From Hymenobacter tibetensis (GTDB lineage Bacteria > Bacteroidota > Bacteroidia > Cytophagales > Hymenobacteraceae): DNA of 64,000 nucleotides. The stretch's first letter is position 1. Each line of letters begins with the position of its first letter. Shown in pieces: positions 1 through 64,000 of the stretch. The notes under the pieces were generated by a model. The model was not told the origin of the DNA. It searched no databases and was given only the letters and a program-made list of their open reading frames with translations. A program made the translations under genes and the position numbers. The stretch spans positions 3,562,001 through 3,626,000 of the forward strand of contig NZ_CP094669.1 in assembly GCF_022827545.1 (NCBI RefSeq), written 5' to 3'.

Positions 1-408
1 GGGCCACACCATTTCAACGCCCGCCACACGCGAAGGCAGCTCGGGATAGTCTTTGAGGTCTTGGCTGCCAAGCAGCGTGACGCCCTTATCGAGTTGCAGC
101 GTGACACCTTTCTTGAGGAAAATAGAGCCAGTGAGGTACTCGCCGGGCGCAAACGTAACGATACCTCCTTTTTTGGCGGCCGCATCAATGGCTTTCTGGA
201 TGGCCTGCGTATTGAGGGTCTTGCCGTCGGCTACTGCGCCGTACTTGCCGGCCGCGAAGATGGTTTTGCTGGAAGGGGTGGTTTTGGCGCCTACTTGCTT
301 AACCCAAGCTGGATCAGCGGCGGCGGTAGAAGGTTGCGGTACGGGCTCCGTGAACGAGCTCATCCAAGCGAGCAGCGGCAACAGCAGCGAAAGGATGGGC
401 TTTAGCAT
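1..408 (-). CDS. GH28 polygalacturonase-like protein, N-terminal part (runs off left edge)
   Basis: The first 136 codons of a gene that continues beyond the window. The start is ATG at 408. The product opens with a signal-peptide-like hydrophobic stretch (LSLLLPLLAW), a short linker, then a right-handed beta-helix start with KYGAVADGKTLNTQAIQKAI, the usual N-terminal signature of bacterial GH28 enzymes and pectate-lyase-fold relatives. The segment GGIVTFAPGEYLTGSIFLKK also fits. The catalytic Asp residues of GH28 would lie outside the window, so activity cannot be judged. It is the last visible gene of the pectin locus, after rhaM. Its leader is long (promoter-like signals near 560-596) and contains a large palindrome. 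Function inferred: exo-type hydrolysis of galacturonides in the periplasm. Confidence 0.85.
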   Translation of the reverse strand, partial: MLKPILSLLLPLLAWMSSFTEPVPQPSTAAADPAWVKQVGAKTTPSSKTIFAAGKYGAVADGKTLNTQAIQKAIDAAAKKGGIVTFAPGEYLTGSIFLKKGVTLQLDKGVTLLGSQDLKDYPELPSRVAGVEMVWP

Positions 409-451
409 ATAGGACCGGAATGGAGGAAACGTAACTTTCCTGAAGCTACCT

Positions 452-534
452 CTTTTGACGTGACGCGTGGCAGGGTTGGGCAAGACGGATTCCCACGGCC
501 GCAATTCCCGGTTCCGCCACGCGTCAGTCAAAAG
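452..534. repeat. 19-20 bp inverted repeat in the leader of the GH28 gene
   Basis: The left arm at 452-471 (CTTTTGACGTGACGCGTGGC) and the right arm at 516-534 are reverse complements apart from one extra base. The 44-nt spacer is also GC-rich with internal complementarity. It lies between the putative promoter (560-596) and the GH28 start at 408. The 409-712 gap holds this palindrome and the promoter-like signals and nothing else I can identify. Confidence 0.75.
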
Positions 535-559
535 GTACTTCACTCACATTCCAAATCTG

Positions 560-596
560 CCTAATTACTTCCGTAGAACTGTCCCGCACTCTCCTG
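560..596 (-). promoter_or_regulatory. Possible degenerate PUL-type promoter for the left-edge GH28 gene
   Basis: On the minus strand a CAGGAG box (591-596) lies 23 nt upstream of TAATTAGG (560-567), a weak match to TAnnTTTG. Other genes of this locus have TACAGGAG-like boxes with a strict 21-nt gap, so this is a weaker, off-spacing member. It lies 183 nt from the start codon, about 100 if the 83-bp palindrome is subtracted. Confidence 0.35.
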
Positions 597-712
597 CTAA
601 AAGGTTTTTTTACGCTGAAATTTCTACTTTCAATTAAGGTGAAGCTCCAAGCTATTCTGCTCTATGAGCTGGCCTATATTCCTCGCATTTGTAGAAATAG
701 CGGAAACGCATT

Positions 713-1027
713 TTAGTCCATGTGGAACACTCGCTGCAAGGGTTTCGCCACAGGAGAGTTATCGGGGTTGGTGTCCATCAGATCGGCCATGTAGTCCCAC
801 CAGCGTTTCATGACTGGCAAACCCGGCAGTTGGTCGGTGGTGTGGTCGGGGGTGCGCTTTTGCACGGCGAACAGGGTGCCGCTTTCCGGGGCGAGGTAGA
901 TGGAATAATCTCGAATACCAGCTTTTTCCAACGCCTCCGACAGTTCCGGCCAGATTTCATCATGCCGCCGTTGGTATTCGGCTACATTGCCGGGCTTGAG
1001 TTGCATGGTAAAGGCTACTTCTTCCAT
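713..1027 (-). CDS. rhaM: L-rhamnose mutarotase
   Basis: A complete 104-aa member of the RhaM (DUF718) family, the usual family length. It interconverts the alpha and beta anomers of L-rhamnose. The diagnostic segments are EYQRRHDEIWPEL near the N-terminus (Tyr18 and His22 align with the active-site Tyr and His of the E. coli enzyme), RWWDYMADLM in the middle and NPDNSPV near the C-terminus. There is no signal peptide, so it acts in the cytoplasm on rhamnose taken up after release from rhamnogalacturonan. It follows the GH106 alpha-L-rhamnosidase in the same direction, separated by a palindromic element. Recognition is strong. Confidence 0.95.
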   Translation of the reverse strand: MEEVAFTMQLKPGNVAEYQRRHDEIWPELSEALEKAGIRDYSIYLAPESGTLFAVQKRTPDHTTDQLPGLPVMKRWWDYMADLMDTNPDNSPVAKPLQRVFHMD

Positions 1028-1095
1028 ATGGTTGGGTGAGGTTGAGTGGACGCGGCGGATTTCAGGAAAGTTAGTGCTCTAGCACTTTCTAAGAG

Positions 1096-1190
1096 CGTCA
1101 TGCTGAGCTTGCCGAAGCATCTCGCGTGCTGACACCAGATTAGTATGCCAACCTCAGCACGCGAGATGCTTCGGTAAGCTCAGCATGACG
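1096..1190. repeat. REP-like palindrome (CGTCATGCTGAGC family), copy 1
   Basis: Two 37-nt arms (1096-1132 and 1154-1190) match as reverse complements at 36 of 37 positions around a 21-nt loop. The outer end reads CGTCATGCTGAGCTTGCCG and the inner part GAAGCATCTCGC. Related palindromes occur near 4196-4302 and 34631-34780. It lies between GH106 and rhaM. It could act as a transcript-stabilising hairpin or partial terminator, but there is no U-tract on the minus strand. Confidence 0.85.
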
Positions 1191-1206
1191 TATAGTGGGT
1201 TATTAA

Positions 1207-4071
1207 CTACTGCACTTTCGCAGGTTGCGTGGCGGAGGCAGTGGGCGTCAAGGTTACGGGACCTAGCAGGCCCGACTCCTGCGGCGTCCATTTTTCGGCG
1301 GTGAACAGGCCTTCGGGGGTGCGGTTTTCCTTGAGCCGGGCGGCTACGTTTACGTTGTAGAATTTCTTGTACTCGACGTGGTTCTTGTCCATGTCGATGA
1401 TGCGGTTAGCCATGCCATTGCTAACCGTCACGGTCAGGCTGTTGGTGGCTTGCAGTTGCTCTTTGGACACATACACTTGGTAAACTGGCCCGATGAGCGT
1501 GCCGAGTTCTTTGCCGTTGAGTTGCACGCGGGCACTCTGCGCCACGCGGCCAAGGTCGAGCAGCCAGCCGGTGCCAGTGCCTTGCGGCGCGGGGAAGGAC
1601 GTGGTGTAGGTAGCAGTGCCGGAGAACTTCTGGCCCGCTTCGCCAGCCATCGTGGTCCAGGAGTCCAGCTTCTGCGTTTGCAACGGCGCCGGCAGCGTCG
1701 GCCCACCTGATACGAAGGCCACCTTCCAGGTGCCGTTGATGGGCTGCGGGGCACCGGCTGGCTTCACGTAGGCATAGGCCGGGCCGGTGGTGCCGGCTTC
1801 GTTGGTTTCCAGAATGCATGACTCGCCGGGAGCCAACTGCACGTACACTTCCGGCATTCCCTCCGCGGCAGTCCGGATGGAGGCCATACCGAGCTTTTCG
1901 GTCATGGGGTTGTAGAGGGCTACTGATTTGGCGGCGGTTTGCAGCGGCAACCAACCGTCGATAGCCTTGTCGCTCCAGTTGGCCACAAAATAGTAGTGCC
2001 CTTTGGCGTGGCGACGGCGCTCGAATTGCAAGCCCGTATCCACCATCTTTTCGCGCTTCACCCCTGCTTGCGTCAACAGTTGGTCTACGTCTTTACCAAC
2101 CAAGATGCGGCCTTTGCCCACTTGTGCCTGCTGCACGCCGGCTTGCTTGCCGGGGGCCAGCTTGACTTGGGCCAGCAGCTTGCGGAACGCGCTGCGGCGG
2201 CTGTCGAGGCTGCCGAGGCCGGGCACGTCGGCGGGCAGTTGGTCTTCCATCACGATGGTGGCCCCGCCTTGCGCCAACTTCACGAGCTGCTGTAAGGTGG
2301 GCAGCGGCATCAGGCTGGCGTTGGGGACCAGAACGGTGCGGTAGGTGGCGCCACCGGTTTGCAGCGTGCTACCCACACCTTTCACATCTAGTAATTGCTT
2401 GTCGGAAATGTAGTCGAAGCCGTAGCCGCGCTTGAGGAGGGTGGCGCTGGTTTCTTCGATGGGCATGCCTTTGAAGCCGTGGTCGATGCCGTCGAAATGC
2501 TGCAAGAGCACCTTGCCGGGCCGCACGTAGGCATCGTACATGGGCAGGTACACCAGCACGTCGTTGGAGGGCTTGCCGGCTTGCATGAATGACTGGCAAC
2601 GCGCCACGTACTTGTTGAGTTGGCCGAAATCGGGCCAGAACGAGTTGTTGGGGTTGAAATGCACGGCCGCGTAGAAAATCCAGCCGGGCCACGCAGCGGC
2701 TTGTGGCGAGTAGTTGGTGCCGTGGTAGAACGTGTGGTTGACGCCGCCGAGCAGCATCCGGTCCAAGGCCTTTTTCGCGTCGCTGAGCTTGGTCAGGAAA
2801 TGCTCGTTTTCCCACGTGGCTGTCTCTGCCGAGGTGAGCGGCTTACCCGTTACGTGCGCCGCCGACGAAGCAAATTTGATGCGCACCAAATCTTGCCCTT
2901 CCGTTTCGGGAATGTCGGTGGCGGCGTACAAATCCAGGATATTGGCGGGCGAGCCGTGCGCTTGGTTGCGGATCAGCGCATCATGCGTTTTCGCCCACGT
3001 GGCCCACGTCTTGGTGTAGTTTTCGAGCAGCAGTTCGGAAATAGTTTCCCGGTAGTCTGAGAGCACGCGCTTGTTTTCGTCCTCGGAAGCCTTGCCAAAC
3101 AACGCCGGCAAGTGCTGACGCAAATCGTAGGCGTGGCGCTTCTGAAATTCAGCAAACAGCTGCGGCGTCCAGTTGCTCTCGCCTTGGGCATCGTCTACCT
3201 CATAAGAGTCGTTGAAAAACGCCCGGACGGGTTTCACGTCGCGGCCTTTGAAGGCTTGGTCGAAATAACGCAGGTAGTTGTCGGTGGCGGTTTTCGAGAA
3301 GTGGTCGATTACGTCGCCTTCCCCACCAGGACCAGCGCGCTCCACCATCTTGCCATGCCAGCCTTGGAACACGCCGTAAAGCGTCCAGTTACCGGCCGGG
3401 GCAGTCCAGTTCAGTTTGCCATCGGCGGCTACTTTGCTGGTCAGATCCAGCGTCTGGCCCTTATCGGAATACGCCATCAGAGCCTGCAACGGCAGCGGCT
3501 TCTCGAAGCGCACCTGGTCGAAGGCGCGGAGTTGCAGATCCGGGTTCTTGGTGATGGGCTCTACTAGCTGCTTGATATCAACCCGCGGACCAATAACGCG
3601 CAGGATGGGCTGCTGCACAAAGCGCACCGGCTCCTTCAGCTGCTCGCCGCCCTTGAGCGAGTAGGTTTGCGAGGCCACGTACTTGCAGGCGTCTTCCTGC
3701 GTCACCCACGGCCCGCCAAACGGCCAGCCGGACGCCTGCGCCATGTCTACGCCCATGCCCAACCGACCTGCTTCCGTGAGCGTGTGCGTAAGCATGTCCA
3801 TCCACTTCGGCTCCAGAAAGTTGATGAACTGGTTTTCTGCACCCTTCACCCCGTAAATCGTGGTGATTTCCACCCCGCCCAACCCGGCTTGCTGGTACTG
3901 CGTGAGCAAGCGCGTCAGGTCCTCTTTGTTGACGGCACTCCCCTCCCACCACCAGCGCGTCCAGGGCTTGGTTTGCTGCGTGATTGCAGGCCAGGCGGGT
4001 GCCTGCGCACGGGCGGGCAGTTGTGTTAGCGCAGCGGCGAAAAGCAAGGAAAGAGCGAGTGGTGTTTTCAT
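1207..4071 (-). CDS. GH106 family alpha-L-rhamnosidase
   Basis: A 954-aa secreted enzyme, normal length for GH106. An N-terminal signal peptide (MKTPLALSLLFAAALTQLPARAQ) is followed by the family-typical TRWWWEGSAVNKEDLTRLL segment and GLGGVEITTIYGVKG, then a TIM-barrel-type catalytic region. C-terminal beta-sandwich segments include LDLGRVAQSARVQLNGKELG and the closing GLLGPVTLTP. Characterised GH106 enzymes from Bacteroides cleave terminal alpha-L-rhamnose from rhamnogalacturonan chains. The gene sits between a GH105 gene and rhaM, which fits release of rhamnose followed by anomer conversion. I did not assign catalytic residues. Family call firm; linkage specificity inferred from context. 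Confidence 0.92.
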   Translation of the reverse strand: MKTPLALSLLFAAALTQLPARAQAPAWPAITQQTKPWTRWWWEGSAVNKEDLTRLLTQYQQAGLGGVEITTIYGVKGAENQFINFLEPKWMDMLTHTLTEAGRLGMGVDMAQASGWPFGGPWVTQEDACKYVASQTYSLKGGEQLKEPVRFVQQPILRVIGPRVDIKQLVEPITKNPDLQLRAFDQVRFEKPLPLQALMAYSDKGQTLDLTSKVAADGKLNWTAPAGNWTLYGVFQGWHGKMVERAGPGGEGDVIDHFSKTATDNYLRYFDQAFKGRDVKPVRAFFNDSYEVDDAQGESNWTPQLFAEFQKRHAYDLRQHLPALFGKASEDENKRVLSDYRETISELLLENYTKTWATWAKTHDALIRNQAHGSPANILDLYAATDIPETEGQDLVRIKFASSAAHVTGKPLTSAETATWENEHFLTKLSDAKKALDRMLLGGVNHTFYHGTNYSPQAAAWPGWIFYAAVHFNPNNSFWPDFGQLNKYVARCQSFMQAGKPSNDVLVYLPMYDAYVRPGKVLLQHFDGIDHGFKGMPIEETSATLLKRGYGFDYISDKQLLDVKGVGSTLQTGGATYRTVLVPNASLMPLPTLQQLVKLAQGGATIVMEDQLPADVPGLGSLDSRRSAFRKLLAQVKLAPGKQAGVQQAQVGKGRILVGKDVDQLLTQAGVKREKMVDTGLQFERRRHAKGHYYFVANWSDKAIDGWLPLQTAAKSVALYNPMTEKLGMASIRTAAEGMPEVYVQLAPGESCILETNEAGTTGPAYAYVKPAGAPQPINGTWKVAFVSGGPTLPAPLQTQKLDSWTTMAGEAGQKFSGTATYTTSFPAPQGTGTGWLLDLGRVAQSARVQLNGKELGTLIGPVYQVYVSKEQLQATNSLTVTVSNGMANRIIDMDKNHVEYKKFYNVNVAARLKENRTPEGLFTAEKWTPQESGLLGPVTLTPTASATQPAKVQ

Positions 4072-4120
4072 AAGTCAGAAAGACGAGAGTTCATTGCAAT
4101 ACAGACTATGGCAAGAAGTT

Positions 4121-4371
4121 AGAAGACTAACTTGCCTCAGATGAGGAGGCATTTGGGGTGGTTGACTGCTCGTTGCGGATGTTGCCAAACTATTTGTCAT
4201 GCTGAGCGCAGCCGAAGCATCTCGCTCGAATCGTTGAGCAAACGTTAGGGTTTACCACACTAGCGAGATGCTTCGGCTTCGTTGCACTGCGCTCAGCATG
4301 ACGTTCCTGTAGATTGTTTTGGCGTTAATCAATTGCCTCTATTCTCCTCATCTGAGGGGAACGAGTCTTCT
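4121..4371. repeat. Nested palindrome, MITE-like, containing REP-like copy 2
   Basis: Outer arms at 4121-4148 and 4344-4371 are reverse complements over 14 consecutive bases (4135-4148 with 4344-4357) plus the terminal seven (AGAAGAC/GTCTTCT). Inside is a second inverted repeat of the CGTCATGCTGAGC family: left arm 4196-4226, right arm 4262-4302 with about 10 extra bases. It fills most of the 353-bp gap between the GH105 stop and the GH106 start. No ORF is apparent in it. Confidence 0.75.
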
Positions 4372-4424
4372 AGCTCTATCTTCTTTCACTCAGTTACGGC
4401 TTCATTTAGTTGTAGCCTTGCTGC

Positions 4425-5588
4425 TTACTTCATCTTGTATATCTCCGTGCCGGCTAACAGGAAGCAACCGGTACCGTAGTCTTCGAAGTCGGGTTTGCTG
4501 GTGTAGCTGACGGGTTGGCCGTCTTTGGGCTCTTTGCCGGTGCCCTGCACGTAGCCGAGGAAGCCGTTGGGGTGCACGCATTCCTTGGCCATGGCGGTCC
4601 AGGCTTTGGCGATGATGGGCTGGTACTGCTTGGCGTCGAGCAGGCCGTGGTTGAGGCCCCAGGCCATGCCGTAGATGAAAAGGGCCGTGCCGGTCAGCTC
4701 TTTGCCGCCGTAGTTGGTCGGGTCGTGGAGGCTGACGTTCCAGTAGCCGTCGGGGCGTTGCAGAGCCGGCAGGGCCTTCATCATGCTGAGGTACATCTGC
4801 TCGTATTCGGCGCGGTGGGGGGCGTCTTTGGGCATGATGTCGAGCACGCGGACCAAGGCGGCTACCACCCACCCGTTGCCGCGGCTCCAGTAGCAATCCT
4901 CGCCGTTGGGCTCTTTATAGGGCGGCACGAAGTCTTTATCGCGCCACCATAATTGGTCTTGCGGATTGTAGAGGCCGTTGCCGCCGTGCACGGTTTTCGA
5001 GTAGTTGTAGATGCGGTACATCTTCTCGTAGTAGGCGGTATCCTTGTAGAGTACGCCGAGGCGGGCGTACACGGGCATGGCCATTTGCAGGGCGTCAATC
5101 CAGTTCCAATCGTCGACTTTAGGCGTTTGCACCATGTTGTCGATGCTGGCCTTGATGTCGCGGATGCGCTCCGGCTTGGGGTCGATGTTGTAGAGGTCGA
5201 TGTAGGTTTGGCCGCAGGCTTGGTTGTCGGCGTTGCGGTCGGTGATGCCGTTGCGGATGCCCCATTGGTGCTTGGTTCCCCAATCGACGGCGTAATCGTA
5301 GTAGCGCTGCTGCTTATCGATGCCGTAGAGGGCCATCAGGCCTTCGTAGTACACGGCGCGGGTCCAGATGTGGCTCGGGCGGAGCTTATTGGTCATGATG
5401 TCTTTGCCCGGATCGGGCCAGAGCTTCATGAAGTAGTCGTTGGTTTGCCGCATGGTTTTCAGCACCGCTTTCTTGTTTGGCATCTTCTGCCCCGAGACGC
5501 TCACCGAGGACGCAATCAGCAACCCTACCAACAGGGTTTTCCAGCTTAGGAAATGGTTTTTCAAAACACTCGATTTCACTTTTAGCAT
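4425..5588 (-). CDS. GH105 unsaturated rhamnogalacturonyl hydrolase
   Basis: A 387-aa protein with a hydrophobic N-terminal segment (LVGLLIASSVSVSGQ), usual length for GH105/GH88-type (alpha/alpha)6 barrels. These enzymes remove the unsaturated uronate left at the non-reducing end of pectin fragments after lyase cleavage. Family signatures are PSHIWTRAVYYEGLMALY, WNWIDALQMAMP (Asp165 corresponds in position to the catalytic Asp of YteR-type enzymes), DCYWSRGNGWVVAAL and GTALFIYGMAWGLNHG. It has its own upstream box and promoter at 5642-5686 and precedes GH106 in transcription order. A second GH105 at 10778-12001 is clearly different in sequence, so the two probably differ in substrate. Specificity is inferred from context. 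Confidence 0.93.
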   Translation of the reverse strand: MLKVKSSVLKNHFLSWKTLLVGLLIASSVSVSGQKMPNKKAVLKTMRQTNDYFMKLWPDPGKDIMTNKLRPSHIWTRAVYYEGLMALYGIDKQQRYYDYAVDWGTKHQWGIRNGITDRNADNQACGQTYIDLYNIDPKPERIRDIKASIDNMVQTPKVDDWNWIDALQMAMPVYARLGVLYKDTAYYEKMYRIYNYSKTVHGGNGLYNPQDQLWWRDKDFVPPYKEPNGEDCYWSRGNGWVVAALVRVLDIMPKDAPHRAEYEQMYLSMMKALPALQRPDGYWNVSLHDPTNYGGKELTGTALFIYGMAWGLNHGLLDAKQYQPIIAKAWTAMAKECVHPNGFLGYVQGTGKEPKDGQPVSYTSKPDFEDYGTGCFLLAGTEIYKMK

Positions 5589-5641
5589 TGTTGAATGGGC
5601 TTGTGTAGCTGCTGCTTAGTGGTGGGTAGCGAAGAACAATT

Positions 5642-5686
5642 CCAAGAAGGCGAATCTGCCCGCGCTAGCCCTCCTGTACTCTTCCG
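5642..5686 (-). promoter_or_regulatory. PUL-type promoter of the first GH105 gene (TACAGG box, 21-nt gap)
   Basis: On the minus strand, GTACAGGAG (5671-5679) is followed after exactly 21 nt by CTTCTTGG (5642-5649), a degenerate -7 element. The box extends upstream as CGGAAGAGTACAGGAG. It lies 83 nt from the GH105 start. The same arrangement occurs before both susC genes, the GH2 gene and the deacetylase. Confidence 0.55.
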
Positions 5687-5687
5687 T

Positions 5688-5800
5688 TACCCCACCCCCG
5701 GCCCCTCCGGGAGAGGGGTGCCAGACGCAGGATGTTACAGAACGCACCCCTCTCCCGGAGGATGCTGCGCATCAAGCAGCGAGGGCCGGGGGTGGGGTTA
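5688..5800. repeat. GC-rich palindrome (CCCCACCCCCGGCC family)
   Basis: The left arm 5688-5720 and right arm 5745-5800 are reverse complements, the right arm carrying about 22 extra bases that form their own small hairpin (GCTGC...GCAGC). The right end overlaps the stop codon of the GH2 gene. It has no sequence in common with the CGTCATGCTGAGC palindromes, so it represents a second repeat family. Confidence 0.75.
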
Positions 5801-8665
5801 AAATAGCTCGTCTTTGGCTGGGGCCTTGTAGGGCTGGGGGGTGGCGTTGGATTTGGGGAGGCCGAAGAAGAAATAGAGGGTGCGTTTTGAGGGGCCGCTG
5901 ACGTGGTTTAGTTCACTGTTGGGGCCGAGGTTTTTGGTGTTGGCGTCGATGTTGAGGGCCAGCTTGGTGCCGAGCGGTGGAATGGTTTCCAGGAACGACA
6001 AGTTGCCGACGGGCAGCGACGGGTAGGGCTTCACGCCAGACAAGCCGTAGAAATCGAAGAGGCGCACAAACAACCCTTTGTCGGGGCTGGCGACCAGGAA
6101 TTTGCCTTCCACGGTGTTCATTTCCATCCAAGTGATGTCGGCGAAGTATCCTTTGAACTCGGGGTAAATCCAGGGGGCGGCGCCGGTTTGGGTGTTGTTG
6201 TAGGCGTTTTCCCACACACTTTCGCCTACGCCCTGCATGCGGTTTTTCCAGACGCGGTACGGGCCTTTGCCGAGCCACTTGGCGCCGAGCACGTAATTTT
6301 CGGGGTAGGTGAAGCTGATGCCGGTGAAGGGCAGGTCGCCGTTCACGGCGTACTCGTAGTCGAGGCGCAACCAGCCGTTGCCGTCCATCTTCCAGCGTAC
6401 CGATTTCAGGTCGCCTTGGTAACTCATTTCCACTACCTCGCCGTCGGGCTCGGTGCGGCGCTTCAAACTGGTGAAGGTGGCGTTACCGCTTACCAGAACG
6501 GGGCCTTTGCCGAAGCTGAGCTTGTCGCCGCTGTTGCCTTTCACGTCCTGGATTTCACCGGTTTTCTTGTTGAAGCTAACCGTGATGCCGGCGGCTTGCA
6601 GCGTGAGGGTGCTGTCGGTTTCGGTGGCGGCTACGGTTGGTTGCTTTTCCGTGCCGGGCAGAATGTTGCGAAGCAAGCGGGTGTTGTCGCCGGTTTTCCA
6701 GGTCCATTTGTACACCAGGTTTTTCTGCGGGTCGAAGGCCGAGAGTACTAGGGCATCATAGTCCTGCCAGTTTTTGGGCAGCTTGAGCTTCAACTCGCCC
6801 TGGCCTAGCGGTGCTACTTTCGGCGAGGTAGCGCGGCTTTTCTGGAGCGTAGTCGAGCCGGTGAATACTTCGCCCGGCTGGCGGTAATTCACCAATTCCC
6901 ACTGGAAGAAGCACTCATTCAGGTTGTTGTAGTGGTAGCGGTTTTCCACCGGAATAGTGCCCTTGAACTTGGCGGGCAATTCCTTCATGTCAATCTTGAT
7001 GGGCGAGAAAATCTCGCGCAGAGCGTAGAAACTACCCTCCTTTTCGCGGTGCGGACCTACCACGCCGTCGGGCGCATTCACGCCGTTCACGTCGATGATG
7101 TTGTTCTGATCTGTGCGCACGATGCCTTCGTCTACCAAGGCCCACAGGAAGCCGCCGCCGGAGCGTTGCGACTTCCAGTGCAGGTCCCAAAAGTCGGCCA
7201 AACCCACGGCGGCCCCGCCGTCGTCCTGCGCGTGCAGGAATTCGGTGGGCATATAAATCAAGGAATCGGCGAGGATTTTTTGGGTGCTGTAGTAGTTCTC
7301 GTAGTGGTTGCAGTCGATGCCGTTGAAGGCGTTGCCGGGGCGGTGGTGGGCGTGGATGACGGGGCGGTTCGAGAGGTCGTAGCGGCCGTAGTCGTCGTCC
7401 AGTTCCTTGTTGGTGCCGCCTTCGTTGCCGTTGCTCCAGAAGATGATGCTCGGGTGGTTAACGTCTTTTATCACCATTTCGCGCACCAGCTTCTCCCCTA
7501 CTTTGGTGCCGTAGGCCTTTTGCCAGCCGGCCAACTCATCGAGCACGTAGAGGCCGAGCGAGTCGCAGAGGTCCAGAAACTTGGCATCGGGTGGGTAGTG
7601 CGACATGCGCACGGCGTTCATGTTCATTTCCTTGATGAGCTTCACGTCCATCAAGTGAATTGAGTCGTTGAGGGTGCGGGCCGTTTCGGGCCACCAGCTG
7701 TGACGGTTGATGCCCTTCATCTTCACCTGCGTGCCGTTCACGTAGATGCCCTTGCCGCGCCGGATTTCGATGGTGCGGAACCCGAACTTCTCGGTGGTTT
7801 GGTAGAGCGTCTGGCCGCCCGCTTCCAGCCGGATGTTGGTGCGGTACATGTTCGGCTTCTCGGAGTTCCAAAGCAGCGGCTTGCTAACCGTGGTGCTGAG
7901 CTTCACCAGCGTATCGTTGGCGGCCGCGCGGCCCTGGGCAGTACCCACCACCTTGCCTTGTGCGTCCAGAATATCCGCCTTCACGTCGGTGGCTTGGCGC
8001 AAACCTTTGAGGGCGACATTGACGGCAAACGTACCGTCGGCGCGGGCATTGATGGCGGTATGCGGGATGAACTGCTTAGGATACGCTTCCAGATACACGG
8101 GCCGGAAAATGCCGCCAAACACCCAATAGTCGGCGAGGCGCTCGGCATTGTTCACGGTCGGTTCCGCCGACATCTTGCTGACAGTTATTTCCAGCAGGTT
8201 ATCCTGGTCGTACTTCAGCTTGTCGGTGAGGTCGTACTTGAAGCGGTAGAACGCGCCCTGGTGAATGGGGCCGGCTAGCTGGCCGTTTACCTTCACTTCG
8301 GTATCGGTCATCGACCCCTCAAACACGATATACACCTGCTGGCCTTGCCAAGCGGCGGGCACCTTGAACTGATGCTTATACTGACCTTTCTCGTCGGCGA
8401 AGCGGAAATTCTTGCCGTAGGTTTTGTAGTCGCGGCCGTAGTTGTAGCTGCCAAAACCCTGCTGCTCCCAACTCGAAGGCACCTGAATGGTGGTCCAGGC
8501 GCCACTGCGGCGGCCGCCGGTGCAGTAAAAATCCCAGGTTTTGGTGTGGATGTTGTCGGTGCCGGAGAGGTACTGTACCTGCTTGCGAGCCGACGTTTGG
8601 GCCGCGGCCGGCGCGGACCAGAACAACGCGGCGCAGGCCAGCCAAGACAGTAGATTGGTCTTCAT
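5798..8665 (-). CDS. GH2 family beta-galactosidase-like glycoside hydrolase
   Basis: A 955-aa secreted enzyme from ATG at 8665; an in-frame start 51 nt upstream would spoil the signal peptide (MKTNLLSWLACAALFWSAPAAAQ). An N-terminal sugar-binding sandwich (WTTIQVPSSWEQQGFG) and Ig-like domain precede a TIM barrel. The barrel carries KGINRHSWWPETART, NAVRMSHYPPDAKFLDLCD, WSNGNEGG (acid/base Glu) and MPTEFLHAQDDGG (candidate nucleophile Glu in the position of the family E-Y/F-x-H-A motif). The C-terminal part resembles the domain 4/5 region of large GH2 galactosidases. In a pectin locus it probably trims galactose side chains; other GH2 activities are possible. It is divergent from the antiporter gene and has its own promoter. 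Confidence 0.9.
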   Translation of the reverse strand: MKTNLLSWLACAALFWSAPAAAQTSARKQVQYLSGTDNIHTKTWDFYCTGGRRSGAWTTIQVPSSWEQQGFGSYNYGRDYKTYGKNFRFADEKGQYKHQFKVPAAWQGQQVYIVFEGSMTDTEVKVNGQLAGPIHQGAFYRFKYDLTDKLKYDQDNLLEITVSKMSAEPTVNNAERLADYWVFGGIFRPVYLEAYPKQFIPHTAINARADGTFAVNVALKGLRQATDVKADILDAQGKVVGTAQGRAAANDTLVKLSTTVSKPLLWNSEKPNMYRTNIRLEAGGQTLYQTTEKFGFRTIEIRRGKGIYVNGTQVKMKGINRHSWWPETARTLNDSIHLMDVKLIKEMNMNAVRMSHYPPDAKFLDLCDSLGLYVLDELAGWQKAYGTKVGEKLVREMVIKDVNHPSIIFWSNGNEGGTNKELDDDYGRYDLSNRPVIHAHHRPGNAFNGIDCNHYENYYSTQKILADSLIYMPTEFLHAQDDGGAAVGLADFWDLHWKSQRSGGGFLWALVDEGIVRTDQNNIIDVNGVNAPDGVVGPHREKEGSFYALREIFSPIKIDMKELPAKFKGTIPVENRYHYNNLNECFFQWELVNYRQPGEVFTGSTTLQKSRATSPKVAPLGQGELKLKLPKNWQDYDALVLSAFDPQKNLVYKWTWKTGDNTRLLRNILPGTEKQPTVAATETDSTLTLQAAGITVSFNKKTGEIQDVKGNSGDKLSFGKGPVLVSGNATFTSLKRRTEPDGEVVEMSYQGDLKSVRWKMDGNGWLRLDYEYAVNGDLPFTGISFTYPENYVLGAKWLGKGPYRVWKNRMQGVGESVWENAYNNTQTGAAPWIYPEFKGYFADITWMEMNTVEGKFLVASPDKGLFVRLFDFYGLSGVKPYPSLPVGNLSFLETIPPLGTKLALNIDANTKNLGPNSELNHVSGPSKRTLYFFFGLPKSNATPQPYKAPAKDELF

Positions 8666-8704
8666 AGAAGATGATTCAAGGAAGTCGAGGAGTTCATTAT
8701 CGTC

Positions 8705-8742
8705 CCAACTTACCATGGAATTTTTCTATCAGTAACCTGTAG
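8705..8742 (-). promoter_or_regulatory. PUL-type promoter of the GH2 gene
   Basis: On the minus strand, CTACAGGTT (8734-8742) lies exactly 21 nt upstream of TAAGTTGG (8705-8712), a one-mismatch TAnnTTTG. This is the most diverged box but spacing is kept. The rest of the 8666-9010 divergent gap contains an 8-bp inverted repeat (8766-8773 with 8803-8810) and presumably the antiporter promoter, which I could not place. Confidence 0.5.
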
Positions 8743-9010
8743 TATCCTGCTTTTACCGACAATGGGATACCGACGTACCATTTGGCTTTAGCTGAACAGG
8801 TTTCGGTATCAGGCAGATACTCCCAAACCCAAAGCACTCCGCAGACACTCTATTCTTCTATGCGGCCCCTGAAGTTTAACCTAAGCGCAGGCTACGCATA
8901 GCCATGCTACCGCAAGCAGCACCCGGGCTATCTAGCTGAACACTCCCTCACTATTTACGCTACCTTGGTGGCCCCGACAGTTACAATCGTAGTCACTTTC
9001 TCGGTCGTTT

Positions 9011-10669
9011 ATGCACCATACGCTACTGCTTTGCCTTGGGCTACTCCTAGCTATCTGCTTGCTTTTTACTTTGAGCCAGCGCTTACGCGTCCCTTATCCT
9101 ATTCTGCTGGTACTGGCGGGGTTGGCTATCAGCTTCATTCCTGGTCTTCCCTTATTAGAGGTGGAACCAGACCTCATTTTCCTGATTTTTCTACCACCGC
9201 TTCTCTACGAAGCTGCCTGGTTCACTTCCTGGAAAGACTTTTGGAAATGGCGCCGAATTATCAGCTTTCTGGCGTTCGGCTTGGTATTCCTCACGTCCGG
9301 CATCGTGGCGTACGTTTCGTGGGCCGTGATTCCGGGCTTCACGTTGGCGTTGGGCTTTCTATTAGGCGGTATCGTGTCGCCCCCTGATGCGTTGGCAGCA
9401 ACGTCGGTTATGCGTGATATGTCGCTACCGAGGCGCATCACCGCTATTCTGGAAGGGGAAAGTTTGGTGAATGATGCTTCCAGCTTAATCGTGTTTCGGT
9501 TTGCCTTGGCGGCGATATTGTCTGGCTCGTTTGTGTGGCAGCAGGCCGCGGGCAGTTTTCTGCTCGTCACGCTGCTTGGTATTGCCGTTGGCCTGGCCGT
9601 AGGAGTGGTGTTCTACACAATTCACCGCTGGCTGCCTACCACGCCTAGCACTCATACCGTTCTGACGCTGGTTACCCCTTATGTGATGTACGTAACGGCC
9701 GAAACGTGGCACGTTTCGGGCGTGATGGCGGTGGTGAGCGGTGGCTTATTTATGTCGTACCATAGCTCGCGCATCTTTTCGCCCATCAACCGGCGGCAGG
9801 GCATTAGCACCTGGACCACCGTTGGCTTCGTGTTGAATGGGGCTGTATTTATGCTCATTGGGCTGGAATTGCCCGTTATTACGGGTGCCCTAGGAGGCTA
9901 TTCCAAACTCGAGGCTGTTGGCTACGGCTTGCTGATTAGCGCGGTGGTGATTATCACGCGCCTTGTTGTTGGCATGTTGGGCTCCCCTTTCAGTCATTGG
10001 ATTAGCCGCTTCATTGAAGTCAGTGATGCCAATCCGGGCTGGCGGGGCCCCCTTGTTGTGGGCTATGCGGGCATGCGCGGGGTGGTGTCCTTGGCGGCCG
10101 CTTTATCTATTCCGCTGGTAGGCAATAACGGGCAGCCGTTTCCGGAGCGCAACTTGATCTTGTTCATCACTTTCGTCGTGATTCTGGTTACGCTAGTCGG
10201 CCAAGGCCTTACGCTGCCGCTGCTCATTCGCTGGATTGGGGTCGAGGACCGTGATAATCTGCGTCCCGAACACGAGCAGCGCAACACGGCCCGTCATCAT
10301 CTTACCACCGTGGCCCTGACCCGATTGCGTGCCCTTTATCAACCTCACCAGCGTAACCACAACGGCTTACTTGACACGCTCCAAAAGAAGCTGGAGAAAG
10401 ATCTGTACTTGATTACGCACCAGATGCAGCCAGTGGACCATCCCCACATCGAGCGCCAGGTAACCGAATACCAGCGCATCTACACCGAGTTGCTGCACGC
10501 GCAACGCGAGGAACTGCGCAGGCTCCGCGGCCAGGAAGAGTACAACGACGAGCTAATTCGCCACTTAGAGGCCCATCTGGATCTGGAGGAGGAAAAGCTG
10601 ACGCTATTTGTTGAAGCACAGCATCAACCAACGCCTCAGACCTTGCACGAGCAGCAACACAACACGTAA
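9011..10669 (+). CDS. CPA1-family Na+/H+ antiporter
   Basis: A 552-aa inner-membrane protein. About the first 400 residues are a run of hydrophobic helices, followed by a hydrophilic, heptad-like cytoplasmic tail of about 140 residues (HLEAHLDLEEEKLTLFVEAQ). CPA1 landmarks are SPPDALAA at 123-130 and EGESLVNDASSLIVFRFAL at about 148-166 with the paired Asn-Asp (154-155), plus GMRGVVSLAAALSIP near residue 357. Members exchange Na+ or K+ for H+ and are used in pH and salt homeostasis. It is the only plus-strand gene among the pectin enzymes, divergent from GH2 and convergent with GH105, so it is probably not part of that regulon. The ion specificity is not readable from sequence. Confidence 0.92.
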   Translation: MHHTLLLCLGLLLAICLLFTLSQRLRVPYPILLVLAGLAISFIPGLPLLEVEPDLIFLIFLPPLLYEAAWFTSWKDFWKWRRIISFLAFGLVFLTSGIVAYVSWAVIPGFTLALGFLLGGIVSPPDALAATSVMRDMSLPRRITAILEGESLVNDASSLIVFRFALAAILSGSFVWQQAAGSFLLVTLLGIAVGLAVGVVFYTIHRWLPTTPSTHTVLTLVTPYVMYVTAETWHVSGVMAVVSGGLFMSYHSSRIFSPINRRQGISTWTTVGFVLNGAVFMLIGLELPVITGALGGYSKLEAVGYGLLISAVVIITRLVVGMLGSPFSHWISRFIEVSDANPGWRGPLVVGYAGMRGVVSLAAALSIPLVGNNGQPFPERNLILFITFVVILVTLVGQGLTLPLLIRWIGVEDRDNLRPEHEQRNTARHHLTTVALTRLRALYQPHQRNHNGLLDTLQKKLEKDLYLITHQMQPVDHPHIERQVTEYQRIYTELLHAQREELRRLRGQEEYNDELIRHLEAHLDLEEEKLTLFVEAQHQPTPQTLHEQQHNT

Positions 10670-10700
10670 CGGGTTCACCAGAAATTCCAGTTAACACGCA

Positions 10701-10759
10701 AAAGCCGCATCAACAACAAGGCAGGCCATTGTAGCTTTCCTTGTCACTGATGCGGCTTT
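10701..10759. terminator. Bidirectional terminator between antiporter and GH105
   Basis: AAAGCCGCATCA (10701-10712) pairs perfectly with 10748-10759. An inner stem (ACAAGG at 10716-10721 with CCTTGT at 10739-10744) extends it. It sits between two convergent stop codons. Confidence 0.8.
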
Positions 10760-10777
10760 ATGTATTGAGGTGGTCGG

Positions 10778-12001
10778 CTACTTCTTGCCTTTGGCCATTT
10801 CCATTTCCACGCTGGCCATGATGAACGGGCCGACGCCTTTGAAGTCATTCTTTTTGATGGGCTCACTCAGGTAGTACTCGTACGAACCGTCGCGGTACGG
10901 GTCGCCGCCGAGGCCGCCGACGCTGACCGTGCCGTTCAGGACCAGCAAACCGTTGGGCTCGGTGGCTACGAACTCCTTCACGATGCCTTGGTAGCCTTTC
11001 TGAGCCGGGGCGGCAAACTTCTTGTCGAGGTAGCCCATGCGCACGCCTTTGGCCAGCGCGTACACGAACATGCAGGAGCCCGAGGTTTCAATGTAGTTGC
11101 CTTTGCGGCCCGCTTGGTCGGTTACCTGCCACCAGCCGCCGGTTTTGGGGTCTTGGTACTTCATTAGCACCGGGGCTAGGCGCTGTAAGTTCTTAATGAG
11201 TTGGCCGCGCTGCGGGTGGTCTTTCGGGAAATAGTCGAGCACATCGACTAGGGCCATGGCGTACCAGCCGATGCCGCGGCTCCAGAAGTTGGGCGAGAGG
11301 CCGGTGGTTTTGTCGGCCCACTTCTGCTCCTTGCTTTCGTCGTAGCCGTGGTAGAGCAGGCCGGTTTTGGGGTCCACGAGGTGCTTTTCCACTTGCGCGA
11401 ATTGCAGGGCTACGTGGTCGAAGCCAGCGGGCTGATTGAACAGCTTGCTGTACTCGGCTGAAAACGGCTCGGCCATGTACAGACCATCTAGCCAGATTTG
11501 ATAGGGGTAGCGCTTCTTGTGCCAGTAGCCGCCTTCCTTGGTGGTGGGCTGGTCTTGCAACTGCTTGTGCAGCAGTTCGGCGGCGCGCTGATACTTCATT
11601 TTATCGAGGCCGGGCTGCTGCATGAGCGTAAGCAGCACGCGGCCGGCGTTGATGTTGTCGAGGTTGTAGTCGGCCATCTTGAAGTACTGGATGGACCCAT
11701 CGGCGGGCAGCGAGTAGTCCATTGTTTTCACGATGTAGTCGAGGTATTTTTTGTCGCCGGTACGCTGCCACACTCGTTCAATCGACTTCAGCATCAGCCC
11801 ATGCTCGTAGCCCCAACGGGCCGCCCGGTTGCGGCTGGCCGGCACCGAATCGGGGTAGAGATGCATAAATGAATCGGCCATTTGCTGCGACAACGGCAAC
11901 GAGGTTTTGGACTTGTTCTGAGCGTATAAGCCGGAGCTAAAAGCCACTAGGGCCATCAGCAGGCAGAAACGCAGCATCGTTTTCAACTTCATAGTATTCA
12001 T
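10778..12001 (-). CDS. GH105 unsaturated rhamnogalacturonyl hydrolase, second paralogue
   Basis: About 407 aa if translation begins at ATG 12001 (MNTMKLK); ATG 11992 is an alternative, and the longer GTG-started frame from 12097 would bury the signal peptide (MLRFCLLMALVAFSSGLYAQ). The (alpha/alpha)6-barrel signatures of the YteR/YesR type are ARWGYEHGLMLKSIERV, YQIWLDGLYMAEPF (candidate catalytic Asp near residue 172), PNFWSRGIGWYAMALVDVLDYFP and ETSGSCMFVYALAKGVRMGYL. It acts on delta-4,5-unsaturated uronyl-rhamnose ends in the periplasm. It follows GH28 in transcription order, across a terminator-like hairpin, and shows no TACAGG-type box. It differs strongly from the GH105 at 4425-5588. 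Confidence 0.93.
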   Translation of the reverse strand: MNTMKLKTMLRFCLLMALVAFSSGLYAQNKSKTSLPLSQQMADSFMHLYPDSVPASRNRAARWGYEHGLMLKSIERVWQRTGDKKYLDYIVKTMDYSLPADGSIQYFKMADYNLDNINAGRVLLTLMQQPGLDKMKYQRAAELLHKQLQDQPTTKEGGYWHKKRYPYQIWLDGLYMAEPFSAEYSKLFNQPAGFDHVALQFAQVEKHLVDPKTGLLYHGYDESKEQKWADKTTGLSPNFWSRGIGWYAMALVDVLDYFPKDHPQRGQLIKNLQRLAPVLMKYQDPKTGGWWQVTDQAGRKGNYIETSGSCMFVYALAKGVRMGYLDKKFAAPAQKGYQGIVKEFVATEPNGLLVLNGTVSVGGLGGDPYRDGSYEYYLSEPIKKNDFKGVGPFIMASVEMEMAKGKK

Positions 12002-12132
12002 CGTGGATTCAACGGTCCAATAGTACGCTTGCAAACACCCGGCCGCATGTAGCTTTTTGGCCTGATTCAGTAGGAAACTAGCAGAATCAGCCAGCACCCG
12101 ACATTTCTATTCTTTTCCCTAGACTGTCTGAA

Positions 12133-12183
12133 AAACCGAAGACCGTCATGCTTTGCTGTGCTCTGCATGACGGTCTTCGGTTT
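12133..12183 (-). terminator. Intrinsic terminator after GH28
   Basis: A perfect 19-bp stem (12133-12151 with 12165-12183) around a 13-nt loop, directly after the GH28 stop. On the minus strand it is followed by TTTTTCAG. The stem contains GACCGTCATGC, the same core seen in the dispersed palindromes. Confidence 0.85.
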
Positions 12184-12191
12184 ATCAAGCA

Positions 12192-13844
12192 CTAACGCTT
12201 TAATACTACAACCGCCTTTTTCTTCACGTTTTGGCCGTATTCGATGTCCTTTTTGGCTTTCGAGGCGTCGGTGTTTACTAGGCGGACGTTCTTGGCTTTT
12301 TCGGCACCGGATACGCGTAGTAGTACTGTGGCGCCGGGGGCGTACTTGATGTTGTCGAGGGTGATGTTCTGGCTGTTGTGCACTTCCATCACGGGGTCGG
12401 TGCTGGTGGGCAACAAGGTCACGTTTTTGAGGCTGATGTTGTCGGCTTCGATGCAGACTAGTCCTTTGTCGCTCTGCAGCACGGCATTTTCGATGCTGAT
12501 GTCCTTGATGGCCATTTCGGGCAGGCCGCGCACCATAATGCCGGTTTTGGCGCCGTTGCAGGTCACGTTGCGGATCTGGATTTTGCGGAATTGCGGCGTG
12601 CTTTCATCCACGGGTTTGGCCGGCGAAACAGGGCGCTCCTTGGAGCCCGCCACCTGCGGCGTGGGGTCCTTAATCATATAGTACATGTCGAACAAGATGG
12701 CCTCGCCGGGAATGTCTTTCATATCGATGTCCTGAATGAAGATGTTCTCCACGACGCCCCCGCGGCCGCGGGTGGTTTTGAAGCGCAGCCCGATGTCGGT
12801 GCCAATCATGGTAATGTTGCTCACGTACAGGTTGCGCGCCCCGCCCGACATTTCGCTGCCAATCACGAAGCCGCCGTGGCCACGGTACACCTTGCAGTTG
12901 CGAATGATGAAGTTCTCGGTGGGCATGGCCCGCTTGCGCCCCTGCTCGTTGCGGCCGGATTTGATGCAAATAGCATCGTCGCCGGCGCTAAATGTGCAGC
13001 CTTCCACGATACCGTTTTTGCAGGATTCTAAATCCAGGGCGTCGGTATTGGGCGTGTAGGGGCCGTTGAGCACGTTGATGTTGCGCACGATTACGTCCTC
13101 GCTGCGCATGGGGTGCACGGTCCAGGCGGGTGAGTTCTGGAACGTAACGCCCTCAAAGAGCAGCCGCTTGCACTGGTCGAGCACCAGGAAATCGGGCCGC
13201 AGATAATCCTTGATGTCCTCGAAATCCTTGATTTCCGATTTCTCCTCGGTTATCACGCCGGCTTCCTTCACGGTAGTGCCTTTCAGGCTTTGGGCCGAGG
13301 GGTACCACCGGTCCTGCTTCTCGTTCAAGAAGCCGCCCGAGGCCACTAGCTGCTTCCACTCGCCTTCCGTGGAGCGGCCTTTTTGCACCATCCACCACGC
13401 TTCGCCGGCCCCGTCGAGGATGCCTTTGCCGGTTATGGCTACGTTTTCTAGGTTCTTGCCGTAGATCAGGGCTTGGTTGCGCACGGCATCGAGGCCCTCC
13501 CAGTTGGTTTTGTGGAGTTTGTAGTCAGCGCGGTTGTCGCTGAACTGGACTAGGGCTCCGGCCGCAACGTGCAGGTTTACGTTGCTGCGCATCTCAATCG
13601 GGCCGGTTAGCCACTGCCCGCGCGGCACGAGCACCACGCCCCCACCCTTCTGGCTGCATTCGTCTATGGCTTTCTGAAAGGCCGCGGTGTTTGACGTTAG
13701 GGCATCGGCTACTGCGCCGTACTTGGCAATGGAAAATGTATCAGCGCGAAACGAAGTGGTTTTGACGGGTGGCAAAGCGGATTGCTGAGCCACGGCCACG
13801 CCAGGTAAGCTAAGTAAGGAGAGAAAGGCAAGGGACTTTATCAT
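12192..13844 (-). CDS. GH28 polygalacturonase / rhamnogalacturonan-active glycoside hydrolase
   Basis: A complete 550-aa secreted right-handed beta-helix enzyme. It has a signal peptide (MIKSLAFLSLLSLPGVAVAQ), the entry strand KYGAVADALTSNTAAFQKAI, and all four GH28 motifs: NTD at 266-268, GDD at 288-290, GHG at 322-324 and R-F-K at 354-356. The Asp residues at 268, 289 and 290 are the expected catalytic set. The usual RIK is RFK here, a common variation. GH28 enzymes hydrolyse alpha-1,4-galacturonosyl linkages; whether this one is an exo-polygalacturonase or a rhamnogalacturonan galacturonohydrolase cannot be told. An insert at about 145-210 may shape specificity. It lies 73 nt downstream of the 711-aa gene and is probably cotranscribed. 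Confidence 0.94.
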   Translation of the reverse strand: MIKSLAFLSLLSLPGVAVAQQSALPPVKTTSFRADTFSIAKYGAVADALTSNTAAFQKAIDECSQKGGGVVLVPRGQWLTGPIEMRSNVNLHVAAGALVQFSDNRADYKLHKTNWEGLDAVRNQALIYGKNLENVAITGKGILDGAGEAWWMVQKGRSTEGEWKQLVASGGFLNEKQDRWYPSAQSLKGTTVKEAGVITEEKSEIKDFEDIKDYLRPDFLVLDQCKRLLFEGVTFQNSPAWTVHPMRSEDVIVRNINVLNGPYTPNTDALDLESCKNGIVEGCTFSAGDDAICIKSGRNEQGRKRAMPTENFIIRNCKVYRGHGGFVIGSEMSGGARNLYVSNITMIGTDIGLRFKTTRGRGGVVENIFIQDIDMKDIPGEAILFDMYYMIKDPTPQVAGSKERPVSPAKPVDESTPQFRKIQIRNVTCNGAKTGIMVRGLPEMAIKDISIENAVLQSDKGLVCIEADNISLKNVTLLPTSTDPVMEVHNSQNITLDNIKYAPGATVLLRVSGAEKAKNVRLVNTDASKAKKDIEYGQNVKKKAVVVLKR

Positions 13845-13881
13845 ACTACTAGGTGGAAACAGGAGGATTATCGAGCCTAAA

Positions 13882-13907
13882 GCAAAAGCTAGAGCATTAG
13901 CTTTTGC
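13882..13907 (-). other. Intercistronic hairpin
   Basis: A perfect 10-bp stem (GCAAAAGCTA at 13882-13891 with 13898-13907) and a 6-nt loop between two minus-strand genes. There is no U-tract after it, so I read it as an mRNA structure rather than a terminator. Confidence 0.5.
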
Positions 13908-13917
13908 CCAATATTAC

Positions 13918-16053
13918 TTACGGCATCTTGCTAAGTCCTTCCCAGCGCACTTTCCAGCCTTTCGGGATGCCGGGGTTTTCTTCTTTGCAGCCGTCGTAGC
14001 CGGCGCACATGAGAGCCACAGCCGAGAGCAAGCCGCCGTTGCCGGGCAGGTAGATGGGCAGGCGGTCTTCCTGATAGTTGTGGCCGCTGGGCAAGTAGGT
14101 GTTCTTCTGCACCTTCATTAACAGGGCGTCCACGGCTTTGTCGGGCATGCCCAGGCGGGTGGCCGTCATGGAGGTCATCGGGAAGTCCCAGCCCCAGGTT
14201 TTGTCCCAGCTCCAGTCTTTCCACACCAAATCAAAGGTGCGGCGCATGGTAGCAGCATCCACCTGGCCGGTGGCGGGCATCACGCCTAGCGCGCCTAGCA
14301 CTGAGGGATGGTCGGTTTTGAATTCGGGATTGGTGTAGGAGTCGGGGGCCGACTCAGTAGCCAAGTACACGCCACCGGCTTGGGGCAGCTTGGAGAGCTT
14401 GGCTAGCACCTCGTCCCACTTGGCGTTGCGCGGCTGGCCCTGGCGAATGCGCCACTGCTGGGCCATATTCAAGGCCCAATTCCAGTATACTAGCTCGAAA
14501 GTAGGGTTGAACGTTTCCTCGGCCTTGAACCGCTCTTGCGCCGGAATGACGCCTTTGCCGAGGATGTACCGGTCCTTATCCTTCTCATAGAATGGATAGG
14601 AAGCCATAAAATCGGCCGTGGCCGCTACCCTATCCTGGTACAGCTTCAACGTAGCCGCGTTGGGGTGGGCACGGTACATTTCCTCAGCGAAGTAGATCAT
14701 GTGGGGCTGCTGCCAAATCAGAAATGCCCCCACCGACGACGGTCCTTCCTGACCCCACGGGTCCGTCATTTTCTGCCACCGCACGCCGTCGTAGCCCTGG
14801 CGCTGGGCAATCTTGCGGGCCTCGGCGCGCACATCGGGGCGGGCGTACCACACGAGGCTCTTCTCCAGCAATTCAGGGCGACCCCACAGCGCGAAGTGCG
14901 CCGAGTGCCACCAGTGCATTTCCAGGTGCGGCCGGCCGTACCAGCTGTTCAGCACCAGTCCGGTTTCCTGCGGGGGCTGCGAGCCGGCACCTTGCAGCCG
15001 AGTCAGGTACTGCGACAATACCACGCGCCGTTCCAGCTCTTTGGCCCGCGGGTCAGTGGTGCCGCTGAAGTCCACGGCGGCGCCGCTTTTCCAGAATGTG
15101 GGCCACTGCTGCTGGCTGTTGGTGCGCGTGGCGGCAAACGAGGGCGCGACGGCAGGCCGCGGCGCGAAGCGGCAACCGAACTCCAACACCGCGCCTTGCT
15201 TGTCCGGCGTGAGGATGAATTCGTGCGCTTGACCGGTGGTCAGGGTGGCGGGCTGCTGCCAATTCAGCGCCACCGCGTACGTGGTAGTATCGAGCTGGTG
15301 CGTCAGCAGCGCCGCATTTTTCTTTGATTCCGTGATGCTGGATTTGTGCTGCTCGGTGTGGGTGTAGTCGGTACCCATATCGGCCCAGCCGGCAGTAGGC
15401 CACGGGAAACGCAGGGCCACTTTCAGCTGCCCGGTTTGCAGCAGCTTGGATTCCACGCGGGCTGCTACAGCATCCTGCTGCTGGTGCCCCACGGTCACGA
15501 CGTCCACCGGCACGCCTTCCAGCGTGAAGTGGCTCTTGATTTCACCGGTCCAGGGGTTAAGGGTCTGCCGGATGCTGCGCAGGTCCTTGATGGTGGCGGG
15601 TTTGCCGTTCTTTTTCACCAACACGAACCCCAGGTTACCGAGTTGCAACCGGTGCGGATTTGCCCGCAGAAAATCTACGGCGTCTTTGTTGCCGGGCTCC
15701 TTCCGCTGCACCGAGTAGCTGACCTTGCGGCCATTCAAGTCATAGTCGCGCAAGGTGGCGTCGAACTTGTAGCCCTCTTTGTTCGGGAAGCTGTGCCAGC
15801 CCCACTCCGACTGCGTCCCCAGCGGCACGCCCTTTTCATAGTACATCGGAAAGGACTGCAAGCCCGTCACGTCCACCGTGAAAGCAAACTGCCCGTTCCC
15901 CACCGACAACGACGACAAGGTGTCGCTCGTGGTATTCACGACAATGTGGCGCTCCACCAGCGCCTTCCGGTCGATGGGTGTTTTTTGCGCCATCAGGGGC
16001 TGGATGGTACTGAGCAACAACAGACTTGAAAGCAATTTGGGGAGAGGTGGCAT
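13918..16053 (-). CDS. Secreted (alpha/alpha)6-barrel glycoside hydrolase-like protein, family unassigned
   Basis: About 711 aa from ATG 16053, which gives a clean signal peptide (MPPLPKLLSSLLLLSTIQPLMAQ); in-frame ATGs at 16074 and 16104 are possible but less good. An N-terminal beta-sandwich with LSSLSVGNGQFAFTVDVTGLQSF recalls clan GH-L enzymes such as GH65 and GH95. The second half has LEMHWWHSAHFALWGRPELL, GYDGVRWQKMTDPWGQEGPS and SVGAFLIWQQPHMIYFAEEMYR, an aromatic-rich helical-barrel pattern. I cannot assign a CAZy family or a catalytic pair; acidic candidates lie in WHWW-type and MTDPWGQEGPS segments. It sits between the DUF4450-like gene and GH28, so a pectin-derived glycan is the likely substrate. 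Function inferred only. Confidence 0.7.
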   Translation of the reverse strand: MPPLPKLLSSLLLLSTIQPLMAQKTPIDRKALVERHIVVNTTSDTLSSLSVGNGQFAFTVDVTGLQSFPMYYEKGVPLGTQSEWGWHSFPNKEGYKFDATLRDYDLNGRKVSYSVQRKEPGNKDAVDFLRANPHRLQLGNLGFVLVKKNGKPATIKDLRSIRQTLNPWTGEIKSHFTLEGVPVDVVTVGHQQQDAVAARVESKLLQTGQLKVALRFPWPTAGWADMGTDYTHTEQHKSSITESKKNAALLTHQLDTTTYAVALNWQQPATLTTGQAHEFILTPDKQGAVLEFGCRFAPRPAVAPSFAATRTNSQQQWPTFWKSGAAVDFSGTTDPRAKELERRVVLSQYLTRLQGAGSQPPQETGLVLNSWYGRPHLEMHWWHSAHFALWGRPELLEKSLVWYARPDVRAEARKIAQRQGYDGVRWQKMTDPWGQEGPSSVGAFLIWQQPHMIYFAEEMYRAHPNAATLKLYQDRVAATADFMASYPFYEKDKDRYILGKGVIPAQERFKAEETFNPTFELVYWNWALNMAQQWRIRQGQPRNAKWDEVLAKLSKLPQAGGVYLATESAPDSYTNPEFKTDHPSVLGALGVMPATGQVDAATMRRTFDLVWKDWSWDKTWGWDFPMTSMTATRLGMPDKAVDALLMKVQKNTYLPSGHNYQEDRLPIYLPGNGGLLSAVALMCAGYDGCKEENPGIPKGWKVRWEGLSKMP

Positions 16054-16195
16054 AGAGGAACGTTTCGAGGGCATTAGGTTCTCGTACTGCGCAAATGGAA
16101 GCATAGATTTTTTGCGGCGTGACTTAGGCTAAAGCTTGAGGCTGGCTAGAAGCTAGTTTTAGCTCTCCTTCCAGTAGCCTCATCGTTTTCAAAGG

Positions 16196-19100
16196 TTATT
16201 CGCGTACCAGCGTCACGCTCATCAGCCCGATTACTACATCGTTGGAAAGGGCTTTTAGGGTGAGGCTTTTGAGTTTCTTCTTGGGGTTGAGGGGTAGGTC
16301 GAGGATGTTGGCGGCCCCGCCGTCGATGGCGCGGGTGCTGAAGCCTTTGATGCTGGTGTACTGCTTGAAGTCGCGGGTGATGAGGCCGGTTTTGAGGTGG
16401 ACGCGGAAGGGTTTGGGGGCACCGGTGGTGAAGGCAAAATCGTCCTGCAAATAGTCTTGCTCGATGGGCGCCCAATTGTCGGGGTTGCGCAGCGGCAGCG
16501 TTTCGGTGGACTTGTCGGTGTAGGTTATCAGCACTACCCCGTTAGTGAGTTGGCTTTGCATGGGGTTGGTGGAACCCGCCATGAGCAGGTAGGCATGAGA
16601 AGCTTTGCCGCGCAACGGCACGGTAGCCTGCTCAGCGTAATTATCCCACTGCGACACAAACAGAATGTTCTTCTCCCCGGCAGTGCCCGGTGTGCGCAGC
16701 GGCACGCCCCACGGCAATTTGATTTCGTTGCGGGCGCCGGCTAGCTGGCGCAAACCAGCATCATCAATAGTGGCTTGTGTGAGCGGGTAGCACCAGTTGC
16801 CAATGCCTTGCGTGGGAAGCTGCAAGGTAGGACCAACGGGACGCGGCGAAAGGTATTTGTTCTGAAAAATCTGCGTCACCTTATCGTTGAAATACGAAGC
16901 CAGGTTCACGGTTTCATAACTACCCTTGCCGACGGTGGTTGGGGCGCTGCCATTCCAGTCCATCAGCGTGGACGAAACGCGCTGCCCTTGCCCCCACTCC
17001 ACTCGCACCGCATTGCTGCCAACTACGGTGTTGGCAACCGGCACCTGCACTTCATCGGAAACCGCGTTGGCCGGCACCTGCACGGTAGTTTCCAGAGCGT
17101 TCTTGCCAGTATTCACCGTCACTTTCGCGCTTAGGAGCTCAGATGTGTGGTTCTGCAACCGGAAGCGCAGGCCACCTGCCGATTCTTTTTCGGGCATGAT
17201 GGCAACGGCCTCCTTCACCTCCATAGGCAGCGGCGCCCACCAAGTCAGGCTGCCCTGCTGGAGTTGTACAAACACCGTGCGGCTGCCAGGCAGACCTGCT
17301 ACCTGCGCCGCCAGGGTTGATTGGTTGGGTTTGGCATCACGAAGAACCTGCTGCGGGTCGAATACTTTACCTACCGTAGCGTGCGGAAAACGGATTGCTA
17401 GTGCGGAGCCGGGAGCATACGCTGGAGCTAGCGCTACGGCATCCGGCGCATTGCCTTGCCACTGAATTTGCACCACGTATTTCGCCGCTGGCTCACTGTT
17501 GATTTCTATGACAGGCTGGCCCACGGCTTCTGCTACGCTTTTCCATTGCACCGGCTGGCCGTTCACGGTTATGGCTGCGGCTACGGCACGGGCCTGCACT
17601 TGTAGGCGCAGCTTCAGGGGTTTGGCGAAGGTGGGTGTGATGGTGTACGTGTCCTGCTGGCCTTGGCGGCGGAAATCAAACGCCACATCCGGCACGGTCA
17701 GCGCCGCTTGGTTCCAGGCAGCAGGTAAGCCGGGGCGAACAGTCAGTACGCCTTCTAGCGCATTGGGCACGATGCCGAACAAGCCTTCCACCAACGAGCG
17801 AGAAGCCATGCCCACCGGGTCGGCGAAGTCGCGGTACAGTTCGCCGCGGTGGGCATCGTAGAAGGAAACCTGCTGGAAGTTGCCGGGGCTCGAACCCAAG
17901 TACATGCTTTCCAGCAAGGCGCTTTTCCAGAGCTTGAACGCCTCCTCGGTGCGCCCGCCCTGCCAGTTGGCTAGCGTGGTGTGTAGCACTTCCGCCATGG
18001 CCACGTTGTTGATCGACCAGTCGTAGGGCTGCCAGTTGGTGGTAGAGAGCAGGTAGTAGCCTTCATCCGTCAAGCCAGCGGCCCGGACGGGAATGTGCGG
18101 TATCTCAGCATCCACGTAACGAAGCGCCTGGTAGGCCTGGAAGGCATCGGGCACCTGCGAATCGAGGGCGTGGTAGACGGTCCAGATACCAGCGGCAGGG
18201 TGCAGTTGCTTGAGGCCGAGGGCATCCTGGTATTCAGCGTACCAGCCTTTGGCGGGCATCCAGAGGCGCTGGTCGAGGGCCTGCTTGATGCGGGCAGCCT
18301 CCTGCCGATACGGCGCCGGATTTTCACCGATTCGTTGCGCCAGTTCCGCCGTCAGTAGGTTGGCCAGGTAGTTATAAGCCGACGAATGCGTGACGGCGCC
18401 GCCGCTGTATTGCAGGGCATCGGAAGCCCAAATAGCGGCGTAGGCATCATAAAGTCCATCATTGTCTTTGTCGAAGTTGCGCTTCTCCCAGGCTAAATGG
18501 CGCTGTAGCACCGGAAACATTTCCTTGGCAAAAGCCAGGTCACCGGTCCAGTTGAAATGGCGCAACAACTCGTCGATGAACACCAAGTTCATGTCGTAGT
18601 GGTGAGGCCGGAAGTCGCCGCCGGGGTTGCGGCTGATGTAGCCGCTGCTGAACACCGACGTACCTAGCTTTTCCTGGTGGCGCGCCAAATTCAGAGCCGT
18701 ATCCATCACCACTGGCCCCGTACCCGGGCTGGTGAGCTGCGACTTGGCGTAGGCCCGAAAGTGCGTTTGGGCTCGGTCGTGCCAGCCAAGTGGGTCGGCG
18801 GTGTAGGCGCCGCGCCAGCCGTTGAGCGGCATCCGCCAGGCAATGGCCCCGTGCATGTAGCTCGGAGACTGCCAAATGGCATCGGCCGCAATACTGAGCG
18901 CCCCGCCCACCGTGTTGATGTACGGGTCGGGCGTGCTTACCTTGATGCGGCCCGCTAGTTTTTGCCGGTCAGCTTCTGCCTGCTCCAGGGCTTTCGGCAA
19001 ATCAGCGTAGCGCAACGCGGTGGCTTGCTGCGGCACTTGCACCGCGAAGTACAACGGCTCCCCTGCCTTCACCTTCAAAGTACCGGCCAGTGCGGGTGCA

Positions 19101-19930
19101 GTGGAACCCTTGGAAGCAGCAAACTGCGTCGGCGACTCTTGTTGCGCGGCATCGGCTACGTGCAGCGTGGCGCCGGGCGGCACCACGCCTACCAAGCTTT
19201 TTTTGTCGATTCTGGCTACTGTTTCGCCTTCTTTCTTCTTGGCCGCTACGCCGTAGGTGAGCGTAAAGGCGTTGCGTTGCAGTTGGAACTCATTGCCTTG
19301 GCAGTATTCCGGCTTCAGGTAAAAGCTCGATTCGGGGTCGGCCCCGATGTCGCCGTCGCGGCTGAACTTCTTACCCGTAACGCCGCCAAAGGCCCATAAC
19401 AGTTGTACTTGGCCCGCGGGCACGTCCGTGAACTGCGCCCGCACCACTAGGCCTTCGGCCTCGGCCATGGCCTGCACTTCCAGTTGCAGCTTGCCTTTGC
19501 CTAGCAAGGGGTCGGAAATTTCGTAAAGCATGGCGCCCGGCCGGTAGCGGGCCACAATGTTTTCAGCGGCGATAAGCCATTTGCTGCGTCCATCGGCGCT
19601 CAGCAACCCAAATTTCAGGTTGCCGCCCATGCCTGGCAGATACAGCGCAAACTCCGGCAGGTCACCGGTTTCCACCCGGAACGCGGTGTTGGTGCCGTAG
19701 AGGGCCCGGGTAAAGCGCTTGGTGCCGTTCCGAATAACGAAGTCAGTGCCGTCGGGCTGGTAGCGCAGGGTGCGTTGCTGGCCGTGCCAGAGCGGCAGCT
19801 CGGGTGCAACCGGCTGCTCCGACTGCGCCAATAGCGGCAAATCAAGCAACAAGGCTACGCCAAGCAGCCACGGCCGTAATTGAAAGCTACTCAACGCTTG
19901 TGCACATCTGGTTAAGGGGCTTTCGCTCAT
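16196..19930 (-). CDS. Large secreted DUF4450-like multidomain protein, probable glycoside hydrolase
   Basis: A 1,244-aa protein with a signal-anchor-like N-terminus (PWLLGVALLLDLPLLAQ). The first 250 residues (WHGQQRTLRYQPDGTDFVIRNG... RFTRALYGTNTAFRVETGDLPEF) match what I know as the DUF4450 N-terminal domain of Bacteroidota. Residues about 330-760 look like an (alpha/alpha)6 barrel: WRMPLNGWRGAYTADPLGWHDR, SAYNYLANLLTAELAQRIG and NNVAMAEVLHTTLANW. The remainder looks like two or three beta-sandwich domains, ending with a jelly-roll-like module. It lies 81 nt after susD and heads the enzyme genes behind the SusC/SusD pair, so it is probably the enzyme first in line for imported oligosaccharides. 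No biochemical function is known to me; the catalytic residues are not identified. Confidence 0.65.
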   Translation of the reverse strand: MSESPLTRCAQALSSFQLRPWLLGVALLLDLPLLAQSEQPVAPELPLWHGQQRTLRYQPDGTDFVIRNGTKRFTRALYGTNTAFRVETGDLPEFALYLPGMGGNLKFGLLSADGRSKWLIAAENIVARYRPGAMLYEISDPLLGKGKLQLEVQAMAEAEGLVVRAQFTDVPAGQVQLLWAFGGVTGKKFSRDGDIGADPESSFYLKPEYCQGNEFQLQRNAFTLTYGVAAKKKEGETVARIDKKSLVGVVPPGATLHVADAAQQESPTQFAASKGSTAPALAGTLKVKAGEPLYFAVQVPQQATALRYADLPKALEQAEADRQKLAGRIKVSTPDPYINTVGGALSIAADAIWQSPSYMHGAIAWRMPLNGWRGAYTADPLGWHDRAQTHFRAYAKSQLTSPGTGPVVMDTALNLARHQEKLGTSVFSSGYISRNPGGDFRPHHYDMNLVFIDELLRHFNWTGDLAFAKEMFPVLQRHLAWEKRNFDKDNDGLYDAYAAIWASDALQYSGGAVTHSSAYNYLANLLTAELAQRIGENPAPYRQEAARIKQALDQRLWMPAKGWYAEYQDALGLKQLHPAAGIWTVYHALDSQVPDAFQAYQALRYVDAEIPHIPVRAAGLTDEGYYLLSTTNWQPYDWSINNVAMAEVLHTTLANWQGGRTEEAFKLWKSALLESMYLGSSPGNFQQVSFYDAHRGELYRDFADPVGMASRSLVEGLFGIVPNALEGVLTVRPGLPAAWNQAALTVPDVAFDFRRQGQQDTYTITPTFAKPLKLRLQVQARAVAAAITVNGQPVQWKSVAEAVGQPVIEINSEPAAKYVVQIQWQGNAPDAVALAPAYAPGSALAIRFPHATVGKVFDPQQVLRDAKPNQSTLAAQVAGLPGSRTVFVQLQQGSLTWWAPLPMEVKEAVAIMPEKESAGGLRFRLQNHTSELLSAKVTVNTGKNALETTVQVPANAVSDEVQVPVANTVVGSNAVRVEWGQGQRVSSTLMDWNGSAPTTVGKGSYETVNLASYFNDKVTQIFQNKYLSPRPVGPTLQLPTQGIGNWCYPLTQATIDDAGLRQLAGARNEIKLPWGVPLRTPGTAGEKNILFVSQWDNYAEQATVPLRGKASHAYLLMAGSTNPMQSQLTNGVVLITYTDKSTETLPLRNPDNWAPIEQDYLQDDFAFTTGAPKPFRVHLKTGLITRDFKQYTSIKGFSTRAIDGGAANILDLPLNPKKKLKSLTLKALSNDVVIGLMSVTLVRE

Positions 19931-20011
19931 TCATCAGTCAGTAAAAAACCCGGCCCAAGTGCCCTTAGGAAACCTGAAGAGCACGTAGGCCGAGCTACCA
20001 TGCGCTACGAA

Positions 20012-21544
20012 TTAGTATCCGGGGTTCTGCTCATACAAGTAAGAGGAAGCCGCTAGCTCGTTTTGAGGCACCGGGTACAGCAGATCATTTGCGTTCAACG
20101 GCTTCCGAATCCGGGTGCGCGTGTCCTCCTTGGCAACCCACGTGTTCATAATCGTCACGGCTTGGCCGGAGCGGACCAGATCGTGCCAGCGGAGCCCTTC
20201 GCCCGCAAATTCGCGGCGGCGCTCTTCCATAAGTTGCGGTAGCGTCACACCGGTCAGAACGGAGGCCGTCAGGCCGGCCCGGTCGCGCACGCGCTTCACG
20301 AGCTGGTCTGCTTCCGCATTAGGTCCGTTTTTGCGGATCAGGGCCTCGGCTTTCATCAACAGAATGTCGGCGTAGCGCATCACAATGAAGTTAATGGGCC
20401 AGTCGGTGCGCGAGGTGCCACGTAAGGCGCCGTTTACGTACTTCTTGAAAGCGGGCCTGGTTTCTACCGCTACCGGCGTGCTGGTGGTGGTATACCCGAT
20501 TTGCATCGTCACGTTCTTGCGAACATCGGCAGCGGCGTAGCTGGCTACCAAGTCGTTGGAAGGCGGGCGCAGTTCATCCCCCGTACCGAAGCCCGTACCC
20601 GCGCCAATCGACTGGAAGTAGTTGTTGGTCAGCAGAATCGACGGGAAGGATGCGCCTGCCCCAAGACCACCGCTGATGTATTGCACATCGAACAACACCT
20701 CGCGGTTGTTTTCGTTGGTGTAGGAAAACACGTTGGCGTAGGCGTTGGCCGCCGTGCCCGCCGCCGTTATCAAATCATACCGGCCGCTCCCGATAACCTG
20801 GTTGAGCAAGGTGAGGGCGGCGTCGAAGTCGTTGGTGCCGAGGCCGGGGCCTTCTATCCCGTAGGTAGGGCCCGACCGGGTGAGATACACCAGCGCCAGC
20901 AACCCACGGGCCGCCCCGTTGGTGGCACGGCCCACGTTGGTGGTCGTGTAGGAGTCGGGCAGCTTCTGAATGGCGTCCTCTAGGTCGGCAATAATCAGGT
21001 TGTACACGTCTGCTACCGGGGTGCGCGGAACCTTCACCACTGCCTGGGGCTCAAGCGGGGTTTCTACCAGCGGCACCTTACCGAAGTAGCGCACCAAATC
21101 GAAATAGTACAGGGCCCGCAGAAACTTGGCTTCGCCTTCCGTGCGCAACCGAACATCGTCGGCTAGCAACGAGCCGTTTTTCGCAATTTGGTCGAGCACA
21201 ATATTTGCCCGATACACGCCCACAAAATCGGTGGTCCAGGTATCGGCGGGGTACTCGTTGGAGGCAATGGCAACGGAAAAGTTGTTGATAGGTTCCCACG
21301 TCCGAATGCCCTGCGTGCTGACGCCGTAAATGTTGTCGGAGCGGGTTTCCGACATAGTCAGCTGACGGTCGGGGTAGTCGCGCAGGTTGCTGTAAACGGA
21401 GTTGATGGCTTGCGTGAAGTCGTCGGCCGTTTTGTAGAAGGTGGGAACCGAGCCGTTGGAAATAGGTGCTTGTTCGAGGTCTTTGTCGCAGGCGCTCAGC
21501 ATCAGTACGCTAACTACCAGAGCCGAGAGAAGGGTCTTTTTCAT
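20012..21544 (-). CDS. SusD/RagB-family outer-membrane glycan-binding lipoprotein (pair 1)
   Basis: A 510-aa SusD-like protein with a lipobox (LMLSAC, lipidated Cys19), so it is anchored at the outer membrane and faces outward in known systems. The N-terminal region (VPTFYKTADDFTQAINSVYSNLRDYP) and TEGEAKFLRALYYFDLVRYFGKVPLVETPL form the TPR-like scaffold typical of the family. The C-terminal RYADILLMKAEALIRK and LMEERRREFAGEGLRWHDLVR are hallmark segments. It captures oligosaccharide for the partner SusC, whose gene ends 20 nt upstream. It is closely similar to the SusD at 25245-26768, pointing to a tandem duplication. Ligand inferred as a rhamnogalacturonan or galacturonan fragment. Confidence 0.96.
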   Translation of the reverse strand: MKKTLLSALVVSVLMLSACDKDLEQAPISNGSVPTFYKTADDFTQAINSVYSNLRDYPDRQLTMSETRSDNIYGVSTQGIRTWEPINNFSVAIASNEYPADTWTTDFVGVYRANIVLDQIAKNGSLLADDVRLRTEGEAKFLRALYYFDLVRYFGKVPLVETPLEPQAVVKVPRTPVADVYNLIIADLEDAIQKLPDSYTTTNVGRATNGAARGLLALVYLTRSGPTYGIEGPGLGTNDFDAALTLLNQVIGSGRYDLITAAGTAANAYANVFSYTNENNREVLFDVQYISGGLGAGASFPSILLTNNYFQSIGAGTGFGTGDELRPPSNDLVASYAAADVRKNVTMQIGYTTTSTPVAVETRPAFKKYVNGALRGTSRTDWPINFIVMRYADILLMKAEALIRKNGPNAEADQLVKRVRDRAGLTASVLTGVTLPQLMEERRREFAGEGLRWHDLVRSGQAVTIMNTWVAKEDTRTRIRKPLNANDLLYPVPQNELAASSYLYEQNPGY

Positions 21545-21564
21545 GGTATACAGTCGGCTATCGA

Positions 21565-24500
21565 CTAGAAGGTAACGTTAACGCCTAGAGTCATCGATTT
21601 GGTGAGGGGCAATCCGCCGTAGTCGGTGCCAACCGAGAAGCCGCTGCCGCCGGTATCGGAGTTGGTGGCATCCACGTTGTAGCCGCCGCGGTAGGTGTCG
21701 TGGCCGAAGAAGTTTTCGGCCGACACATAAACGCGGGCTCCCTGCGCGTAGCGCTTACTGAGTACCTTACCCAAATTGTAGCCGAGCGTGATATTGCGAA
21801 TCCGGTAGTAGTTGGTCGAGTACTGCCAGGAGTCACTCTTTAAGGGCGTGAAGTTGGCTTGCGCCTTGCCCCGCTCCCCGGCGCCGGGGTTATCCTCGGA
21901 ACGCCACCGGTCACGCTGCAACCCGAGCACGTTCTGGTTGTAGCCCATGTTGGTGTTGTCGATGGCGCGCCCGATCAGCGAGTAGAGGCTGCCGCCGTTT
22001 TGGCCCTGCACCAACACGCTCAAATCGAAACCCTTGAAGCTGAAGTTGTTGGTGATGCCCCACGTAAGTTTGGGGTTCGGTTGGCCGATAATCACCCGGT
22101 CTTTCTCGTTGATGACGCCGTCGCCGTCGGCATCGAAATAGCGCGGGTCCCCGACGGTCTGGCCCTGGATGATAGCCGCGCCACCGTCGATGTCGCCTTG
22201 GTTCAGAATGCCGGTTTGCTTGATGGCGTAGAACACGAACATCGGCTGGCCCACCATCAGCAGGTTGCTGGAAGCACCGTAGGGTGAGGCAATTTCGATG
22301 GTCGCGTCGCCTTCCCCAAGGTGCACCACCTTGTTGCGGTTGTGGCTCACGTTCAGGGAAGTGTTCCACTCAAATTCCCCGGTTAGGTTGCGGGTCCGCA
22401 CTTCCAGTTCTAGGCCCTGGTTCAGCACCTCCCCAATATTAACTAGCTGCGACGCGTAGCCCGAAGCACTCGGCCGCGGCACGTTCAAAAGCAGGTCTTT
22501 GCTGGTTTTGGTGTAGTAGTCGAACGAGCCGGAAATGCGGTTGTCAATCACCCCGAAGTCCAAGCCCACATCAATGGTCTGCGACTTTTCCCAGCGCAAT
22601 AAATCGTTGGGTGCCTTGTTCGGCGACTGGCCCGAGGCAACCACGCCCCCAAACGTATACGGGTTCACGCCGAGCGTGGCAATGCTGCTGTAGTCGCCGA
22701 TGCCGTTGTTGCCCGACATGCCGTAGCTGCCCCGCAATTTCAACTCGCTGATTACGGGCAGGTTCTTCATGAAATTCTCTTGCGAGATGCGCCAACCCAA
22801 CGAACCAGCCGGGAACACGCCCCAGCGGTTGTCGGCGCCAAACCGCGAGGAACCGTCGCGGCGCACACTGGCCGTAGCCAGGTATTTGCCTTCAAACGAG
22901 TACTGCACGCGCCCGAAGTAAGACAGCAGCACGTTCTGCGTTTCGGTGGTGCCGTTGTCGGCAGTGCCCGTGATGTTGGTGGCCCCGTTGAGCGTGGTTA
23001 CGGCGCTGTTGGTGAAGCCGCCCGACGACCGGAGCCGGTCGGTTTCGGTTTTAAAGAAGTTGTAGGCATAGCCCGCCAGCGCCGCTATATCGTGCTTCCC
23101 GATAACGCGGTTGTAGGCCAAGGTATTCTCGTTCACGAACGCCTGTTTGCGGTAGCCGCTGAACGTACCCGTGGCCCCCGAGCCCACCAGCCGCGAGTTC
23201 GGAATGTAGCTCTTGGCCCGCGAGTCGGTGTTGTCGAGGTTGAGGGAGGTGCGGAAGCGCAAGTTCTTGATCAGCTCGTACTCGCCAAACACCGTGCTCA
23301 GTGTCCGGAACACGGTGCTTTGCTGCTGCCGGTTGGTGAGTTCCCCCACCGGGCTGATGCTGCTGCCGCCCCAAGTATACACCGGGTTGTCGCCGTAGTT
23401 GGTGAGCACACCGGCCGAAGACTCGGCCACGGGCACCATGGTGATAAACTTCTGCGCCAAGTTGTCCTTGCCTTCCACGCCGGGGTCTTTCGATATGGCG
23501 TAGCTCGGGCTGATATTGAGGCCGAATTTCAGTTTGTCGCTGGCTTTCACTTCCACGTTGGCGCGCGCTGAATAACGCTTATACGCCACCCCAATCACAA
23601 TGCCTTCCTGGTCGGTGTAGTTGCCCGACAGGTAGTAGTTCACGTTGTTAGTGGCCCCACTGGCCGATATCTGGTAGTTCTGAACTTTACCGGTCCGGAA
23701 GATTTCGTCTTGCCAATCAATGTAGTCGAGGCCCTCGTGGTTGGGCAGCAGCCACCGGTCGTCGATCATCTGGCTCGGGTTGATGGTGGTCACCCCTAAT
23801 ATAGCCTGGCGCTCGGCCGTGGTTTGGCTAGCCAGGCGCGGCCGAGCGCCCGGCGTAGTAGGCTGTGAGCGGACCCAGTTGTTGTTGATGATTTCGGTGG
23901 ACCGCTCCACCCATTCCTCGGCGCTTAACAGATCCAGCTTCTTGGCCATCTGCGAAATGCCGCCGTACACATTGAAGTTGATTTGGGGCTTGCCGGTCTT
24001 GCCGCGCTTGGTGGTTACCAGCACCACGCCGTTGGCCGCACGCGAACCATAAATAGCCGCCGCTGCCGCATCCTTCAGCACCTCAATCGACTGAATATCG
24101 TTGGGGTTGATGTTGTCGAGCGGGCTGCCGGTGGCGTAGTTGCCGTTGCCATTGGGCGAGGTGCCTTCCAGCGGAAACCCGTCGATTACATACAGCGGCT
24201 GGTTGTTGGCCGTGATGGAGCCGTTGCCCCGTACCTGCACGTTGAAGCCCCGACCCGGCAAGCCGGTGTTCTGCTGTACGTTCACGCCTGCCAACGTTCC
24301 CACCAACGCCTGATCGACGCGCAGAATGGGACGCTCTTCCAGTTTGCTGGCATCAAGAGTGGCAATAGCGCCCGTTACGTCGGCTTTTTTCTGCGTGCCA
24401 TAGCCTACTACCACTACTTCGTCGAGGCTCTTGGTATCCTCCGTTAGCTTGATCGTAAGCGCGCCGGCCTCGGAAAAACTTTGCTCTCGGGTTTGAAAGC

Positions 24501-24777
24501 CGATATAGCTGAAGACCAGGGTCCCGGCTCTTTCAGGCACCGATAAGGTAAAGTTGCCGTCGGCGCCGGTGGTCGTGCCCACGGTAGTGCCTTTGAGCAC
24601 CACGGTCACACCCGGCAGACCTTCGTTGCTTTGAGAAACCACCCGACCTGTGAGCTGCCAGTCGGCTACCACCTTGGTTAGGGGGCGGGCTTGTAGTGTA
24701 GTAATACCGGGGCCTGCTAACAGCAAAGGCAGGCAGACCACCAGCTGGCCGCGCCGCCATGTGTAGTTTTTCTTCAT
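21565..24777 (-). CDS. SusC/RagA-family TonB-linked outer-membrane transporter (pair 1)
   Basis: A 1,070-aa SusC-type porin. After a signal peptide come a CarboxypepD-reg-like domain (about 42-115; LTGRVVSQSNEGLPGVTVVLKG), the TonB-box-like stretch DEVVVVGYGTQKKADVTGAI, the plug (VRGNGSITANNQPLYVIDGFP, LKDAAAAAIYGSRAANGVVLV) and a long beta-barrel ending in ...KSMTLGVNVTF with a terminal Phe. No N-terminal STN domain is present, so it is not of the sigma/anti-sigma signalling type. It imports oligosaccharide together with the SusD encoded just downstream. The sequence is close to SusC at 26795-30004 along its whole length. Its promoter region (24832-24876) carries the same 16-bp box as its paralogue. 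Confidence 0.97.
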   Translation of the reverse strand: MKKNYTWRRGQLVVCLPLLLAGPGITTLQARPLTKVVADWQLTGRVVSQSNEGLPGVTVVLKGTTVGTTTGADGNFTLSVPERAGTLVFSYIGFQTREQSFSEAGALTIKLTEDTKSLDEVVVVGYGTQKKADVTGAIATLDASKLEERPILRVDQALVGTLAGVNVQQNTGLPGRGFNVQVRGNGSITANNQPLYVIDGFPLEGTSPNGNGNYATGSPLDNINPNDIQSIEVLKDAAAAAIYGSRAANGVVLVTTKRGKTGKPQINFNVYGGISQMAKKLDLLSAEEWVERSTEIINNNWVRSQPTTPGARPRLASQTTAERQAILGVTTINPSQMIDDRWLLPNHEGLDYIDWQDEIFRTGKVQNYQISASGATNNVNYYLSGNYTDQEGIVIGVAYKRYSARANVEVKASDKLKFGLNISPSYAISKDPGVEGKDNLAQKFITMVPVAESSAGVLTNYGDNPVYTWGGSSISPVGELTNRQQQSTVFRTLSTVFGEYELIKNLRFRTSLNLDNTDSRAKSYIPNSRLVGSGATGTFSGYRKQAFVNENTLAYNRVIGKHDIAALAGYAYNFFKTETDRLRSSGGFTNSAVTTLNGATNITGTADNGTTETQNVLLSYFGRVQYSFEGKYLATASVRRDGSSRFGADNRWGVFPAGSLGWRISQENFMKNLPVISELKLRGSYGMSGNNGIGDYSSIATLGVNPYTFGGVVASGQSPNKAPNDLLRWEKSQTIDVGLDFGVIDNRISGSFDYYTKTSKDLLLNVPRPSASGYASQLVNIGEVLNQGLELEVRTRNLTGEFEWNTSLNVSHNRNKVVHLGEGDATIEIASPYGASSNLLMVGQPMFVFYAIKQTGILNQGDIDGGAAIIQGQTVGDPRYFDADGDGVINEKDRVIIGQPNPKLTWGITNNFSFKGFDLSVLVQGQNGGSLYSLIGRAIDNTNMGYNQNVLGLQRDRWRSEDNPGAGERGKAQANFTPLKSDSWQYSTNYYRIRNITLGYNLGKVLSKRYAQGARVYVSAENFFGHDTYRGGYNVDATNSDTGGSGFSVGTDYGGLPLTKSMTLGVNVTF

Positions 24778-24831
24778 GAGCAGTAGGTGGGAAAGTTTTG
24801 GGTGTCAACCAGTTTATATCGCTGGTTTACT

Positions 24832-24876
24832 TAAAAGTATTTGCTTACTCACCCACAACTCTCCTGTACCGTACCG
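24832..24876 (-). promoter_or_regulatory. PUL-type promoter of susC pair 1
   Basis: On the minus strand, CGGTACGGTACAGGAG (24861-24876) is followed by 21 nt and then TACTTTTA (24832-24839), a one-mismatch -7 element about 55 nt before the start codon. The box contains a GTACGGTAC repeat. The identical 16-mer lies before the paralogous susC at 30093-30108. A further GTACAGGAA at 25128-25136 has only a poor -7 match at the same spacing. I see nothing else in the 467-bp gap apart from the terminator at 25188-25223. Confidence 0.65.
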
Positions 24877-25187
24877 CCCAGCAGAGCCAATTTCCACTTG
24901 CCTTTTTTCCGCAAAGCCTTGCGCTACAACAGCTTTCCCAGCCACCATGCCTTCTTCACGCAGCTTGTTCTAAGCTTCTTACTCCGTACAAGAAAAACAC
25001 CTATCCTACACAACTAACTTATTATTAGATTCTTACAATGACATACAGTACCGCTGAATAGATCATGCCGACCCTACAATATGAGCATGACAATGTGAGA
25101 AACTGAGAATTTTGCTTTGCCTTGTTTTTCCTGTACTACTCCTGCACTGCAGACCGGTTGAACACGTACACAGGCCCTATAAACAAA

Positions 25188-25223
25188 AGAACGCCATGCC
25201 AGACAAAGCCAGCATGACGTTCT
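25188..25223 (-). terminator. Intrinsic terminator after SusC/SusD pair 2
   Basis: AGAACGCCATGC (25188-25199) pairs with 25212-25223 with one mismatch. The minus-strand transcript then reads TTTTGTTTATAG. It lies 21 nt after the SusD stop, so pair 2 is probably a separate transcript from pair 1. Confidence 0.75.
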
Positions 25224-25244
25224 CGTTACTTCACCCCTCAGGCG

Positions 25245-26768
25245 CTATTGGTACCCTAGGTTTTGGTCGTAGAGGCCGGGCGCGGCGCTTAGCTCCGACT
25301 GCGGTACCGGGTAGATGATTTGGTTGGCATCAATGTTCCGGGCCATGCGGTTGCGGGTGTCTTCCACCGGAATCCAGGCGTTCATCTTGGTTAGCACCAG
25401 CCCTTCACGCACCAGGTCGTGCCAGCGGGAGCCTTCGCCGGCTAGCTCGCGGCGGCGTTCTTCCATGAGTTGCGGCAGGGTCACGTTGGTGAGTTTGGTG
25501 GTAACGCCGGCGCGGGTTCGTACTTGGTTTACAATGGCGTCTACGTCGGCTTGGGTGCCGCCCACGCCGTGCAGGATGCACTCGGCTTTCATCATCAGCA
25601 CATCGGTATAGCGCAGCACTATCCAGTTGATGGGCCAGTCGAGGCGGCCGGGGCCCCGCAGGTTTTCGTTGAGGTACTTCTTCATCAGCCAGCGCGTTTC
25701 GCGGAAGCCGGTGGTGCTCACGTAGCCTTCAGCGAAGTTGAAGGTCTTGCGCACGTCGCCAGTGGGGTACGAGTTCAGCAGGTCGTTGGCAATGGGCCGG
25801 ATTTCAAGCCCGCCCGACGCATACGGGATTCGCAGGAAGGTGAAGTACGCATCCGGCACCAGCAACCCCGGAAAGTCGCTACCCAAGCCGGTGCCACCGC
25901 CCTGAAACTGAATGTCGAAAATGACTTCTCGGTTGTTTTCGTTGGTGTACGAGAAGATATCGGGGTACGAAGCCAAGAACGAGTATTTGCCGCTGTTGAG
26001 CACGTCGTTGAGCAGCGGCAAGGCTAGGTTGTACTCATTGGTGTTCAGGCCCGGCCCCTCAATGCCGTAGGTCGGCCCCGAGCGGGTCAGGTACACCAGC
26101 GCCAACAGGCTCTTAGCGGCATTGGCCGTGGCCCGGCCCACGTTGGGCTTGTCGGCCGACACAGCGTTGTCGTAGGTAGCAGGCAGCACGCTGATGGCCG
26201 CTTGCAGATCGGCAATAATCAGCTTGTACACATCCTCCACGGGGCTACGCGGAATCTTGGCCACGGCATCGGGCAGCAAGGCTGCTTCATAAATCGGCAC
26301 CTTACCAAAGAAACGGACCAGATCGAAGTAGTAGAAAGCGCGCAGAAACTTTGCCTCGCCTTCCAGCCGCGGCCGAGAAGCGTCGCTGACTACGCTGCCG
26401 TTGGCGGCCAGTTGGTCGAGCACCGTGTTCACCCGGAAAATGCCCCGGTAGTTGGTGGTCCAAGCTTCCGCAACGTACGGGTTGTTGACTAGCGCCGCCG
26501 AGAAGTTGTTGACCGGCGCCCAGTCGCGCACCCCAAGGTCATCGACGCCATAGATGTTGTCGGAGCGGGTTTCGGAGAGGTTGAGGGCCCGGGTGGGGTA
26601 GCCGGTGAGGGGCTGATAGGCGGCGGCTAGGGCTTGGTCGAAATCAGCTTGGCTGCGGTAGAACGTGGGGGTCGAGCCGCTGGAAAGGGGGTTCTGATCG
26701 AGCTCTTTCTCGCAGCCGCTTAGCGTAAGCCAGGTTGCTGCCGCTAGCAGATATATCGTCTTTTTCAT
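25245..26768 (-). CDS. SusD/RagB-family outer-membrane glycan-binding lipoprotein (pair 2)
   Basis: A 507-aa SusD-like lipoprotein with LTLSGC at the N-terminus (lipidated Cys19). It shares block after block with the SusD at 20012-21544: TFYRSQADFDQALAAAYQ, GEAKFLRAFYYFDLVRFFGKVP, SLLALVYLTRSGPTYGIEGPG and LMEERRRELAGEGSRWHDLVR. This shows descent from one ancestor by duplication of the whole pair. The central ligand-binding half is less alike, so the two may bind different pectin fragments. It is 26 nt downstream of its SusC partner and followed by a terminator. Confidence 0.96.
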   Translation of the reverse strand: MKKTIYLLAAATWLTLSGCEKELDQNPLSSGSTPTFYRSQADFDQALAAAYQPLTGYPTRALNLSETRSDNIYGVDDLGVRDWAPVNNFSAALVNNPYVAEAWTTNYRGIFRVNTVLDQLAANGSVVSDASRPRLEGEAKFLRAFYYFDLVRFFGKVPIYEAALLPDAVAKIPRSPVEDVYKLIIADLQAAISVLPATYDNAVSADKPNVGRATANAAKSLLALVYLTRSGPTYGIEGPGLNTNEYNLALPLLNDVLNSGKYSFLASYPDIFSYTNENNREVIFDIQFQGGGTGLGSDFPGLLVPDAYFTFLRIPYASGGLEIRPIANDLLNSYPTGDVRKTFNFAEGYVSTTGFRETRWLMKKYLNENLRGPGRLDWPINWIVLRYTDVLMMKAECILHGVGGTQADVDAIVNQVRTRAGVTTKLTNVTLPQLMEERRRELAGEGSRWHDLVREGLVLTKMNAWIPVEDTRNRMARNIDANQIIYPVPQSELSAAPGLYDQNLGYQ

Positions 26769-26794
26769 GGGTTGCTTGGGGAATGAGGCGAAGC

Positions 26795-29700
26795 TTAGAA
26801 GGTGACGTTAAGCCCCAAGATCAGCGACTTGGTTAAGGGCAGGCCGCCATAGTCCACCCCGATAGGGAAGCTGTCGTCGCCGCCGGCGGTGTTCACGGCT
26901 TCGGGGTTGAGGCCCCCTTTGTACTTGTCGTGCCCAAAGAAATTCTCGGCCGTCACGTAGATGCGGGCACCCTGCGCAACTTTTTTATTGACCAGCAGCC
27001 CTAGGTCGTAGCCCACGGTGATGTTGCGGATGCGGTAGTAGTCCGACGAGTACAGCCAGTCGGTGTTTTTGATGCGGCCGAAGGTGGAGTACGCCTTGCC
27101 ACGCTCTCCGGCGCCGGGGTCTTCGGGGGAGCGCCACCGGTCACGGTAAAGGCCGAGCACGTTGTCGGGTTGGCCGGTACCGGTACGGTCGACGGCGCGG
27201 CCGAACAGCGAGTAGATAGAGCCGCCGTTTTGCCCCTGTACCAGCACGCTCAAATCGAAGCCTTTGTACTTGAAGCTGTTCGTGATGCCCCAGCTATAGT
27301 CGGCGTTGGGGTGGCCCACAATCTGGCGGTCGTTGGCGTCAATCTTACCGTCACCGTTGTAGTCCACGTACTTCGGGTCGCCCACGGTTTGTGAGCCGTA
27401 GCGGGCTGCGCCATTATCCAGGTCGGCTTGGGAAAGAATACCGTCCTGCTTCACCACGTAGATGCTGTAAAGCGGCTGCCCTACTTGCAGGATGTTGTTG
27501 GGAATATCGAAGGCCGACAGCACCTGAATGGGCGCGTTGTTGGCGCCCAAACGCACCACCTTGTTGGTGTTGTGGCTCACGTTCACCGAGGTAGTCCACT
27601 GGAACTCTCCCACAAAGTTGCGGCTGGTTAGCTCCAGTTCCTGCCCCCGGTTCAGCACCTCCCCGATGTTGGTGAGCTGAGTGGCAAAGCCGGCCCCAGC
27701 TAGTATCGGAATGTTGAGCAGCAGGTCTTTGCTGGTTTTGGTGTAATAGTCGAACGAACCGGTGATGCGGTTCTTCAGCAGCCCGAAATCAAAGCCCACA
27801 TCATAGGTGCGCGACCGTTCCCACTTCAGGTTAGGGTTGTTGACGCGGTTGGGCGCCTGCCCGTTGAACTGCGTGCCGCCGTAGGTGTAGTTGAAAATAC
27901 CGAGCGTGGCAATGCTGCTGTAGTCACCGATGCCGTTGTTGCCGGAGTAGCCCACGCTGGCCCGCAGCTTCAAGTCGCTGACGGGGGTCAGGCCCTGCAT
28001 AAAGTTCTCCTGCGAGATGCGCCAGCCCACCGAGGCCGCCGGAAACACCCCAAACTTGGTGTTGTCGCCGAACCGCGACGAGCCGTCGCGCCGGATGCTG
28101 GCCGACGCCAGGTATTTGCCACCATAGGCGTACTGCAAGCGCCCGAAGTAGGAAATCAGGACGTTCTGGGTTTCGGTGGTGAAGTTGCCCGCGGTGCCGC
28201 TGATGGTGGTCGCGGCGTTCAGCGTCGTGACGGCGCTGTTCACAAATCCGTTGGCGGCCGTTAGGGCCTGCGCGTTTAGTTTGGTGAAGTTGTAGGAGTA
28301 ACCGGCCAGTCCCGTTAGGTCGTGCTTGCCACCTAGCGTGCGGTTGTAGGTCAGCGTGTTCTCATTCACGAAGGTTTGCTTGCGAAACGAGCTAAACGAA
28401 CCCGAGGCCTGCCGGTTTCCCAAGCTGCCATTCACGAAGGCCGGAACGTACGACTTGGACTCGGCATCGGTGTTATCGAAATTGGCCGTGGAGCGAAACG
28501 CCAGGTTTTTGACGGGCTGAAACTCGGCGTAGATGGTGCCTAGCGTCCGCAGGGTGCGGGTGTCGCCGATGGCGTTTTCCAGCACCCGAATCGGGCTGTT
28601 GCGCGTGAAGCCCCAGGCGTAGTTGGTGAAGTCGCCGGTGTTGGTGTTCAGGCCGGCTGCGCTTTCCACCACCGGCGACGTGGAAATAATGTTTTGCATC
28701 AAGTTGTCCTTGCCTTCCACCCCTGGGTCGGAGCTGATGGCGTAGCTTGGGCTGATGTTGAGGCCGAACTTGAACTTGTCGCTGGCTTTCACTTCCACGT
28801 TGGCACGCGCCGAGTAGCGTTTGTAGCCTAGCCCAATCACCACGCCGTCCTGCTTCTGGTAGTCGCCGGAAACGTAGTAGTTCACGAAGTCGCTGGCGCC
28901 GCTGGCGGAGAGTTGAATGTCCTGGGTGAAACCGGTCCGAAACGCCTCGTCCTGCCAATCCACATAGTCGAGGCCGGGGTGACCGGGTTGCAACCACCGC
29001 TCGTCAATCATCAGGGTGGGGTTGATGGTGTTGACGCGCAGAATGGTCTGGCGCTCGGCGGTGGTCTGGCTGGCCAGGCGGCCCGCTCCAGAGTTAACCC
29101 AGTTGGCATTGATGATTTCGATGGAGCGGTCCACCCACTCCTCGGAATTCAGCATATCCAGCTTGCGCACGGCCTGCACAAAACCCGCGTAGGTGTTGAG
29201 GTTGATTTTCGGCTTGCCCGACTTGCCGCGCTTGGTGGTGATGAGCACCACCCCGTTGGCCGCCCGCGAGCCGTAGATGGCCGCCGCCGCGGCATCTTTC
29301 AGCACCTCGATGTTCTCGATGTCATTGGGGTTGATGTTGTCGAGGGGGCTCCCAGAGCCGAAACGGCCCGACGAGTTCTGCGACGCTGCTTCCAAGGGAA
29401 AGCCGTCGATAACGTACAAAGGCTCGTTGTTGGCGGTGATGGAGCCGGAACCCCGCACCTGCACCGAAAAGCCCCGGCCCGGCACGCCGGTAGTTTGCTT
29501 GACTTGCACACCCGCCAACTGCCCCACCAGCGCCTGATCGACGCGGGTGACGGGCCGCTCGGTTAGCTTTTCGGCGTTGAACGAAGCAATGGCCCCCGTA
29601 ACGTCGCCGCGCTTCTGCGTGCCGTACCCGACCACCACTACCTCGTCGAGGTTCTTAACGTCTTCGCCGAGCGTTACCGTAACGGGTCCGGGTCCCGCAA

Positions 29701-30004
29701 AGCTTTGCTCTTTGGTTTGAAAGCCGATGTAACTGAATACCAGGGTGCCGGCATTCTCGGGCACCGACAGCGTGAAGGTACCATCAGCGCCCGTAGACGT
29801 ACCGACCGTCGTTCCTTTGAGCACCACCGTTACGCCCGGCAGGCCCTCATTGGTTTTGGAAACCACGCGGCCCGTTATCTGCCATTCGGCTACCATGTTG
29901 GTGGAAGGCCGGGCCTGTACGGCAGTTACGCCCGGCCCAGCCAAGAGTAGCACTGGCAAGCACACCGCAAACCGGCCGTGTTGCCATTTGTAGTTTTTCT
30001 TCAT
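26795..30004 (-). CDS. SusC/RagA-family TonB-linked outer-membrane transporter (pair 2)
   Basis: A 1,069-aa SusC paralogue, one residue shorter than the copy at 21565-24777 and alike along its length. A signal peptide, the CarboxypepD-reg-like domain (ITGRVVSKTNEGLPGVTVVLKG), the TonB box region DEVVVVGYGTQKRGDVTGAI, plug and barrel are all present and intact, ending ...SLILGLNVTF. No STN domain. It is the first gene of the minus-strand block, divergent from the AraC-family regulator, and has a promoter box identical to that of pair 1. It imports pectin-derived oligosaccharide, with the exact ligand unknown. Confidence 0.97.
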   Translation of the reverse strand: MKKNYKWQHGRFAVCLPVLLLAGPGVTAVQARPSTNMVAEWQITGRVVSKTNEGLPGVTVVLKGTTVGTSTGADGTFTLSVPENAGTLVFSYIGFQTKEQSFAGPGPVTVTLGEDVKNLDEVVVVGYGTQKRGDVTGAIASFNAEKLTERPVTRVDQALVGQLAGVQVKQTTGVPGRGFSVQVRGSGSITANNEPLYVIDGFPLEAASQNSSGRFGSGSPLDNINPNDIENIEVLKDAAAAAIYGSRAANGVVLITTKRGKSGKPKINLNTYAGFVQAVRKLDMLNSEEWVDRSIEIINANWVNSGAGRLASQTTAERQTILRVNTINPTLMIDERWLQPGHPGLDYVDWQDEAFRTGFTQDIQLSASGASDFVNYYVSGDYQKQDGVVIGLGYKRYSARANVEVKASDKFKFGLNISPSYAISSDPGVEGKDNLMQNIISTSPVVESAAGLNTNTGDFTNYAWGFTRNSPIRVLENAIGDTRTLRTLGTIYAEFQPVKNLAFRSTANFDNTDAESKSYVPAFVNGSLGNRQASGSFSSFRKQTFVNENTLTYNRTLGGKHDLTGLAGYSYNFTKLNAQALTAANGFVNSAVTTLNAATTISGTAGNFTTETQNVLISYFGRLQYAYGGKYLASASIRRDGSSRFGDNTKFGVFPAASVGWRISQENFMQGLTPVSDLKLRASVGYSGNNGIGDYSSIATLGIFNYTYGGTQFNGQAPNRVNNPNLKWERSRTYDVGFDFGLLKNRITGSFDYYTKTSKDLLLNIPILAGAGFATQLTNIGEVLNRGQELELTSRNFVGEFQWTTSVNVSHNTNKVVRLGANNAPIQVLSAFDIPNNILQVGQPLYSIYVVKQDGILSQADLDNGAARYGSQTVGDPKYVDYNGDGKIDANDRQIVGHPNADYSWGITNSFKYKGFDLSVLVQGQNGGSIYSLFGRAVDRTGTGQPDNVLGLYRDRWRSPEDPGAGERGKAYSTFGRIKNTDWLYSSDYYRIRNITVGYDLGLLVNKKVAQGARIYVTAENFFGHDKYKGGLNPEAVNTAGGDDSFPIGVDYGGLPLTKSLILGLNVTF

Positions 30005-30063
30005 GAGCAGTATGGGTAGGATCTGATGAGTAAAGAGCTGCTGATGACTGGTCTAGTCAGCAC

Positions 30064-30108
30064 CTAAGCTATTCTTCTCCCTCCCCCGAACCCTCCTGTA
30101 CCGTACCG
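30064..30108 (-). promoter_or_regulatory. PUL-type promoter of susC pair 2
   Basis: On the minus strand, CGGTACGGTACAGGAG (30093-30108) lies 21 nt upstream of TAGCTTAG (30064-30071), a one-mismatch TAnnTTTG about 60 nt from the start codon. The box is the same 16-mer, at the same gap, as in front of susC pair 1, although the sequences between box and -7 differ. Confidence 0.65.
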
Positions 30109-30124
30109 TTTCCTCCCGCTCCAA

Positions 30125-30178
30125 GTGAAATTTAGTGTTTAATAAGTAATATTAAACACGGCTAATACGTAGTTTCAC
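30125..30178. promoter_or_regulatory. Nested palindrome upstream of the AraC-family gene, candidate operator
   Basis: GTGTTTAAT (30135-30143) and ATTAAACAC (30151-30159) form a perfect 9-bp inverted repeat with a 7-nt spacer. An outer GTGAAA (30125-30130) pairs with TTTCAC (30173-30178). It is strikingly AT-rich for this GC-rich window and lies in the divergent gap between susC and the regulator. Confidence 0.5.
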
Positions 30179-30275
30179 GCCTTATTTGGGGCGCAGAAGC
30201 GTTGAAACAAACGGGTTAAACATTCCACTCGACTTGCGGTTTGCTGATGATTCGCTTGCTCTTGCCCCGTTCCCG

Positions 30276-31130
30276 ATGAAATACGATTCCGAGATGTATG
30301 CCCGCCCGGCGCTCGTCAGCAGCGCAGCCCTGGCGTGGCCGGGCCTGCGGGTGGAGCGGCACCAACTAGACTCTGTTGAGCTGCCAGCCCATTACCACGA
30401 GCAACATTTGCTGCTGCTGCATCAGGGTACTGCCCCCGTTAGGTCGCGCCGGCAGCAGGGCGGCTACGTGGAGGAGGCGGTGTTTCAGGCGGGTGATGCT
30501 GGCTTGTACCCAGGGGGCGAATACGGCGCCGTAACGTGTAGCGGCCCAACCGACACCATTCATCTGTACCTCGACAACTACTACCTGGAAAACCTGGCCC
30601 GCCAGGGCATGGACCTTACCCACTTCGGCTTGCGCGACCGGTACAAGTTCGAGGACGCCCTCTTAAACCAGTTGGGGCGTCAGCTGCTGAGTGCCGTTGG
30701 GGCGCCGCACGCGCTGGGGCAGTTCTACATCGAGGCGCTAACCAACGCGCTGTGCTGCCAGCTCATCGAGCACCACGCCACCTACGAGCGGCGCGTTGCC
30801 CACGGTCCGCAGCTGCCCAACTCGGTGCTGGCGCGTATTGATGCCTACTTGGAGGCGCACGCCGACGCAGCCGTAACGCTGGACACGATGGCCGAGCTAG
30901 CCAACCTGAGCGTGTTTCACTTTGCCCGCCGCTTCAAGCAAACCACGGGTGCCTCCCCCTACCAGTACGTAATCAGCTGGAAAATCAAGCGGGCCCAGCA
31001 GTTGCTACGAGCCGACAGCCTTGCCATTGCCGACATCAGCGACGCGTTGGGGTTTGCTTCGCCGGCCCACTTTTCGGCGGCGTTCAAGCGTAGCGTTGGA
31101 CAAAGCCCGCGTGAGTTTCAGCGCAGCTAA
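30276..31130 (+). CDS. AraC-family transcriptional regulator
   Basis: About 284 aa from ATG 30276 (MKYDSEMYARP); an in-frame start at 30186 would run through the upstream region. The N-terminal half is a cupin-like sensor (PAHYHEQHLLLLHQG, AGDAGLYPGGEYGAVTCS). The C-terminal hundred residues are a double helix-turn-helix AraC domain: TLDTMAELANLSVFHFARRFKQTTGASPYQYV and IADISDALGFASPAHFSAAFKRSVGQSPREF. It is a cytoplasmic DNA-binding regulator that responds to a small ligand. It could control the divergent susC, but the two plus-strand genes behind it share a triple GCAAGAA element and are better candidates for its targets. Ligand unknown. Confidence 0.93.
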   Translation: MKYDSEMYARPALVSSAALAWPGLRVERHQLDSVELPAHYHEQHLLLLHQGTAPVRSRRQQGGYVEEAVFQAGDAGLYPGGEYGAVTCSGPTDTIHLYLDNYYLENLARQGMDLTHFGLRDRYKFEDALLNQLGRQLLSAVGAPHALGQFYIEALTNALCCQLIEHHATYERRVAHGPQLPNSVLARIDAYLEAHADAAVTLDTMAELANLSVFHFARRFKQTTGASPYQYVISWKIKRAQQLLRADSLAIADISDALGFASPAHFSAAFKRSVGQSPREFQRS

Positions 31131-31145
31131 CCCAACCGACAAACA

Positions 31146-31210
31146 GCAAGAATCAGCAAGAAGAGCGCAAGAACCGGGAAGTTCGGTTGGGCATTGCGGC
31201 GGACCTTTAT
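31146..31210 (+). promoter_or_regulatory. Triple GCAAGAA direct repeat plus -7 element, copy 1
   Basis: GCAAGAA occurs at 31146-31152, 31156-31162 and 31167-31173, spaced 10 and 11 bp, thus on one face of the helix. ACCTTTAT, a -7-like element, begins at 31203, 36 bp after the start of the third half-site. The same layout is found at 31726-31790. Confidence 0.65.
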
Positions 31211-31234
31211 AGCTGTCCACTCTTCCCCGCTGCC

Positions 31235-31555
31235 ATGCTCTACGAATCATTCCGTTTGTGTAAGACACCGAGCCAGCTTCTCAAAGAAAACGACGAGGTG
31301 CGCTCTTCCCGTTCGCGCCGGCACTGGCCGATTGCGCCGCCCATGTTCCAGGTGGAATATCAGCTGAAATTGGCCCAGCTTAGCCGGGGGCAGATTGTCG
31401 ACTACTTTTTTGTGTGCTGCACGCGTCGTTTCCCTACCAACGAACTAAACGTAATTCTGGCCGAGCTCTACGAGGAAGTGGGCCCCACGCCTACCCTGCT
31501 CGGGTTGGAAATTGTAACGGTGCGCGCCTTACCTTTCCGCGCCGCCTACCAGTGA
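31235..31555 (+). CDS. Hypothetical protein, 106 aa
   Basis: A small protein from ATG 31235 (MLYESFRLCKTPSQLL); an in-frame ATG at 31187 lies upstream of the -7 element and is unlikely. I do not recognise the family. It is basic near the N-terminus (RSSRSRRHWP), has no signal peptide or membrane helix, and its C-terminal half (NELNVILAELYEEVGPTPTLLGLEIVTVRALPF) looks folded, with mixed helix and strand. Its reality is supported by the upstream triple GCAAGAA element, shared in exact geometry with the NmrA-like gene, and by its position directly behind the AraC-family gene. No function is proposed. Confidence 0.6.
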   Translation: MLYESFRLCKTPSQLLKENDEVRSSRSRRHWPIAPPMFQVEYQLKLAQLSRGQIVDYFFVCCTRRFPTNELNVILAELYEEVGPTPTLLGLEIVTVRALPFRAAYQ

Positions 31556-31603
31556 GTTGCCCGACTTACAAGCAAACGCCTATCGATTCAAGATTTTACG
31601 TTG

Positions 31604-31682
31604 CTGTCTTTCCGGCGCAGGAGGAATCTGGGTGCAGTTGCTGGGTGTACTAACTCAGCTTCCTCCTGCGCCGGAAGGACAG
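31604..31682. repeat. Palindrome, third sequence family
   Basis: Arms 31604-31630 and 31656-31682 match as reverse complements at 25 of 27 positions (core TCCGGCGCAGGAGGAA) with a 25-nt loop. It lies between the hypothetical gene and the NmrA-like gene, before the control element of the latter, and may insulate them. The rest of the 31556-31839 gap is the control element at 31726-31790. Confidence 0.75.
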
Positions 31683-31725
31683 GGCCTGTTTGTGTGAAGT
31701 CTGTGGCTGGCGTGCGGCAACGAAA

Positions 31726-31790
31726 GCAAGAATTTGAAAGAAGTGCGCAAGAATCGGCGACGGCCAGCAAACGTGCGCAGCAACCTTTGT
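31726..31790 (+). promoter_or_regulatory. Triple GCAAGAA direct repeat plus -7 element, copy 2
   Basis: Half-sites are GCAAGAA at 31726-31732, GAAAGAA at 31736-31742 and GCAAGAA at 31747-31753, with 10- and 11-bp spacing. ACCTTTGT begins at 31783, again exactly 36 bp after the third half-site starts. It lies 50 bp before the NmrA-like start codon. Confidence 0.65.
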
Positions 31791-31839
31791 GGCATCCAGA
31801 AGAAGGAGCCCTTTTCACGCTCTTAAATCCACAAAGACT

Positions 31840-32754
31840 ATGACACCAATCATTTTAGTAGCCGGTGCAACCGGTGAACTCGGCGGCCGAATCAACAAGG
31901 CACTACTTGCCCGCGGCGCGGCAGTTCGGGCCCTTGTACGAACCAGTTCCGACCCCGCAAAAGTAGACGAGCTAACTGCCCAGGGGGTGGAAGTTGTTCG
32001 GGCTGACCTAACTGATGTAGCGCAGGTTACGGCCGCCTGCACGGGCACGGCCTGCGTGGTTTCGGCGTTGCAGGGCCTGCACGACGTGGTAGTGGACGCA
32101 CAATCGGTGCTGCTGGAAGCGGCTGTGGCCGCCGGCGTACCCCGCTTCATTCCCTCCGACTTCTCGACCGACTTCACCAAGCTGCCAGCCGGCGAAAACC
32201 GTAACTTCGATTTGCGCCGGGAGTTCAAAGAGCGCCTCGACCACGCCCCCATTGCCGCTACGTCCATTCTCAACGGGGCCTTCGGGGAAGTCCTGACGTA
32301 CAACATCCCACTGCTTGATTTCAAGAAGAAAAGCGTTGGGTATTGGGAAGATGCCGACTGGCGCATCGACTTCACAACCATGGACGACACGGCGGCCTAC
32401 ACCGCCGCGGCCGCGCTGGACCCTACCACTCCACGGCTTTTGCGCATTGCCAGCTTTCAACTAAGCCCGCGCGAGCTGGCAGTGGTGGGCGAGCAAGTAA
32501 CCAAGGAGCCGTTTGCGCTGGTTCGGATGGGCAGCCGTGCCGAGTTGGCGGCGCACACCCAGCACGCACGGGCCGCGCACCCCGAAGGCGAGCAAGAACT
32601 CTACCCCGCGTGGCAACAGATGCAGTACATGCTTAGCATGTTCAGCGTGCAGCACAACCCGCTCGACAACAACCGCTACCCCGAGGTGCAGTGGACCAGC
32701 GCCCCCCACCTGCTAGCTGAGGCCATGCAGGCCAGGGCCACTCCAACTAGCTGA
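31840..32754 (+). CDS. NmrA-like / isoflavone-reductase-type NAD(P)-binding protein
   Basis: About 304 aa from ATG 31840; the in-frame ATG at 31789 overlaps the -7 region. A Rossmann fold opens with IILVAGATGELGGRINKALLARG, whose GxxGxxG binds the dinucleotide. It continues with RALVRTSSDPAKVDELTAQG, VVSALQGLHDVVVDAQ and FIPSDFSTDF, typical of atypical short-chain dehydrogenases of the NmrA or isoflavone-reductase type. Members are redox sensors or small-molecule reductases; which applies here is open. It is cytoplasmic, with no signal peptide. It sits two genes behind the AraC-family regulator and shares its control element with the preceding small gene, which suggests a joint, perhaps electrophile- or redox-triggered, regulon. 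Confidence 0.88.
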   Translation: MTPIILVAGATGELGGRINKALLARGAAVRALVRTSSDPAKVDELTAQGVEVVRADLTDVAQVTAACTGTACVVSALQGLHDVVVDAQSVLLEAAVAAGVPRFIPSDFSTDFTKLPAGENRNFDLRREFKERLDHAPIAATSILNGAFGEVLTYNIPLLDFKKKSVGYWEDADWRIDFTTMDDTAAYTAAAALDPTTPRLLRIASFQLSPRELAVVGEQVTKEPFALVRMGSRAELAAHTQHARAAHPEGEQELYPAWQQMQYMLSMFSVQHNPLDNNRYPEVQWTSAPHLLAEAMQARATPTS

Positions 32755-32892
32755 TATGCAGGTTGCCCCAAATCCAAGCCTGACGCTTTCTATTGTACCG
32801 GGGCCTGTATCCTGGCTCCGGCACAACTGCTTTTTCTCTTTCAGCGCCTCAGCTTCTCGCTGTGACCTTGGCTTTTCGTTGCTTTCGTTGGT

Positions 32893-32967
32893 ATGCCCTG
32901 TTTCACCGATAAAGTAGCCATAGCAACAGGCGCCGCCCTCAGCATCGACGGTGGCATGAACAGCTAG
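32893..32967 (+). pseudogene. 24-codon scar of a short-chain dehydrogenase/reductase
   Basis: An ATG-initiated frame reads MPCFTDKVAIATGAALSID followed by GGMNS and a stop. The first half is the classical SDR N-terminus (DKVAIxTGA, the start of the glycine-rich NAD(P) motif). The second half is the SDR C-terminus (TGAALSIDGGM). In intact SDRs, TGA-like motifs occur at both ends about 230 residues apart, so the gene appears to have collapsed by recombination between them, keeping frame. A real 24-residue peptide is unlikely. Confidence 0.7.
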
Positions 32968-32992
32968 CCAGAGCGGGTGGGCCAGCCACTAT

Positions 32993-33041
32993 AGGTTCGC
33001 CAGCGGGTGGTAGAGTTGCTCTGCTACCCGCTGGCGAACCT
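32993..33041. terminator. Long-stem bidirectional terminator
   Basis: Arms of 23 nt (32993-33015 and 33019-33041) pair with two imperfect positions around a 3-nt loop. On the plus strand a T6 run follows at 33052. It separates the NmrA/SDR-scar unit from the convergent acetylesterase gene. Confidence 0.8.
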
Positions 33042-33048
33042 GTTGGCG

Positions 33049-34566
33049 TTAGTTTTTTCCTTGCGTTGGGGTGGGCCAGGTGTCGGTGCGGAAAGGCGAA
33101 GCCGGTAGGCCGGCGGCATTGTATAGGTTGGGCTCCGGCGAAATGCTCCACCCAAACCGTACGGCCACCGGCTGTTTCACTTTCTCGCTCCACACTACCA
33201 CCGTGTTGCCCTGGATTTGTGCCTGCGCAGGCACGAAAACGCTGTCGGGGCCCGCCACCGAGAACTTGCGCAGCGGCCCCCCTTTGGCTTGCAGCCCGTC
33301 GGCGTACTTGAATTGCAAGCGAGCTTTGCCGTTTTCCACCTTCATGGATTCGTAGATGGGGCCGGAGTAGGGCAGCTTGGTTTGCCCGTATTCGTGGCTT
33401 AAGGCCCACAGCGCCAGTCGGTGCCCGACCACCTGCTTGTTGCGCGGATGGATGTCCAGCGAGTCGCCGGCATCGGTGATGACGGCCATGCCAGTGTGGG
33501 GCACGGTTTGCATGGTCACCAACTGCGACTCCCTAATTTCAGGGTTCTGGCTGCGGTTGGGCGCTATTTGCACGAAGTAAAACGGCAAGGTGGGCTGCTG
33601 CCACTCTTGGCGCCAGTTGGCAATCAGGGCCGGAAACAGCTTACGGTACTGGTAGGCCCGCTCGGCGTTGCTCTCGCCCTGGTACCAGATAACCCCGCGC
33701 AGTGTGTATGGTATTAGGCCCTTAATCATGCCGTTGTAGAGCTTGTAGGGCGACTTGTTGCTGGTGGCGCTAAGCGGCTCGGCGGGTTTGGGGCGGGTGG
33801 TTTGGGGGTTGGCTTCGCGCTCCTGCTTCCAGGCGGCCAGCGCCGTTTCGTAGGCGGGCCGCTGGGTGAGGCCCTGCTCGTAGCGCGTCAGAATCGGGCG
33901 CAGCTCCGGGTCCTTTTCCAGCACATCCTTGCGGGTCCAGGACTCGGCCGGCGTTCCACCCCACGACGAGTGGATCAGACCCATTGGCACCTTGGTTTTC
34001 TCGTGGATTTCCTGGCCGAAAAAGTACGCCACCGCCGAAAAATTACCTACCGTTTCGGGGCTGCACACCGCCCAGCTCCCCTGCACGTCGCGCTCCGGCG
34101 CGTCGGCCACCTTCTGCACCACCGTGAACATCCGGATGTTGGGGTAGTTGGCTTTCAGAATCACTTCCTCGGCGTTGATGATGCCGGTGTAGGAGCCGCT
34201 GTTGGGTCGTTTGGTTACCGGGAAGTTCATGTTCGACTGCCCCGAGCACAACCACACTTCCCCGAGCATTACATTGTTGATGGTCAGCTGATTGTTGCCC
34301 TGCACCTGTAGCGTGTAGGGCCCGCCCGCCTTGCCCGTCGGTACGCGCACCAGCCACTTGCCCTCTTTGTCGGCCACCACCTTGCGGGGCGCTTTCTGCC
34401 AGCCGACCGTCACGGTTACCACCTCGCCCGGCTCGGCCCAGCCCCACAGCGCCACGTTTGTTTTCTGCTGTAGCACCATGTTGTCGGTCATCAGCGCGGG
34501 CAACGTGACATCGGCACGGGAGGCAAATGGAGCAAGCAGGAGCAGTAAGGGCAGCTTGTGACGCAT
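33049..34566 (-). CDS. Sialate O-acetylesterase-type (SGNH) carbohydrate esterase
   Basis: A 505-aa secreted protein with a signal peptide (MRHKLPLLLLLAPFASRA). SGNH hydrolase landmarks are GEVWLCSGQSNMNFP (Ser111 of GQSNM as nucleophile), SSWGGTPAESW, GVIWYQGESNAERAY and DSLDIHPRNKQ (Asp371/His373), the usual layout of sialate O-acetylesterase-like enzymes of Bacteroidota. An N-terminal beta-sandwich (residues 20-100) precedes the catalytic domain. In a pectin locus it most likely removes acetyl groups from galacturonate rather than sialate. It is downstream of the propeller hydrolase and separated from it by a palindromic element. No TACAGG-type promoter is evident. Confidence 0.9.
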   Translation of the reverse strand: MRHKLPLLLLLAPFASRADVTLPALMTDNMVLQQKTNVALWGWAEPGEVVTVTVGWQKAPRKVVADKEGKWLVRVPTGKAGGPYTLQVQGNNQLTINNVMLGEVWLCSGQSNMNFPVTKRPNSGSYTGIINAEEVILKANYPNIRMFTVVQKVADAPERDVQGSWAVCSPETVGNFSAVAYFFGQEIHEKTKVPMGLIHSSWGGTPAESWTRKDVLEKDPELRPILTRYEQGLTQRPAYETALAAWKQEREANPQTTRPKPAEPLSATSNKSPYKLYNGMIKGLIPYTLRGVIWYQGESNAERAYQYRKLFPALIANWRQEWQQPTLPFYFVQIAPNRSQNPEIRESQLVTMQTVPHTGMAVITDAGDSLDIHPRNKQVVGHRLALWALSHEYGQTKLPYSGPIYESMKVENGKARLQFKYADGLQAKGGPLRKFSVAGPDSVFVPAQAQIQGNTVVVWSEKVKQPVAVRFGWSISPEPNLYNAAGLPASPFRTDTWPTPTQGKN

Positions 34567-34627
34567 AGCGAGGAGAGGTGTGTTGAGTTAAAGAAGAAAA
34601 CGTAATGGCAATAGCCTGTTGAATAAG

Positions 34628-34787
34628 ACCGTCATGCGGAGCCTGCCGAAGCATCTCTCCTGCTTCACTGCGCACGTCAGAAATTACTTTGGCGGGAGAG
34701 ATGCTTCAGGAAGCTCCGCACGACAGGTAGTTTGGCAACATCGGCCCGCGAGATGCTTCGGCGACGTCTCTCTATGACGGCTTTTTT
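34628..34787. repeat. REP-like palindrome (CGTCATGC... family), copy 3 with an extra half-copy
   Basis: Arms 34631-34660 and 34695-34724 are imperfect reverse complements. A further half-copy (GCGAGATGCTTCGGC, near 34748-34763) ends in ATGACGG (34774-34780), complementary to the opening CCGTCAT. The three-part arrangement suggests that one copy inserted into, or was duplicated beside, another. Confidence 0.7.
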
Positions 34788-34810
34788 GTCAATTACCACG
34801 GAAGCCAACC

Positions 34811-35902
34811 TCAAGTAATCTTGAACACAAACGCGGAGGCTGTCATGCTTGTGCCGCCTTGGGAAGCTCCAAACAGGTACTCGGGCTTGCCGTTGCGCAT
34901 AAGCAGCTGCGGGCGTTCCAGCCGACCGTAGCGTTTCAGATTTTTGGGCGCGGGTGGCTCCTGCACCCCGTACGCGCGCAACGGCAAGAAGGCTACCTTC
35001 GGAAACGTCCACTCCTTGCCGTCCTTGGACTCCAGATACAGTCCCACTTCGTGGTTATAGACGCCCATGTCGCGGGCCAGCATTTTGAAGCGGTTGTCTT
35101 CGCGCCACACAAAAGCATCCTCGAACTGCTTGTTGTTGCCTTGTTTCGAGAAGTCGATAACTGGGTTGCCGGCGTATTTCACGTACGGGCCTTCCAGTTG
35201 CTCGGCCACCGCCAACCCATACTTCCGGTTGCCCCGGATGGTGGGGTCGGTGGCCGTGAGGTAGTCCTGCGTGTTCCACGACTTGTAGTACAGCCAATAT
35301 TGGCCGTTGGGGTGCTTGATGAAGGCCGGGTTGGTGGTGCAATGGTCGTCCCAGGCGCCGGCGTCACCGGCTTCGAGCAGGGGCTGGTCGGGGCGCTGCC
35401 AAGGGCCGTTCAGCGAGTCGGCGGTGGCCAGGCCGATGCGCTTGGTGTCGGTTTTGCCGTTGGAGTTGCCCATGTAGAACAGGCAGTACTTGCCGTCCAC
35501 GAACTGAATGCTGGGGTTGTGGCAGGTGGTGGCATCCCAGTAGCCCGGCCCGCGCGGCGCCAGCACCGTTTCCAGATACTGGAACGGACCAGCAGGCGAA
35601 TCAGCCACGGCGTGGGCAATTTCCGAGCTGTTGAGCCAGCCGCCCATGCCTTTGGCCTTAGGCCAGCGCGAGAAAAACACGTGCACTTTGCCGTCAAGCC
35701 CATATAGGGGTGAGTTGCACCATACGTACCACTCAGGCAGTTCCAGCGCCCGCCCCACGGGCTTGAGGTGCTTGCTGAACTTGGACAGGCTGTTTTTCGG
35801 CAAATCCAGGAATTTGTCTGCCCCAAACCCCTTGGCGGCACCTAGTGCCTGCGCAAAAGGTGCCAGCACCAGACCCGCTAGAAACGCTCTTCGAGTTGGC
35901 AT
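34811..35902 (-). CDS. Five-bladed beta-propeller glycoside hydrolase-like protein with Tat-type signal
   Basis: A 363-aa protein. The N-terminus (MPTRRAFLAGLVLAPFAQALGA) has a twin-arginine motif (Arg4-Arg5) followed by a hydrophobic run, suggesting Tat export of a folded protein. Repeats such as VWCNSPLYGLDGKVHVFFSRW, TTCHNPSIQFVDGKYCLFYMG and DHCTTNPAFIKHPNGQYWLYY fit a GH43/GH32/GH117-like five-bladed propeller. Candidate acidic residues lie in AGAWDDHCTTNP and QFEDAFVWRED. The family is not settled. The start codon directly abuts the stop of the PL22 gene, so the two are translationally linked, and its substrate is presumably a product or side chain of the same pectin. Confidence 0.75.
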   Translation of the reverse strand: MPTRRAFLAGLVLAPFAQALGAAKGFGADKFLDLPKNSLSKFSKHLKPVGRALELPEWYVWCNSPLYGLDGKVHVFFSRWPKAKGMGGWLNSSEIAHAVADSPAGPFQYLETVLAPRGPGYWDATTCHNPSIQFVDGKYCLFYMGNSNGKTDTKRIGLATADSLNGPWQRPDQPLLEAGDAGAWDDHCTTNPAFIKHPNGQYWLYYKSWNTQDYLTATDPTIRGNRKYGLAVAEQLEGPYVKYAGNPVIDFSKQGNNKQFEDAFVWREDNRFKMLARDMGVYNHEVGLYLESKDGKEWTFPKVAFLPLRAYGVQEPPAPKNLKRYGRLERPQLLMRNGKPEYLFGASQGGTSMTASAFVFKIT

Positions 35903-37129
35903 CTATAAGTTGGATTTGGCAATTTCTACGGCGTATATCTGGCTCTTGCCCTCGAAGTTGGCGCGGAAAATAACCCACTTCTCGTCCGGCGAAAAATGCA
36001 CATTGGGCTCTAGCGCGTAGTCATGCTGCTTCATGTTTACTAGCTTCTCCGACGTGAACTTCACCCCCTGCGGCCGTAGCAAATAGATCCACTTGCCATC
36101 GGGAGCTTTCGCCACCGCAGTTTCGTTGCCCCCGTCGCCGGCAAACAGCAGTTGGCTGGGAGAAACCGTGTAGTGCACAGACCACTCGTTGCGCTCCAAC
36201 TGGCACTTTCTCTCGTAGCCGTTTTTCAAGTCAGTGCCCGACACAAAGAAGGTTTCGCCACGCGGAAGCTGCTGGTCGTACCAGATGGTCTTGCCGTCGG
36301 GGCTGAAGAACTCGTGCCCAACGATTTCCATGTCCATGGTGCGCTTGTGCACCAGCTTCACGTCTTTGCTCTGGATATCGATGGTCCAGATGCGGTCCAC
36401 TTTGTGCCAGGGGCCTTCGTGGCAAAACATGAGCAGCTTCGGATCGGTGGGCGAAAACTGCACGTGGTTCAGCCAGGCCTTGTCGGTGAACAGCTTGTTG
36501 ATGGTGCCGTCCTGCACGTTCACCGTGAACAGTGTGCGCGGCAGCTTGGCTTCGTAGATGCGGTTGAAATAGTCACTTTTAGCCGGATACTTCTTGGAGA
36601 TTTCCTTTTCCTCGTCTGTTGCCCACACCCCACCCAGCAGCGTTTCGTCGGCGTTGAGGGTGGTGATGGTGGCTTTGAAGTCAGCAGGGAACACGAAAAC
36701 CAGGCGGGTCTTTTTGGTGTCCACGTGGGTGGCGTACACACTGTCGCCGGTTTGGTAAAACACCTCCCGGCGCTTGGGTGCCACTATTTCGCCGCTCACC
36801 GACGCAAATGCCCTGGTGAGGGGCTGGCTCTGCCGGGTTTTTAAACTCACGACGTAGAGTTGCTTGCCTTCGGGGCTTTTGTGGTAGTACACCATTTTGT
36901 CGCCGTCGCGGCCGTTCTTCTTCAGGAAGGGGTTGTTGTGAAAGTAGAAGCTCTCGTTTTCGCCGCTCAACCCGCTCAGCCGCACAATGCGGTGGCCCGT
37001 GGACTCATCAATCCATTCGGCCGCGGCCATGGGTTTCTGCGCGCCGGTAGCTAGCCTTTGCTGCGCCTGGGCACGCCCGCCAAGGTGCAACAAACCGCTG
37101 AGCAAGAGGAAGGACAAGGTTTTTTTCAT
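35903..37129 (-). CDS. ogl: PL22 oligogalacturonate lyase
   Basis: A 408-aa beta-propeller lyase with an N-terminal signal peptide (MKKTLSFLLLSGLLHLGGRAQA). PL22 enzymes cleave unsaturated and saturated digalacturonate by beta-elimination to 4-deoxy-5-keto-uronate, with Mn2+ held by histidines. Family signatures seen are GHRIVRLSGLSGENESFYFH, LNHVQFSPTDPKLLMFCHEGPWHKVDRIW (given in parts: His222, His237, His242), EIVGHEFFSPDGKTIWYD (His272) and NEWSVHY (His319). Many PL22 enzymes are cytoplasmic, so the clear export signal is notable and implies periplasmic action. It follows the deacetylase remnant by 22 nt and abuts the propeller hydrolase gene. Confidence 0.92.
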   Translation of the reverse strand: MKKTLSFLLLSGLLHLGGRAQAQQRLATGAQKPMAAAEWIDESTGHRIVRLSGLSGENESFYFHNNPFLKKNGRDGDKMVYYHKSPEGKQLYVVSLKTRQSQPLTRAFASVSGEIVAPKRREVFYQTGDSVYATHVDTKKTRLVFVFPADFKATITTLNADETLLGGVWATDEEKEISKKYPAKSDYFNRIYEAKLPRTLFTVNVQDGTINKLFTDKAWLNHVQFSPTDPKLLMFCHEGPWHKVDRIWTIDIQSKDVKLVHKRTMDMEIVGHEFFSPDGKTIWYDQQLPRGETFFVSGTDLKNGYERKCQLERNEWSVHYTVSPSQLLFAGDGGNETAVAKAPDGKWIYLLRPQGVKFTSEKLVNMKQHDYALEPNVHFSPDEKWVIFRANFEGKSQIYAVEIAKSNL

Positions 37130-37151
37130 TGGATGGGCAGAAAGTAGGGGG

Positions 37152-37894
37152 TTATTTCAGCTGTTGGTAAGTGGGTTGGAGGAGGCGTATGGCTTCCGGC
37201 ACATTTACGTACTGGGCCAAGTCGCGCAGCGCAACCACTTGGTAGTGGTTGTCGTGTAAATATTTCAAATATTCTTCGAAAAGAGCCAACGGCGTCGTCA
37301 CCCAACTGTGCGCGTAGTCCGGAACACCGTGTACGGTAAGCACCACCACATTGCCTCCACGGGCCTGCTGCACCACCTCTTTGATGTCGAGCTTGTCGGC
37401 GCTGGCGGTGCTGTAGCTGGGTGATAGCCTTGCGCCTGTAGCACCGCCAGCGCCGTGGGGTGCGTATCGTAGCCGGGATAGGCGAAGGTGGTAGGGCGCG
37501 CAATGCGGTAGGTGGCGCACCGTTTTTCTATTGAGTCCAGCTCTGCTGTGAGTTGCGGCGGGGTTAGCTTGTTTACGTGCCGGTGCGTGAGGGTGTGGCT
37601 AGCTACTTCAAACCCGGCTTGGTGCAGCCCTTGGATCTGCGCCCAGCTCATGTACTTGGTTTTGTCGGCGAAGTCAGGCGGAAACTCGCACACGAAGAAT
37701 GTGCCGCCAAACCCGTACTTCTTCAGCAGCGGCGCTACCACCGTGGCGTGACTAACGGCGCCATCATCAAAGGTGAGCACCACCAGCTTGTCGGGAATGG
37801 GCTGCCGGAGCACCTGCGCGGTGGCGCTTGGGGTGGCCGCGCTGCCCCACAAAGCAAGCAATACAATGGCGTAACGAGCGAGATAATGCAGCAT
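37152..37894 (-). pseudogene. Polysaccharide deacetylase, frameshifted (possible internal deletion)
   Basis: From ATG 37894, a signal-peptide-like start leads to the NodB-type deacetylase motifs KLVVLTFDDGAVSHATVV (metal-binding Asp pair), EVASHTLTHRHVN and TFAYPGYD. At about 37421-37426, just after AVLQAQGY, the reading frame changes: the matching continuation PSYSTASADKLDIKEVVQQA and VVVLTVHGVPDYAHSWVTTP runs in another frame to a stop at 37152. In relatives, a loop of about 20 residues normally joins these two parts, so a small deletion with frame loss is likely. All catalytic motifs survive, split over two frames. It is the first gene of the deacetylase-PL22-propeller unit and carries a PUL-type promoter. 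A sequencing error is the alternative. Confidence 0.75.
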
Positions 37895-37924
37895 GGGCAC
37901 TGGAATGGCAGGTGGAAGGTATAT

Positions 37925-37969
37925 CTAAGAAAGTCTTAGGATAGCTCCCGACCTTCCTGTACTCTTTGG
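37925..37969 (-). promoter_or_regulatory. PUL-type promoter of the deacetylase-PL22 unit
   Basis: On the minus strand, GTACAGGAA (37954-37962) lies exactly 21 nt before TTTCTTAG (37925-37932). Upstream the box reads CCAAAGAGTACAGGAA, close to the GH105 box (CGGAAGAGTACAGGAG). It lies about 60 nt from the start codon. Confidence 0.5.
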
Positions 37970-38153
37970 TGCGGCTAGGGTCTTGCTAACGACTTCAGCC
38001 ACCAGAGGCCGCCCTACCTGATTGCAGGCTTGCCGAAATGGTGCTGCGTATGGCGTATAGCAACGTGCCATCCCGCTCCTTGGTATTACTTACATTACGG
38101 CTCAGCTACCGCCTTAATTTGTTTCCTTTCAAACAATGACGGTATTATAACAG

Positions 38154-38192
38154 TAGAACTCAGTTCTATTCAATAAAGGCGTGTACCTTTTG
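38154..38192 (+). promoter_or_regulatory. Palindrome and -7-like element upstream of gnd
   Basis: TAGAACTCAGTTCTA (38154-38168) is a perfect 15-base palindrome with a central C. TACCTTTTG, a -7-like element with one extra T, follows at 38184-38192, about 73 nt before the gnd start. The palindrome sits where a repressor or activator could contact polymerase. The rest of the 37895-38264 gap holds the deacetylase promoter and nothing else I recognise. Confidence 0.5.
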
Positions 38193-38264
38193 GCACTCCT
38201 GACTCTTACTTCTGCTTCCAACACCCGTCGGGCCCTACCCGACCATTAAAACCCAGTGATTACA

Positions 38265-39764
38265 ATGAGCGCAACGCCAACCAACTATTCGTTCGGCATG
38301 ATTGGCCTCGGAACGATGGGCCGCAACCTCCTCCTTAACCTTGCTGACCACGATTTTGCGGTAGCCGGCTACGACAAAGACGTCAGCAAGGTGCAACTGC
38401 TGGCCGAGGAAGGTGAAGGGTTGCCTGTGCAGGGCTTTTCCACCCTCCCCGAGTTTATTCAGAGCCTGCAAACGCCCCGCTCCATTATGATGCTGGTGCC
38501 CGCCGGCAAAATCGTGGACAGCGTTATCGACGAGTTGCGGCCCCTGCTCAGCCAGGGCGACATCATCATCGACGGCGGCAACTCCCACTTCACCGATACC
38601 GAGCGGCGCGACAAGGCGCTGGAAGCCGAGGGGCTGCACTTCTTCGGCATGGGTATTTCAGGCGGGGAAGAAGGTGCTCGCTTCGGCCCGAGCATGATGC
38701 CCGGCGGCGACAAGCAGGCCTACGAAACTATGCGGCCCATGCTGGAAGCCGTAGCCGCTAAAGTAGACGGGGCTCCCTGCGTAACCTACATCGGGCCGGG
38801 AGCAGCGGGTCACTTCGTGAAGATGGTGCACAACGGCATCGAGTACGGCTTGATGCAGTTGATTGCCGAAACTTATGAAGTCCTGAAAAAAGGCCTCAAG
38901 CTCGATAATGAGGCTATTGGGCAGGTGTTTGCCAAGTGGAACGAGGGCCGGCTGCAATCCTTCCTGCTCGATATCACCAAGGACATCTTCAAGTACATCG
39001 CGCCCGACACCGACCACCTGCTCCTCGACGATATCAAAGACGAGGCCCGCTCGAAAGGCACTGGCAAATGGACTTCCCAGATTGCCATGGACCTCACCGC
39101 CCCGATTCCTACTATTGATACGGCCGTGTCCATGCGTGACGCTTCGCGCTTCAAGGGGCTGCGGGAGCAACTGGCCGGCTTATACAGCCAAAACGACGAG
39201 GCCACTTTGAACGTGAACCAAGACGAGTTTCTGGCCAATTTGGAGCAGGCATTCTACTTCAGCATGATGCTCAGCTATGCGCAGGGCATGCACATGCTGG
39301 CGAAGGCTTCGGAAGAGTATGGCTACGAGCTACAGTTGGCTGAAATTGCCAAAATCTGGCGCGGCGGCTGCATCATCCGGTCCAGCTTCCTGAACGACAT
39401 CTTCAACGCGTACCAAAGCACGCCCGACCTCGCGCACCTGCTCCTCGACCAGCAAGTACAGCGTTTGGTGCAGGAAGTGGTACCGGGCGCGCGTGCCGTG
39501 GTGGGTGCGGCTGTAGCCGCTGGTATTGCGGTGCCCGGCTACGCGTCGGCGCTTGGCTACTTCGATAGTTTCCGCAGCGCCCGGATGCCTTCCAACCTCA
39601 TTCAGGCTCAGCGCGACTATTTCGGAGCGCACACCTACGAGCTGATTGGGCACGAGGGCGTGTTCCACACCCAGTGGACGCCGAAGATGGAAAAGCCGGA
39701 AAACAAGCAGGATGCGCAGGTGGAAGAAAACCAAGGAGAGCAGCCAGTAACTCCAAACAAATAA
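38265..39764 (+). CDS. gnd: 6-phosphogluconate dehydrogenase, decarboxylating
   Basis: 499 aa from ATG 38265 (MSATPTNYSFGMIGLG); a GTG three codons upstream is the alternative. It oxidises 6-phosphogluconate to ribulose 5-phosphate with CO2 release and NADPH or NADH formation. The landmarks are the N-terminal dinucleotide fold (GMIGLGTMGRNLLLN), GGNSHFTDTERRDKALEA, the substrate-site GISGGEEGARFGPSMMPGG and KMVHNGIEYGLMQLI with the catalytic Lys, then the all-helical C-terminal dimerisation domain. The last 30 residues are polar and disordered-looking (KPENKQDAQVEENQGEQP). It begins a cluster of oxidative pentose-phosphate genes. Very secure. Confidence 0.98.
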   Translation: MSATPTNYSFGMIGLGTMGRNLLLNLADHDFAVAGYDKDVSKVQLLAEEGEGLPVQGFSTLPEFIQSLQTPRSIMMLVPAGKIVDSVIDELRPLLSQGDIIIDGGNSHFTDTERRDKALEAEGLHFFGMGISGGEEGARFGPSMMPGGDKQAYETMRPMLEAVAAKVDGAPCVTYIGPGAAGHFVKMVHNGIEYGLMQLIAETYEVLKKGLKLDNEAIGQVFAKWNEGRLQSFLLDITKDIFKYIAPDTDHLLLDDIKDEARSKGTGKWTSQIAMDLTAPIPTIDTAVSMRDASRFKGLREQLAGLYSQNDEATLNVNQDEFLANLEQAFYFSMMLSYAQGMHMLAKASEEYGYELQLAEIAKIWRGGCIIRSSFLNDIFNAYQSTPDLAHLLLDQQVQRLVQEVVPGARAVVGAAVAAGIAVPGYASALGYFDSFRSARMPSNLIQAQRDYFGAHTYELIGHEGVFHTQWTPKMEKPENKQDAQVEENQGEQPVTPNK

Positions 39765-39781
39765 GACGGAATGCAGGACCA

Positions 39782-39815
39782 GGAAAGAAGAAGCATGCAA
39801 CGTGCTCTTCTTTCC
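39782..39815 (+). terminator. Weak hairpin after gnd
   Basis: GGAAAGAAGA-AGCA (from 39782) pairs with TGCTCTTCTTTCC (39803-39815) with one bulged base. There is no strong T-run beyond TTTCC, so termination may be partial. Confidence 0.45.
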
Positions 39816-39858
39816 GCCGTCGGCCGGGAGCTAAAGCCAGTGCACTTCTTGCTAAGTT

Positions 39859-40323
39859 ATGACGCCAATTGATGTCGGGAACCTGTTCGATGACGCGCTG
39901 AATACTTTCAAAGCGTTCGACAACTTGACCCCTGAGAACAGTGGTCAGGGACAGGAACAGTTTCCGACCAGCGTCTGGCAGATTCTAAACCACTTACTCA
40001 AGTGGCAAGCCGGCCAGCTACATGCGCTGCGCGGCAACACTGCTGAACACCCTTTCAGTGAAGCAACTACCTGGCTTAGCCAGCGGGCTCCATCAAGCGA
40101 AGCGGTGCTGCAGGAGGCCGTTGCGCAATTCCATGGGCAGCTTGCAGCGTTTCAAACCGAGCTACATTATATGGCCGCTACCGAGGAAGCAGACCGCAAA
40201 CTGAAGATCCTTCAAGAGGTGGTCCTACACTTAGCTTTTCATGTGGGGGAAGTGGTCTTGATTAGAAGAGTGCAAGGCAGCTACCCGCTGCCCGACCAAA
40301 TGCAGGACTTCCTCGCCTCTTGA
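39859..40323 (+). CDS. DinB-like four-helix protein
   Basis: 154 aa, all-helical by pattern. It fits the DinB/YfiT-like superfamily: three histidines, His45 in VWQILNHLLKWQ and His124 and His128 in EVVLHLAFHVGEVV, match the usual metal triad. Superfamily members include thiol-dependent transferases and damage-inducible proteins, but most are of unknown function, and I propose none. There is no signal peptide. It lies between gnd and zwf without belonging to the pathway, about 95 nt after gnd and 197 nt before zwf. Confidence 0.75.
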   Translation: MTPIDVGNLFDDALNTFKAFDNLTPENSGQGQEQFPTSVWQILNHLLKWQAGQLHALRGNTAEHPFSEATTWLSQRAPSSEAVLQEAVAQFHGQLAAFQTELHYMAATEEADRKLKILQEVVLHLAFHVGEVVLIRRVQGSYPLPDQMQDFLAS

Positions 40324-40519
40324 AGCGTAGCTACTTCCTTTGCACGCCTCCGTAGCTCCGGCTACACTAGCAGTGCCCGTCTTTTCCTGCAAGCTCCCAC
40401 CCTACTGCCCCAACCCTCATTTTCAATTTAGTTTTCAACGTGCTTCATTCTGGATTTTCGAGGAGATACTCAGTACTAGTTCTCCACTCCATCCGTCACT
40501 CTCCAAGCAAGCAGCAGGC

Positions 40520-42037
40520 ATGAATAGCAACGAAAAAATACAGCCAACCATCTTTGTCATTTTCGGTGGCACCGGCGACTTGAACGCGCGCAAGCTGGCG
40601 CCTGCGCTTTATAACCTGTACCTGGAAGGCTGGCTGCCCAAGCAGTTCTCGATTATTGGTACGGGCCGCACCAAGCTGAAAGACGAAGAGTTTCGCGCCA
40701 ACCTACTCAAGGACATCAACCAGTTTTCGCGCAGCGGCAAAGCCAAGCCCGAGCAATGGGAAGTCTTCTCGCAGAACCTGTTCTATCAGGCGTCTGACTT
40801 AAACGATGCCGAAACTTACAAGGAGTTTGGCGTTCGGATTCAGCAGCACGAAGCCGATTGGCACGTGCGGGCCAACGTTATCTACTACCTGGCCGTAGCG
40901 CCCAACTTCTTCCCCATCATTGCCGAAAACCTGGCCAAAAGCAAGCTCACCAAGGATGCGGAACGTACCCGCATTGTGATTGAGAAGCCGTTTGGCCACG
41001 ATTTGGAATCGGCGAAGTCGTTGAACCAGCTGCTGACGCGTATTTTCAACGAGCGGCAGATTTACCGCATCGACCATTACCTGGGCAAGGAAACCGTGCA
41101 GAACATCATGGCGTTCCGGTTTGCCAACTCGATTCTGGAGCCCGTCTGGAACCGCAACCACATCGACCACGTGCAGATTTCGGTGACCGAGCAGCTCGGG
41201 GCCGGCGAGCGGGCCGGCTACTACGACGGCTCGGGCGCCCTGCGCGACATGATTCAGAACCACCTGCTGCAGCTGCTGTGCATTGTGGCCATGGAGCCGC
41301 CCATCAGCTTCAATGCCGAGGAAGTACGCAACCGCAAAGTGGACGTACTGCGGGCGATGCGCCGCTTCTCACCCGAAGATGTGCGCCTCTCCACGGTGCG
41401 CGGGCAGTACGGCAGCGGCTGGATTGAGGGCAAGGAAGTGCCCGGCTACCGCGACGAGCTAGGCTCGGAATCCAACACCGAAACCTTTGCTGCCGTGAAG
41501 TTTTTCGTGGACAACTGGCGTTGGGAAGGCGTACCGTTCTACTTGCGCACCGGCAAGCGCATGCACCAGTCGGCGTCCGTTATTACCATCCAGTTCAAGG
41601 ACGTACCGCACTTTATGTTTCCGGCTTCTGCGGCCGACAACATCAGCCACAACCGCCTCATCATCAGCATTCAGCCTGAAATGAGCATCCGGCTGCAAGT
41701 GCAAGCCAAGCGCCCCGGCCTAGACATGGTGCTGAACACCGTAGACATGGTGTTTGACTACAAAGGCACGTACACCAACCAAGCGCCGGAAGCCTACGAA
41801 ACCTTGCTGCTCGACACCATGCTCGGCGACCAGACCCTGTTCATGCGCGGCGACCAAGTGGAGGAAGCCTGGGACTTGATTATGCCTATTCTGAACACCT
41901 GGCAGAACCGCAAAAGCCTCAACTTTCCCAACTACTCGGCCGATTCGTGGGGCCCGGAAACTGCCGAAGCCCTCATCGCGCGCGAAGGGTTTCACTGGTT
42001 CACGCTTCCCGTCAATCACAAGAAAAAACCAGCCTAA
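40520..42037 (+). CDS. zwf: Glucose-6-phosphate 1-dehydrogenase
   Basis: 505 aa from ATG 40520 (MNSNEKIQPTIFVIFGGTG), the family's usual length; an in-frame ATG 180 nt upstream would add an unlikely leader. It oxidises glucose 6-phosphate to 6-phosphoglucono-lactone with NADP+. Landmarks are FGGTGDLNARKLAPAL (coenzyme fold), IEKPFGHDLESAK, RIDHYLGKETVQNIMAFRF (substrate site with the catalytic His region) and FYLRTGKRM. The stop codon overlaps the pgl start by one base (TAATG), so zwf and pgl are translationally coupled. Very secure. Confidence 0.98.
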   Translation: MNSNEKIQPTIFVIFGGTGDLNARKLAPALYNLYLEGWLPKQFSIIGTGRTKLKDEEFRANLLKDINQFSRSGKAKPEQWEVFSQNLFYQASDLNDAETYKEFGVRIQQHEADWHVRANVIYYLAVAPNFFPIIAENLAKSKLTKDAERTRIVIEKPFGHDLESAKSLNQLLTRIFNERQIYRIDHYLGKETVQNIMAFRFANSILEPVWNRNHIDHVQISVTEQLGAGERAGYYDGSGALRDMIQNHLLQLLCIVAMEPPISFNAEEVRNRKVDVLRAMRRFSPEDVRLSTVRGQYGSGWIEGKEVPGYRDELGSESNTETFAAVKFFVDNWRWEGVPFYLRTGKRMHQSASVITIQFKDVPHFMFPASAADNISHNRLIISIQPEMSIRLQVQAKRPGLDMVLNTVDMVFDYKGTYTNQAPEAYETLLLDTMLGDQTLFMRGDQVEEAWDLIMPILNTWQNRKSLNFPNYSADSWGPETAEALIAREGFHWFTLPVNHKKKPA

Positions 42038-42768
42038 TGAAGCTTCATATTTCTCCGGTCACGTCGGTGGTGCTCCGCAGCTTAGCGGAGTACTTTGTGG
42101 TCACGGCCACGCAAGCCATTAGCACCCACGGGCGTTTTACGGTGGCGCTTTCAGGGGGCAGTTCGCCCAAGAAACTGTACGAGTTGCTGGCTTCCGCTGA
42201 CTTCAAAGACCAACTGGATTGGCAGAAAGTGTATTTCTTTTTCGGGGACGAGCGCAACGTACCGCACACCTCCCCGGATAGCAACTACCTGATGGCCAAA
42301 ACCGCTCTGTTTGATCCGCTGCACATCAACCCCGCCCAGGTTTTTGCGGTTGATACCAGCTTGCCCCCAACCGAAGCCGCCGCGCACTACACGACGGCTG
42401 TTAACCAGCACTTCGGCAACGAGCAGGCCCGCTTCGATTTGATTCTGCTGGGGCTCGGCGACAACTCACACACGGCTTCGCTGTTTCCATACACCACGGT
42501 GTTGGGCGCCAAGACCGCCGACGTGCAGGCAGTGTATGTGGAAGAGCTGAAGGCAGACCGGATTACGCTCACGGCGCCGTTGATCAACCAGGCTCGCGCT
42601 ATTGCGTTCCTGGTTTTCGGAGAAGACAAAGCCTTGGCCGTACGCCACATTCTGGAAGACCCTGAAAATATCGAGAACTTCCCGGCCCAGCTCGTTTCGC
42701 CTACCGATGGCGAACTGCATTGGTTTCTGGATGCCGCTGCTGCTTCCCGGCTAACGCAACAGGCATAG
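42037..42768 (+). CDS. pgl: 6-phosphogluconolactonase
   Basis: 243 aa of the DevB/Pgl type, which hydrolyses 6-phosphoglucono-lactone to 6-phosphogluconate. The start is the ATG at 42037 overlapping the zwf stop; a longer frame begins inside zwf. Family features are FTVALSGGSSPKKLYELL, KVYFFFGDERNVPHTSPDSNY, LLGLGDNSHTASLFP and ITLTAPLINQARAIAFLVFG. It is cytoplasmic. With zwf and gnd it completes the oxidative branch. A strong bidirectional terminator follows. Confidence 0.97.
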   Translation: MKLHISPVTSVVLRSLAEYFVVTATQAISTHGRFTVALSGGSSPKKLYELLASADFKDQLDWQKVYFFFGDERNVPHTSPDSNYLMAKTALFDPLHINPAQVFAVDTSLPPTEAAAHYTTAVNQHFGNEQARFDLILLGLGDNSHTASLFPYTTVLGAKTADVQAVYVEELKADRITLTAPLINQARAIAFLVFGEDKALAVRHILEDPENIENFPAQLVSPTDGELHWFLDAAAASRLTQQA

Positions 42769-42783
42769 GTAGCTACTCGTTAG

Positions 42784-42829
42784 CAAGCAAAAAGGACCGT
42801 CAGGCTACGCTGACGGTCCTTTTTGCTTG
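42784..42829. terminator. Perfect bidirectional terminator between pgl and rpiA
   Basis: A perfect 20-bp stem (42784-42803 with 42810-42829) around the loop GCTACG. A-rich and T-rich ends (GCAAAAAGGACC / GGTCCTTTTTGC) make it work on both strands between convergent genes. Confidence 0.92.
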
Positions 42830-42841
42830 TATGTAAAATCA

Positions 42842-43591
42842 TTAGGGCAGTGCTGCAAAACTGTCGGCTGCTTGTGGCGCAGCATCGGGCCGTAGCACCT
42901 GCACTTGCCCGTGTTGGACCACCAGAGCGGCGCGGGCCAGCCCCAGAAACAGGCCGTGCTCCACAATACCGGGTATTGTTTTAAGCTGCCTGGCGAGCTG
43001 CTCCACCTCGTTTAGCGCACCGAAATGACAGTCAACCAACAGATTTCCTTGGTCGGACTGCGCGTGTTTGTCTGGGTCCTGTTGGCTCATGCGCACCACC
43101 GGATTTCCGCCCAGGGCAGCCACGGCATCCAGCACCCACGGCAAGGCAAACGAAACAACTTCCAGCGGCAGTGGAAACTTCCCGAGTTGCGCTACCGCTT
43201 TCGAAGAATCGGCAATGACGAGCAGGTAATCGGAAGCGGTGGCAATAATCTTTTCCCGCAGCAGCGCCCCTCCCCCACCTTTTATCAGGTGCAAGTGCGG
43301 GTCCACTTCATCGGCACCGTCCACCGTCAGGTTGAAGCGCAGGCCGCGGCGTGGCTCTATGAGCGGGATGCCGAGTTGCCGGGCCAGGTTTTCGCTGGCC
43401 AGTGAGGTGGCCGTGGCCTGCACGCGTAGCTCGCCGGCTTGCACCTTTGCCCCGAGCTGTCGAATGAAATGCGCGGCAGTGCTGCCAGTGCCCAAGCCAA
43501 CCAACATCCCGTCTTGCACCCACCGCAACGCCGCCCGGGCCGCGTCCTGCTTTTCCTGATCTAAGTGGCTTTTGTCTTGTATAGGTGTCAT
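42842..43591 (-). CDS. rpiA: Ribose-5-phosphate isomerase A
   Basis: 249 aa from ATG 43591 (MTPIQDKSHLDQEK); a start ten codons upstream is possible. It interconverts ribose 5-phosphate and ribulose 5-phosphate, the product of gnd. Signature segments are MLVGLGTGSTAAHFI (phosphate loop), TVDGADEVDPHLHLIKGGGGALLREKI (catalytic region with the conserved Asp and Lys) and GIVEHGLFLGLARAALV. It converges on pgl across the shared terminator and completes the pentose-phosphate cluster. Very secure. Confidence 0.97.
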   Translation of the reverse strand: MTPIQDKSHLDQEKQDAARAALRWVQDGMLVGLGTGSTAAHFIRQLGAKVQAGELRVQATATSLASENLARQLGIPLIEPRRGLRFNLTVDGADEVDPHLHLIKGGGGALLREKIIATASDYLLVIADSSKAVAQLGKFPLPLEVVSFALPWVLDAVAALGGNPVVRMSQQDPDKHAQSDQGNLLVDCHFGALNEVEQLARQLKTIPGIVEHGLFLGLARAALVVQHGQVQVLRPDAAPQAADSFAALP

Positions 43592-43813
43592 GGAGGAAAG
43601 CTTGAAAAGCAGGTGAAACAAAGTGCCAACTCGCAGGCTGAACGGCGTCTGAGCAAGTGGGTATCAGATGTTGTACGCGCCGTTTGACCAGCACCTCATA
43701 CGGCGGCACCTAGTTACAGCAGTACGAGGTTGAGGCCTAATCAGAAGATAAAATTTATTACCTCCTCAGTAATTGGTAATCATTCGATAACTAGTAGCAC
43801 TATAGGGCCAGAG

Positions 43814-43821
43814 TACTTTTG
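43814..43821 (+). promoter_or_regulatory. -7 element of the ECF sigma gene
   Basis: TACTTTTG, a perfect TAnnTTTG, lies 24 nt before the start codon, so transcription would begin about 16 nt upstream of ATG. A -33 TTG at usual spacing is not evident. Confidence 0.65.
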
Positions 43822-43844
43822 CCACAAACCTACGCTAGGAGTTT

Positions 43845-44453
43845 ATGAGCAGGGAACAGGACGAAAAGACGTTGCTAGAGGCGGTAGCAGCGGGCAGCAG
43901 AGAAGCTTTTACGTGTTTGTACAGCACCCATCTGAGCGGCCTGTTTCGTTACGCTCGTTTGTTTGTTGCCTCACCCGCAGAGGCCGAAGAACTGATTCAG
44001 GAGGTTTTTGTGCGGATTTGGGAGCGACGCGCTACGCTCACACACATTTCCTCTTTCAAAGCCTACGCCTACCAAACCACCAAGCATCTGGTAATTGATT
44101 GCTGGCGCGAAAAGAAGCAGCAGGCCATCCAGCAACAACGCTTCCTGCGCGAAGCCGCTGCCCCCTCGCTAGCCGACGAGGAGCTGATTTATCACCAAGG
44201 ATACCAACTAGCACAGCAGGCTATTGCGCAACTGCCCCCGAAAAGAAAGCAGATCTTTTTGCTGCGCACCCAAGACGAACTTTCGTTGGACGACATTGCC
44301 CAGGAGCTAGCTATTTCCAAACCGGTGGTGAAAAAGCAATTCTACGCCGCTACAGCGTTTGTCAAGGCTTATTTAAAGCGGCACGCCGACTGGTCGTTCG
44401 GCGCTTTCTGCTTGCTGGCTTTAGTGAAACTGACAGTTAAATCCGCTCAGTAG
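43845..44453 (+). CDS. ECF RNA polymerase sigma factor, FecI-like (Bacteroidota type)
   Basis: 202 aa. Region 2 includes AFTCLYSTHLSGLFRYARLFV and EAEELIQEVFVRIWERR, which bind core polymerase and the -10 region; region 4 includes AIAQLPPKRKQIFLLRTQDELSLDDIAQELAIS, a helix-turn-helix. The C-terminal tail is hydrophobic (FGAFCLLALVKLTV), seen in some Bacteroidota ECF factors. It is followed by a FecR anti-sigma gene and a SusC with an STN domain: the three-part trans-envelope signalling set in which glycan binding outside frees the sigma factor inside. Its target is presumably the susC promoter of the same locus. Confidence 0.95.
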   Translation: MSREQDEKTLLEAVAAGSREAFTCLYSTHLSGLFRYARLFVASPAEAEELIQEVFVRIWERRATLTHISSFKAYAYQTTKHLVIDCWREKKQQAIQQQRFLREAAAPSLADEELIYHQGYQLAQQAIAQLPPKRKQIFLLRTQDELSLDDIAQELAISKPVVKKQFYAATAFVKAYLKRHADWSFGAFCLLALVKLTVKSAQ

Positions 44454-44552
44454 CGCATTCTATTTCACTGATTGCTACGCCTTAAAAATTAAATTTTCTC
44501 GACGAGGGGTTCTTTTTGGCAGCTAGTCCGTCTTGCCAGTGAAATCCTCGCC

Positions 44553-45569
44553 ATGACTCCCCAGCAGCGTCGCCTCTTCCTGGAAAAATACGCAACCGGC
44601 CAGCACTCCCCAGCCGAGCAGGAGGCGTTTCAGCGCTGGCTCGCGCAGGCTTCTGGCGAGGAACTAGAGCAGGCCCTAACCCAGTATGAGCGCCTGCACC
44701 TTCCCGGCACGGAGCCAGCAGCGCCCGAGTTACTAGCCGGCATCGAGGCTCGGCTGGACCGTCTCTTGCAGCCTGCTGCTTCCGCGCCGGCAGTCCGGCA
44801 GTTGTGGCCGCGCTTGTTCTGGGTGGCGGCGGCCGTCATTGGGCTGCTGTTGCTGATTGGCGGGCGCTACTTCCTGCCTACTCCGAGCCCTGCCAACACC
44901 ACCCTAGCCTACCTGCACAAGCGCGTGCCCGCTGGCCGCACCGACTCGCTGATGCTGCCCGATGGCAGTGAGGTGGTACTCAACGCGGGGAGCACCCTCT
45001 CCTATCCGGCGCAGTTTACACCCACTCGTCGCGACGTGTACTTGACGGGTGAGGGATACTTCCGAGTTACTAAAAATGCGGCCCGCCCATTCGTGGTACA
45101 CAGTGGCAAGCTACAAACCGAAGTGGTGGGCACCAGCTTCAACGTGTACGCCTACCCTACTGCCACCAGGCAGGAAGTAACCGTGCTGACGGGAGCAGTG
45201 CGGGTACGGGACACCGCCAGCCAGCAGCACGTGGGGTTGCGCCCGGCCCAACGGGCGGTGTTTGAGCTTGCTACCAGCGAGTTGCGTGCCATGCCCGCTA
45301 CCAACCCAGGAGTTAGTTTGGCGTGGCGGCGCGGGCAACTGCGGTTTGAAGACGCGCCGCTTGATGAAGTGCTCGATAAGCTCTCCGTCCGCTACGGGGT
45401 GGCCATCCGGACCCGCGCCCCGCGCCTCAACAAGTGCCGCCTCACGGTGCGCTTCGAGGGCGAAACCCTGCCTGAAGTCCTACAAATCGTGGCGGCCCTC
45501 ACCCACAGCCGCTACCATACCGACTCTCCCCACCTGATTTGGCTGGAAGGCCAGGGCTGCTCTGGTTAA
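44553..45569 (+). CDS. FecR-family anti-sigma factor
   Basis: 338 aa. A cytoplasmic N-terminus (RLFLEKYATGQHSPAEQEAFQRW) that would hold the sigma factor, one membrane helix at about 88-103 (LFWVAAAVIGLLLLIG), then a periplasmic FecR domain (DSLMLPDGSEVVLNAGSTLSY, REVYLTGEGYF-like segment, FVVHSGKLQTEVVGTSFNV). The C-terminal DUF4974-type module (RFEDAPLDEVLDKLSVRYGV) contacts the STN domain of SusC in known systems. It lies 99 nt after the sigma gene. It inhibits or activates the sigma factor according to the state of the SusC receptor. Confidence 0.95.
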   Translation: MTPQQRRLFLEKYATGQHSPAEQEAFQRWLAQASGEELEQALTQYERLHLPGTEPAAPELLAGIEARLDRLLQPAASAPAVRQLWPRLFWVAAAVIGLLLLIGGRYFLPTPSPANTTLAYLHKRVPAGRTDSLMLPDGSEVVLNAGSTLSYPAQFTPTRRDVYLTGEGYFRVTKNAARPFVVHSGKLQTEVVGTSFNVYAYPTATRQEVTVLTGAVRVRDTASQQHVGLRPAQRAVFELATSELRAMPATNPGVSLAWRRGQLRFEDAPLDEVLDKLSVRYGVAIRTRAPRLNKCRLTVRFEGETLPEVLQIVAALTHSRYHTDSPHLIWLEGQGCSG

Positions 45570-45740
45570 GCCACTGCCGTTTGCACTTTCATTTTTTGAA
45601 AACCTGGGTATCCTCGCTCGCCGCGGATTTGCGCACTCTTTGATTTACATCAGGCACCCAACTGGTCCGCTCCTTTTGGAGGGGGTGCTGGCTTGCTGCT
45701 AGTTGTTCATATATCTCGCCAACCCTTTCATTTTCATTCC

Positions 45741-48700
45741 ATGCCCAACAAGTATTCTCCTCTGGCCCAGATGCTGCGGAGCCTGCGTCGGCCAGTGCCC
45801 GGCTTGCTGCTGACTACTATGCTGACCGCCGCCTGGATTTCGCCGGACCTGGCGCAGGAAGCCTTGCAGAAGCGTATCAGCTGCGAGCTGCAAAACCAGA
45901 CGCTGCGGCAGGTGCTGCACACCATCAGCGAGCAGGCAGCCGTGCCCATTGCCTTCACCAGCGACCTGCCCTTGCTCGACGAGAAAACCAGCGTGCAAGC
46001 CAGCCGCGAGTCGGTTTCCAAGGTGCTGGGCCGGTTGCTTGGTCCGCTGGGCCTAAGCTACCGGGTAGTGGCCGGGCAGATTATTGTAGAGAAACCCGCC
46101 ACCGCGCCTGCTCTTGGCAAGCCAACGGGCCAGGTGGTGCTGGACGTGCAGGGCGTGGTGCGTGATGCCACCACGGGGGAACCCTTGCCGGGGGCCCGGG
46201 TGCAGATCAAAAACTCCACAGTGGGCGCAACCACCAATGAGACTGGTGCCTTCACGCTGCAAGTACCCGACGAAGATGCCATTCTGGTGGTCAACTTCAT
46301 TGGCTACAACCCGCAGGAGATTCGGGTGGGAACCCAACGCACCATCACTATTGCGCTGAAAACCAACGTTACGGCCCTCAACCAAGTGGTGGTGGTGGGC
46401 TATACCACCCAGGAGGCCAAGGACGTAACCGGGGCGGTCGGCATTTTGCCGCTGGAACGGGTGCGCAACTTCCCGGTGGCTAGCGTGGATAAGCTGCTGC
46501 AAGGCCAAGTGGCCGGCGTGCAAGTCAGCAACGACGGCGCGCCCGGTGGCAACAGCGTGGTGCGGGTGCGCGGCCTGGGCACGCTCGGCGACAACGACCC
46601 GCTCTATATTATTGACGGGGTGCCCACCAAAGCAGGGTTGAGCCAGCTCAACCCCAACGACGTGGAGTCGATGCAGGTGCTGAAAGACGCTTCCTCGACG
46701 GCTATCTACGGGGCGCGGGCGTCCAACGGGGTGGTAGTCATTACCACCAAGCAGGGTAAGGCCGGCAAGACGCAGCTGAGCTTCGACTCGTACTACGGGG
46801 TGCAGTCAGTGTACAACCTGCCCAGCATGGTATCGCCGACAGAACTGGCCCAAATCGAGTTCGACGCCCAGCGCAACAGCGGCCAAACGCCGAGCCACCC
46901 GCAATACGGCAACGGCGCACAGCCGGTGCTACCGGAGTTTTTGCAGCGTAACCCCGATGTGCGAGCCAACCAAGGCGGCACCAACTGGTTTAAAACCATC
47001 TTCCGCACGGCACCCATTCAGAACTACTCACTAGGACTGTCGGGCGGCAACGAAAGTGGTCGGCACGCCATCAACCTGTCGTACTTCAACCAAGACGGCA
47101 TTCTGGACCACACGGGCTTCAAGCGGGCTTCGTTGCGGGCCAACACCGAGTACACGGTGCTGGGCAAGCTGAAAGTCGGCGAAAACTTCACGGCCAGCTA
47201 CGGCCGCTCCACCCAAGCCTCGTCCAATGCCGTGAACGGCGGGGTGGTGTTTGATGCTTTCCGGCTGCCTTCCATCGTGCCTGTCCGCGACGAGCTAGGC
47301 AACTTCGCTGGTCCAGCGGCCGGCCTTGGCGACGCCGGCAACCCCCTGCGGGCCCTCTACAACGCCCGCGACAACGCCACCAAAAACCTGCGGGCCCTCG
47401 GCAACGCCTACGCCGAACTGGAACTAGCTGACAACCTGTTTGTGCGGTCTTCTATCGGCATCGACTACCTGACCAGCAACTTCCGTGGGTTCACGCCGAG
47501 CTACGTGGAAGGCATTGCCAACAACCCCATTGCCAGCCTCAACAACACCAACGCCTACACCACCAACTGGACCTGGACCAACACGGCCCGCTACAGCCGC
47601 ACCTTCGGGGAGCACACCCTGGCCGCAGTGGTGGGCACCGAGGCCATCGAAAACAACGAGGAAGGCTTCAATGCCTACCGCGAAAACTTTCTGATCAGCG
47701 ACCCGGATTTCCGCTACCTCGACGCCGGCCAGGGCCTGCAAACCAACGGCGGTACCGGCTCGGCTTGGTCGTTGTTCTCGCAGTTCGGCCGCCTCGACTA
47801 CAACTTCGGCGGCAAGTATCTGGCGTCGGCGTCGGTGCGGCGCGACGGGTCCAGCCGCTTCCCCAGCAACAACCGCTACGCCGTGTTCCCGGCTTTCTCG
47901 GCGGGCTGGCGCGTGTCGGAAGAAACGTTTATGAAGCAGGTGGATTGGCTGAGCAACCTGAAAGTGCGCGGCTCCTGGGGGCAAAGCGGCAACCAGGAAA
48001 TCGGTAACTACCCGGCCTTCGACATCTATGGCATCAGCCCCTCGAACACCAACTATCCGCTGACTGGCAGCAACGGCACCGTCCAAACCGGCTACACGGC
48101 CCGCGCCATCGGCAACCGCAACCTGAAGTGGGAAACCACCACCCAAACCGATATCGGCCTCGACTTCGGCGTGCTGGGCAACCAGTTGAACTTCAGCGTT
48201 GATTGGTTCGACAAAGTAACCAAGGACGTACTGGTGCGCGTGCCGCGCCCGGCCCTGGCCGGGGAAGTGCTGGTGCCCTACGAAAACGCCGGCCGCATCC
48301 GCAACCGCGGCTTGGAGTTCCAAGCCACCTACCAGAGCGACGCCACCAAGGATTTCCAGTGGGGCGTGTCGGCCAACGGGTCGGCAGTACGCAACAAGGT
48401 GCTGTCGTTGGGCGAGGGCAACCTCTCGATTCCGGGTTACGTGAGCAACAATCTCACGCGCGGCCAGTCGCTTTCGCGCACCGAAGTAGGCAAGCCGGTG
48501 GCGTATTTCTACGGCTACGTGGTGGATGGCATCTTCCAGAACCAGGCCGAAGTGGACGCCGCCCCCATCCAAAACGGCAAGGCCGTTGGGCGCTGGCGCT
48601 ATCAGGATTTGAACGGCGACGGCACGGTGAACGCGCAGGACCAAAAGCAGATCGGCAAGCCTTCGCCGGATTTCACGTACGGGCTGAACCTGAATGCCTC

Positions 48701-49178
48701 CTACAAAGGCTTCGACCTCAGTGCTTTCATCCAGGGCGTGCAAGGCATTGACATCTACAACTTCAGTAAGTATCACACCGATTTCGCCTTCGACCCTTTC
48801 AACAAGAATACCCGCATCCTCGACTCCTGGACGCCGCAGAACATGGGCGCCACGCTGCCGCAGCTCAGCAAAACCAACGTCAACGACGAGCTGCGGCCCT
48901 CCACCTACTTCGTGGAAAACGGCTCGTACGCTCGCCTAAAAAACCTGCAGATCGGCTACACCTTGCCGGCTACCCTCACCAGCGCCATCAAGGCCAGCAG
49001 CTTGCGCGTGTATGTGCAGGCCCAGAACCTGTTCACCGTCACCGATTACACCGGCATGGACCCGGAAGTGAACCTGCAAAACTACAACGCCGCCGACCGC
49101 AACCTCGACCAGAACGTGGACCGTGGCTACTATCCGCAGCCCCGCGCGGTGTTGTTCGGCGTCAACGCTCGGTTTTAA
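45741..49178 (+). CDS. SusC/RagA-family TonB-linked transporter with STN signalling domain
   Basis: 1,145 aa from ATG 45741. Domains: N-terminal export signal; STN domain about 45-118 (LQNQTLRQVLHTISEQAAVP ... GLSYRVVAGQIIVEKPA); CarboxypepD-reg-like domain about 137-208; TonB-box region (NQVVVVGYTTQEAKDVTGAV); plug (VRGLGTLGDNDPLYIIDGVP, LKDASSTAIYGARASNGVVVI); barrel ending in VLFGVNARF with a terminal Phe. The STN domain distinguishes it from the two SusC proteins of the pectin locus and links it to the upstream FecR and sigma genes. With the SusD 21 nt downstream and the GH92 further on, its likely ligand is an alpha-mannose-containing glycan (inferred). Confidence 0.96.
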   Translation: MPNKYSPLAQMLRSLRRPVPGLLLTTMLTAAWISPDLAQEALQKRISCELQNQTLRQVLHTISEQAAVPIAFTSDLPLLDEKTSVQASRESVSKVLGRLLGPLGLSYRVVAGQIIVEKPATAPALGKPTGQVVLDVQGVVRDATTGEPLPGARVQIKNSTVGATTNETGAFTLQVPDEDAILVVNFIGYNPQEIRVGTQRTITIALKTNVTALNQVVVVGYTTQEAKDVTGAVGILPLERVRNFPVASVDKLLQGQVAGVQVSNDGAPGGNSVVRVRGLGTLGDNDPLYIIDGVPTKAGLSQLNPNDVESMQVLKDASSTAIYGARASNGVVVITTKQGKAGKTQLSFDSYYGVQSVYNLPSMVSPTELAQIEFDAQRNSGQTPSHPQYGNGAQPVLPEFLQRNPDVRANQGGTNWFKTIFRTAPIQNYSLGLSGGNESGRHAINLSYFNQDGILDHTGFKRASLRANTEYTVLGKLKVGENFTASYGRSTQASSNAVNGGVVFDAFRLPSIVPVRDELGNFAGPAAGLGDAGNPLRALYNARDNATKNLRALGNAYAELELADNLFVRSSIGIDYLTSNFRGFTPSYVEGIANNPIASLNNTNAYTTNWTWTNTARYSRTFGEHTLAAVVGTEAIENNEEGFNAYRENFLISDPDFRYLDAGQGLQTNGGTGSAWSLFSQFGRLDYNFGGKYLASASVRRDGSSRFPSNNRYAVFPAFSAGWRVSEETFMKQVDWLSNLKVRGSWGQSGNQEIGNYPAFDIYGISPSNTNYPLTGSNGTVQTGYTARAIGNRNLKWETTTQTDIGLDFGVLGNQLNFSVDWFDKVTKDVLVRVPRPALAGEVLVPYENAGRIRNRGLEFQATYQSDATKDFQWGVSANGSAVRNKVLSLGEGNLSIPGYVSNNLTRGQSLSRTEVGKPVAYFYGYVVDGIFQNQAEVDAAPIQNGKAVGRWRYQDLNGDGTVNAQDQKQIGKPSPDFTYGLNLNASYKGFDLSAFIQGVQGIDIYNFSKYHTDFAFDPFNKNTRILDSWTPQNMGATLPQLSKTNVNDELRPSTYFVENGSYARLKNLQIGYTLPATLTSAIKASSLRVYVQAQNLFTVTDYTGMDPEVNLQNYNAADRNLDQNVDRGYYPQPRAVLFGVNARF

Positions 49179-49199
49179 CCTGCCTTACTCTTTCAACTC

Positions 49200-50837
49200 A
49201 TGAAAAATAAGATTCTCGTACTGGCGCTGGCCGCCACGCTGGCCGGTTGCGACAAAGACTTTCTCGATCAGGAGCCCAAAGCCAGCCTTTCCTCCACCGA
49301 CCTCAACAACCTGGCCGCGGTGGAAGCCCTGATAACGGCAGCGTACGCGCCCCTGGGTGGACAAATCGACGACGCCAACAACGCCTTCAACTCGCCGGGC
49401 ACCAACTGGACCTTCGGCGACGTGGTATCCGACGATGCCTACAAGGGCGGTGGCGGCGTGGGCGACCAGAACGGCATGCACCTGATGGAAATCTTCCTAA
49501 CCAACGCCAACATCATTGATGTGGACCGCAAGTGGCGCGCCGGCTACGAGGGCGTTGCCCGCGCCAACCGCGCCATTCAGGCCGTCAACAACTTTGCGGG
49601 CATGAGCGCCGAGCAGAAAACCATCCGGCTGGGCGAACTGCACTTGCTGCGCGGGCACTACTATTTCGACCTCAAGAAGGTGTATAACCGCATTCCGTGG
49701 GTGGACGAGACGCCGCGCACCATCACCGAGTACGACATTCCGAACAACCTATCGGATGCCGAGCTGTGGAAAAACATCGAGAATGATTTCCTGCTTGCGG
49801 AAACCAGCTTGCCCGCCAAGCAGGCAGATTTGGGCCGCCTAACCAAGGGCGCCGCCACGGCCTACTTGGCCAAGCTCTACCTCTACACCAAGGACTACCC
49901 CAAGGTAATTACCAAGGTGGACGCGCTGCTGGCCACCGGCCTCTACCGCCTCAACGATAACTACCACGACAACTTCGACCCCAGCAAAGAGCACGGCCCA
50001 GAAAGCCTGTTCACCATCGAGCGGTCCATCCGCGACGGTACGCCCAGCAACTACCGCGGCAGCCTCGATGAGCGCCTCTTGAACCCTGGCGGGCCGTTTT
50101 ACCCGGTATACGGCTTTGACGCGCCCAGTCAAGACCTAGTGAATGCCTTTAAAACCACGGCCGCCGGCCTACCCCAAACCGACAAGTCCGACGTGGGCAC
50201 CAACGACTCCGTGGACCCGCGCCTCGACCACGCGGTGGCCCGGCCGGGCATCCAGTTTCTGGACTTGGCTCCCTACGCCGCCTCTTGGGTGCGCGATGCT
50301 GGTACCTACGGGCAGTTTTCGTTTAAGAAGCGTATGGTTAGCTCCCGCTCCACGTTCTACCTCAACCAGTTCCCGTGGGTTAGCGCGCTGAACTACGACA
50401 TTATCCGGTTGGCCGATGTGCTGTTGTTTAAGGCTGAAGCGCTGGCGGAAACCGACAACCTGGAAGGCGCCCGCACCATCGTCAACCAAATCCGCCGCCG
50501 CGCCACCAACGACCAAGTGCGCAACGCCGATGGTACCCCCGCCGCGCGCTACAACGTGGCCCCGTACACCGCCGTCTGGACCGACCCCGAGGTGGCCCGC
50601 CAAGCGGTGCGCACCGAGCGCCGCCTGGAAATGGCCTTGGAAGGTCACCGCTTCTTTGACTTGGTGCGCTGGGGTGTTGCCGACCAAGTGATGAACGAGC
50701 ACTTCGCCCGCGAGAAAAGCCGCCGCACCTACCTTTCCACGGCCCGCTTCGTGAAAGGCACCCACGAGTACTGGCCAATTCCGCAAACCCAGCTTAATCT
50801 CAGCAAAGGGCTACTAACGCAGAACGCCGGCTACTAA
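49200..50837 (+). CDS. SusD/RagB-family outer-membrane lipoprotein (mannoside-type locus)
   Basis: 545 aa with a lipobox (TLAGC, lipidated Cys17). SusD features are SSTDLNNLAAVEALITAAYAPL, RLGELHLLRGHYYFDLKKVYNRIPWVDETP, IIRLADVLLFKAEALAETDNLEGARTIVNQIRRRA and RRLEMALEGHRFFDLVRWG, the last being a strong family marker. It binds glycan at the cell surface for the SusC encoded just upstream. It is not close to the two SusD proteins of the pectin locus. A terminator lies directly after its stop codon. Confidence 0.96.
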   Translation: MKNKILVLALAATLAGCDKDFLDQEPKASLSSTDLNNLAAVEALITAAYAPLGGQIDDANNAFNSPGTNWTFGDVVSDDAYKGGGGVGDQNGMHLMEIFLTNANIIDVDRKWRAGYEGVARANRAIQAVNNFAGMSAEQKTIRLGELHLLRGHYYFDLKKVYNRIPWVDETPRTITEYDIPNNLSDAELWKNIENDFLLAETSLPAKQADLGRLTKGAATAYLAKLYLYTKDYPKVITKVDALLATGLYRLNDNYHDNFDPSKEHGPESLFTIERSIRDGTPSNYRGSLDERLLNPGGPFYPVYGFDAPSQDLVNAFKTTAAGLPQTDKSDVGTNDSVDPRLDHAVARPGIQFLDLAPYAASWVRDAGTYGQFSFKKRMVSSRSTFYLNQFPWVSALNYDIIRLADVLLFKAEALAETDNLEGARTIVNQIRRRATNDQVRNADGTPAARYNVAPYTAVWTDPEVARQAVRTERRLEMALEGHRFFDLVRWGVADQVMNEHFAREKSRRTYLSTARFVKGTHEYWPIPQTQLNLSKGLLTQNAGY

Positions 50838-50845
50838 GGCCACCC

Positions 50846-50888
50846 GCCGCGCCGGGGCAGCTCAGGCTACCTACGGCGCGGCTTTTTT
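50846..50888 (+). terminator. Intrinsic terminator after SusD
   Basis: GCCGCGCC (50846-50853) pairs with GGCGCGGC (50875-50882), directly followed by TTTTTT (50883-50888). It lies only 20 nt before the next start codon, so it probably attenuates rather than fully ends transcription. Confidence 0.85.
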
Positions 50889-50908
50889 GGGCTCCAAACC
50901 AAGCATAC

Positions 50909-52216
50909 ATGCTAGATGATAACGTGAAACGCGCCACTGCCCACCGCTTTCCGGCGGGGCTGTGGCGCGCTTTTTTTGCCCTGCTGGCTTGCTTCAGCGG
51001 GTTGGCTTTCACTGGTTTCGGCCAGTCGCCATTTCCTCGGCCAGCGGCCGCCTACGCTGATTCCGCCCTGCTAGCTCAGGCGTTTCCGTTGCTCTCAGTC
51101 TTCGAGGAAAGTCCGGCGCTGCAACGGGCGCTCCAAAACGATAAGGCGTTGCAGACCGTTGCCCGTCGCCAGGCTGCGCGCTCCTACCAGGCCCTTAGCG
51201 AAGGCACGCCGGATGCACAACGCTACGCAGATTCGGTGGTGTGGAAGCCTCAGGAAATTCGCCTTATCCAGCAAGCCTTGGTTCACACCTACGCAAATAG
51301 CCCGGAATTTCGGGCGCTGCTGGCGCCCACTATAGGTCCAGCTGGCCGCTATCCGCTCTACCTGAACCGGCCGGACACCGCCGTGCTGCGGCTGGCCTGG
51401 CAAGATGCCGCACGGGGTTTGAACCGGATTCTACGGGTGTACTTGGCTAACCAGAAGCCGCGCTATCCGGCCATCGACTCCAGCAGTTTTCCGCGGCACG
51501 ATGCCACATTAGCCCAAAAAGTGCGCACTGCATTACTGCCAGTCAGCAAAAAACAACGCCAGCGCCCAACCGCCTATTACGCCTTGCCACTGCAAGCAGC
51601 CCGGCTGGCCTTGCGCCTCAACGACCGGGACGAAGCCATTCGCTACGAACCTCTAAGCGCGGGCCTGAACCAGGCTCCGCGTGCCGCAGTACGCCATACC
51701 ACTTGGGCGCGCTACCCCTACAGCGTGCTGCTAGTGCCCGGCCTAGGACCGGAAAAGCCCGGCGTTGCGCTCGATACATTGGGCGCTTTCCGTTGCCGGC
51801 TGGCGGCGGCGCGCTACCGGCAAGGCTTGGCGCCTTTCATTGTGGTATCGGGTGGGCATGTGCACCCCAACAAGACGCCTTATTGCGAGGCCGTGGAAAT
51901 GAAGAAGTACCTGGTGCAAACCCAGGGCCTGCCTGATTCGGTGGTGTTCATTGAACCTTATGCCCGCCACACCACTACCAACCTGCGCAACACCGCCCGG
52001 ATGCTCTATGCCTTTGGCATCCCCACCGACCGGCCCGTACTTGTCGTGACCGACGTTTCGCAAAGCCGCTACATCCTGGGAATGGAAGAGCGCTGCCGCC
52101 GCGAGCTTGGCTACGTGCCGTACCGCGGCTTGCAGAAGGTATCCTCGGAAGAAAACGCCTTTTTCCCCGTACCGGCAGCCCGGCAGCCCGACCCTTACGA
52201 TCCGCTCGATCCATAA
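50909..52216 (+). CDS. YdcF/DUF218-family protein with N-terminal export signal
   Basis: 435 aa. After a hydrophobic N-terminus (LWRAFFALLACFSGLAFTGFGQ) comes a 240-residue, poorly conserved helical part. A DUF218 (YdcF/SanA/ElyC) domain then covers about 270-400: YSVLLVPGLGPEKPG, FIVVSGGHVHPNKTPYCEAVEMK, EPYARHTTTNLRNTARML and VLVVTDVSQSRYILGMEERC. The family is linked to envelope biogenesis, but its chemistry is unsettled. It sits between SusD and GH92 on the same strand, after a terminator-like hairpin, 16 nt before GH92. The link with a mannan locus suggests a role in glycan handling at the envelope (inference only). Confidence 0.82.
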   Translation: MLDDNVKRATAHRFPAGLWRAFFALLACFSGLAFTGFGQSPFPRPAAAYADSALLAQAFPLLSVFEESPALQRALQNDKALQTVARRQAARSYQALSEGTPDAQRYADSVVWKPQEIRLIQQALVHTYANSPEFRALLAPTIGPAGRYPLYLNRPDTAVLRLAWQDAARGLNRILRVYLANQKPRYPAIDSSSFPRHDATLAQKVRTALLPVSKKQRQRPTAYYALPLQAARLALRLNDRDEAIRYEPLSAGLNQAPRAAVRHTTWARYPYSVLLVPGLGPEKPGVALDTLGAFRCRLAAARYRQGLAPFIVVSGGHVHPNKTPYCEAVEMKKYLVQTQGLPDSVVFIEPYARHTTTNLRNTARMLYAFGIPTDRPVLVVTDVSQSRYILGMEERCRRELGYVPYRGLQKVSSEENAFFPVPAARQPDPYDPLDP

Positions 52217-52231
52217 CGTGTAGTAAACAAC

Positions 52232-54298
52232 ATGAAATATTTCTGGTGGATAATACTGAGTGTGCTGCCCCTGCTTGGCCGAGCGCAAACGGCCGCGCCG
52301 GTCGAGCAAGTCAACGTGTTTCTGGGTTCGTCCGGCGACCATGGCCAACTCTCGCCCGCGGCTTCGTACCCGTTCAGCATGGTTAGCCTGGGGCCCCAGA
52401 CCTACCCCAACACTCACACCGGCTACGAGCATTTGGCCCGCAAATTCCTAGGCTTCACCCACAACCGGTTCGAGGGCGTGGGCTGCATGGGCAGCGGCGG
52501 CAACTTGCTGGTGAAGCCCTTCATGGGCCGGCAACCCCAGCAAACCGAGCTGCTCAAAGCCGCGGAGCAAGCCGAGCCAGGCTACTACAGCGTCTCGTTC
52601 ACCAATGGTCAAAAAGCGGAGCTGACGGTAGCCCAAAAGTTTGGCGTGCACCACTATTCGTTTCCAGCCGGCGACCCTGGGCTGTATTTTGATCTGAGCC
52701 ACTCCTTCGTAAAGCGCTTCAAGCAGGAGCAGCACACCACCGAGGGCACGGTGCTTAGCGGCTGGATTGAAGCCGCTACCACCTGCGACGCGGGCCTGTA
52801 CCGCCTGTTCTATTACCTAGAAATCAACCGCCCGGTGCAGTGGGAAACCACGGGCGCGCACCAACTGATTGCCCGCCTGTCCTCCTCGGGCAGTCCTGCC
52901 GAGGTAGAAGTGCGGGTAGCCTTTTCCTCGGTCAGTGTGGCGTATGCGAAGGCCGGGCTGCGCCGAGAATCTTTCGTGGCGCTCCGGCAGCAAAGCAGCC
53001 AGGCTTGGAACGCGCTGCTAAACCGGGTGCAGGTGCAGGGCGAACCAGCGCGCACCAAACTGTTCTATTCTATGCTGTACCGCACGTTGCAGTCACCCTA
53101 CGTGGTGTCGGAGCCTGATGGCAGCTATCAGGCCATTGATGGCTCACGGCAAATGTCGCGCATGCCCATCTACAACGGCTGGGCCGTCTGGGACAACTAC
53201 CATACCCAGTTGCCCTTGTTGTCGTTGGTGTACCCCACCGAGTTTCAGAACATAGCTGCTTCGCTGGCCAACCTCTACCGCTTCGGCAAAAAAGACTTTG
53301 CTACCAAGCACGAGCCGTCGCCTACCGTGCGCACCGAACACGCTATTGTAGTGTTGCTCGATGCCTACCGCAAAGGCTACAAAGTGGATTTGCGCGGCAT
53401 CCGCGACTCGTTGATCAGTGAAGTGAACCGCCTCGATTATTCGCACCCCGATAAGGCTCTGGAATCATCTTATGATGCGTGGGCGCTAGCCGGGATTCTA
53501 GCCGAACTCAAAGACGACAAGCTAAGCGCGCAGTACCGGCAGAAAGCTCTCGGCTACCGTAACTATTGGCGCAAAGATTTCGCGGATATAACTCAGCCCG
53601 ATGTCGATAAGCTGCCGGCGCGGGGCATGTACCAGGGCACCGTCTGGCAGTATCGCTGGGCCGTGCCGTTCGACGTAAAAGGCTTGATAACGCTAATGGG
53701 CGGCGAAGCGGCCTACCGCCAGCAACTCGACAATTTCTTCGCCGGCGACTTCTACAACCACGCCAACGAAACCGACTTGCAGGCCCCGGCGCTCTACAAC
53801 GCCTCGCAGCAGCCCTGGAAATCCCAGGCCCTCTTGCACCAACTGGCCGTGGACACCGTGGTGCAGCACTATTTCAACGACAATAGCCGCGGCATTGACC
53901 CCTACATTGGCCGCATCTACCAAAACCAGCCCCAGGCCTACCTGCGCACCATGGACGACGATGCCGGCGCCATGTCGGCGTGGTACGTGCTGACGGCGTG
54001 CGGCCTCATGCCCGCCTGCGTGGGTGAGCCAGTGTACTACCTGTCGTTGCCGTTGTTTGAAAAGCTAACGCTTCAGGTAGCTCCCAAGAAAACCTTAGCT
54101 ATTCAGGTAGAAAACTACAGTCCCGTACGGCGCTACATCCAGTCGGCCAAACTGAACGGCAAGCCTATTGAGCGTAACTGGCTGACCCACCAAGAAATAG
54201 CGGCGGGCGGCACCCTCACGCTGGTAGCGGCCGATACGCCGAATCTTACCTGGGGCGTGCAGCAACAATGGATTTCCGATGGGCAGGCTGTGAAGTAA
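52232..54298 (+). CDS. GH92 family alpha-mannosidase
   Basis: 688 aa with a signal peptide (MKYFWWIILSVLPLLGRAQ). The family signatures are NVFLGSSGDHGQLSPAASYPFSM and GFTHNRFEGVGCMGSGG in the N-terminal sandwich. In the (alpha/alpha)6 barrel are VRTEHAIVVLLDAYRKGY, NETDLQAPALYNASQQPWKS and TMDDDAGAMSAWYVLTACGLMPACVGEPVY, matching the NEPSH/GNDDxGxxSAW pattern, with NETDLQ in place of the usual NEPSH. GH92 enzymes are inverting, Ca2+-dependent alpha-mannosidases that trim yeast mannan and N-glycans. The N-E-T-D variation at the acid-region motif deserves attention. It shares an operon with YdcF and lies behind the SusC/SusD pair. Confidence 0.9.
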   Translation: MKYFWWIILSVLPLLGRAQTAAPVEQVNVFLGSSGDHGQLSPAASYPFSMVSLGPQTYPNTHTGYEHLARKFLGFTHNRFEGVGCMGSGGNLLVKPFMGRQPQQTELLKAAEQAEPGYYSVSFTNGQKAELTVAQKFGVHHYSFPAGDPGLYFDLSHSFVKRFKQEQHTTEGTVLSGWIEAATTCDAGLYRLFYYLEINRPVQWETTGAHQLIARLSSSGSPAEVEVRVAFSSVSVAYAKAGLRRESFVALRQQSSQAWNALLNRVQVQGEPARTKLFYSMLYRTLQSPYVVSEPDGSYQAIDGSRQMSRMPIYNGWAVWDNYHTQLPLLSLVYPTEFQNIAASLANLYRFGKKDFATKHEPSPTVRTEHAIVVLLDAYRKGYKVDLRGIRDSLISEVNRLDYSHPDKALESSYDAWALAGILAELKDDKLSAQYRQKALGYRNYWRKDFADITQPDVDKLPARGMYQGTVWQYRWAVPFDVKGLITLMGGEAAYRQQLDNFFAGDFYNHANETDLQAPALYNASQQPWKSQALLHQLAVDTVVQHYFNDNSRGIDPYIGRIYQNQPQAYLRTMDDDAGAMSAWYVLTACGLMPACVGEPVYYLSLPLFEKLTLQVAPKKTLAIQVENYSPVRRYIQSAKLNGKPIERNWLTHQEIAAGGTLTLVAADTPNLTWGVQQQWISDGQAVK

Positions 54299-54370
54299 GT
54301 AAGGTGCCGCGCCAACAATTCACTGGAAACGTCTCTTTAGGGTGGAAGGCGCACGGGTCGGATTACCGCT

Positions 54371-54378
54371 TACTTTTG
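54371..54378 (+). promoter_or_regulatory. -7 element upstream of cobQ
   Basis: TACTTTTG, a perfect TAnnTTTG, 25 nt before the cobQ start codon. No cobalamin riboswitch is present in the 105-bp gap, so the cobQ operon appears not to have this control. Confidence 0.65.
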
Positions 54379-54403
54379 CCGCCCTTCGTCTTTCCTCGCC
54401 CTT

Positions 54404-55876
54404 ATGCTTCGTTCCATCATGTTTGTCGGTACTGCTTCCGACGTAGGCAAGAGCATCATCACGGCTGGCTTTTGCCGCATCTTCCGGCAAGACGGCTACC
54501 ACCCTGCCCCTTTCAAGGCGCAGAACATGTCGTTGAACAGCTACGCCACGCCCGAGGGGCTGGAAATTGGGCGGGCCCAGGCCATGCAGGCGGAAGCAGC
54601 GGGCATTGCCTGCCACGTCGATATGAACCCCGTACTGCTCAAACCTACCTCCGACCAAGCTTCCCAAGTGGTGCTCAACGGCCGGCCCGCGGGCACGCAG
54701 TCGGCCTACGAATATTTCCGCGAAAACGACCGGCACGAACTGTTTCGAGCGGCCACGCAGGCGTACGACCGGTTGGCTGCTCGGTTTGCCCCCATTGTGC
54801 TCGAAGGCGCGGGCAGCATTTCGGAGCTGAACCTGAAGCGCCGCGACATCACCAACCTACGCATGGCCCGCCACGCGGGGGCTGCCACCTACCTGATTGC
54901 TGACATCGACCGGGGCGGGGTATTCGGCAGCGTGTACGGCACGTTGGCGTTGCTGGAACCCGAAGAAAAAGCTTGCATCAAAGGCATCATCATCAACAAG
55001 TTTCGGGGTGACGCCCGGCTCTTTGCTGAGGGCCGGCAGCAGCTCGAAGACCTGACGGGCGTGCCCGTGGTAGGCGTACTACCCTATTTCCGCGATATTT
55101 ATTTGGAAGAGGAAGACTCCGTTGCCTTAGCCCGCAAGCAACACAGCGGCGGGGTGGCAGGACAGGTGAACGTGGCCGTAGTGCTGCTGGGCCGCATGTC
55201 GAACTTCACGGATTTCGATGCTCTAAGCCAGGACCCCCGGGTGCACCTGTTTTTCACGCACGACGCCACCGACCTAGCGGGTGCCGACATAGTTATACTA
55301 CCGGGCAGCAAGAACACCATCGACGACCTACTAGCACTACAACGTAGTGGTTTGGCTACCGCCGTCCGGCAGGCGCACCGCGCCGGCAAAACGGTGGTGG
55401 GTATCTGCGGCGGTTACCAAATGCTGGGGCTTTCGGTGGAAGACCCTGCTGGCGTGGAAAGCTCGGTGGCTGCCGCCGCTGGGTTGGGCTTGCTACCGGT
55501 CCGCACCGTGCTGCAAGGCGACAAAACTACTCAACAGCGCCGTTTCACCTTCCTCGACCACCCAACGGCCGACTGCGTGGGCTACGAAATCCATATGGGC
55601 CGCACCACCCCCGACGGCCCGCCGCAACCCGTTGCCATGCTTGCTGACGGCACCCCGGACGGGTACGTGGCCAGTGCCCGTTGCTGGGGCACCTACCTGC
55701 ACGGCATCCTCGACAACCAATCCGTTATCGACCACCTACTGGCGCCCTACACCTCGCAGCAACGCGCTGCTCCCCTGGACTTTGCGGCGTACAAGAACAG
55801 TCAGTACGACCGGCTGGCGGCGCTTATTCGCGAAAACGTAGACCTGAAACAGGTGTACGCGGCCCTCCACTCCTAA
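54404..55876 (+). CDS. cobQ: Cobyric acid synthase
   Basis: 490 aa, normal length for CobQ/CbiP, the glutamine- and ATP-dependent amidase that adds four amides to adenosylcobyrinate a,c-diamide. The N-terminal P-loop-like domain opens with MFVGTASDVGKSIITAGFCR and APFKAQNMSLNSYATPEGLEIGRAQAMQAE. The C-terminal class I glutamine amidotransferase domain has VVGICGGYQMLGLSVEDP (Cys335) and CWGTYLHGILDN (His433). It starts the cobalamin gene run, with the next gene only 12 nt downstream. The Salmonella name is cbiP. Confidence 0.97.
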   Translation: MLRSIMFVGTASDVGKSIITAGFCRIFRQDGYHPAPFKAQNMSLNSYATPEGLEIGRAQAMQAEAAGIACHVDMNPVLLKPTSDQASQVVLNGRPAGTQSAYEYFRENDRHELFRAATQAYDRLAARFAPIVLEGAGSISELNLKRRDITNLRMARHAGAATYLIADIDRGGVFGSVYGTLALLEPEEKACIKGIIINKFRGDARLFAEGRQQLEDLTGVPVVGVLPYFRDIYLEEEDSVALARKQHSGGVAGQVNVAVVLLGRMSNFTDFDALSQDPRVHLFFTHDATDLAGADIVILPGSKNTIDDLLALQRSGLATAVRQAHRAGKTVVGICGGYQMLGLSVEDPAGVESSVAAAAGLGLLPVRTVLQGDKTTQQRRFTFLDHPTADCVGYEIHMGRTTPDGPPQPVAMLADGTPDGYVASARCWGTYLHGILDNQSVIDHLLAPYTSQQRAAPLDFAAYKNSQYDRLAALIRENVDLKQVYAALHS

Positions 55877-55888
55877 CTCTAGCTTCTT

Positions 55889-56917
55889 ATGCTGCATGGT
55901 CACGGCGACGACGGCTACCTCCATTCCCAGCCAATTAAGGCGGATTTCAGTACCAACGTCTGGTATGGCGGGCCGCCCGCGGGGCTGCAGGAATACGTGT
56001 TCAGTCAGTGGCCCACCGTAACCCGCTACCCGGAAGTGCTGGCCGAGAGTTTGGCCGCCCAAGTGGCTGCGCACCACGGCGTGCCCCCGGCGCAGGTGCT
56101 GATAGGCAGCGGCACCACCGAGAGTATCTACCTGGTAGCACAGGCCTGGGCGGGGCGGCGCACCACTATCCTCACGCCCGCCTTTGCTGAGTACGAAGAC
56201 GCCGCCCGCCTGCATGGCCACTCGTTGCGTTTTCTGCCGTGGCAGGAACTACAGGCAGACACTGTGCTCGACACGGACCTGGTGTTCATCTGCAACCCCA
56301 ACAACCCCACTGGCAGCGTGCTAGAGCAGCATGTGCTGGTTGCATTGCTAGAACGCCATCCAAATACGGTGTTTGTGCTCGACGAGGCTTTTCTGGAGTT
56401 CACCATCCGCATTACAACTGCTATTCCACTGCTGGCCCGGTTCAACAACCTGATGGTGTTGCGCTCCATGACCAAGGCCTACGCCATACCGGGCCTGCGG
56501 CTTGGCTACATGGTGGCTTCGGCGGCGCTTATCAGCCAGCTCACGCAATGCAAGATGCCGTGGGCGGTGAATGCGCTGGCAGCGGCAGCCGGTCATTTTT
56601 TGTTTGCTCACTACGCGCAGGTGCAGCCCCCAATCCAGCAAGTATTGCACGACAAGGCTGCTTTAGTGGCGCAGCTTCGTCTTAACTCTGGCATCGAGGT
56701 TTTACCTAGCCATACGCACTTTTTTCTGGCGGCCACCAAGCGCGGCACTGCCGCCGACCTCAAACACTGGCTGCTCTCCCAGCACGGGTTGCTCGTGCGC
56801 GACGCCGCGAATTTTCGGGGTCTCACGCCGCAGCACTTCCGCGTGGGCGCCCGTAGTGCCACCGACAACAACTTGCTGGTAACTGCTTTACAAAAATGGA
56901 CCGATTTCGCCGATTAG
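55889..56917 (+). CDS. cobD: Threonine-phosphate decarboxylase-like PLP enzyme (cobalamin side-arm synthesis)
   Basis: 342 aa of the class I/II aminotransferase fold, closest in pattern to CobD/CobC, which makes (R)-1-amino-2-propanol phosphate from L-threonine phosphate. Fold signatures are GHGDDGYLHSQPIKADFSTNV, LIGSGTTESIYLVAQAW, FICNPNNPTGSVLEQHV and MVLRSMTKAYAIPGLRLGYM, with Lys196 as the pyridoxal lysine. Alone, the sequence could be a histidinol-phosphate aminotransferase-like enzyme; its position between cobQ and cbiB argues for the cobalamin role. It overlaps cbiB by 22 nt. Naming differs among organisms: Salmonella cobD, Pseudomonas cobC. Confidence 0.85.
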   Translation: MLHGHGDDGYLHSQPIKADFSTNVWYGGPPAGLQEYVFSQWPTVTRYPEVLAESLAAQVAAHHGVPPAQVLIGSGTTESIYLVAQAWAGRRTTILTPAFAEYEDAARLHGHSLRFLPWQELQADTVLDTDLVFICNPNNPTGSVLEQHVLVALLERHPNTVFVLDEAFLEFTIRITTAIPLLARFNNLMVLRSMTKAYAIPGLRLGYMVASAALISQLTQCKMPWAVNALAAAAGHFLFAHYAQVQPPIQQVLHDKAALVAQLRLNSGIEVLPSHTHFFLAATKRGTAADLKHWLLSQHGLLVRDAANFRGLTPQHFRVGARSATDNNLLVTALQKWTDFAD

Positions 56918-57855
56918 CCGCACCGCTGGCCGCTGGCTACGCCCTCGATTTACTGCTGGCCGACCCGGAAGGATGGCCCCACCCGGTGCGCACCTACGGT
57001 GCACTCATTGCCTCCGGCGAGCGGCAACTCAACCACGGCTCGTACCGCTTTGCCAAAGGCGCGGTGCTGGCAGGTGGCCTGGTAGGCGGTACTTTTGGCG
57101 TGTTCCAGCTCCTGGACCGCGCCCAACGCCACCTGCCGCCGCTAGTGGGCCTTGCCATTAACAGCGCGTGGGTGTTCTATGGCTTGGCGAATACGGGGCT
57201 GGTGCGCGAAGGCCATGCGGTGTTTGCGGCGTTGGAAAACAACGGCCTGGAAGCCGGGCGCCGGCAACTCGCCCGCATTGTCGGGCGCGACACAACCCAG
57301 CTGGATGTGCAGCAGATTCGGACGGCAGTGCTGGAAAGCCTGGCCGAAAACCTCAGCGACGGAGTGGTTGCCCCGTTGTTGTACTACGCTCTGGCCGGAG
57401 TACCGGGTCTGATGGCCTACAAAATGGTGAACACCCTAGACTCCATGCTCGGCTACCACAGCCCACGCTACGAGCAGTTCGGCAAGTTCGCGGCCCGCCT
57501 CGACGATGTGGCGAACCTGGTGCCGGCCCGCCTTACGGCCGGCTTATTGGCGGCGCTGGGTGGCAGCTGGCGCGGTTTTCAGTTTATCTTCCGGTATGGG
57601 CACCAGCACAAAAGCCCTAACGCCGGCTATCCGGAGGCGGCCCTAGCGGGGGTGCTGAACTGCCGGTTCGGCGGGCCGAATACCTACCACGGCCAACTAG
57701 TGGTCAAGCCCTACATCGGTAACAACCCGCGCCTGCTGGCGGCCACCGAAATCAACCGGGTAGCCCAACTGAACCATGCCGTGTGCGCCGTGTTGGTGGC
57801 AGGCATTGTGGGCCTACTGTGGCACCGACGCACCCCCAGAGCTGGCCTCGAGTAA
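56896..57855 (+). CDS. cbiB: Adenosylcobinamide-phosphate synthase
   Basis: 319 aa, integral membrane protein of the CbiB/CobD family that attaches aminopropanol phosphate to adenosylcobyrate. Family features are YALDLLLADPEGWPHPVRTYG, ARIVGRDTTQLDVQQIRTAVLESLAENLSDGVVAPLLYY, PGLMAYKMVNTLDSMLGYHSP and SPNAGYPEAALAGVLN, and several hydrophobic segments. The start codon lies inside the previous gene. The 3' end overlaps the convergent cobB gene by 42 nt. Very secure. Confidence 0.96.
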   Translation: MDRFRRLAAPLAAGYALDLLLADPEGWPHPVRTYGALIASGERQLNHGSYRFAKGAVLAGGLVGGTFGVFQLLDRAQRHLPPLVGLAINSAWVFYGLANTGLVREGHAVFAALENNGLEAGRRQLARIVGRDTTQLDVQQIRTAVLESLAENLSDGVVAPLLYYALAGVPGLMAYKMVNTLDSMLGYHSPRYEQFGKFAARLDDVANLVPARLTAGLLAALGGSWRGFQFIFRYGHQHKSPNAGYPEAALAGVLNCRFGGPNTYHGQLVVKPYIGNNPRLLAATEINRVAQLNHAVCAVLVAGIVGLLWHRRTPRAGLE

Positions 57856-59208
57856 CTGCTCGATAAAGGCGGTATTTTCAGCCCAGTACAGGTGCACGTA
57901 GGAAGCCCACACGTTGCCCTGCCGGTAAAGCTGCACGGGCACGGGTACGCCTTTGGCACTGGTAATATGGGCCGCTTCAGGCGTTAGGCCGTGGTCTTGC
58001 AGCTGCGAGTAATGAAACTCGTGCCCCTTCACGGTCAGGCCGTTCCATTCCACTACACGGTAGCCTAGGGTCATTTTGGCGTTTTCCAGGGAGGTAGTGC
58101 ACGGCAGCACGCCCACCATGGCAAAAGCCTGTCCGTGCGTGTCAACCAGGTCAGTGCCCAGGTACATCAGCCCGCCACATTCGGCGTACGTGGTGCCGCC
58201 CGCCTGGCAATACGCGGCCACACTGGCGCGCATGGTTTCGTTGTTGTGCAGCTCGGCGGCAAACAGCTCCGGGTAGCCGCCGGGCAGGTACAGAAAGTCG
58301 ATGCCGGCAGGTAAGGCTGCATCGGTTAGGGGGCTGAAGTAGCTTACCTCGCCGAACTCAGCCAGCGCCTGCACATTCTGGTGATAGGTGAAGGTGAATG
58401 CTGCGTCGCGGGCCACGGCAATGCGGCGGCGGGGCGTGTTCCTTTTGCTGGGCGCTTTCGTAGGAGTGGTGGGCACCGCTCGGCGCGTGACTTCGAGTAG
58501 CCGGTCGAGGTCCACCGTTTGCGGCAGGGCATCGGCCAGGGCGTCCACAATGGTTTCGTACTGAATATGGGTGTCGATGGACAACCCCAGGTGGCGGGAA
58601 GGAATGACGAAAGCCGGGTTGTTGGGCAGATAGCCCAACGCTTCCACGCCCACGTCCTGGCAGGCTTCGCGCAGAAAACTGTAGTGCGAAGCGGTGTTTA
58701 CGAAGTTGAAAATGGCCCCTATCAGCTGGATGCCTGGGTAAAAGTTCTTGAACCCATACAACAGTGGCGCCACCGAGTAAGCCATGGCCTTAGCATTCAC
58801 TACCAGCACCACCGGAATACCGAGCTGCTCGGCTACGTCGGCGGCACTGCCTTGCATGCGGTTGGCGCCATCGAAGAGGCCCATTACGCCCTCTACCAAC
58901 GCTACGTCGGCCGCGGCGGCGTACTGGGCGTAGGTGGCCTGGGTGTGCGCGCTCGAAGCCATAAACACATCCAAGTTGAGGCTCGGGCGGCCTGCAGCCT
59001 GGGTATGATGGTGCGTATCCAGGTAATCGGGGCCGCACTTGAAGGGCTGCACTACCAGCCCGCGCCGGGCCAGGGCGCGCAGCAGGCCCAGCGTGAGGGT
59101 GGTTTTGCCGTTGCCGCTGGCGGGGGCTGCCAGCAGAAACTGAGATTTTTCAGCAGGGGAAGGTAACGGCACAGCAGATACTTTTGCGGGTGAAATCAAA
59201 TCAAGCAC
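57814..59208 (-). CDS. cobB: Cobyrinic acid a,c-diamide synthase
   Basis: 464 aa (CobB in the aerobic, CbiA in the anaerobic naming), glutamine-dependent a,c-diamidation of cobyrinate. The N-terminal P-loop domain has FLLAAPASGNGKTTLTLGLL and VQPFKCGPDYLDTHHHTQAAGRPSLNLD. The C-terminal glutamine amidotransferase domain has YLPGGYPELFAAELHNN and TTYAECGGLMYLG with Cys344. No ATG is available near the start: the frame begins with GTG at 59208, with another GTG at 59172. It is the only gene of the cobalamin region on the minus strand; its end overlaps cbiB and its start almost touches the next plus-strand gene. Confidence 0.95.
   Translation of the reverse strand: MLDLISPAKVSAVPLPSPAEKSQFLLAAPASGNGKTTLTLGLLRALARRGLVVQPFKCGPDYLDTHHHTQAAGRPSLNLDVFMASSAHTQATYAQYAAAADVALVEGVMGLFDGANRMQGSAADVAEQLGIPVVLVVNAKAMAYSVAPLLYGFKNFYPGIQLIGAIFNFVNTASHYSFLREACQDVGVEALGYLPNNPAFVIPSRHLGLSIDTHIQYETIVDALADALPQTVDLDRLLEVTRRAVPTTPTKAPSKRNTPRRRIAVARDAAFTFTYHQNVQALAEFGEVSYFSPLTDAALPAGIDFLYLPGGYPELFAAELHNNETMRASVAAYCQAGGTTYAECGGLMYLGTDLVDTHGQAFAMVGVLPCTTSLENAKMTLGYRVVEWNGLTVKGHEFHYSQLQDHGLTPEAAHITSAKGVPVPVQLYRQGNVWASYVHLYWAENTAFIEQLLEASSGGASVPQ
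59179..59186 (+). promoter_or_regulatory. -7 element of the P-loop ATPase gene, inside the cobB N-terminus
   Basis: TACTTTTG, a perfect TAnnTTTG, 24 nt before the ATG at 59210. It lies within the coding sequence of the opposite gene if cobB begins at 59208, but outside it if cobB begins at GTG 59172. Confidence 0.6.
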
Positions 59209-59209
59209 G

Positions 59210-59746
59210 ATGCCCCTCTACGTAATTTCGGGTGGCCCCGGGGCCGGCAAAACTACCCTGCTCGCTGCGCTATGCCAAGCCGGCTTTGCGGGAGCCGAGG
59301 AAGTTTCGCGCCAGCTCATTCGCGAATTGGTGGCGCAAGACAGCGAGCTAGTGCCGTGGCGCAACCTGGCCGGCTTTGCCGAACTAGCCCTGGCCCGCAT
59401 GGTAACCCAGCACCAAGAAGCTACCCGCCGCGGCGGTGTCACGTTCTGCGACCGGGGCCTGCCCGACATCATTGCGTACTTGGAAGTGGCCGGCTTGCCC
59501 GTACCGCCCCCCTACTACGCCGCAGTGAAAGCGCACGCGTACCAAACGCCGGTATTCATGCTGCCGCCCTGGCTGGAAATTTACGTGAACGACGCGGAGC
59601 GCTGGCAGACCTTCGCCGAAGCGCAGGCGCTCTATAACGCCTTGCAGCACACCTACCAACGCCTGGGGTTCACGACGGTGGAGCTGCCCAAAACCTCGGT
59701 AGCGGTGCGGGTTGAGTTTGTGCGGCAATTGATAGAAACCCAGTAA
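59210..59746 (+). CDS. Small P-loop ATPase (AAA_28-like), role unknown
   Basis: 178 aa. The Walker A motif is SGGPGAGKTTLLAAL (GGPGAGKT at 8-15), and FCDRGLPDIIAYLEVAGL has the kinase-like DRG segment after a hydrophobic strand. The C-terminal EAQALYNALQHTYQRLGFTTVELP is helical, with the layout of nucleoside- or small-molecule-kinase-like predicted ATPases. It is not CobU (GGARSGKS) or CobA-like. It sits between cobB and a riboswitch-led transport operon and may assist the pathway, but the function is not readable. No signal peptide. Confidence 0.8.
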   Translation: MPLYVISGGPGAGKTTLLAALCQAGFAGAEEVSRQLIRELVAQDSELVPWRNLAGFAELALARMVTQHQEATRRGGVTFCDRGLPDIIAYLEVAGLPVPPPYYAAVKAHAYQTPVFMLPPWLEIYVNDAERWQTFAEAQALYNALQHTYQRLGFTTVELPKTSVAVRVEFVRQLIETQ

Positions 59747-59782
59747 ACCACTGCCCGAAGCACGTCGTCCGGCATTTTCTTC

Positions 59783-59790
59783 TACATTTG
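59783..59790 (+). promoter_or_regulatory. -7 element of the riboswitch-led transport operon
   Basis: TACATTTG, a perfect TAnnTTTG. Transcription would start close to 59797, just before the riboswitch. A convincing -33 TTG is not seen. Confidence 0.65.
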
Positions 59791-59802
59791 CCGACGCATT
59801 TG

Positions 59803-59985
59803 GTAGTCGTTTCCGCGGTGCGGGACGACTTTAAAAGGGAATCCGGTGAGAATCCGGGACAGTCTCCGCTGCTGTAACCCCCTCCACAAGCCGGCTGATA
59901 CGTAGGCGCCACTGGTTGATACAACAACTGGGAAGGCCATCAGCCGGTGGGGGAAGTCAGAAGACCTGCCGCTGCACCATACAGT
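59803..59985 (+). ncRNA. Cobalamin (adenosylcobalamin-type) riboswitch
   Basis: The conserved core is present: GGGAATCCGGTGAGAATCC around 59838-59856, GGACAGTCTCCGCTGCTGTAAC at about 59857-59877 (parts), a GCC-ACTG segment near 59908-59914, GGAAGGCCATCAGCCGG at about 59931-59946 and the B12 box AGTCAGAAGACCTGCC at 59955-59970. A closing stem (GTCGT/ACGAC, 59806-59829) lies at the 5' side. It occupies most of the 59747-60016 gap and precedes the BtuF-like gene by about 45 nt, so translational control of that start is likely. B12 in excess should lower uptake-gene expression. Boundaries are approximate. Confidence 0.93.
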
Positions 59986-60016
59986 CACAGCTTTCGGCAG
60001 AAAGGCTCGTTGTACC

Positions 60017-61237
60017 ATGCCCCACTCCCCGCTTCTCCCCGGCCGTGCTGGGGACGTACCCGTTTATTTGTTGGTTTGCCGCAGCGTAGCGCTGCTTGGC
60101 CTGCTGTTGCTGTCCCCAGCGGGCTTCAGCCAAACTACCACCCCGCCGAAAACCCGACCGAAAGTTACTGCGGCGCCCGCCACCCGGGGCCGAACCACGG
60201 TGCAATACGCCAAGGGGTTCACCATCACTTATGCCGGCAACTGCAAGGTGGTTACCATTCTAAGCCCCTTCGAGCAGAAAACTACGGCTACGCGCTACTT
60301 GCTGGTGCCCCGCGGTACTGCCCGCCCCGCCGGCTACCCCGATGCTCAGGTTATTACCACGCCCATTCGCAGCTTGGTAGGGCTTTCGTCGATGCACGTG
60401 GCGCTGGCCAGTTTCCTCGGGGCCGATGATATTCTGGTGGGCCTGGGCAACTTCAAATACGCTTCCTCGCCGCGCGTACGGCAGCGCATCACGGAAGGAA
60501 AAATCTATGAAGTCGGTCAGGGCAAAGAACTCAACAACGAGCAGCTGATTGCCCGGCACCCCGACCTGGTGATGACCACCGGCTGGCCCGGCGAAAACCT
60601 CACCCGTTTCCAAACCTTGGCCGCGGCGGGCATACCCGTCATGATTAATTCGGAGTGGGTGGAGAAAACGCCCCTAGCCCGGGCGGAATGGGTGAAAGTG
60701 TTGGCTGTGCTACTCAATAAAGAAGACGTGGTCAACCAGAAGTTCGGGCAGGTAGCGCGCGAGTATCAGCGCCTGGCAACCTTGGGCCAGAAAGCTGCCA
60801 AGCGCCCCCGAGTGGTGGTAGGCATGCCGTTCAAGGATGTTTGGCACGTGCCCGACACCGACAGCTACATGGCTCAGTTTCTGCGCGACGCGGGTACCAC
60901 CTACGCCTGGGACAAAACTAAGTCCCCGCAAGGCAGTCTGGCTCTGTCGTTTGAAACCGTTTCGCCGGTGGCCCTCACCGCCGATTATTGGCTACATACC
61001 GGCTCGGTTAGTACCAAGGCAGAAGTGGTGGCCCAGGATGCTCGCTACGCGGCTTTTGCATCCTTCAAAAGCGGACGCGTCTACAACAACAACCGCCGCA
61101 CCAACGCCCAAGGCGCCAACGACTACTGGGAATCCGGCGCAGTCCGCCCCGACCTGGTACTGGCCGATTTGCTGAGAATCCTGCACCCCGAGCTGCTACC
61201 AGCTGGGGCTTTGTGCTACTATCAGCAGTTGAAATGA
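60017..61237 (+). CDS. btuF: ABC-transporter substrate-binding protein, BtuF-like
   Basis: 406 aa, class III periplasmic binding protein with a helical backbone. A long N-terminal export region (ALLGLLLLSPAGFSQ) is followed by a Pro-rich linker (TTPPKTRPKVTAAPAT). Then GLSSMHVALASFLGADDILVGLGN, QLIARHPDLVMTTGWPGENL, QTLAAAGIPVMINSEW and VVVGMPFKDVWHVPDTDSYM follow the pattern of B12, siderophore and cobalt-chelate receptors. The cobalamin riboswitch upstream and the BtuC/BtuD genes behind it make cobalamin or cobinamide the likely ligand. The stop codon overlaps the permease start by four bases (ATGA). Ligand inferred from context. Confidence 0.88.
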   Translation: MPHSPLLPGRAGDVPVYLLVCRSVALLGLLLLSPAGFSQTTTPPKTRPKVTAAPATRGRTTVQYAKGFTITYAGNCKVVTILSPFEQKTTATRYLLVPRGTARPAGYPDAQVITTPIRSLVGLSSMHVALASFLGADDILVGLGNFKYASSPRVRQRITEGKIYEVGQGKELNNEQLIARHPDLVMTTGWPGENLTRFQTLAAAGIPVMINSEWVEKTPLARAEWVKVLAVLLNKEDVVNQKFGQVAREYQRLATLGQKAAKRPRVVVGMPFKDVWHVPDTDSYMAQFLRDAGTTYAWDKTKSPQGSLALSFETVSPVALTADYWLHTGSVSTKAEVVAQDARYAAFASFKSGRVYNNNRRTNAQGANDYWESGAVRPDLVLADLLRILHPELLPAGALCYYQQLK

Positions 61238-62334
61238 GCACAACCGTAAGGGTAGCGGCGACGGTGCCGCAACGTGTGCCGGCAGCAGCTGGCGCCCGGC
61301 GGCGTGCGGCGTGGCTAGTGGTGTTGGCTGGGTTGGTCGTGCTGGGTTTTGTGCTCGATATTGCCTTGGGCTCGGTGCGCATTCCACTTTCGGCCGTGGT
61401 TGATATTTTGCTTGGCCGGCCTGGGAAGACGCCCGCCTGGGAATTTATTGTGCAGCAAATTCGCTTGCCCAAAGCCCTGACGGCCTTGGCCGTCGGCAGC
61501 GGGCTGGCTGTTAGTGGCTTGCAAATGCAAACTCTGTTTCGGAATCCGCTGGCCGGGCCTTCGGTGCTGGGCCTCACGGCGGGTGCGGGCTTGGGGGTGG
61601 CGGTGGTGATGCTGGCCAGCGGCAGCGTGGCGGGCAGTTTTGCCATTCGGGCGCTGGGTATCGGTGGCAGTTGGAGCCTGGTGCTGGCCGCCACTACGGG
61701 GGCCGCGCTGGTTATGGGGCTGGTGCTGGCCCTTTCCGCCAAAGTGCGCGACAATGTGGTGCTGCTTATTGTGGGCATCATGATTGCCAGCGTCACCGGA
61801 GCCATAGTGAGTTTGTGGCAGTACTTCAGCGCCCCCGAGCAGATCCAGGAGTACTTGCTCTGGACGTTTGGTTCGCTGGGCGGCGTGGTAGGCGCCCACC
61901 TGACGGTGCTGGCCCTGGTGGTTGGTGTGGGGCTGGTGTTGGCGTTTGCGTCGGCTAAGTCGTTGAACGTGCTGCTGCTGGGTGAAAACTACGCCCGCAG
62001 CATGGGGCTACGAGTTGGCCGCTCCCGCACCCTTATTATTCTGAGCACCAGCTTGCTGGCAGGGTCCATTACGGCTTTTTGCGGGCCCATTGGGTTTGTG
62101 GGTATTGCGGTGCCCCACCTTACCCGGGCGCTCCTGCGCACCGCCGACCACCGCGTGCTATTGCCTGCTTCCTGCTTGGCCGGGGCCGCCCTCACGCTGG
62201 GCTGCGACTGTATCACGCAGCTGCCGGGCAGTCAAATCACCTTGCCGCTGAGCGTGGTAACCTCGTTGCTTGGGGCCCCGGTAGTATTGTGGGTGGTGCT
62301 GCGCCGCCAATCTATTCGCTCGTCTTTTTCTTAA
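61234..62334 (+). CDS. btuC: FecCD-type ABC permease, BtuC-like
   Basis: 366 aa from ATG 61234, which overlaps the stop of the binding-protein gene; an ATG 21 nt earlier is less likely. About ten membrane helices, with the BtuC/FhuB signatures PLSAVVDILLG, IRLPKALTALAVGSGLAVSG, MQTLFRNPLAGPSVLGLTAGAGLG and FCGPIGFVGIAVPHLTRALLR (given in parts), the last being the coupling-helix motif that touches the ATPase. It forms the inner-membrane channel for cobalamin passing from BtuF. Substrate inferred from the riboswitch. Confidence 0.93.
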   Translation: MSTTVRVAATVPQRVPAAAGARRRAAWLVVLAGLVVLGFVLDIALGSVRIPLSAVVDILLGRPGKTPAWEFIVQQIRLPKALTALAVGSGLAVSGLQMQTLFRNPLAGPSVLGLTAGAGLGVAVVMLASGSVAGSFAIRALGIGGSWSLVLAATTGAALVMGLVLALSAKVRDNVVLLIVGIMIASVTGAIVSLWQYFSAPEQIQEYLLWTFGSLGGVVGAHLTVLALVVGVGLVLAFASAKSLNVLLLGENYARSMGLRVGRSRTLIILSTSLLAGSITAFCGPIGFVGIAVPHLTRALLRTADHRVLLPASCLAGAALTLGCDCITQLPGSQITLPLSVVTSLLGAPVVLWVVLRRQSIRSSFS

Positions 62335-62337
62335 TCC

Positions 62338-63384
62338 ATGTCCACGCGCATCCCCTTGCTCACAGCCGAGGCGTTGGCTGTTGGCTACGTGTACAAAAAG
62401 TCGCCCCGGCCGGTAGCGGGCCCGCTTCAGTTGGCTTTGTGGCCCGGTGAATTGGTGTGTTTGCTGGGGCCGAATGGAGCTGGCAAATCCACGCTGCTGC
62501 GCACGTTAGCTGGCTTGCAACCCCCACTCAGCGGCCAACTACACCTAGCAGACACGGCCCTAAGTAGCTTGAGCGCCACTGAACGAGCCCGCCAACTGAG
62601 CGTGGTGCTCACTGACCGGGTTGAGGCGGGCAACCTTACCGTGCAAGACCTGGTTAGCCTGGGCCGCCACCCCCACACCGGCTGGCTCGGCGGCTTGTCA
62701 ACTCAAGACGACGCCCACGTGCAAGCGGCGCTGGCCGCTACCGGCACTACCAGCTTCGCCCGCCGGCCAGTAGGGGAACTCAGCGACGGGGAGCGCCAGA
62801 AGGTGCTGCTGGCCCGCGCACTGGCGCAGGATACGCCCATCGTGCTGCTGGATGAACCCACCGCCCACCTCGACCTGCCCAACCGCGTGGCCCTCATGCG
62901 CCTGCTGCACCAGTTGGCTCGGCAAACTGGCAAGGCCATTCTGCTTTCCACCCATGAACTGGATTTAGCCCTGCAAGCCGCCGACCGGGTGTGGCTGCTG
63001 CCCGCCGACGGAGAACTGCGCACGGGCACTCCCGAAGACCTGGTGCTAAGCGGACAATTCGCGGCGGCTTTCACCCGCGAAGGATTGGCCTTCGACCCTA
63101 GCACCGGCACGTTTGCCCTCCACGCTCCCACTGGCCCCGCCGTGCAGATTCTCGGCGGAGGTGCCGTGGCATTTTGGACGCGCCGCGCCCTGGAACGCGA
63201 AGGGTTCGTGCCAACCGCTGGCCCAGCAGCCCGGCGTGTGGCAACCTCCGCCGACCCCGTGCTCTGGACCACCCAAATAGACGCCGAGACCCCGCAAACG
63301 CACGCCACCATGGAAGCCATGCTGCGCACGCTACGGGAAATTCCAGCCAACCAACCGCGCACGGCAGCAGTGCCCACCTGCTAA
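62338..63384 (+). CDS. btuD: ABC-transporter ATP-binding protein, BtuD-like, with a C-terminal extension
   Basis: 348 aa. ATPase motifs: Walker A GPNGAGKST (44-52), signature LSDGE (148-152), Walker B IVLLDEPT (168-175) and the H-loop His206. It energises the permease 3 nt upstream. After the usual domain end (about residue 255) there are about 90 extra residues, opening with AVQILGGGAVAFWTRRALER and containing a glycine-rich strand-turn like a nucleotide-binding fold. That extension is not part of standard BtuD. It is followed by a TonB-dependent receptor gene. Confidence 0.93.
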   Translation: MSTRIPLLTAEALAVGYVYKKSPRPVAGPLQLALWPGELVCLLGPNGAGKSTLLRTLAGLQPPLSGQLHLADTALSSLSATERARQLSVVLTDRVEAGNLTVQDLVSLGRHPHTGWLGGLSTQDDAHVQAALAATGTTSFARRPVGELSDGERQKVLLARALAQDTPIVLLDEPTAHLDLPNRVALMRLLHQLARQTGKAILLSTHELDLALQAADRVWLLPADGELRTGTPEDLVLSGQFAAAFTREGLAFDPSTGTFALHAPTGPAVQILGGGAVAFWTRRALEREGFVPTAGPAARRVATSADPVLWTTQIDAETPQTHATMEAMLRTLREIPANQPRTAAVPTC

Positions 63385-63417
63385 TTTTTGTCTTGATTTC
63401 TTGCTTTACCCTACTTC

Positions 63418-64000
63418 ATGAACAAGCACTCTTTACGCCAACATCCTTTCTTTTCACTGGCCAAACCGTTACTCCTCGGAGCGCCGTTGCTGGCGGCTAC
63501 CGTGTACCAGACGCAGGCCCAAGCCCCCGTACCCGTCGCCGATACGTTGCAACGCCAACGCCTGAGTGAAGTGGTGGTAACGGCTACCCGCGCGGCCACC
63601 GAGCGAGGCAAACTGCCGCAGCAGATTCAGGTTGTTCGCCGCCAGGATATCGAGCAGACACCCGCCCAAGACTTCACCGATGTGCTCAAGAAAAACGCCT
63701 CGGTTGATATCATTCAATACCCCGGCTTATTGTCGGGGGTGGGCATCCGTGGCTTCCGGCCCCAAACCAGCGGGCTCAACCAACGGGCATTGCTGCTGGT
63801 TGATGGGCGCCCAGCCGGCACCGGTAACCTCTCCACCCTCGATTTGGGCAGCGTAAAGCAGGTAGAAGTTTTGAAGGGCCCGGCTTCGGCGCTGTACGGC
63901 TCGCAGGCCATGGGTGGCGTTGTGAACGTGGTGACGCGCAAGTCCCGCGGGGCAGTGCGCTCGTCGCTGGCCGCCGGGTACGGCAGCTACCAGACGTTTA
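63418..64000 (+). CDS. btuB: TonB-dependent outer-membrane receptor, BtuB-like, N-terminal part (runs off right edge)
   Basis: The first 194 codons of a TonB-dependent receptor, from ATG 63418. A signal peptide (LAKPLLLGAPLLAATVYQTQA) precedes a TonB-box-like stretch RLSEVVVTATRAATERGK and the plug domain: QVVRRQDIEQTPAQDFTDVL, VGIRGFRPQTSGLNQRALLL and VLKGPASALYGSQAMGGVVNVVT. Unlike the SusC proteins it has no CarboxypepD-reg-like domain, as expected for cobalamin or siderophore receptors. The beta-barrel lies beyond the window. Placement at the end of the riboswitch operon suggests cobalamin uptake (inferred). Confidence 0.9.
   Translation, partial: MNKHSLRQHPFFSLAKPLLLGAPLLAATVYQTQAQAPVPVADTLQRQRLSEVVVTATRAATERGKLPQQIQVVRRQDIEQTPAQDFTDVLKKNASVDIIQYPGLLSGVGIRGFRPQTSGLNQRALLLVDGRPAGTGNLSTLDLGSVKQVEVLKGPASALYGSQAMGGVVNVVTRKSRGAVRSSLAAGYGSYQTF

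Follow-up and report, generated by a model that had tools for sequence, protein, structure and literature searches.

A conserved promoter site at fixed spacing in the pectin genes of Hymenobacter tibetensis, and a GntR-type candidate regulator from the rhamnose operon

In Bacteroides, SusCD genes, RG-I hydrolase genes and rhamnose genes are the targets of the hybrid two-component systems HTCS_Rgu-1 and HTCS_Rgu-2 and of the AraC-type RhaR, with separate regulators for the polysaccharide loci and the rhamnose operon; the tandem sites of the hybrid systems are on average 21 bp apart (PMC3878776). The rhamnose regulators of other bacteria are members of the AraC, DeoR and LacI families. Sites of the DeoR-type RhaR are imperfect direct repeats of 10-11 bp (PMC3870299), and the term 'GntR' does not occur in the main text of that article. 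GntR proteins generally bind palindromes (PMC5320631), while FarR, NagQ, NanR and the MocR-type TauR are members of the family with direct-repeat operators, TauR being described as an activator (PMC4494728 and PMC5320631). The promoter of the Bacteroidota primary sigma factor comprises TAnnTTTG at -7 and TTTG at -33 (PMC7366714). At the locus described here, in contrast to Bacteroides, one site serves both the polysaccharide and the rhamnose genes.

Two further groups of proteins are relevant. AraR of Bacillus subtilis recognizes a palindromic operator, and the sensor domains of FarR, NagQ and NanR differ from that of the candidate regulator presented below. In class II activators of the PhoB/OmpR and MarA types, the protein binds over, or in place of, the upstream promoter element at a fixed phase. 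These activators are unrelated to our candidate and resemble it in proposed mechanism only.

The window, that is, the whole stretch of 64,000 nucleotides that was analysed, had been described in an earlier note as containing five pectin-locus promoters in which a box is followed by a degenerate -7 element. We located all five pairs at the positions reported, with a gap of 21 nt in 5/5 cases and -7 elements as degenerate as described. All sites and the genes that they precede lie on the minus strand; sites are written below as upstream half, slash, box-N21- -7, followed by their matrix scores. The first (5642..5686; CGGAAGAG/TACAGGAG-N21-CTTCTTGG; 21.8) precedes a GH88/GH105-type unsaturated rhamnogalacturonyl hydrolase-like gene (4425..5588; PF07470), and the second (8705..8749; CAGGATAC/TACAGGTT-N21-TAAGTTGG; 33.8) a GH2 gene (5798..8665; Pfam). 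The start of this GH2 gene, inferred from the leader sequence, was taken at the signal-peptide ATG; an alternative ATG at 8716 precedes the -7 element. Two sites are found before the susC genes (Pfam, TIGR04056): 24832..24876 (CGGTACGG/TACAGGAG-N21-TACTTTTA; 30.9) before susC 1 (21565..24777; susD 1 at 20012-21544), and 30064..30108 (CGGTACGG/TACAGGAG-N21-TAGCTTAG; 32.0) before susC 2 (26795..30004; susD 2 at 25245-26768). Both promoters share the 16-mer CGGTACGGTACAGGAG, of which the genome has just these two copies. The last (37925..37969; CCAAAGAG/TACAGGAA-N21-TTTCTTAG; 12.3) precedes a polysaccharide deacetylase-like gene (37298..37894; Pfam, ATG read from the sequence), followed on the same strand by PL22 (35903-37129), GH43 (34811-35902) and SASA esterase (33049-34566) genes; gene order and strand suggest that the four form an operon. 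In addition, a sixth site, absent from the earlier note, was found at 552..596 (CAGGAGAG/TGCGGGAC-N21-CAGATTTG; 29.9), before a GH28 gene with its ATG at 408 (PF12708 on the part within the window, PF00295 on the part outside it). As a correction to the earlier note, the core common to the boxes is TACAGG and not GTACAGGA, the GH2 box being CTACAGGTT.

The matrix was built from 108 sites of other genomes, with H. tibetensis itself excluded; orthologous susC and GH2 sites were included in the training, and GH105, deacetylase and GH28 sites were left out. It recovered all five reported sites together with the sixth at 552-596. Among 20 order-1 Markov windows the highest score reached was 16.3, and the sixth site and 4/5 of the reported sites exceeded every null score. 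As the 12.3 of the deacetylase site falls within the null range, this site rests on conservation and not on score. The spacing stood out as well: TACAGG-N(d)-NNNNTT gave six matches in the window at d=23, equivalent to the 21-nt gap, and three or fewer at each of the other values of d between 8 and 40. Genome-wide, TACAGG-N23-TNNNTT matched 38 times and its reversed control 9 times. Five of the 38 fall in the window, comprising four of the reported sites and a match at 25101-25135, which fits the short pattern but was not picked by the matrix and was discarded. The GH105 site is outside the pattern because its -7 element starts with C. Missing one site and including a match that the matrix does not support, the short pattern does not by itself mark the regulon well. 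CRG-N7-CAGG-N23-TNNNTT gave 35 matches in the genome against 10 for the control, mostly, in the part inspected, not at recognisable pectin genes, and GTACAGGA-N18..24-TNNNTTTG gave five, none of them in the window. The genome encodes 46 SusC genes over the TIGR04056 cut-off; only four of these, two being the window pairs, have TACAGG 300 nt or less from the first in-frame ATG. A match in locus L264 (matrix 29.5) was rejected, as it is located within a coding frame.

When promoters of relatives were compared, orthologues of all targets were found to keep the site. TACAGGA was present upstream of 27 of the 29 susC 2 orthologues examined, and both half-sites before 12/12 Hymenobacter GH2 orthologues. 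Box and -7 element were found in 4/4 distinct evaluable GH105 orthologues (L120 and L439 are one genome, and L329 is cut off at its edge) and in 3/3 deacetylase orthologues (L334, L437 and L438). The GH2 orthologues of Rufibacter and Botryobacter, the two from other genera inspected, do not have the site. The best copies of all lie between rhaT and rhaEW. Outside the genus, the repeat with its 21-nt spacing occurs beside the GntR-type protein introduced below in 9 of 20 loci, and in the other 11 no clear site was seen in the approximately 11 kb read for each. These results confirm that the pectin-gene promoters have a genuine control site in common, which has been conserved in evolution and lies at a constant distance from the start signal. 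The shared architecture and a regulon covering both enzyme blocks are upheld; the regulon includes the pectin enzymes as proposed, and is wider, extending to the rhamnose operon and an unlinked AraC gene, and in relatives also to PL11 lyase genes. We found no description of this regulon in a literature search.

The structure of the site was then considered. Its position over the -33 region at a rigid spacing agrees with the earlier note, but what had been read as one box is actually a tandem repeat of CAGGAGAG with a period of 10 bp, laid out directly as CAGGAGAG-N2-CAGGAGAG. In this repeat TACAGG corresponds to the half on the downstream side, and the half upstream of it is degenerate at the susC, GH105 and deacetylase sites. 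A palindromic reading, GTAGWCTAC, applies to many susC and some AraC-gene sites; it is absent from the GH2 and rha sites and was abandoned. The -7 element is good at many susC orthologues, is NNNNTTTG at the rha promoters, and is poor at GH105 and deacetylase.

A candidate for the protein binding this site is encoded 11.3 kb to the left of the window (C1:3549657-3550664), in the rhamnose operon rhaEW-gntR-rhaI-rhaK-lut. It carries a GntR N-terminal winged helix (PF00392, 51.3 bits, cut-off 27) and a LacI/ribose-binding-type effector domain (PF13377, over cut-off), and an NCBIfam search gave it no name over cut-off. The protein is present in 33 of 35 box-positive genomes vs 20 of 85 box-negative genomes, a count confounded by shared ancestry and target presence, the rha operon itself being a target; the two box-positive genomes without it are G026 and G091 (83% complete). 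Neighbourhood and co-occurrence make it our candidate, and since the same site occurs at the rhamnose genes next door, a single rhamnose-sensing protein may govern the whole pectin programme. We consider it probable that this GntR/LacI-like protein is the regulator, a class II activator linking RG-I use to rhamnose catabolism. Each site would bind this one rhamnose-linked factor, the two copies of CAGGAGAG, spaced by 10 bp and facing the same side of the DNA, taking two DNA-binding domains head to tail. As the downstream half, TACAGGAG, stands where the -33 element would be, with a gap of 21 nt to the -7 element, we propose that the protein touches RNA polymerase and substitutes for the missing element. 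The effector is likely to be L-rhamnose or one of its early catabolites. Genes under control would be those for RG-I degradation and uptake (GH28, GH105, GH2, the two susCD pairs and the deacetylase-PL22 group) and those for rhamnose uptake and catabolism.

The same protein might instead be a repressor that obstructs the -33 region until rhamnose releases it, just as arabinose releases AraR. AraR, its nearest domain relative, likewise combines a GntR DNA-binding domain with a LacI-type sensor; the AraR DNA-binding domain (4egy) matches the candidate by sequence and the sensor (3tb6) by fold, and the title of 4egy terms AraR a repressor. A protein bound over the -33 region would keep the polymerase out, and a -33-like GTTT is retained directly after the box at many sites. 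Nevertheless, a repressor does not need exact phasing, yet the 21-nt distance is held in four unrelated target groups and in other families, and the promoters read do not consistently show a clear TTTG at -33. We regard repression as unlikely. Provided that the site belongs to the GntR protein, its operator differs from that of AraR in being a direct repeat over the -33 region at fixed spacing, before rhamnose and RG-I genes, and probably serving activation; it resembles those of FarR, NagQ, NanR and TauR in being a direct repeat, and differs in its half-site CAGGAGAG, its 10-bp period and its Bacteroidota -7 element.

Binding by another regulator, an AraC protein or a hybrid two-component system, with the GntR protein merely travelling with the rha operon, appears equally improbable. 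Bacteroides RG-I loci have been assigned to hybrid systems, but their repeats lie about 21 bp apart, not 10 as here (PMC3878776). The AraC protein of the locus (30186-31130), named in the earlier note for a binding test, is not supported: it gave no match of at least 45% identity at E<=1e-40 in 37 loci, including the region beside susC 2 in the two closest relatives, the comparison covering matches above that threshold. In 23 of 26 genomes the promoter of an unlinked AraC gene, TF1 (C1:1237434-1238324), itself contains the site; the gene is missing in 14 of the 35 box-positive genomes, and was dismissed as general regulator and kept as a target. Its orthologues outside the genus have no such box upstream in the 10 loci read, nor do those in G071 and G087. 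At least four AraC groups are common to the three box-positive genomes G069, G068 and G032 (30 of 43 HTH_18 proteins compared), the neighbourhood being inspected, by leader sequence, for two of the groups. A 1432-aa HTH_18 protein of G068, about 17 kb from a box-bearing susC, has a relative in G032 but no close one among the G069 proteins compared. One hybrid-type protein common to all three was set aside because of its neighbours, which by leader sequences are SusCD, an MFS transporter and a fructokinase-like gene. None of these alternatives is located in the rha operon. Finally, that the five sites are chance matches or relics of recent duplication is very improbable: the motif was picked after viewing the window, the susC pairs are paralogues and the deacetylase score lies within the null range, but the site is conserved in orthologues of all targets, GH105 was rediscovered by a matrix trained without its group, and the site also occurs at rha promoters and in other families.

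Returning to the GntR/LacI-type protein as activator, we tentatively extend the proposal, at a likelihood somewhat short of even, to a cytoplasmic rhamnose sensor serving as class II activator of the whole RG-I programme in Cytophagales, with the 10-bp head-to-tail repeat replacing the -33 element at a 21-nt phase, and possibly including the uxaC-kdgK-kdgA galacturonate operon and a second-tier AraC regulator. If true, a family known for palindrome-binding repressors does the job of the Bacteroides two-component systems. A motif read by eye thereby becomes a testable regulon with a named candidate regulator, a site, a phase and a likely signal, and a clean promoter set for examining how an activator can stand in for the -33 element with the unusual sigma factor of the Bacteroidota. 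The results suggest that Hymenobacter and its relatives control pectin uptake from within the cell, through a released monosaccharide, and not by a membrane sensor of oligosaccharides.

The earlier note had described a TACAGG box followed at a fixed distance by a -7 element before five genes of the pectin locus (GH105, GH2, two susC genes and a deacetylase gene). All five pairs are present, and 21 nt separate the 9-mer from the 8-mer each time. TACAGG stood as the common core of the box, but the GH2 copy reads CTACAGGTT. TACAGG occurs 18 times in the window, and TACAGG-N(d)-NNNNTT was found six times at d=23 and at most three times at any other d from 8 to 40. A genome-wide search with the short pattern gave 38 matches versus 9 for the reversed control; it is a weak marker by itself. 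The window alone therefore could not settle the question.

The best copies of the site lie between rhaT and rhaEW; an example is the pair CAGGAGAGAGCAGGAGAGTTT and CAGGAGAGTGCAGGAGTT, of which one faces each gene. From these copies the unit of the site is seen to be CAGGAGAG, repeated with a 10-bp period, the downstream copy being TACAGGAG. A search with TACAGGANNGT-N18-TANNTT, the strict pattern, had 55 matches in 35 of the 120 Hymenobacter genomes, a few of these matches within coding sequence, and its control had 3. At least one strict copy was present in each of the 28 rha loci examined (28 genomes). Besides susC, the strict pattern marks an unlinked AraC gene, PL11 rhamnogalacturonan lyase genes (by Pfam in genomes G101 and G013, by sequence in G118) and the gene for a 1257-residue protein with a T9SS tail. 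Pfam identified no lyase in this protein; its first residues look like those of a PL1 pectate lyase.

Strong matches to the second SusC protein were found in 42 of the 120 genomes. In the upstream DNA of 29 of these, TACAGGA was present in 27, CAACAGGAGGG in one (L109) and neither in the other (L099); in many susC orthologues the -7 element is closer to TAnnTTTG than in H. tibetensis. The box with a -7 element 21 nt downstream was kept in all four distinct evaluable GH105 orthologues and all three deacetylase orthologues. CAGG-N6-CAGG before GH2 was kept in 12 of 12 Hymenobacter orthologues, and not in those of Rufibacter and Botryobacter, the two other genera looked at.

Spacing was examined at unique sites of four target groups, own genome included, chosen by box or repeat and not by the -7 element. 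The downstream half was followed at 21 nt by an in-register TT in 23/27 susC, 22/22 AraC gene, 9/12 GH2 and 49/52 rha sites, the remaining three GH2 sites being off by one. Counts were also raised at 20 nt (susC, 17/27) and 22 nt (rha, 52/52) because the -7 element contains runs of T; from 12 to 19 nt they were three or fewer in every group.

A matrix trained on 108 sites of other genomes, with orthologous susC and GH2 sites among them and no GH105, deacetylase or GH28 site, recovered the five window sites and, at 552-596, a sixth, new site ahead of a GH28 gene (start 408). The best score in 20 order-1 Markov windows (16.3) exceeds that of the deacetylase site (12.3); the other five score above it. 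In the scanned part of the H. tibetensis genome (0.54 Mb, overlaps included), scores were 34.4 for rhaT, 32.3 for rhaEW, 24.0 for rhaI and 41.2 for the AraC gene. Two weak candidates, both at 16.4 and thus level with the null maximum, precede uxaC-kdgK-kdgA-MFS (L061:1153, about C1:2048152; UxaC named by Pfam, KdgK and KdgA from their sequences) and a GDSL/YXIM-type esterase gene (L069:1523, about C1:3521022). Both would fit pectin use by function. A site scoring 30.4 (L024:4962, minus strand) lies 381 nt before another susC gene, beyond the usual leader distance. No matrix match precedes the Na+/H+ exchanger gene (9011-10669, plus strand), which stands between the pectin blocks in the opposite orientation. 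An extended GC-rich inverted repeat (CCCCACCCCCGGCCC...GGGCCGGGGGTGGGG, 5680-5800, minus strand) adjoins the GH105 site on its upstream side; L119 has a similar one ahead of its GH2 gene.

A 728-residue protein (13918-16104, minus strand) has conserved counterparts in 10 of 20 Hymenobacter pectin loci, and neither Pfam nor NCBIfam gave it a match at E≤0.001. Two other genera have relatives with 56-59% identity in loci where these adjoin the GntR gene. It is an RG-I-linked family without a name.

Some other proteins are candidate regulators as well. Three box-positive genomes list 43 HTH_18 proteins; comparison of 30 of these showed that all three genomes share at least four AraC groups as well as one hybrid-type protein. 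In G068, the box-bearing susC has a 1432-residue HTH_18 protein encoded about 17 kb away. The unlinked cupin-type AraC gene (L228:6932-7825; C1:1237434-1238324 in H. tibetensis) has a copy of the site within its own promoter in 23 of 26 genomes, adjoins genes for an SSF transporter, a DHDPS-type aldolase and GH2, and possibly encodes a second-tier regulator. Divergent from it is a gene for a 521-residue protein (L228:8455-10020), with only sub-threshold matches to fucose isomerase; at E≤0.001 it has no relative of solved structure.

For Bacteroides thetaiotaomicron, the regulators assigned to the RG-I loci are hybrid two-component systems, whose tandem sites are spaced about 21 bp apart, and the one assigned to the rhamnose operon is the AraC-type RhaR (PMC3878776). 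A survey of rhamnose regulons names the AraC, DeoR and LacI families, and 'GntR' is absent from its main text (PMC3870299). Some GntR proteins have direct-repeat operators (PMC4494728, PMC5320631). Relative to the literature consulted, the kinds of protein and of operator are each already known, and the combination of the two, the target set and the promoter phase look new.

With the -7 element as reference, the whole site would span about -48 to -33 and its downstream half about -40 to -33, the predicted position of a class II activator standing in for the -33 element. The main rival is AraR-like repression, and the sign of regulation is the weakest step of the mechanism; contact with polymerase would account better than simple blocking for the exact phase seen at unrelated promoters. 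The effector would most simply be L-rhamnose or an early catabolite, given that the candidate GntR-type protein has a sugar-type sensor and its gene belongs to the rhamnose operon. RG-I fragments would be taken in via SusCD, and rhamnose freed from them and imported by RhaT would load this sensor, so that both pectin blocks and the rha operon would go up together.
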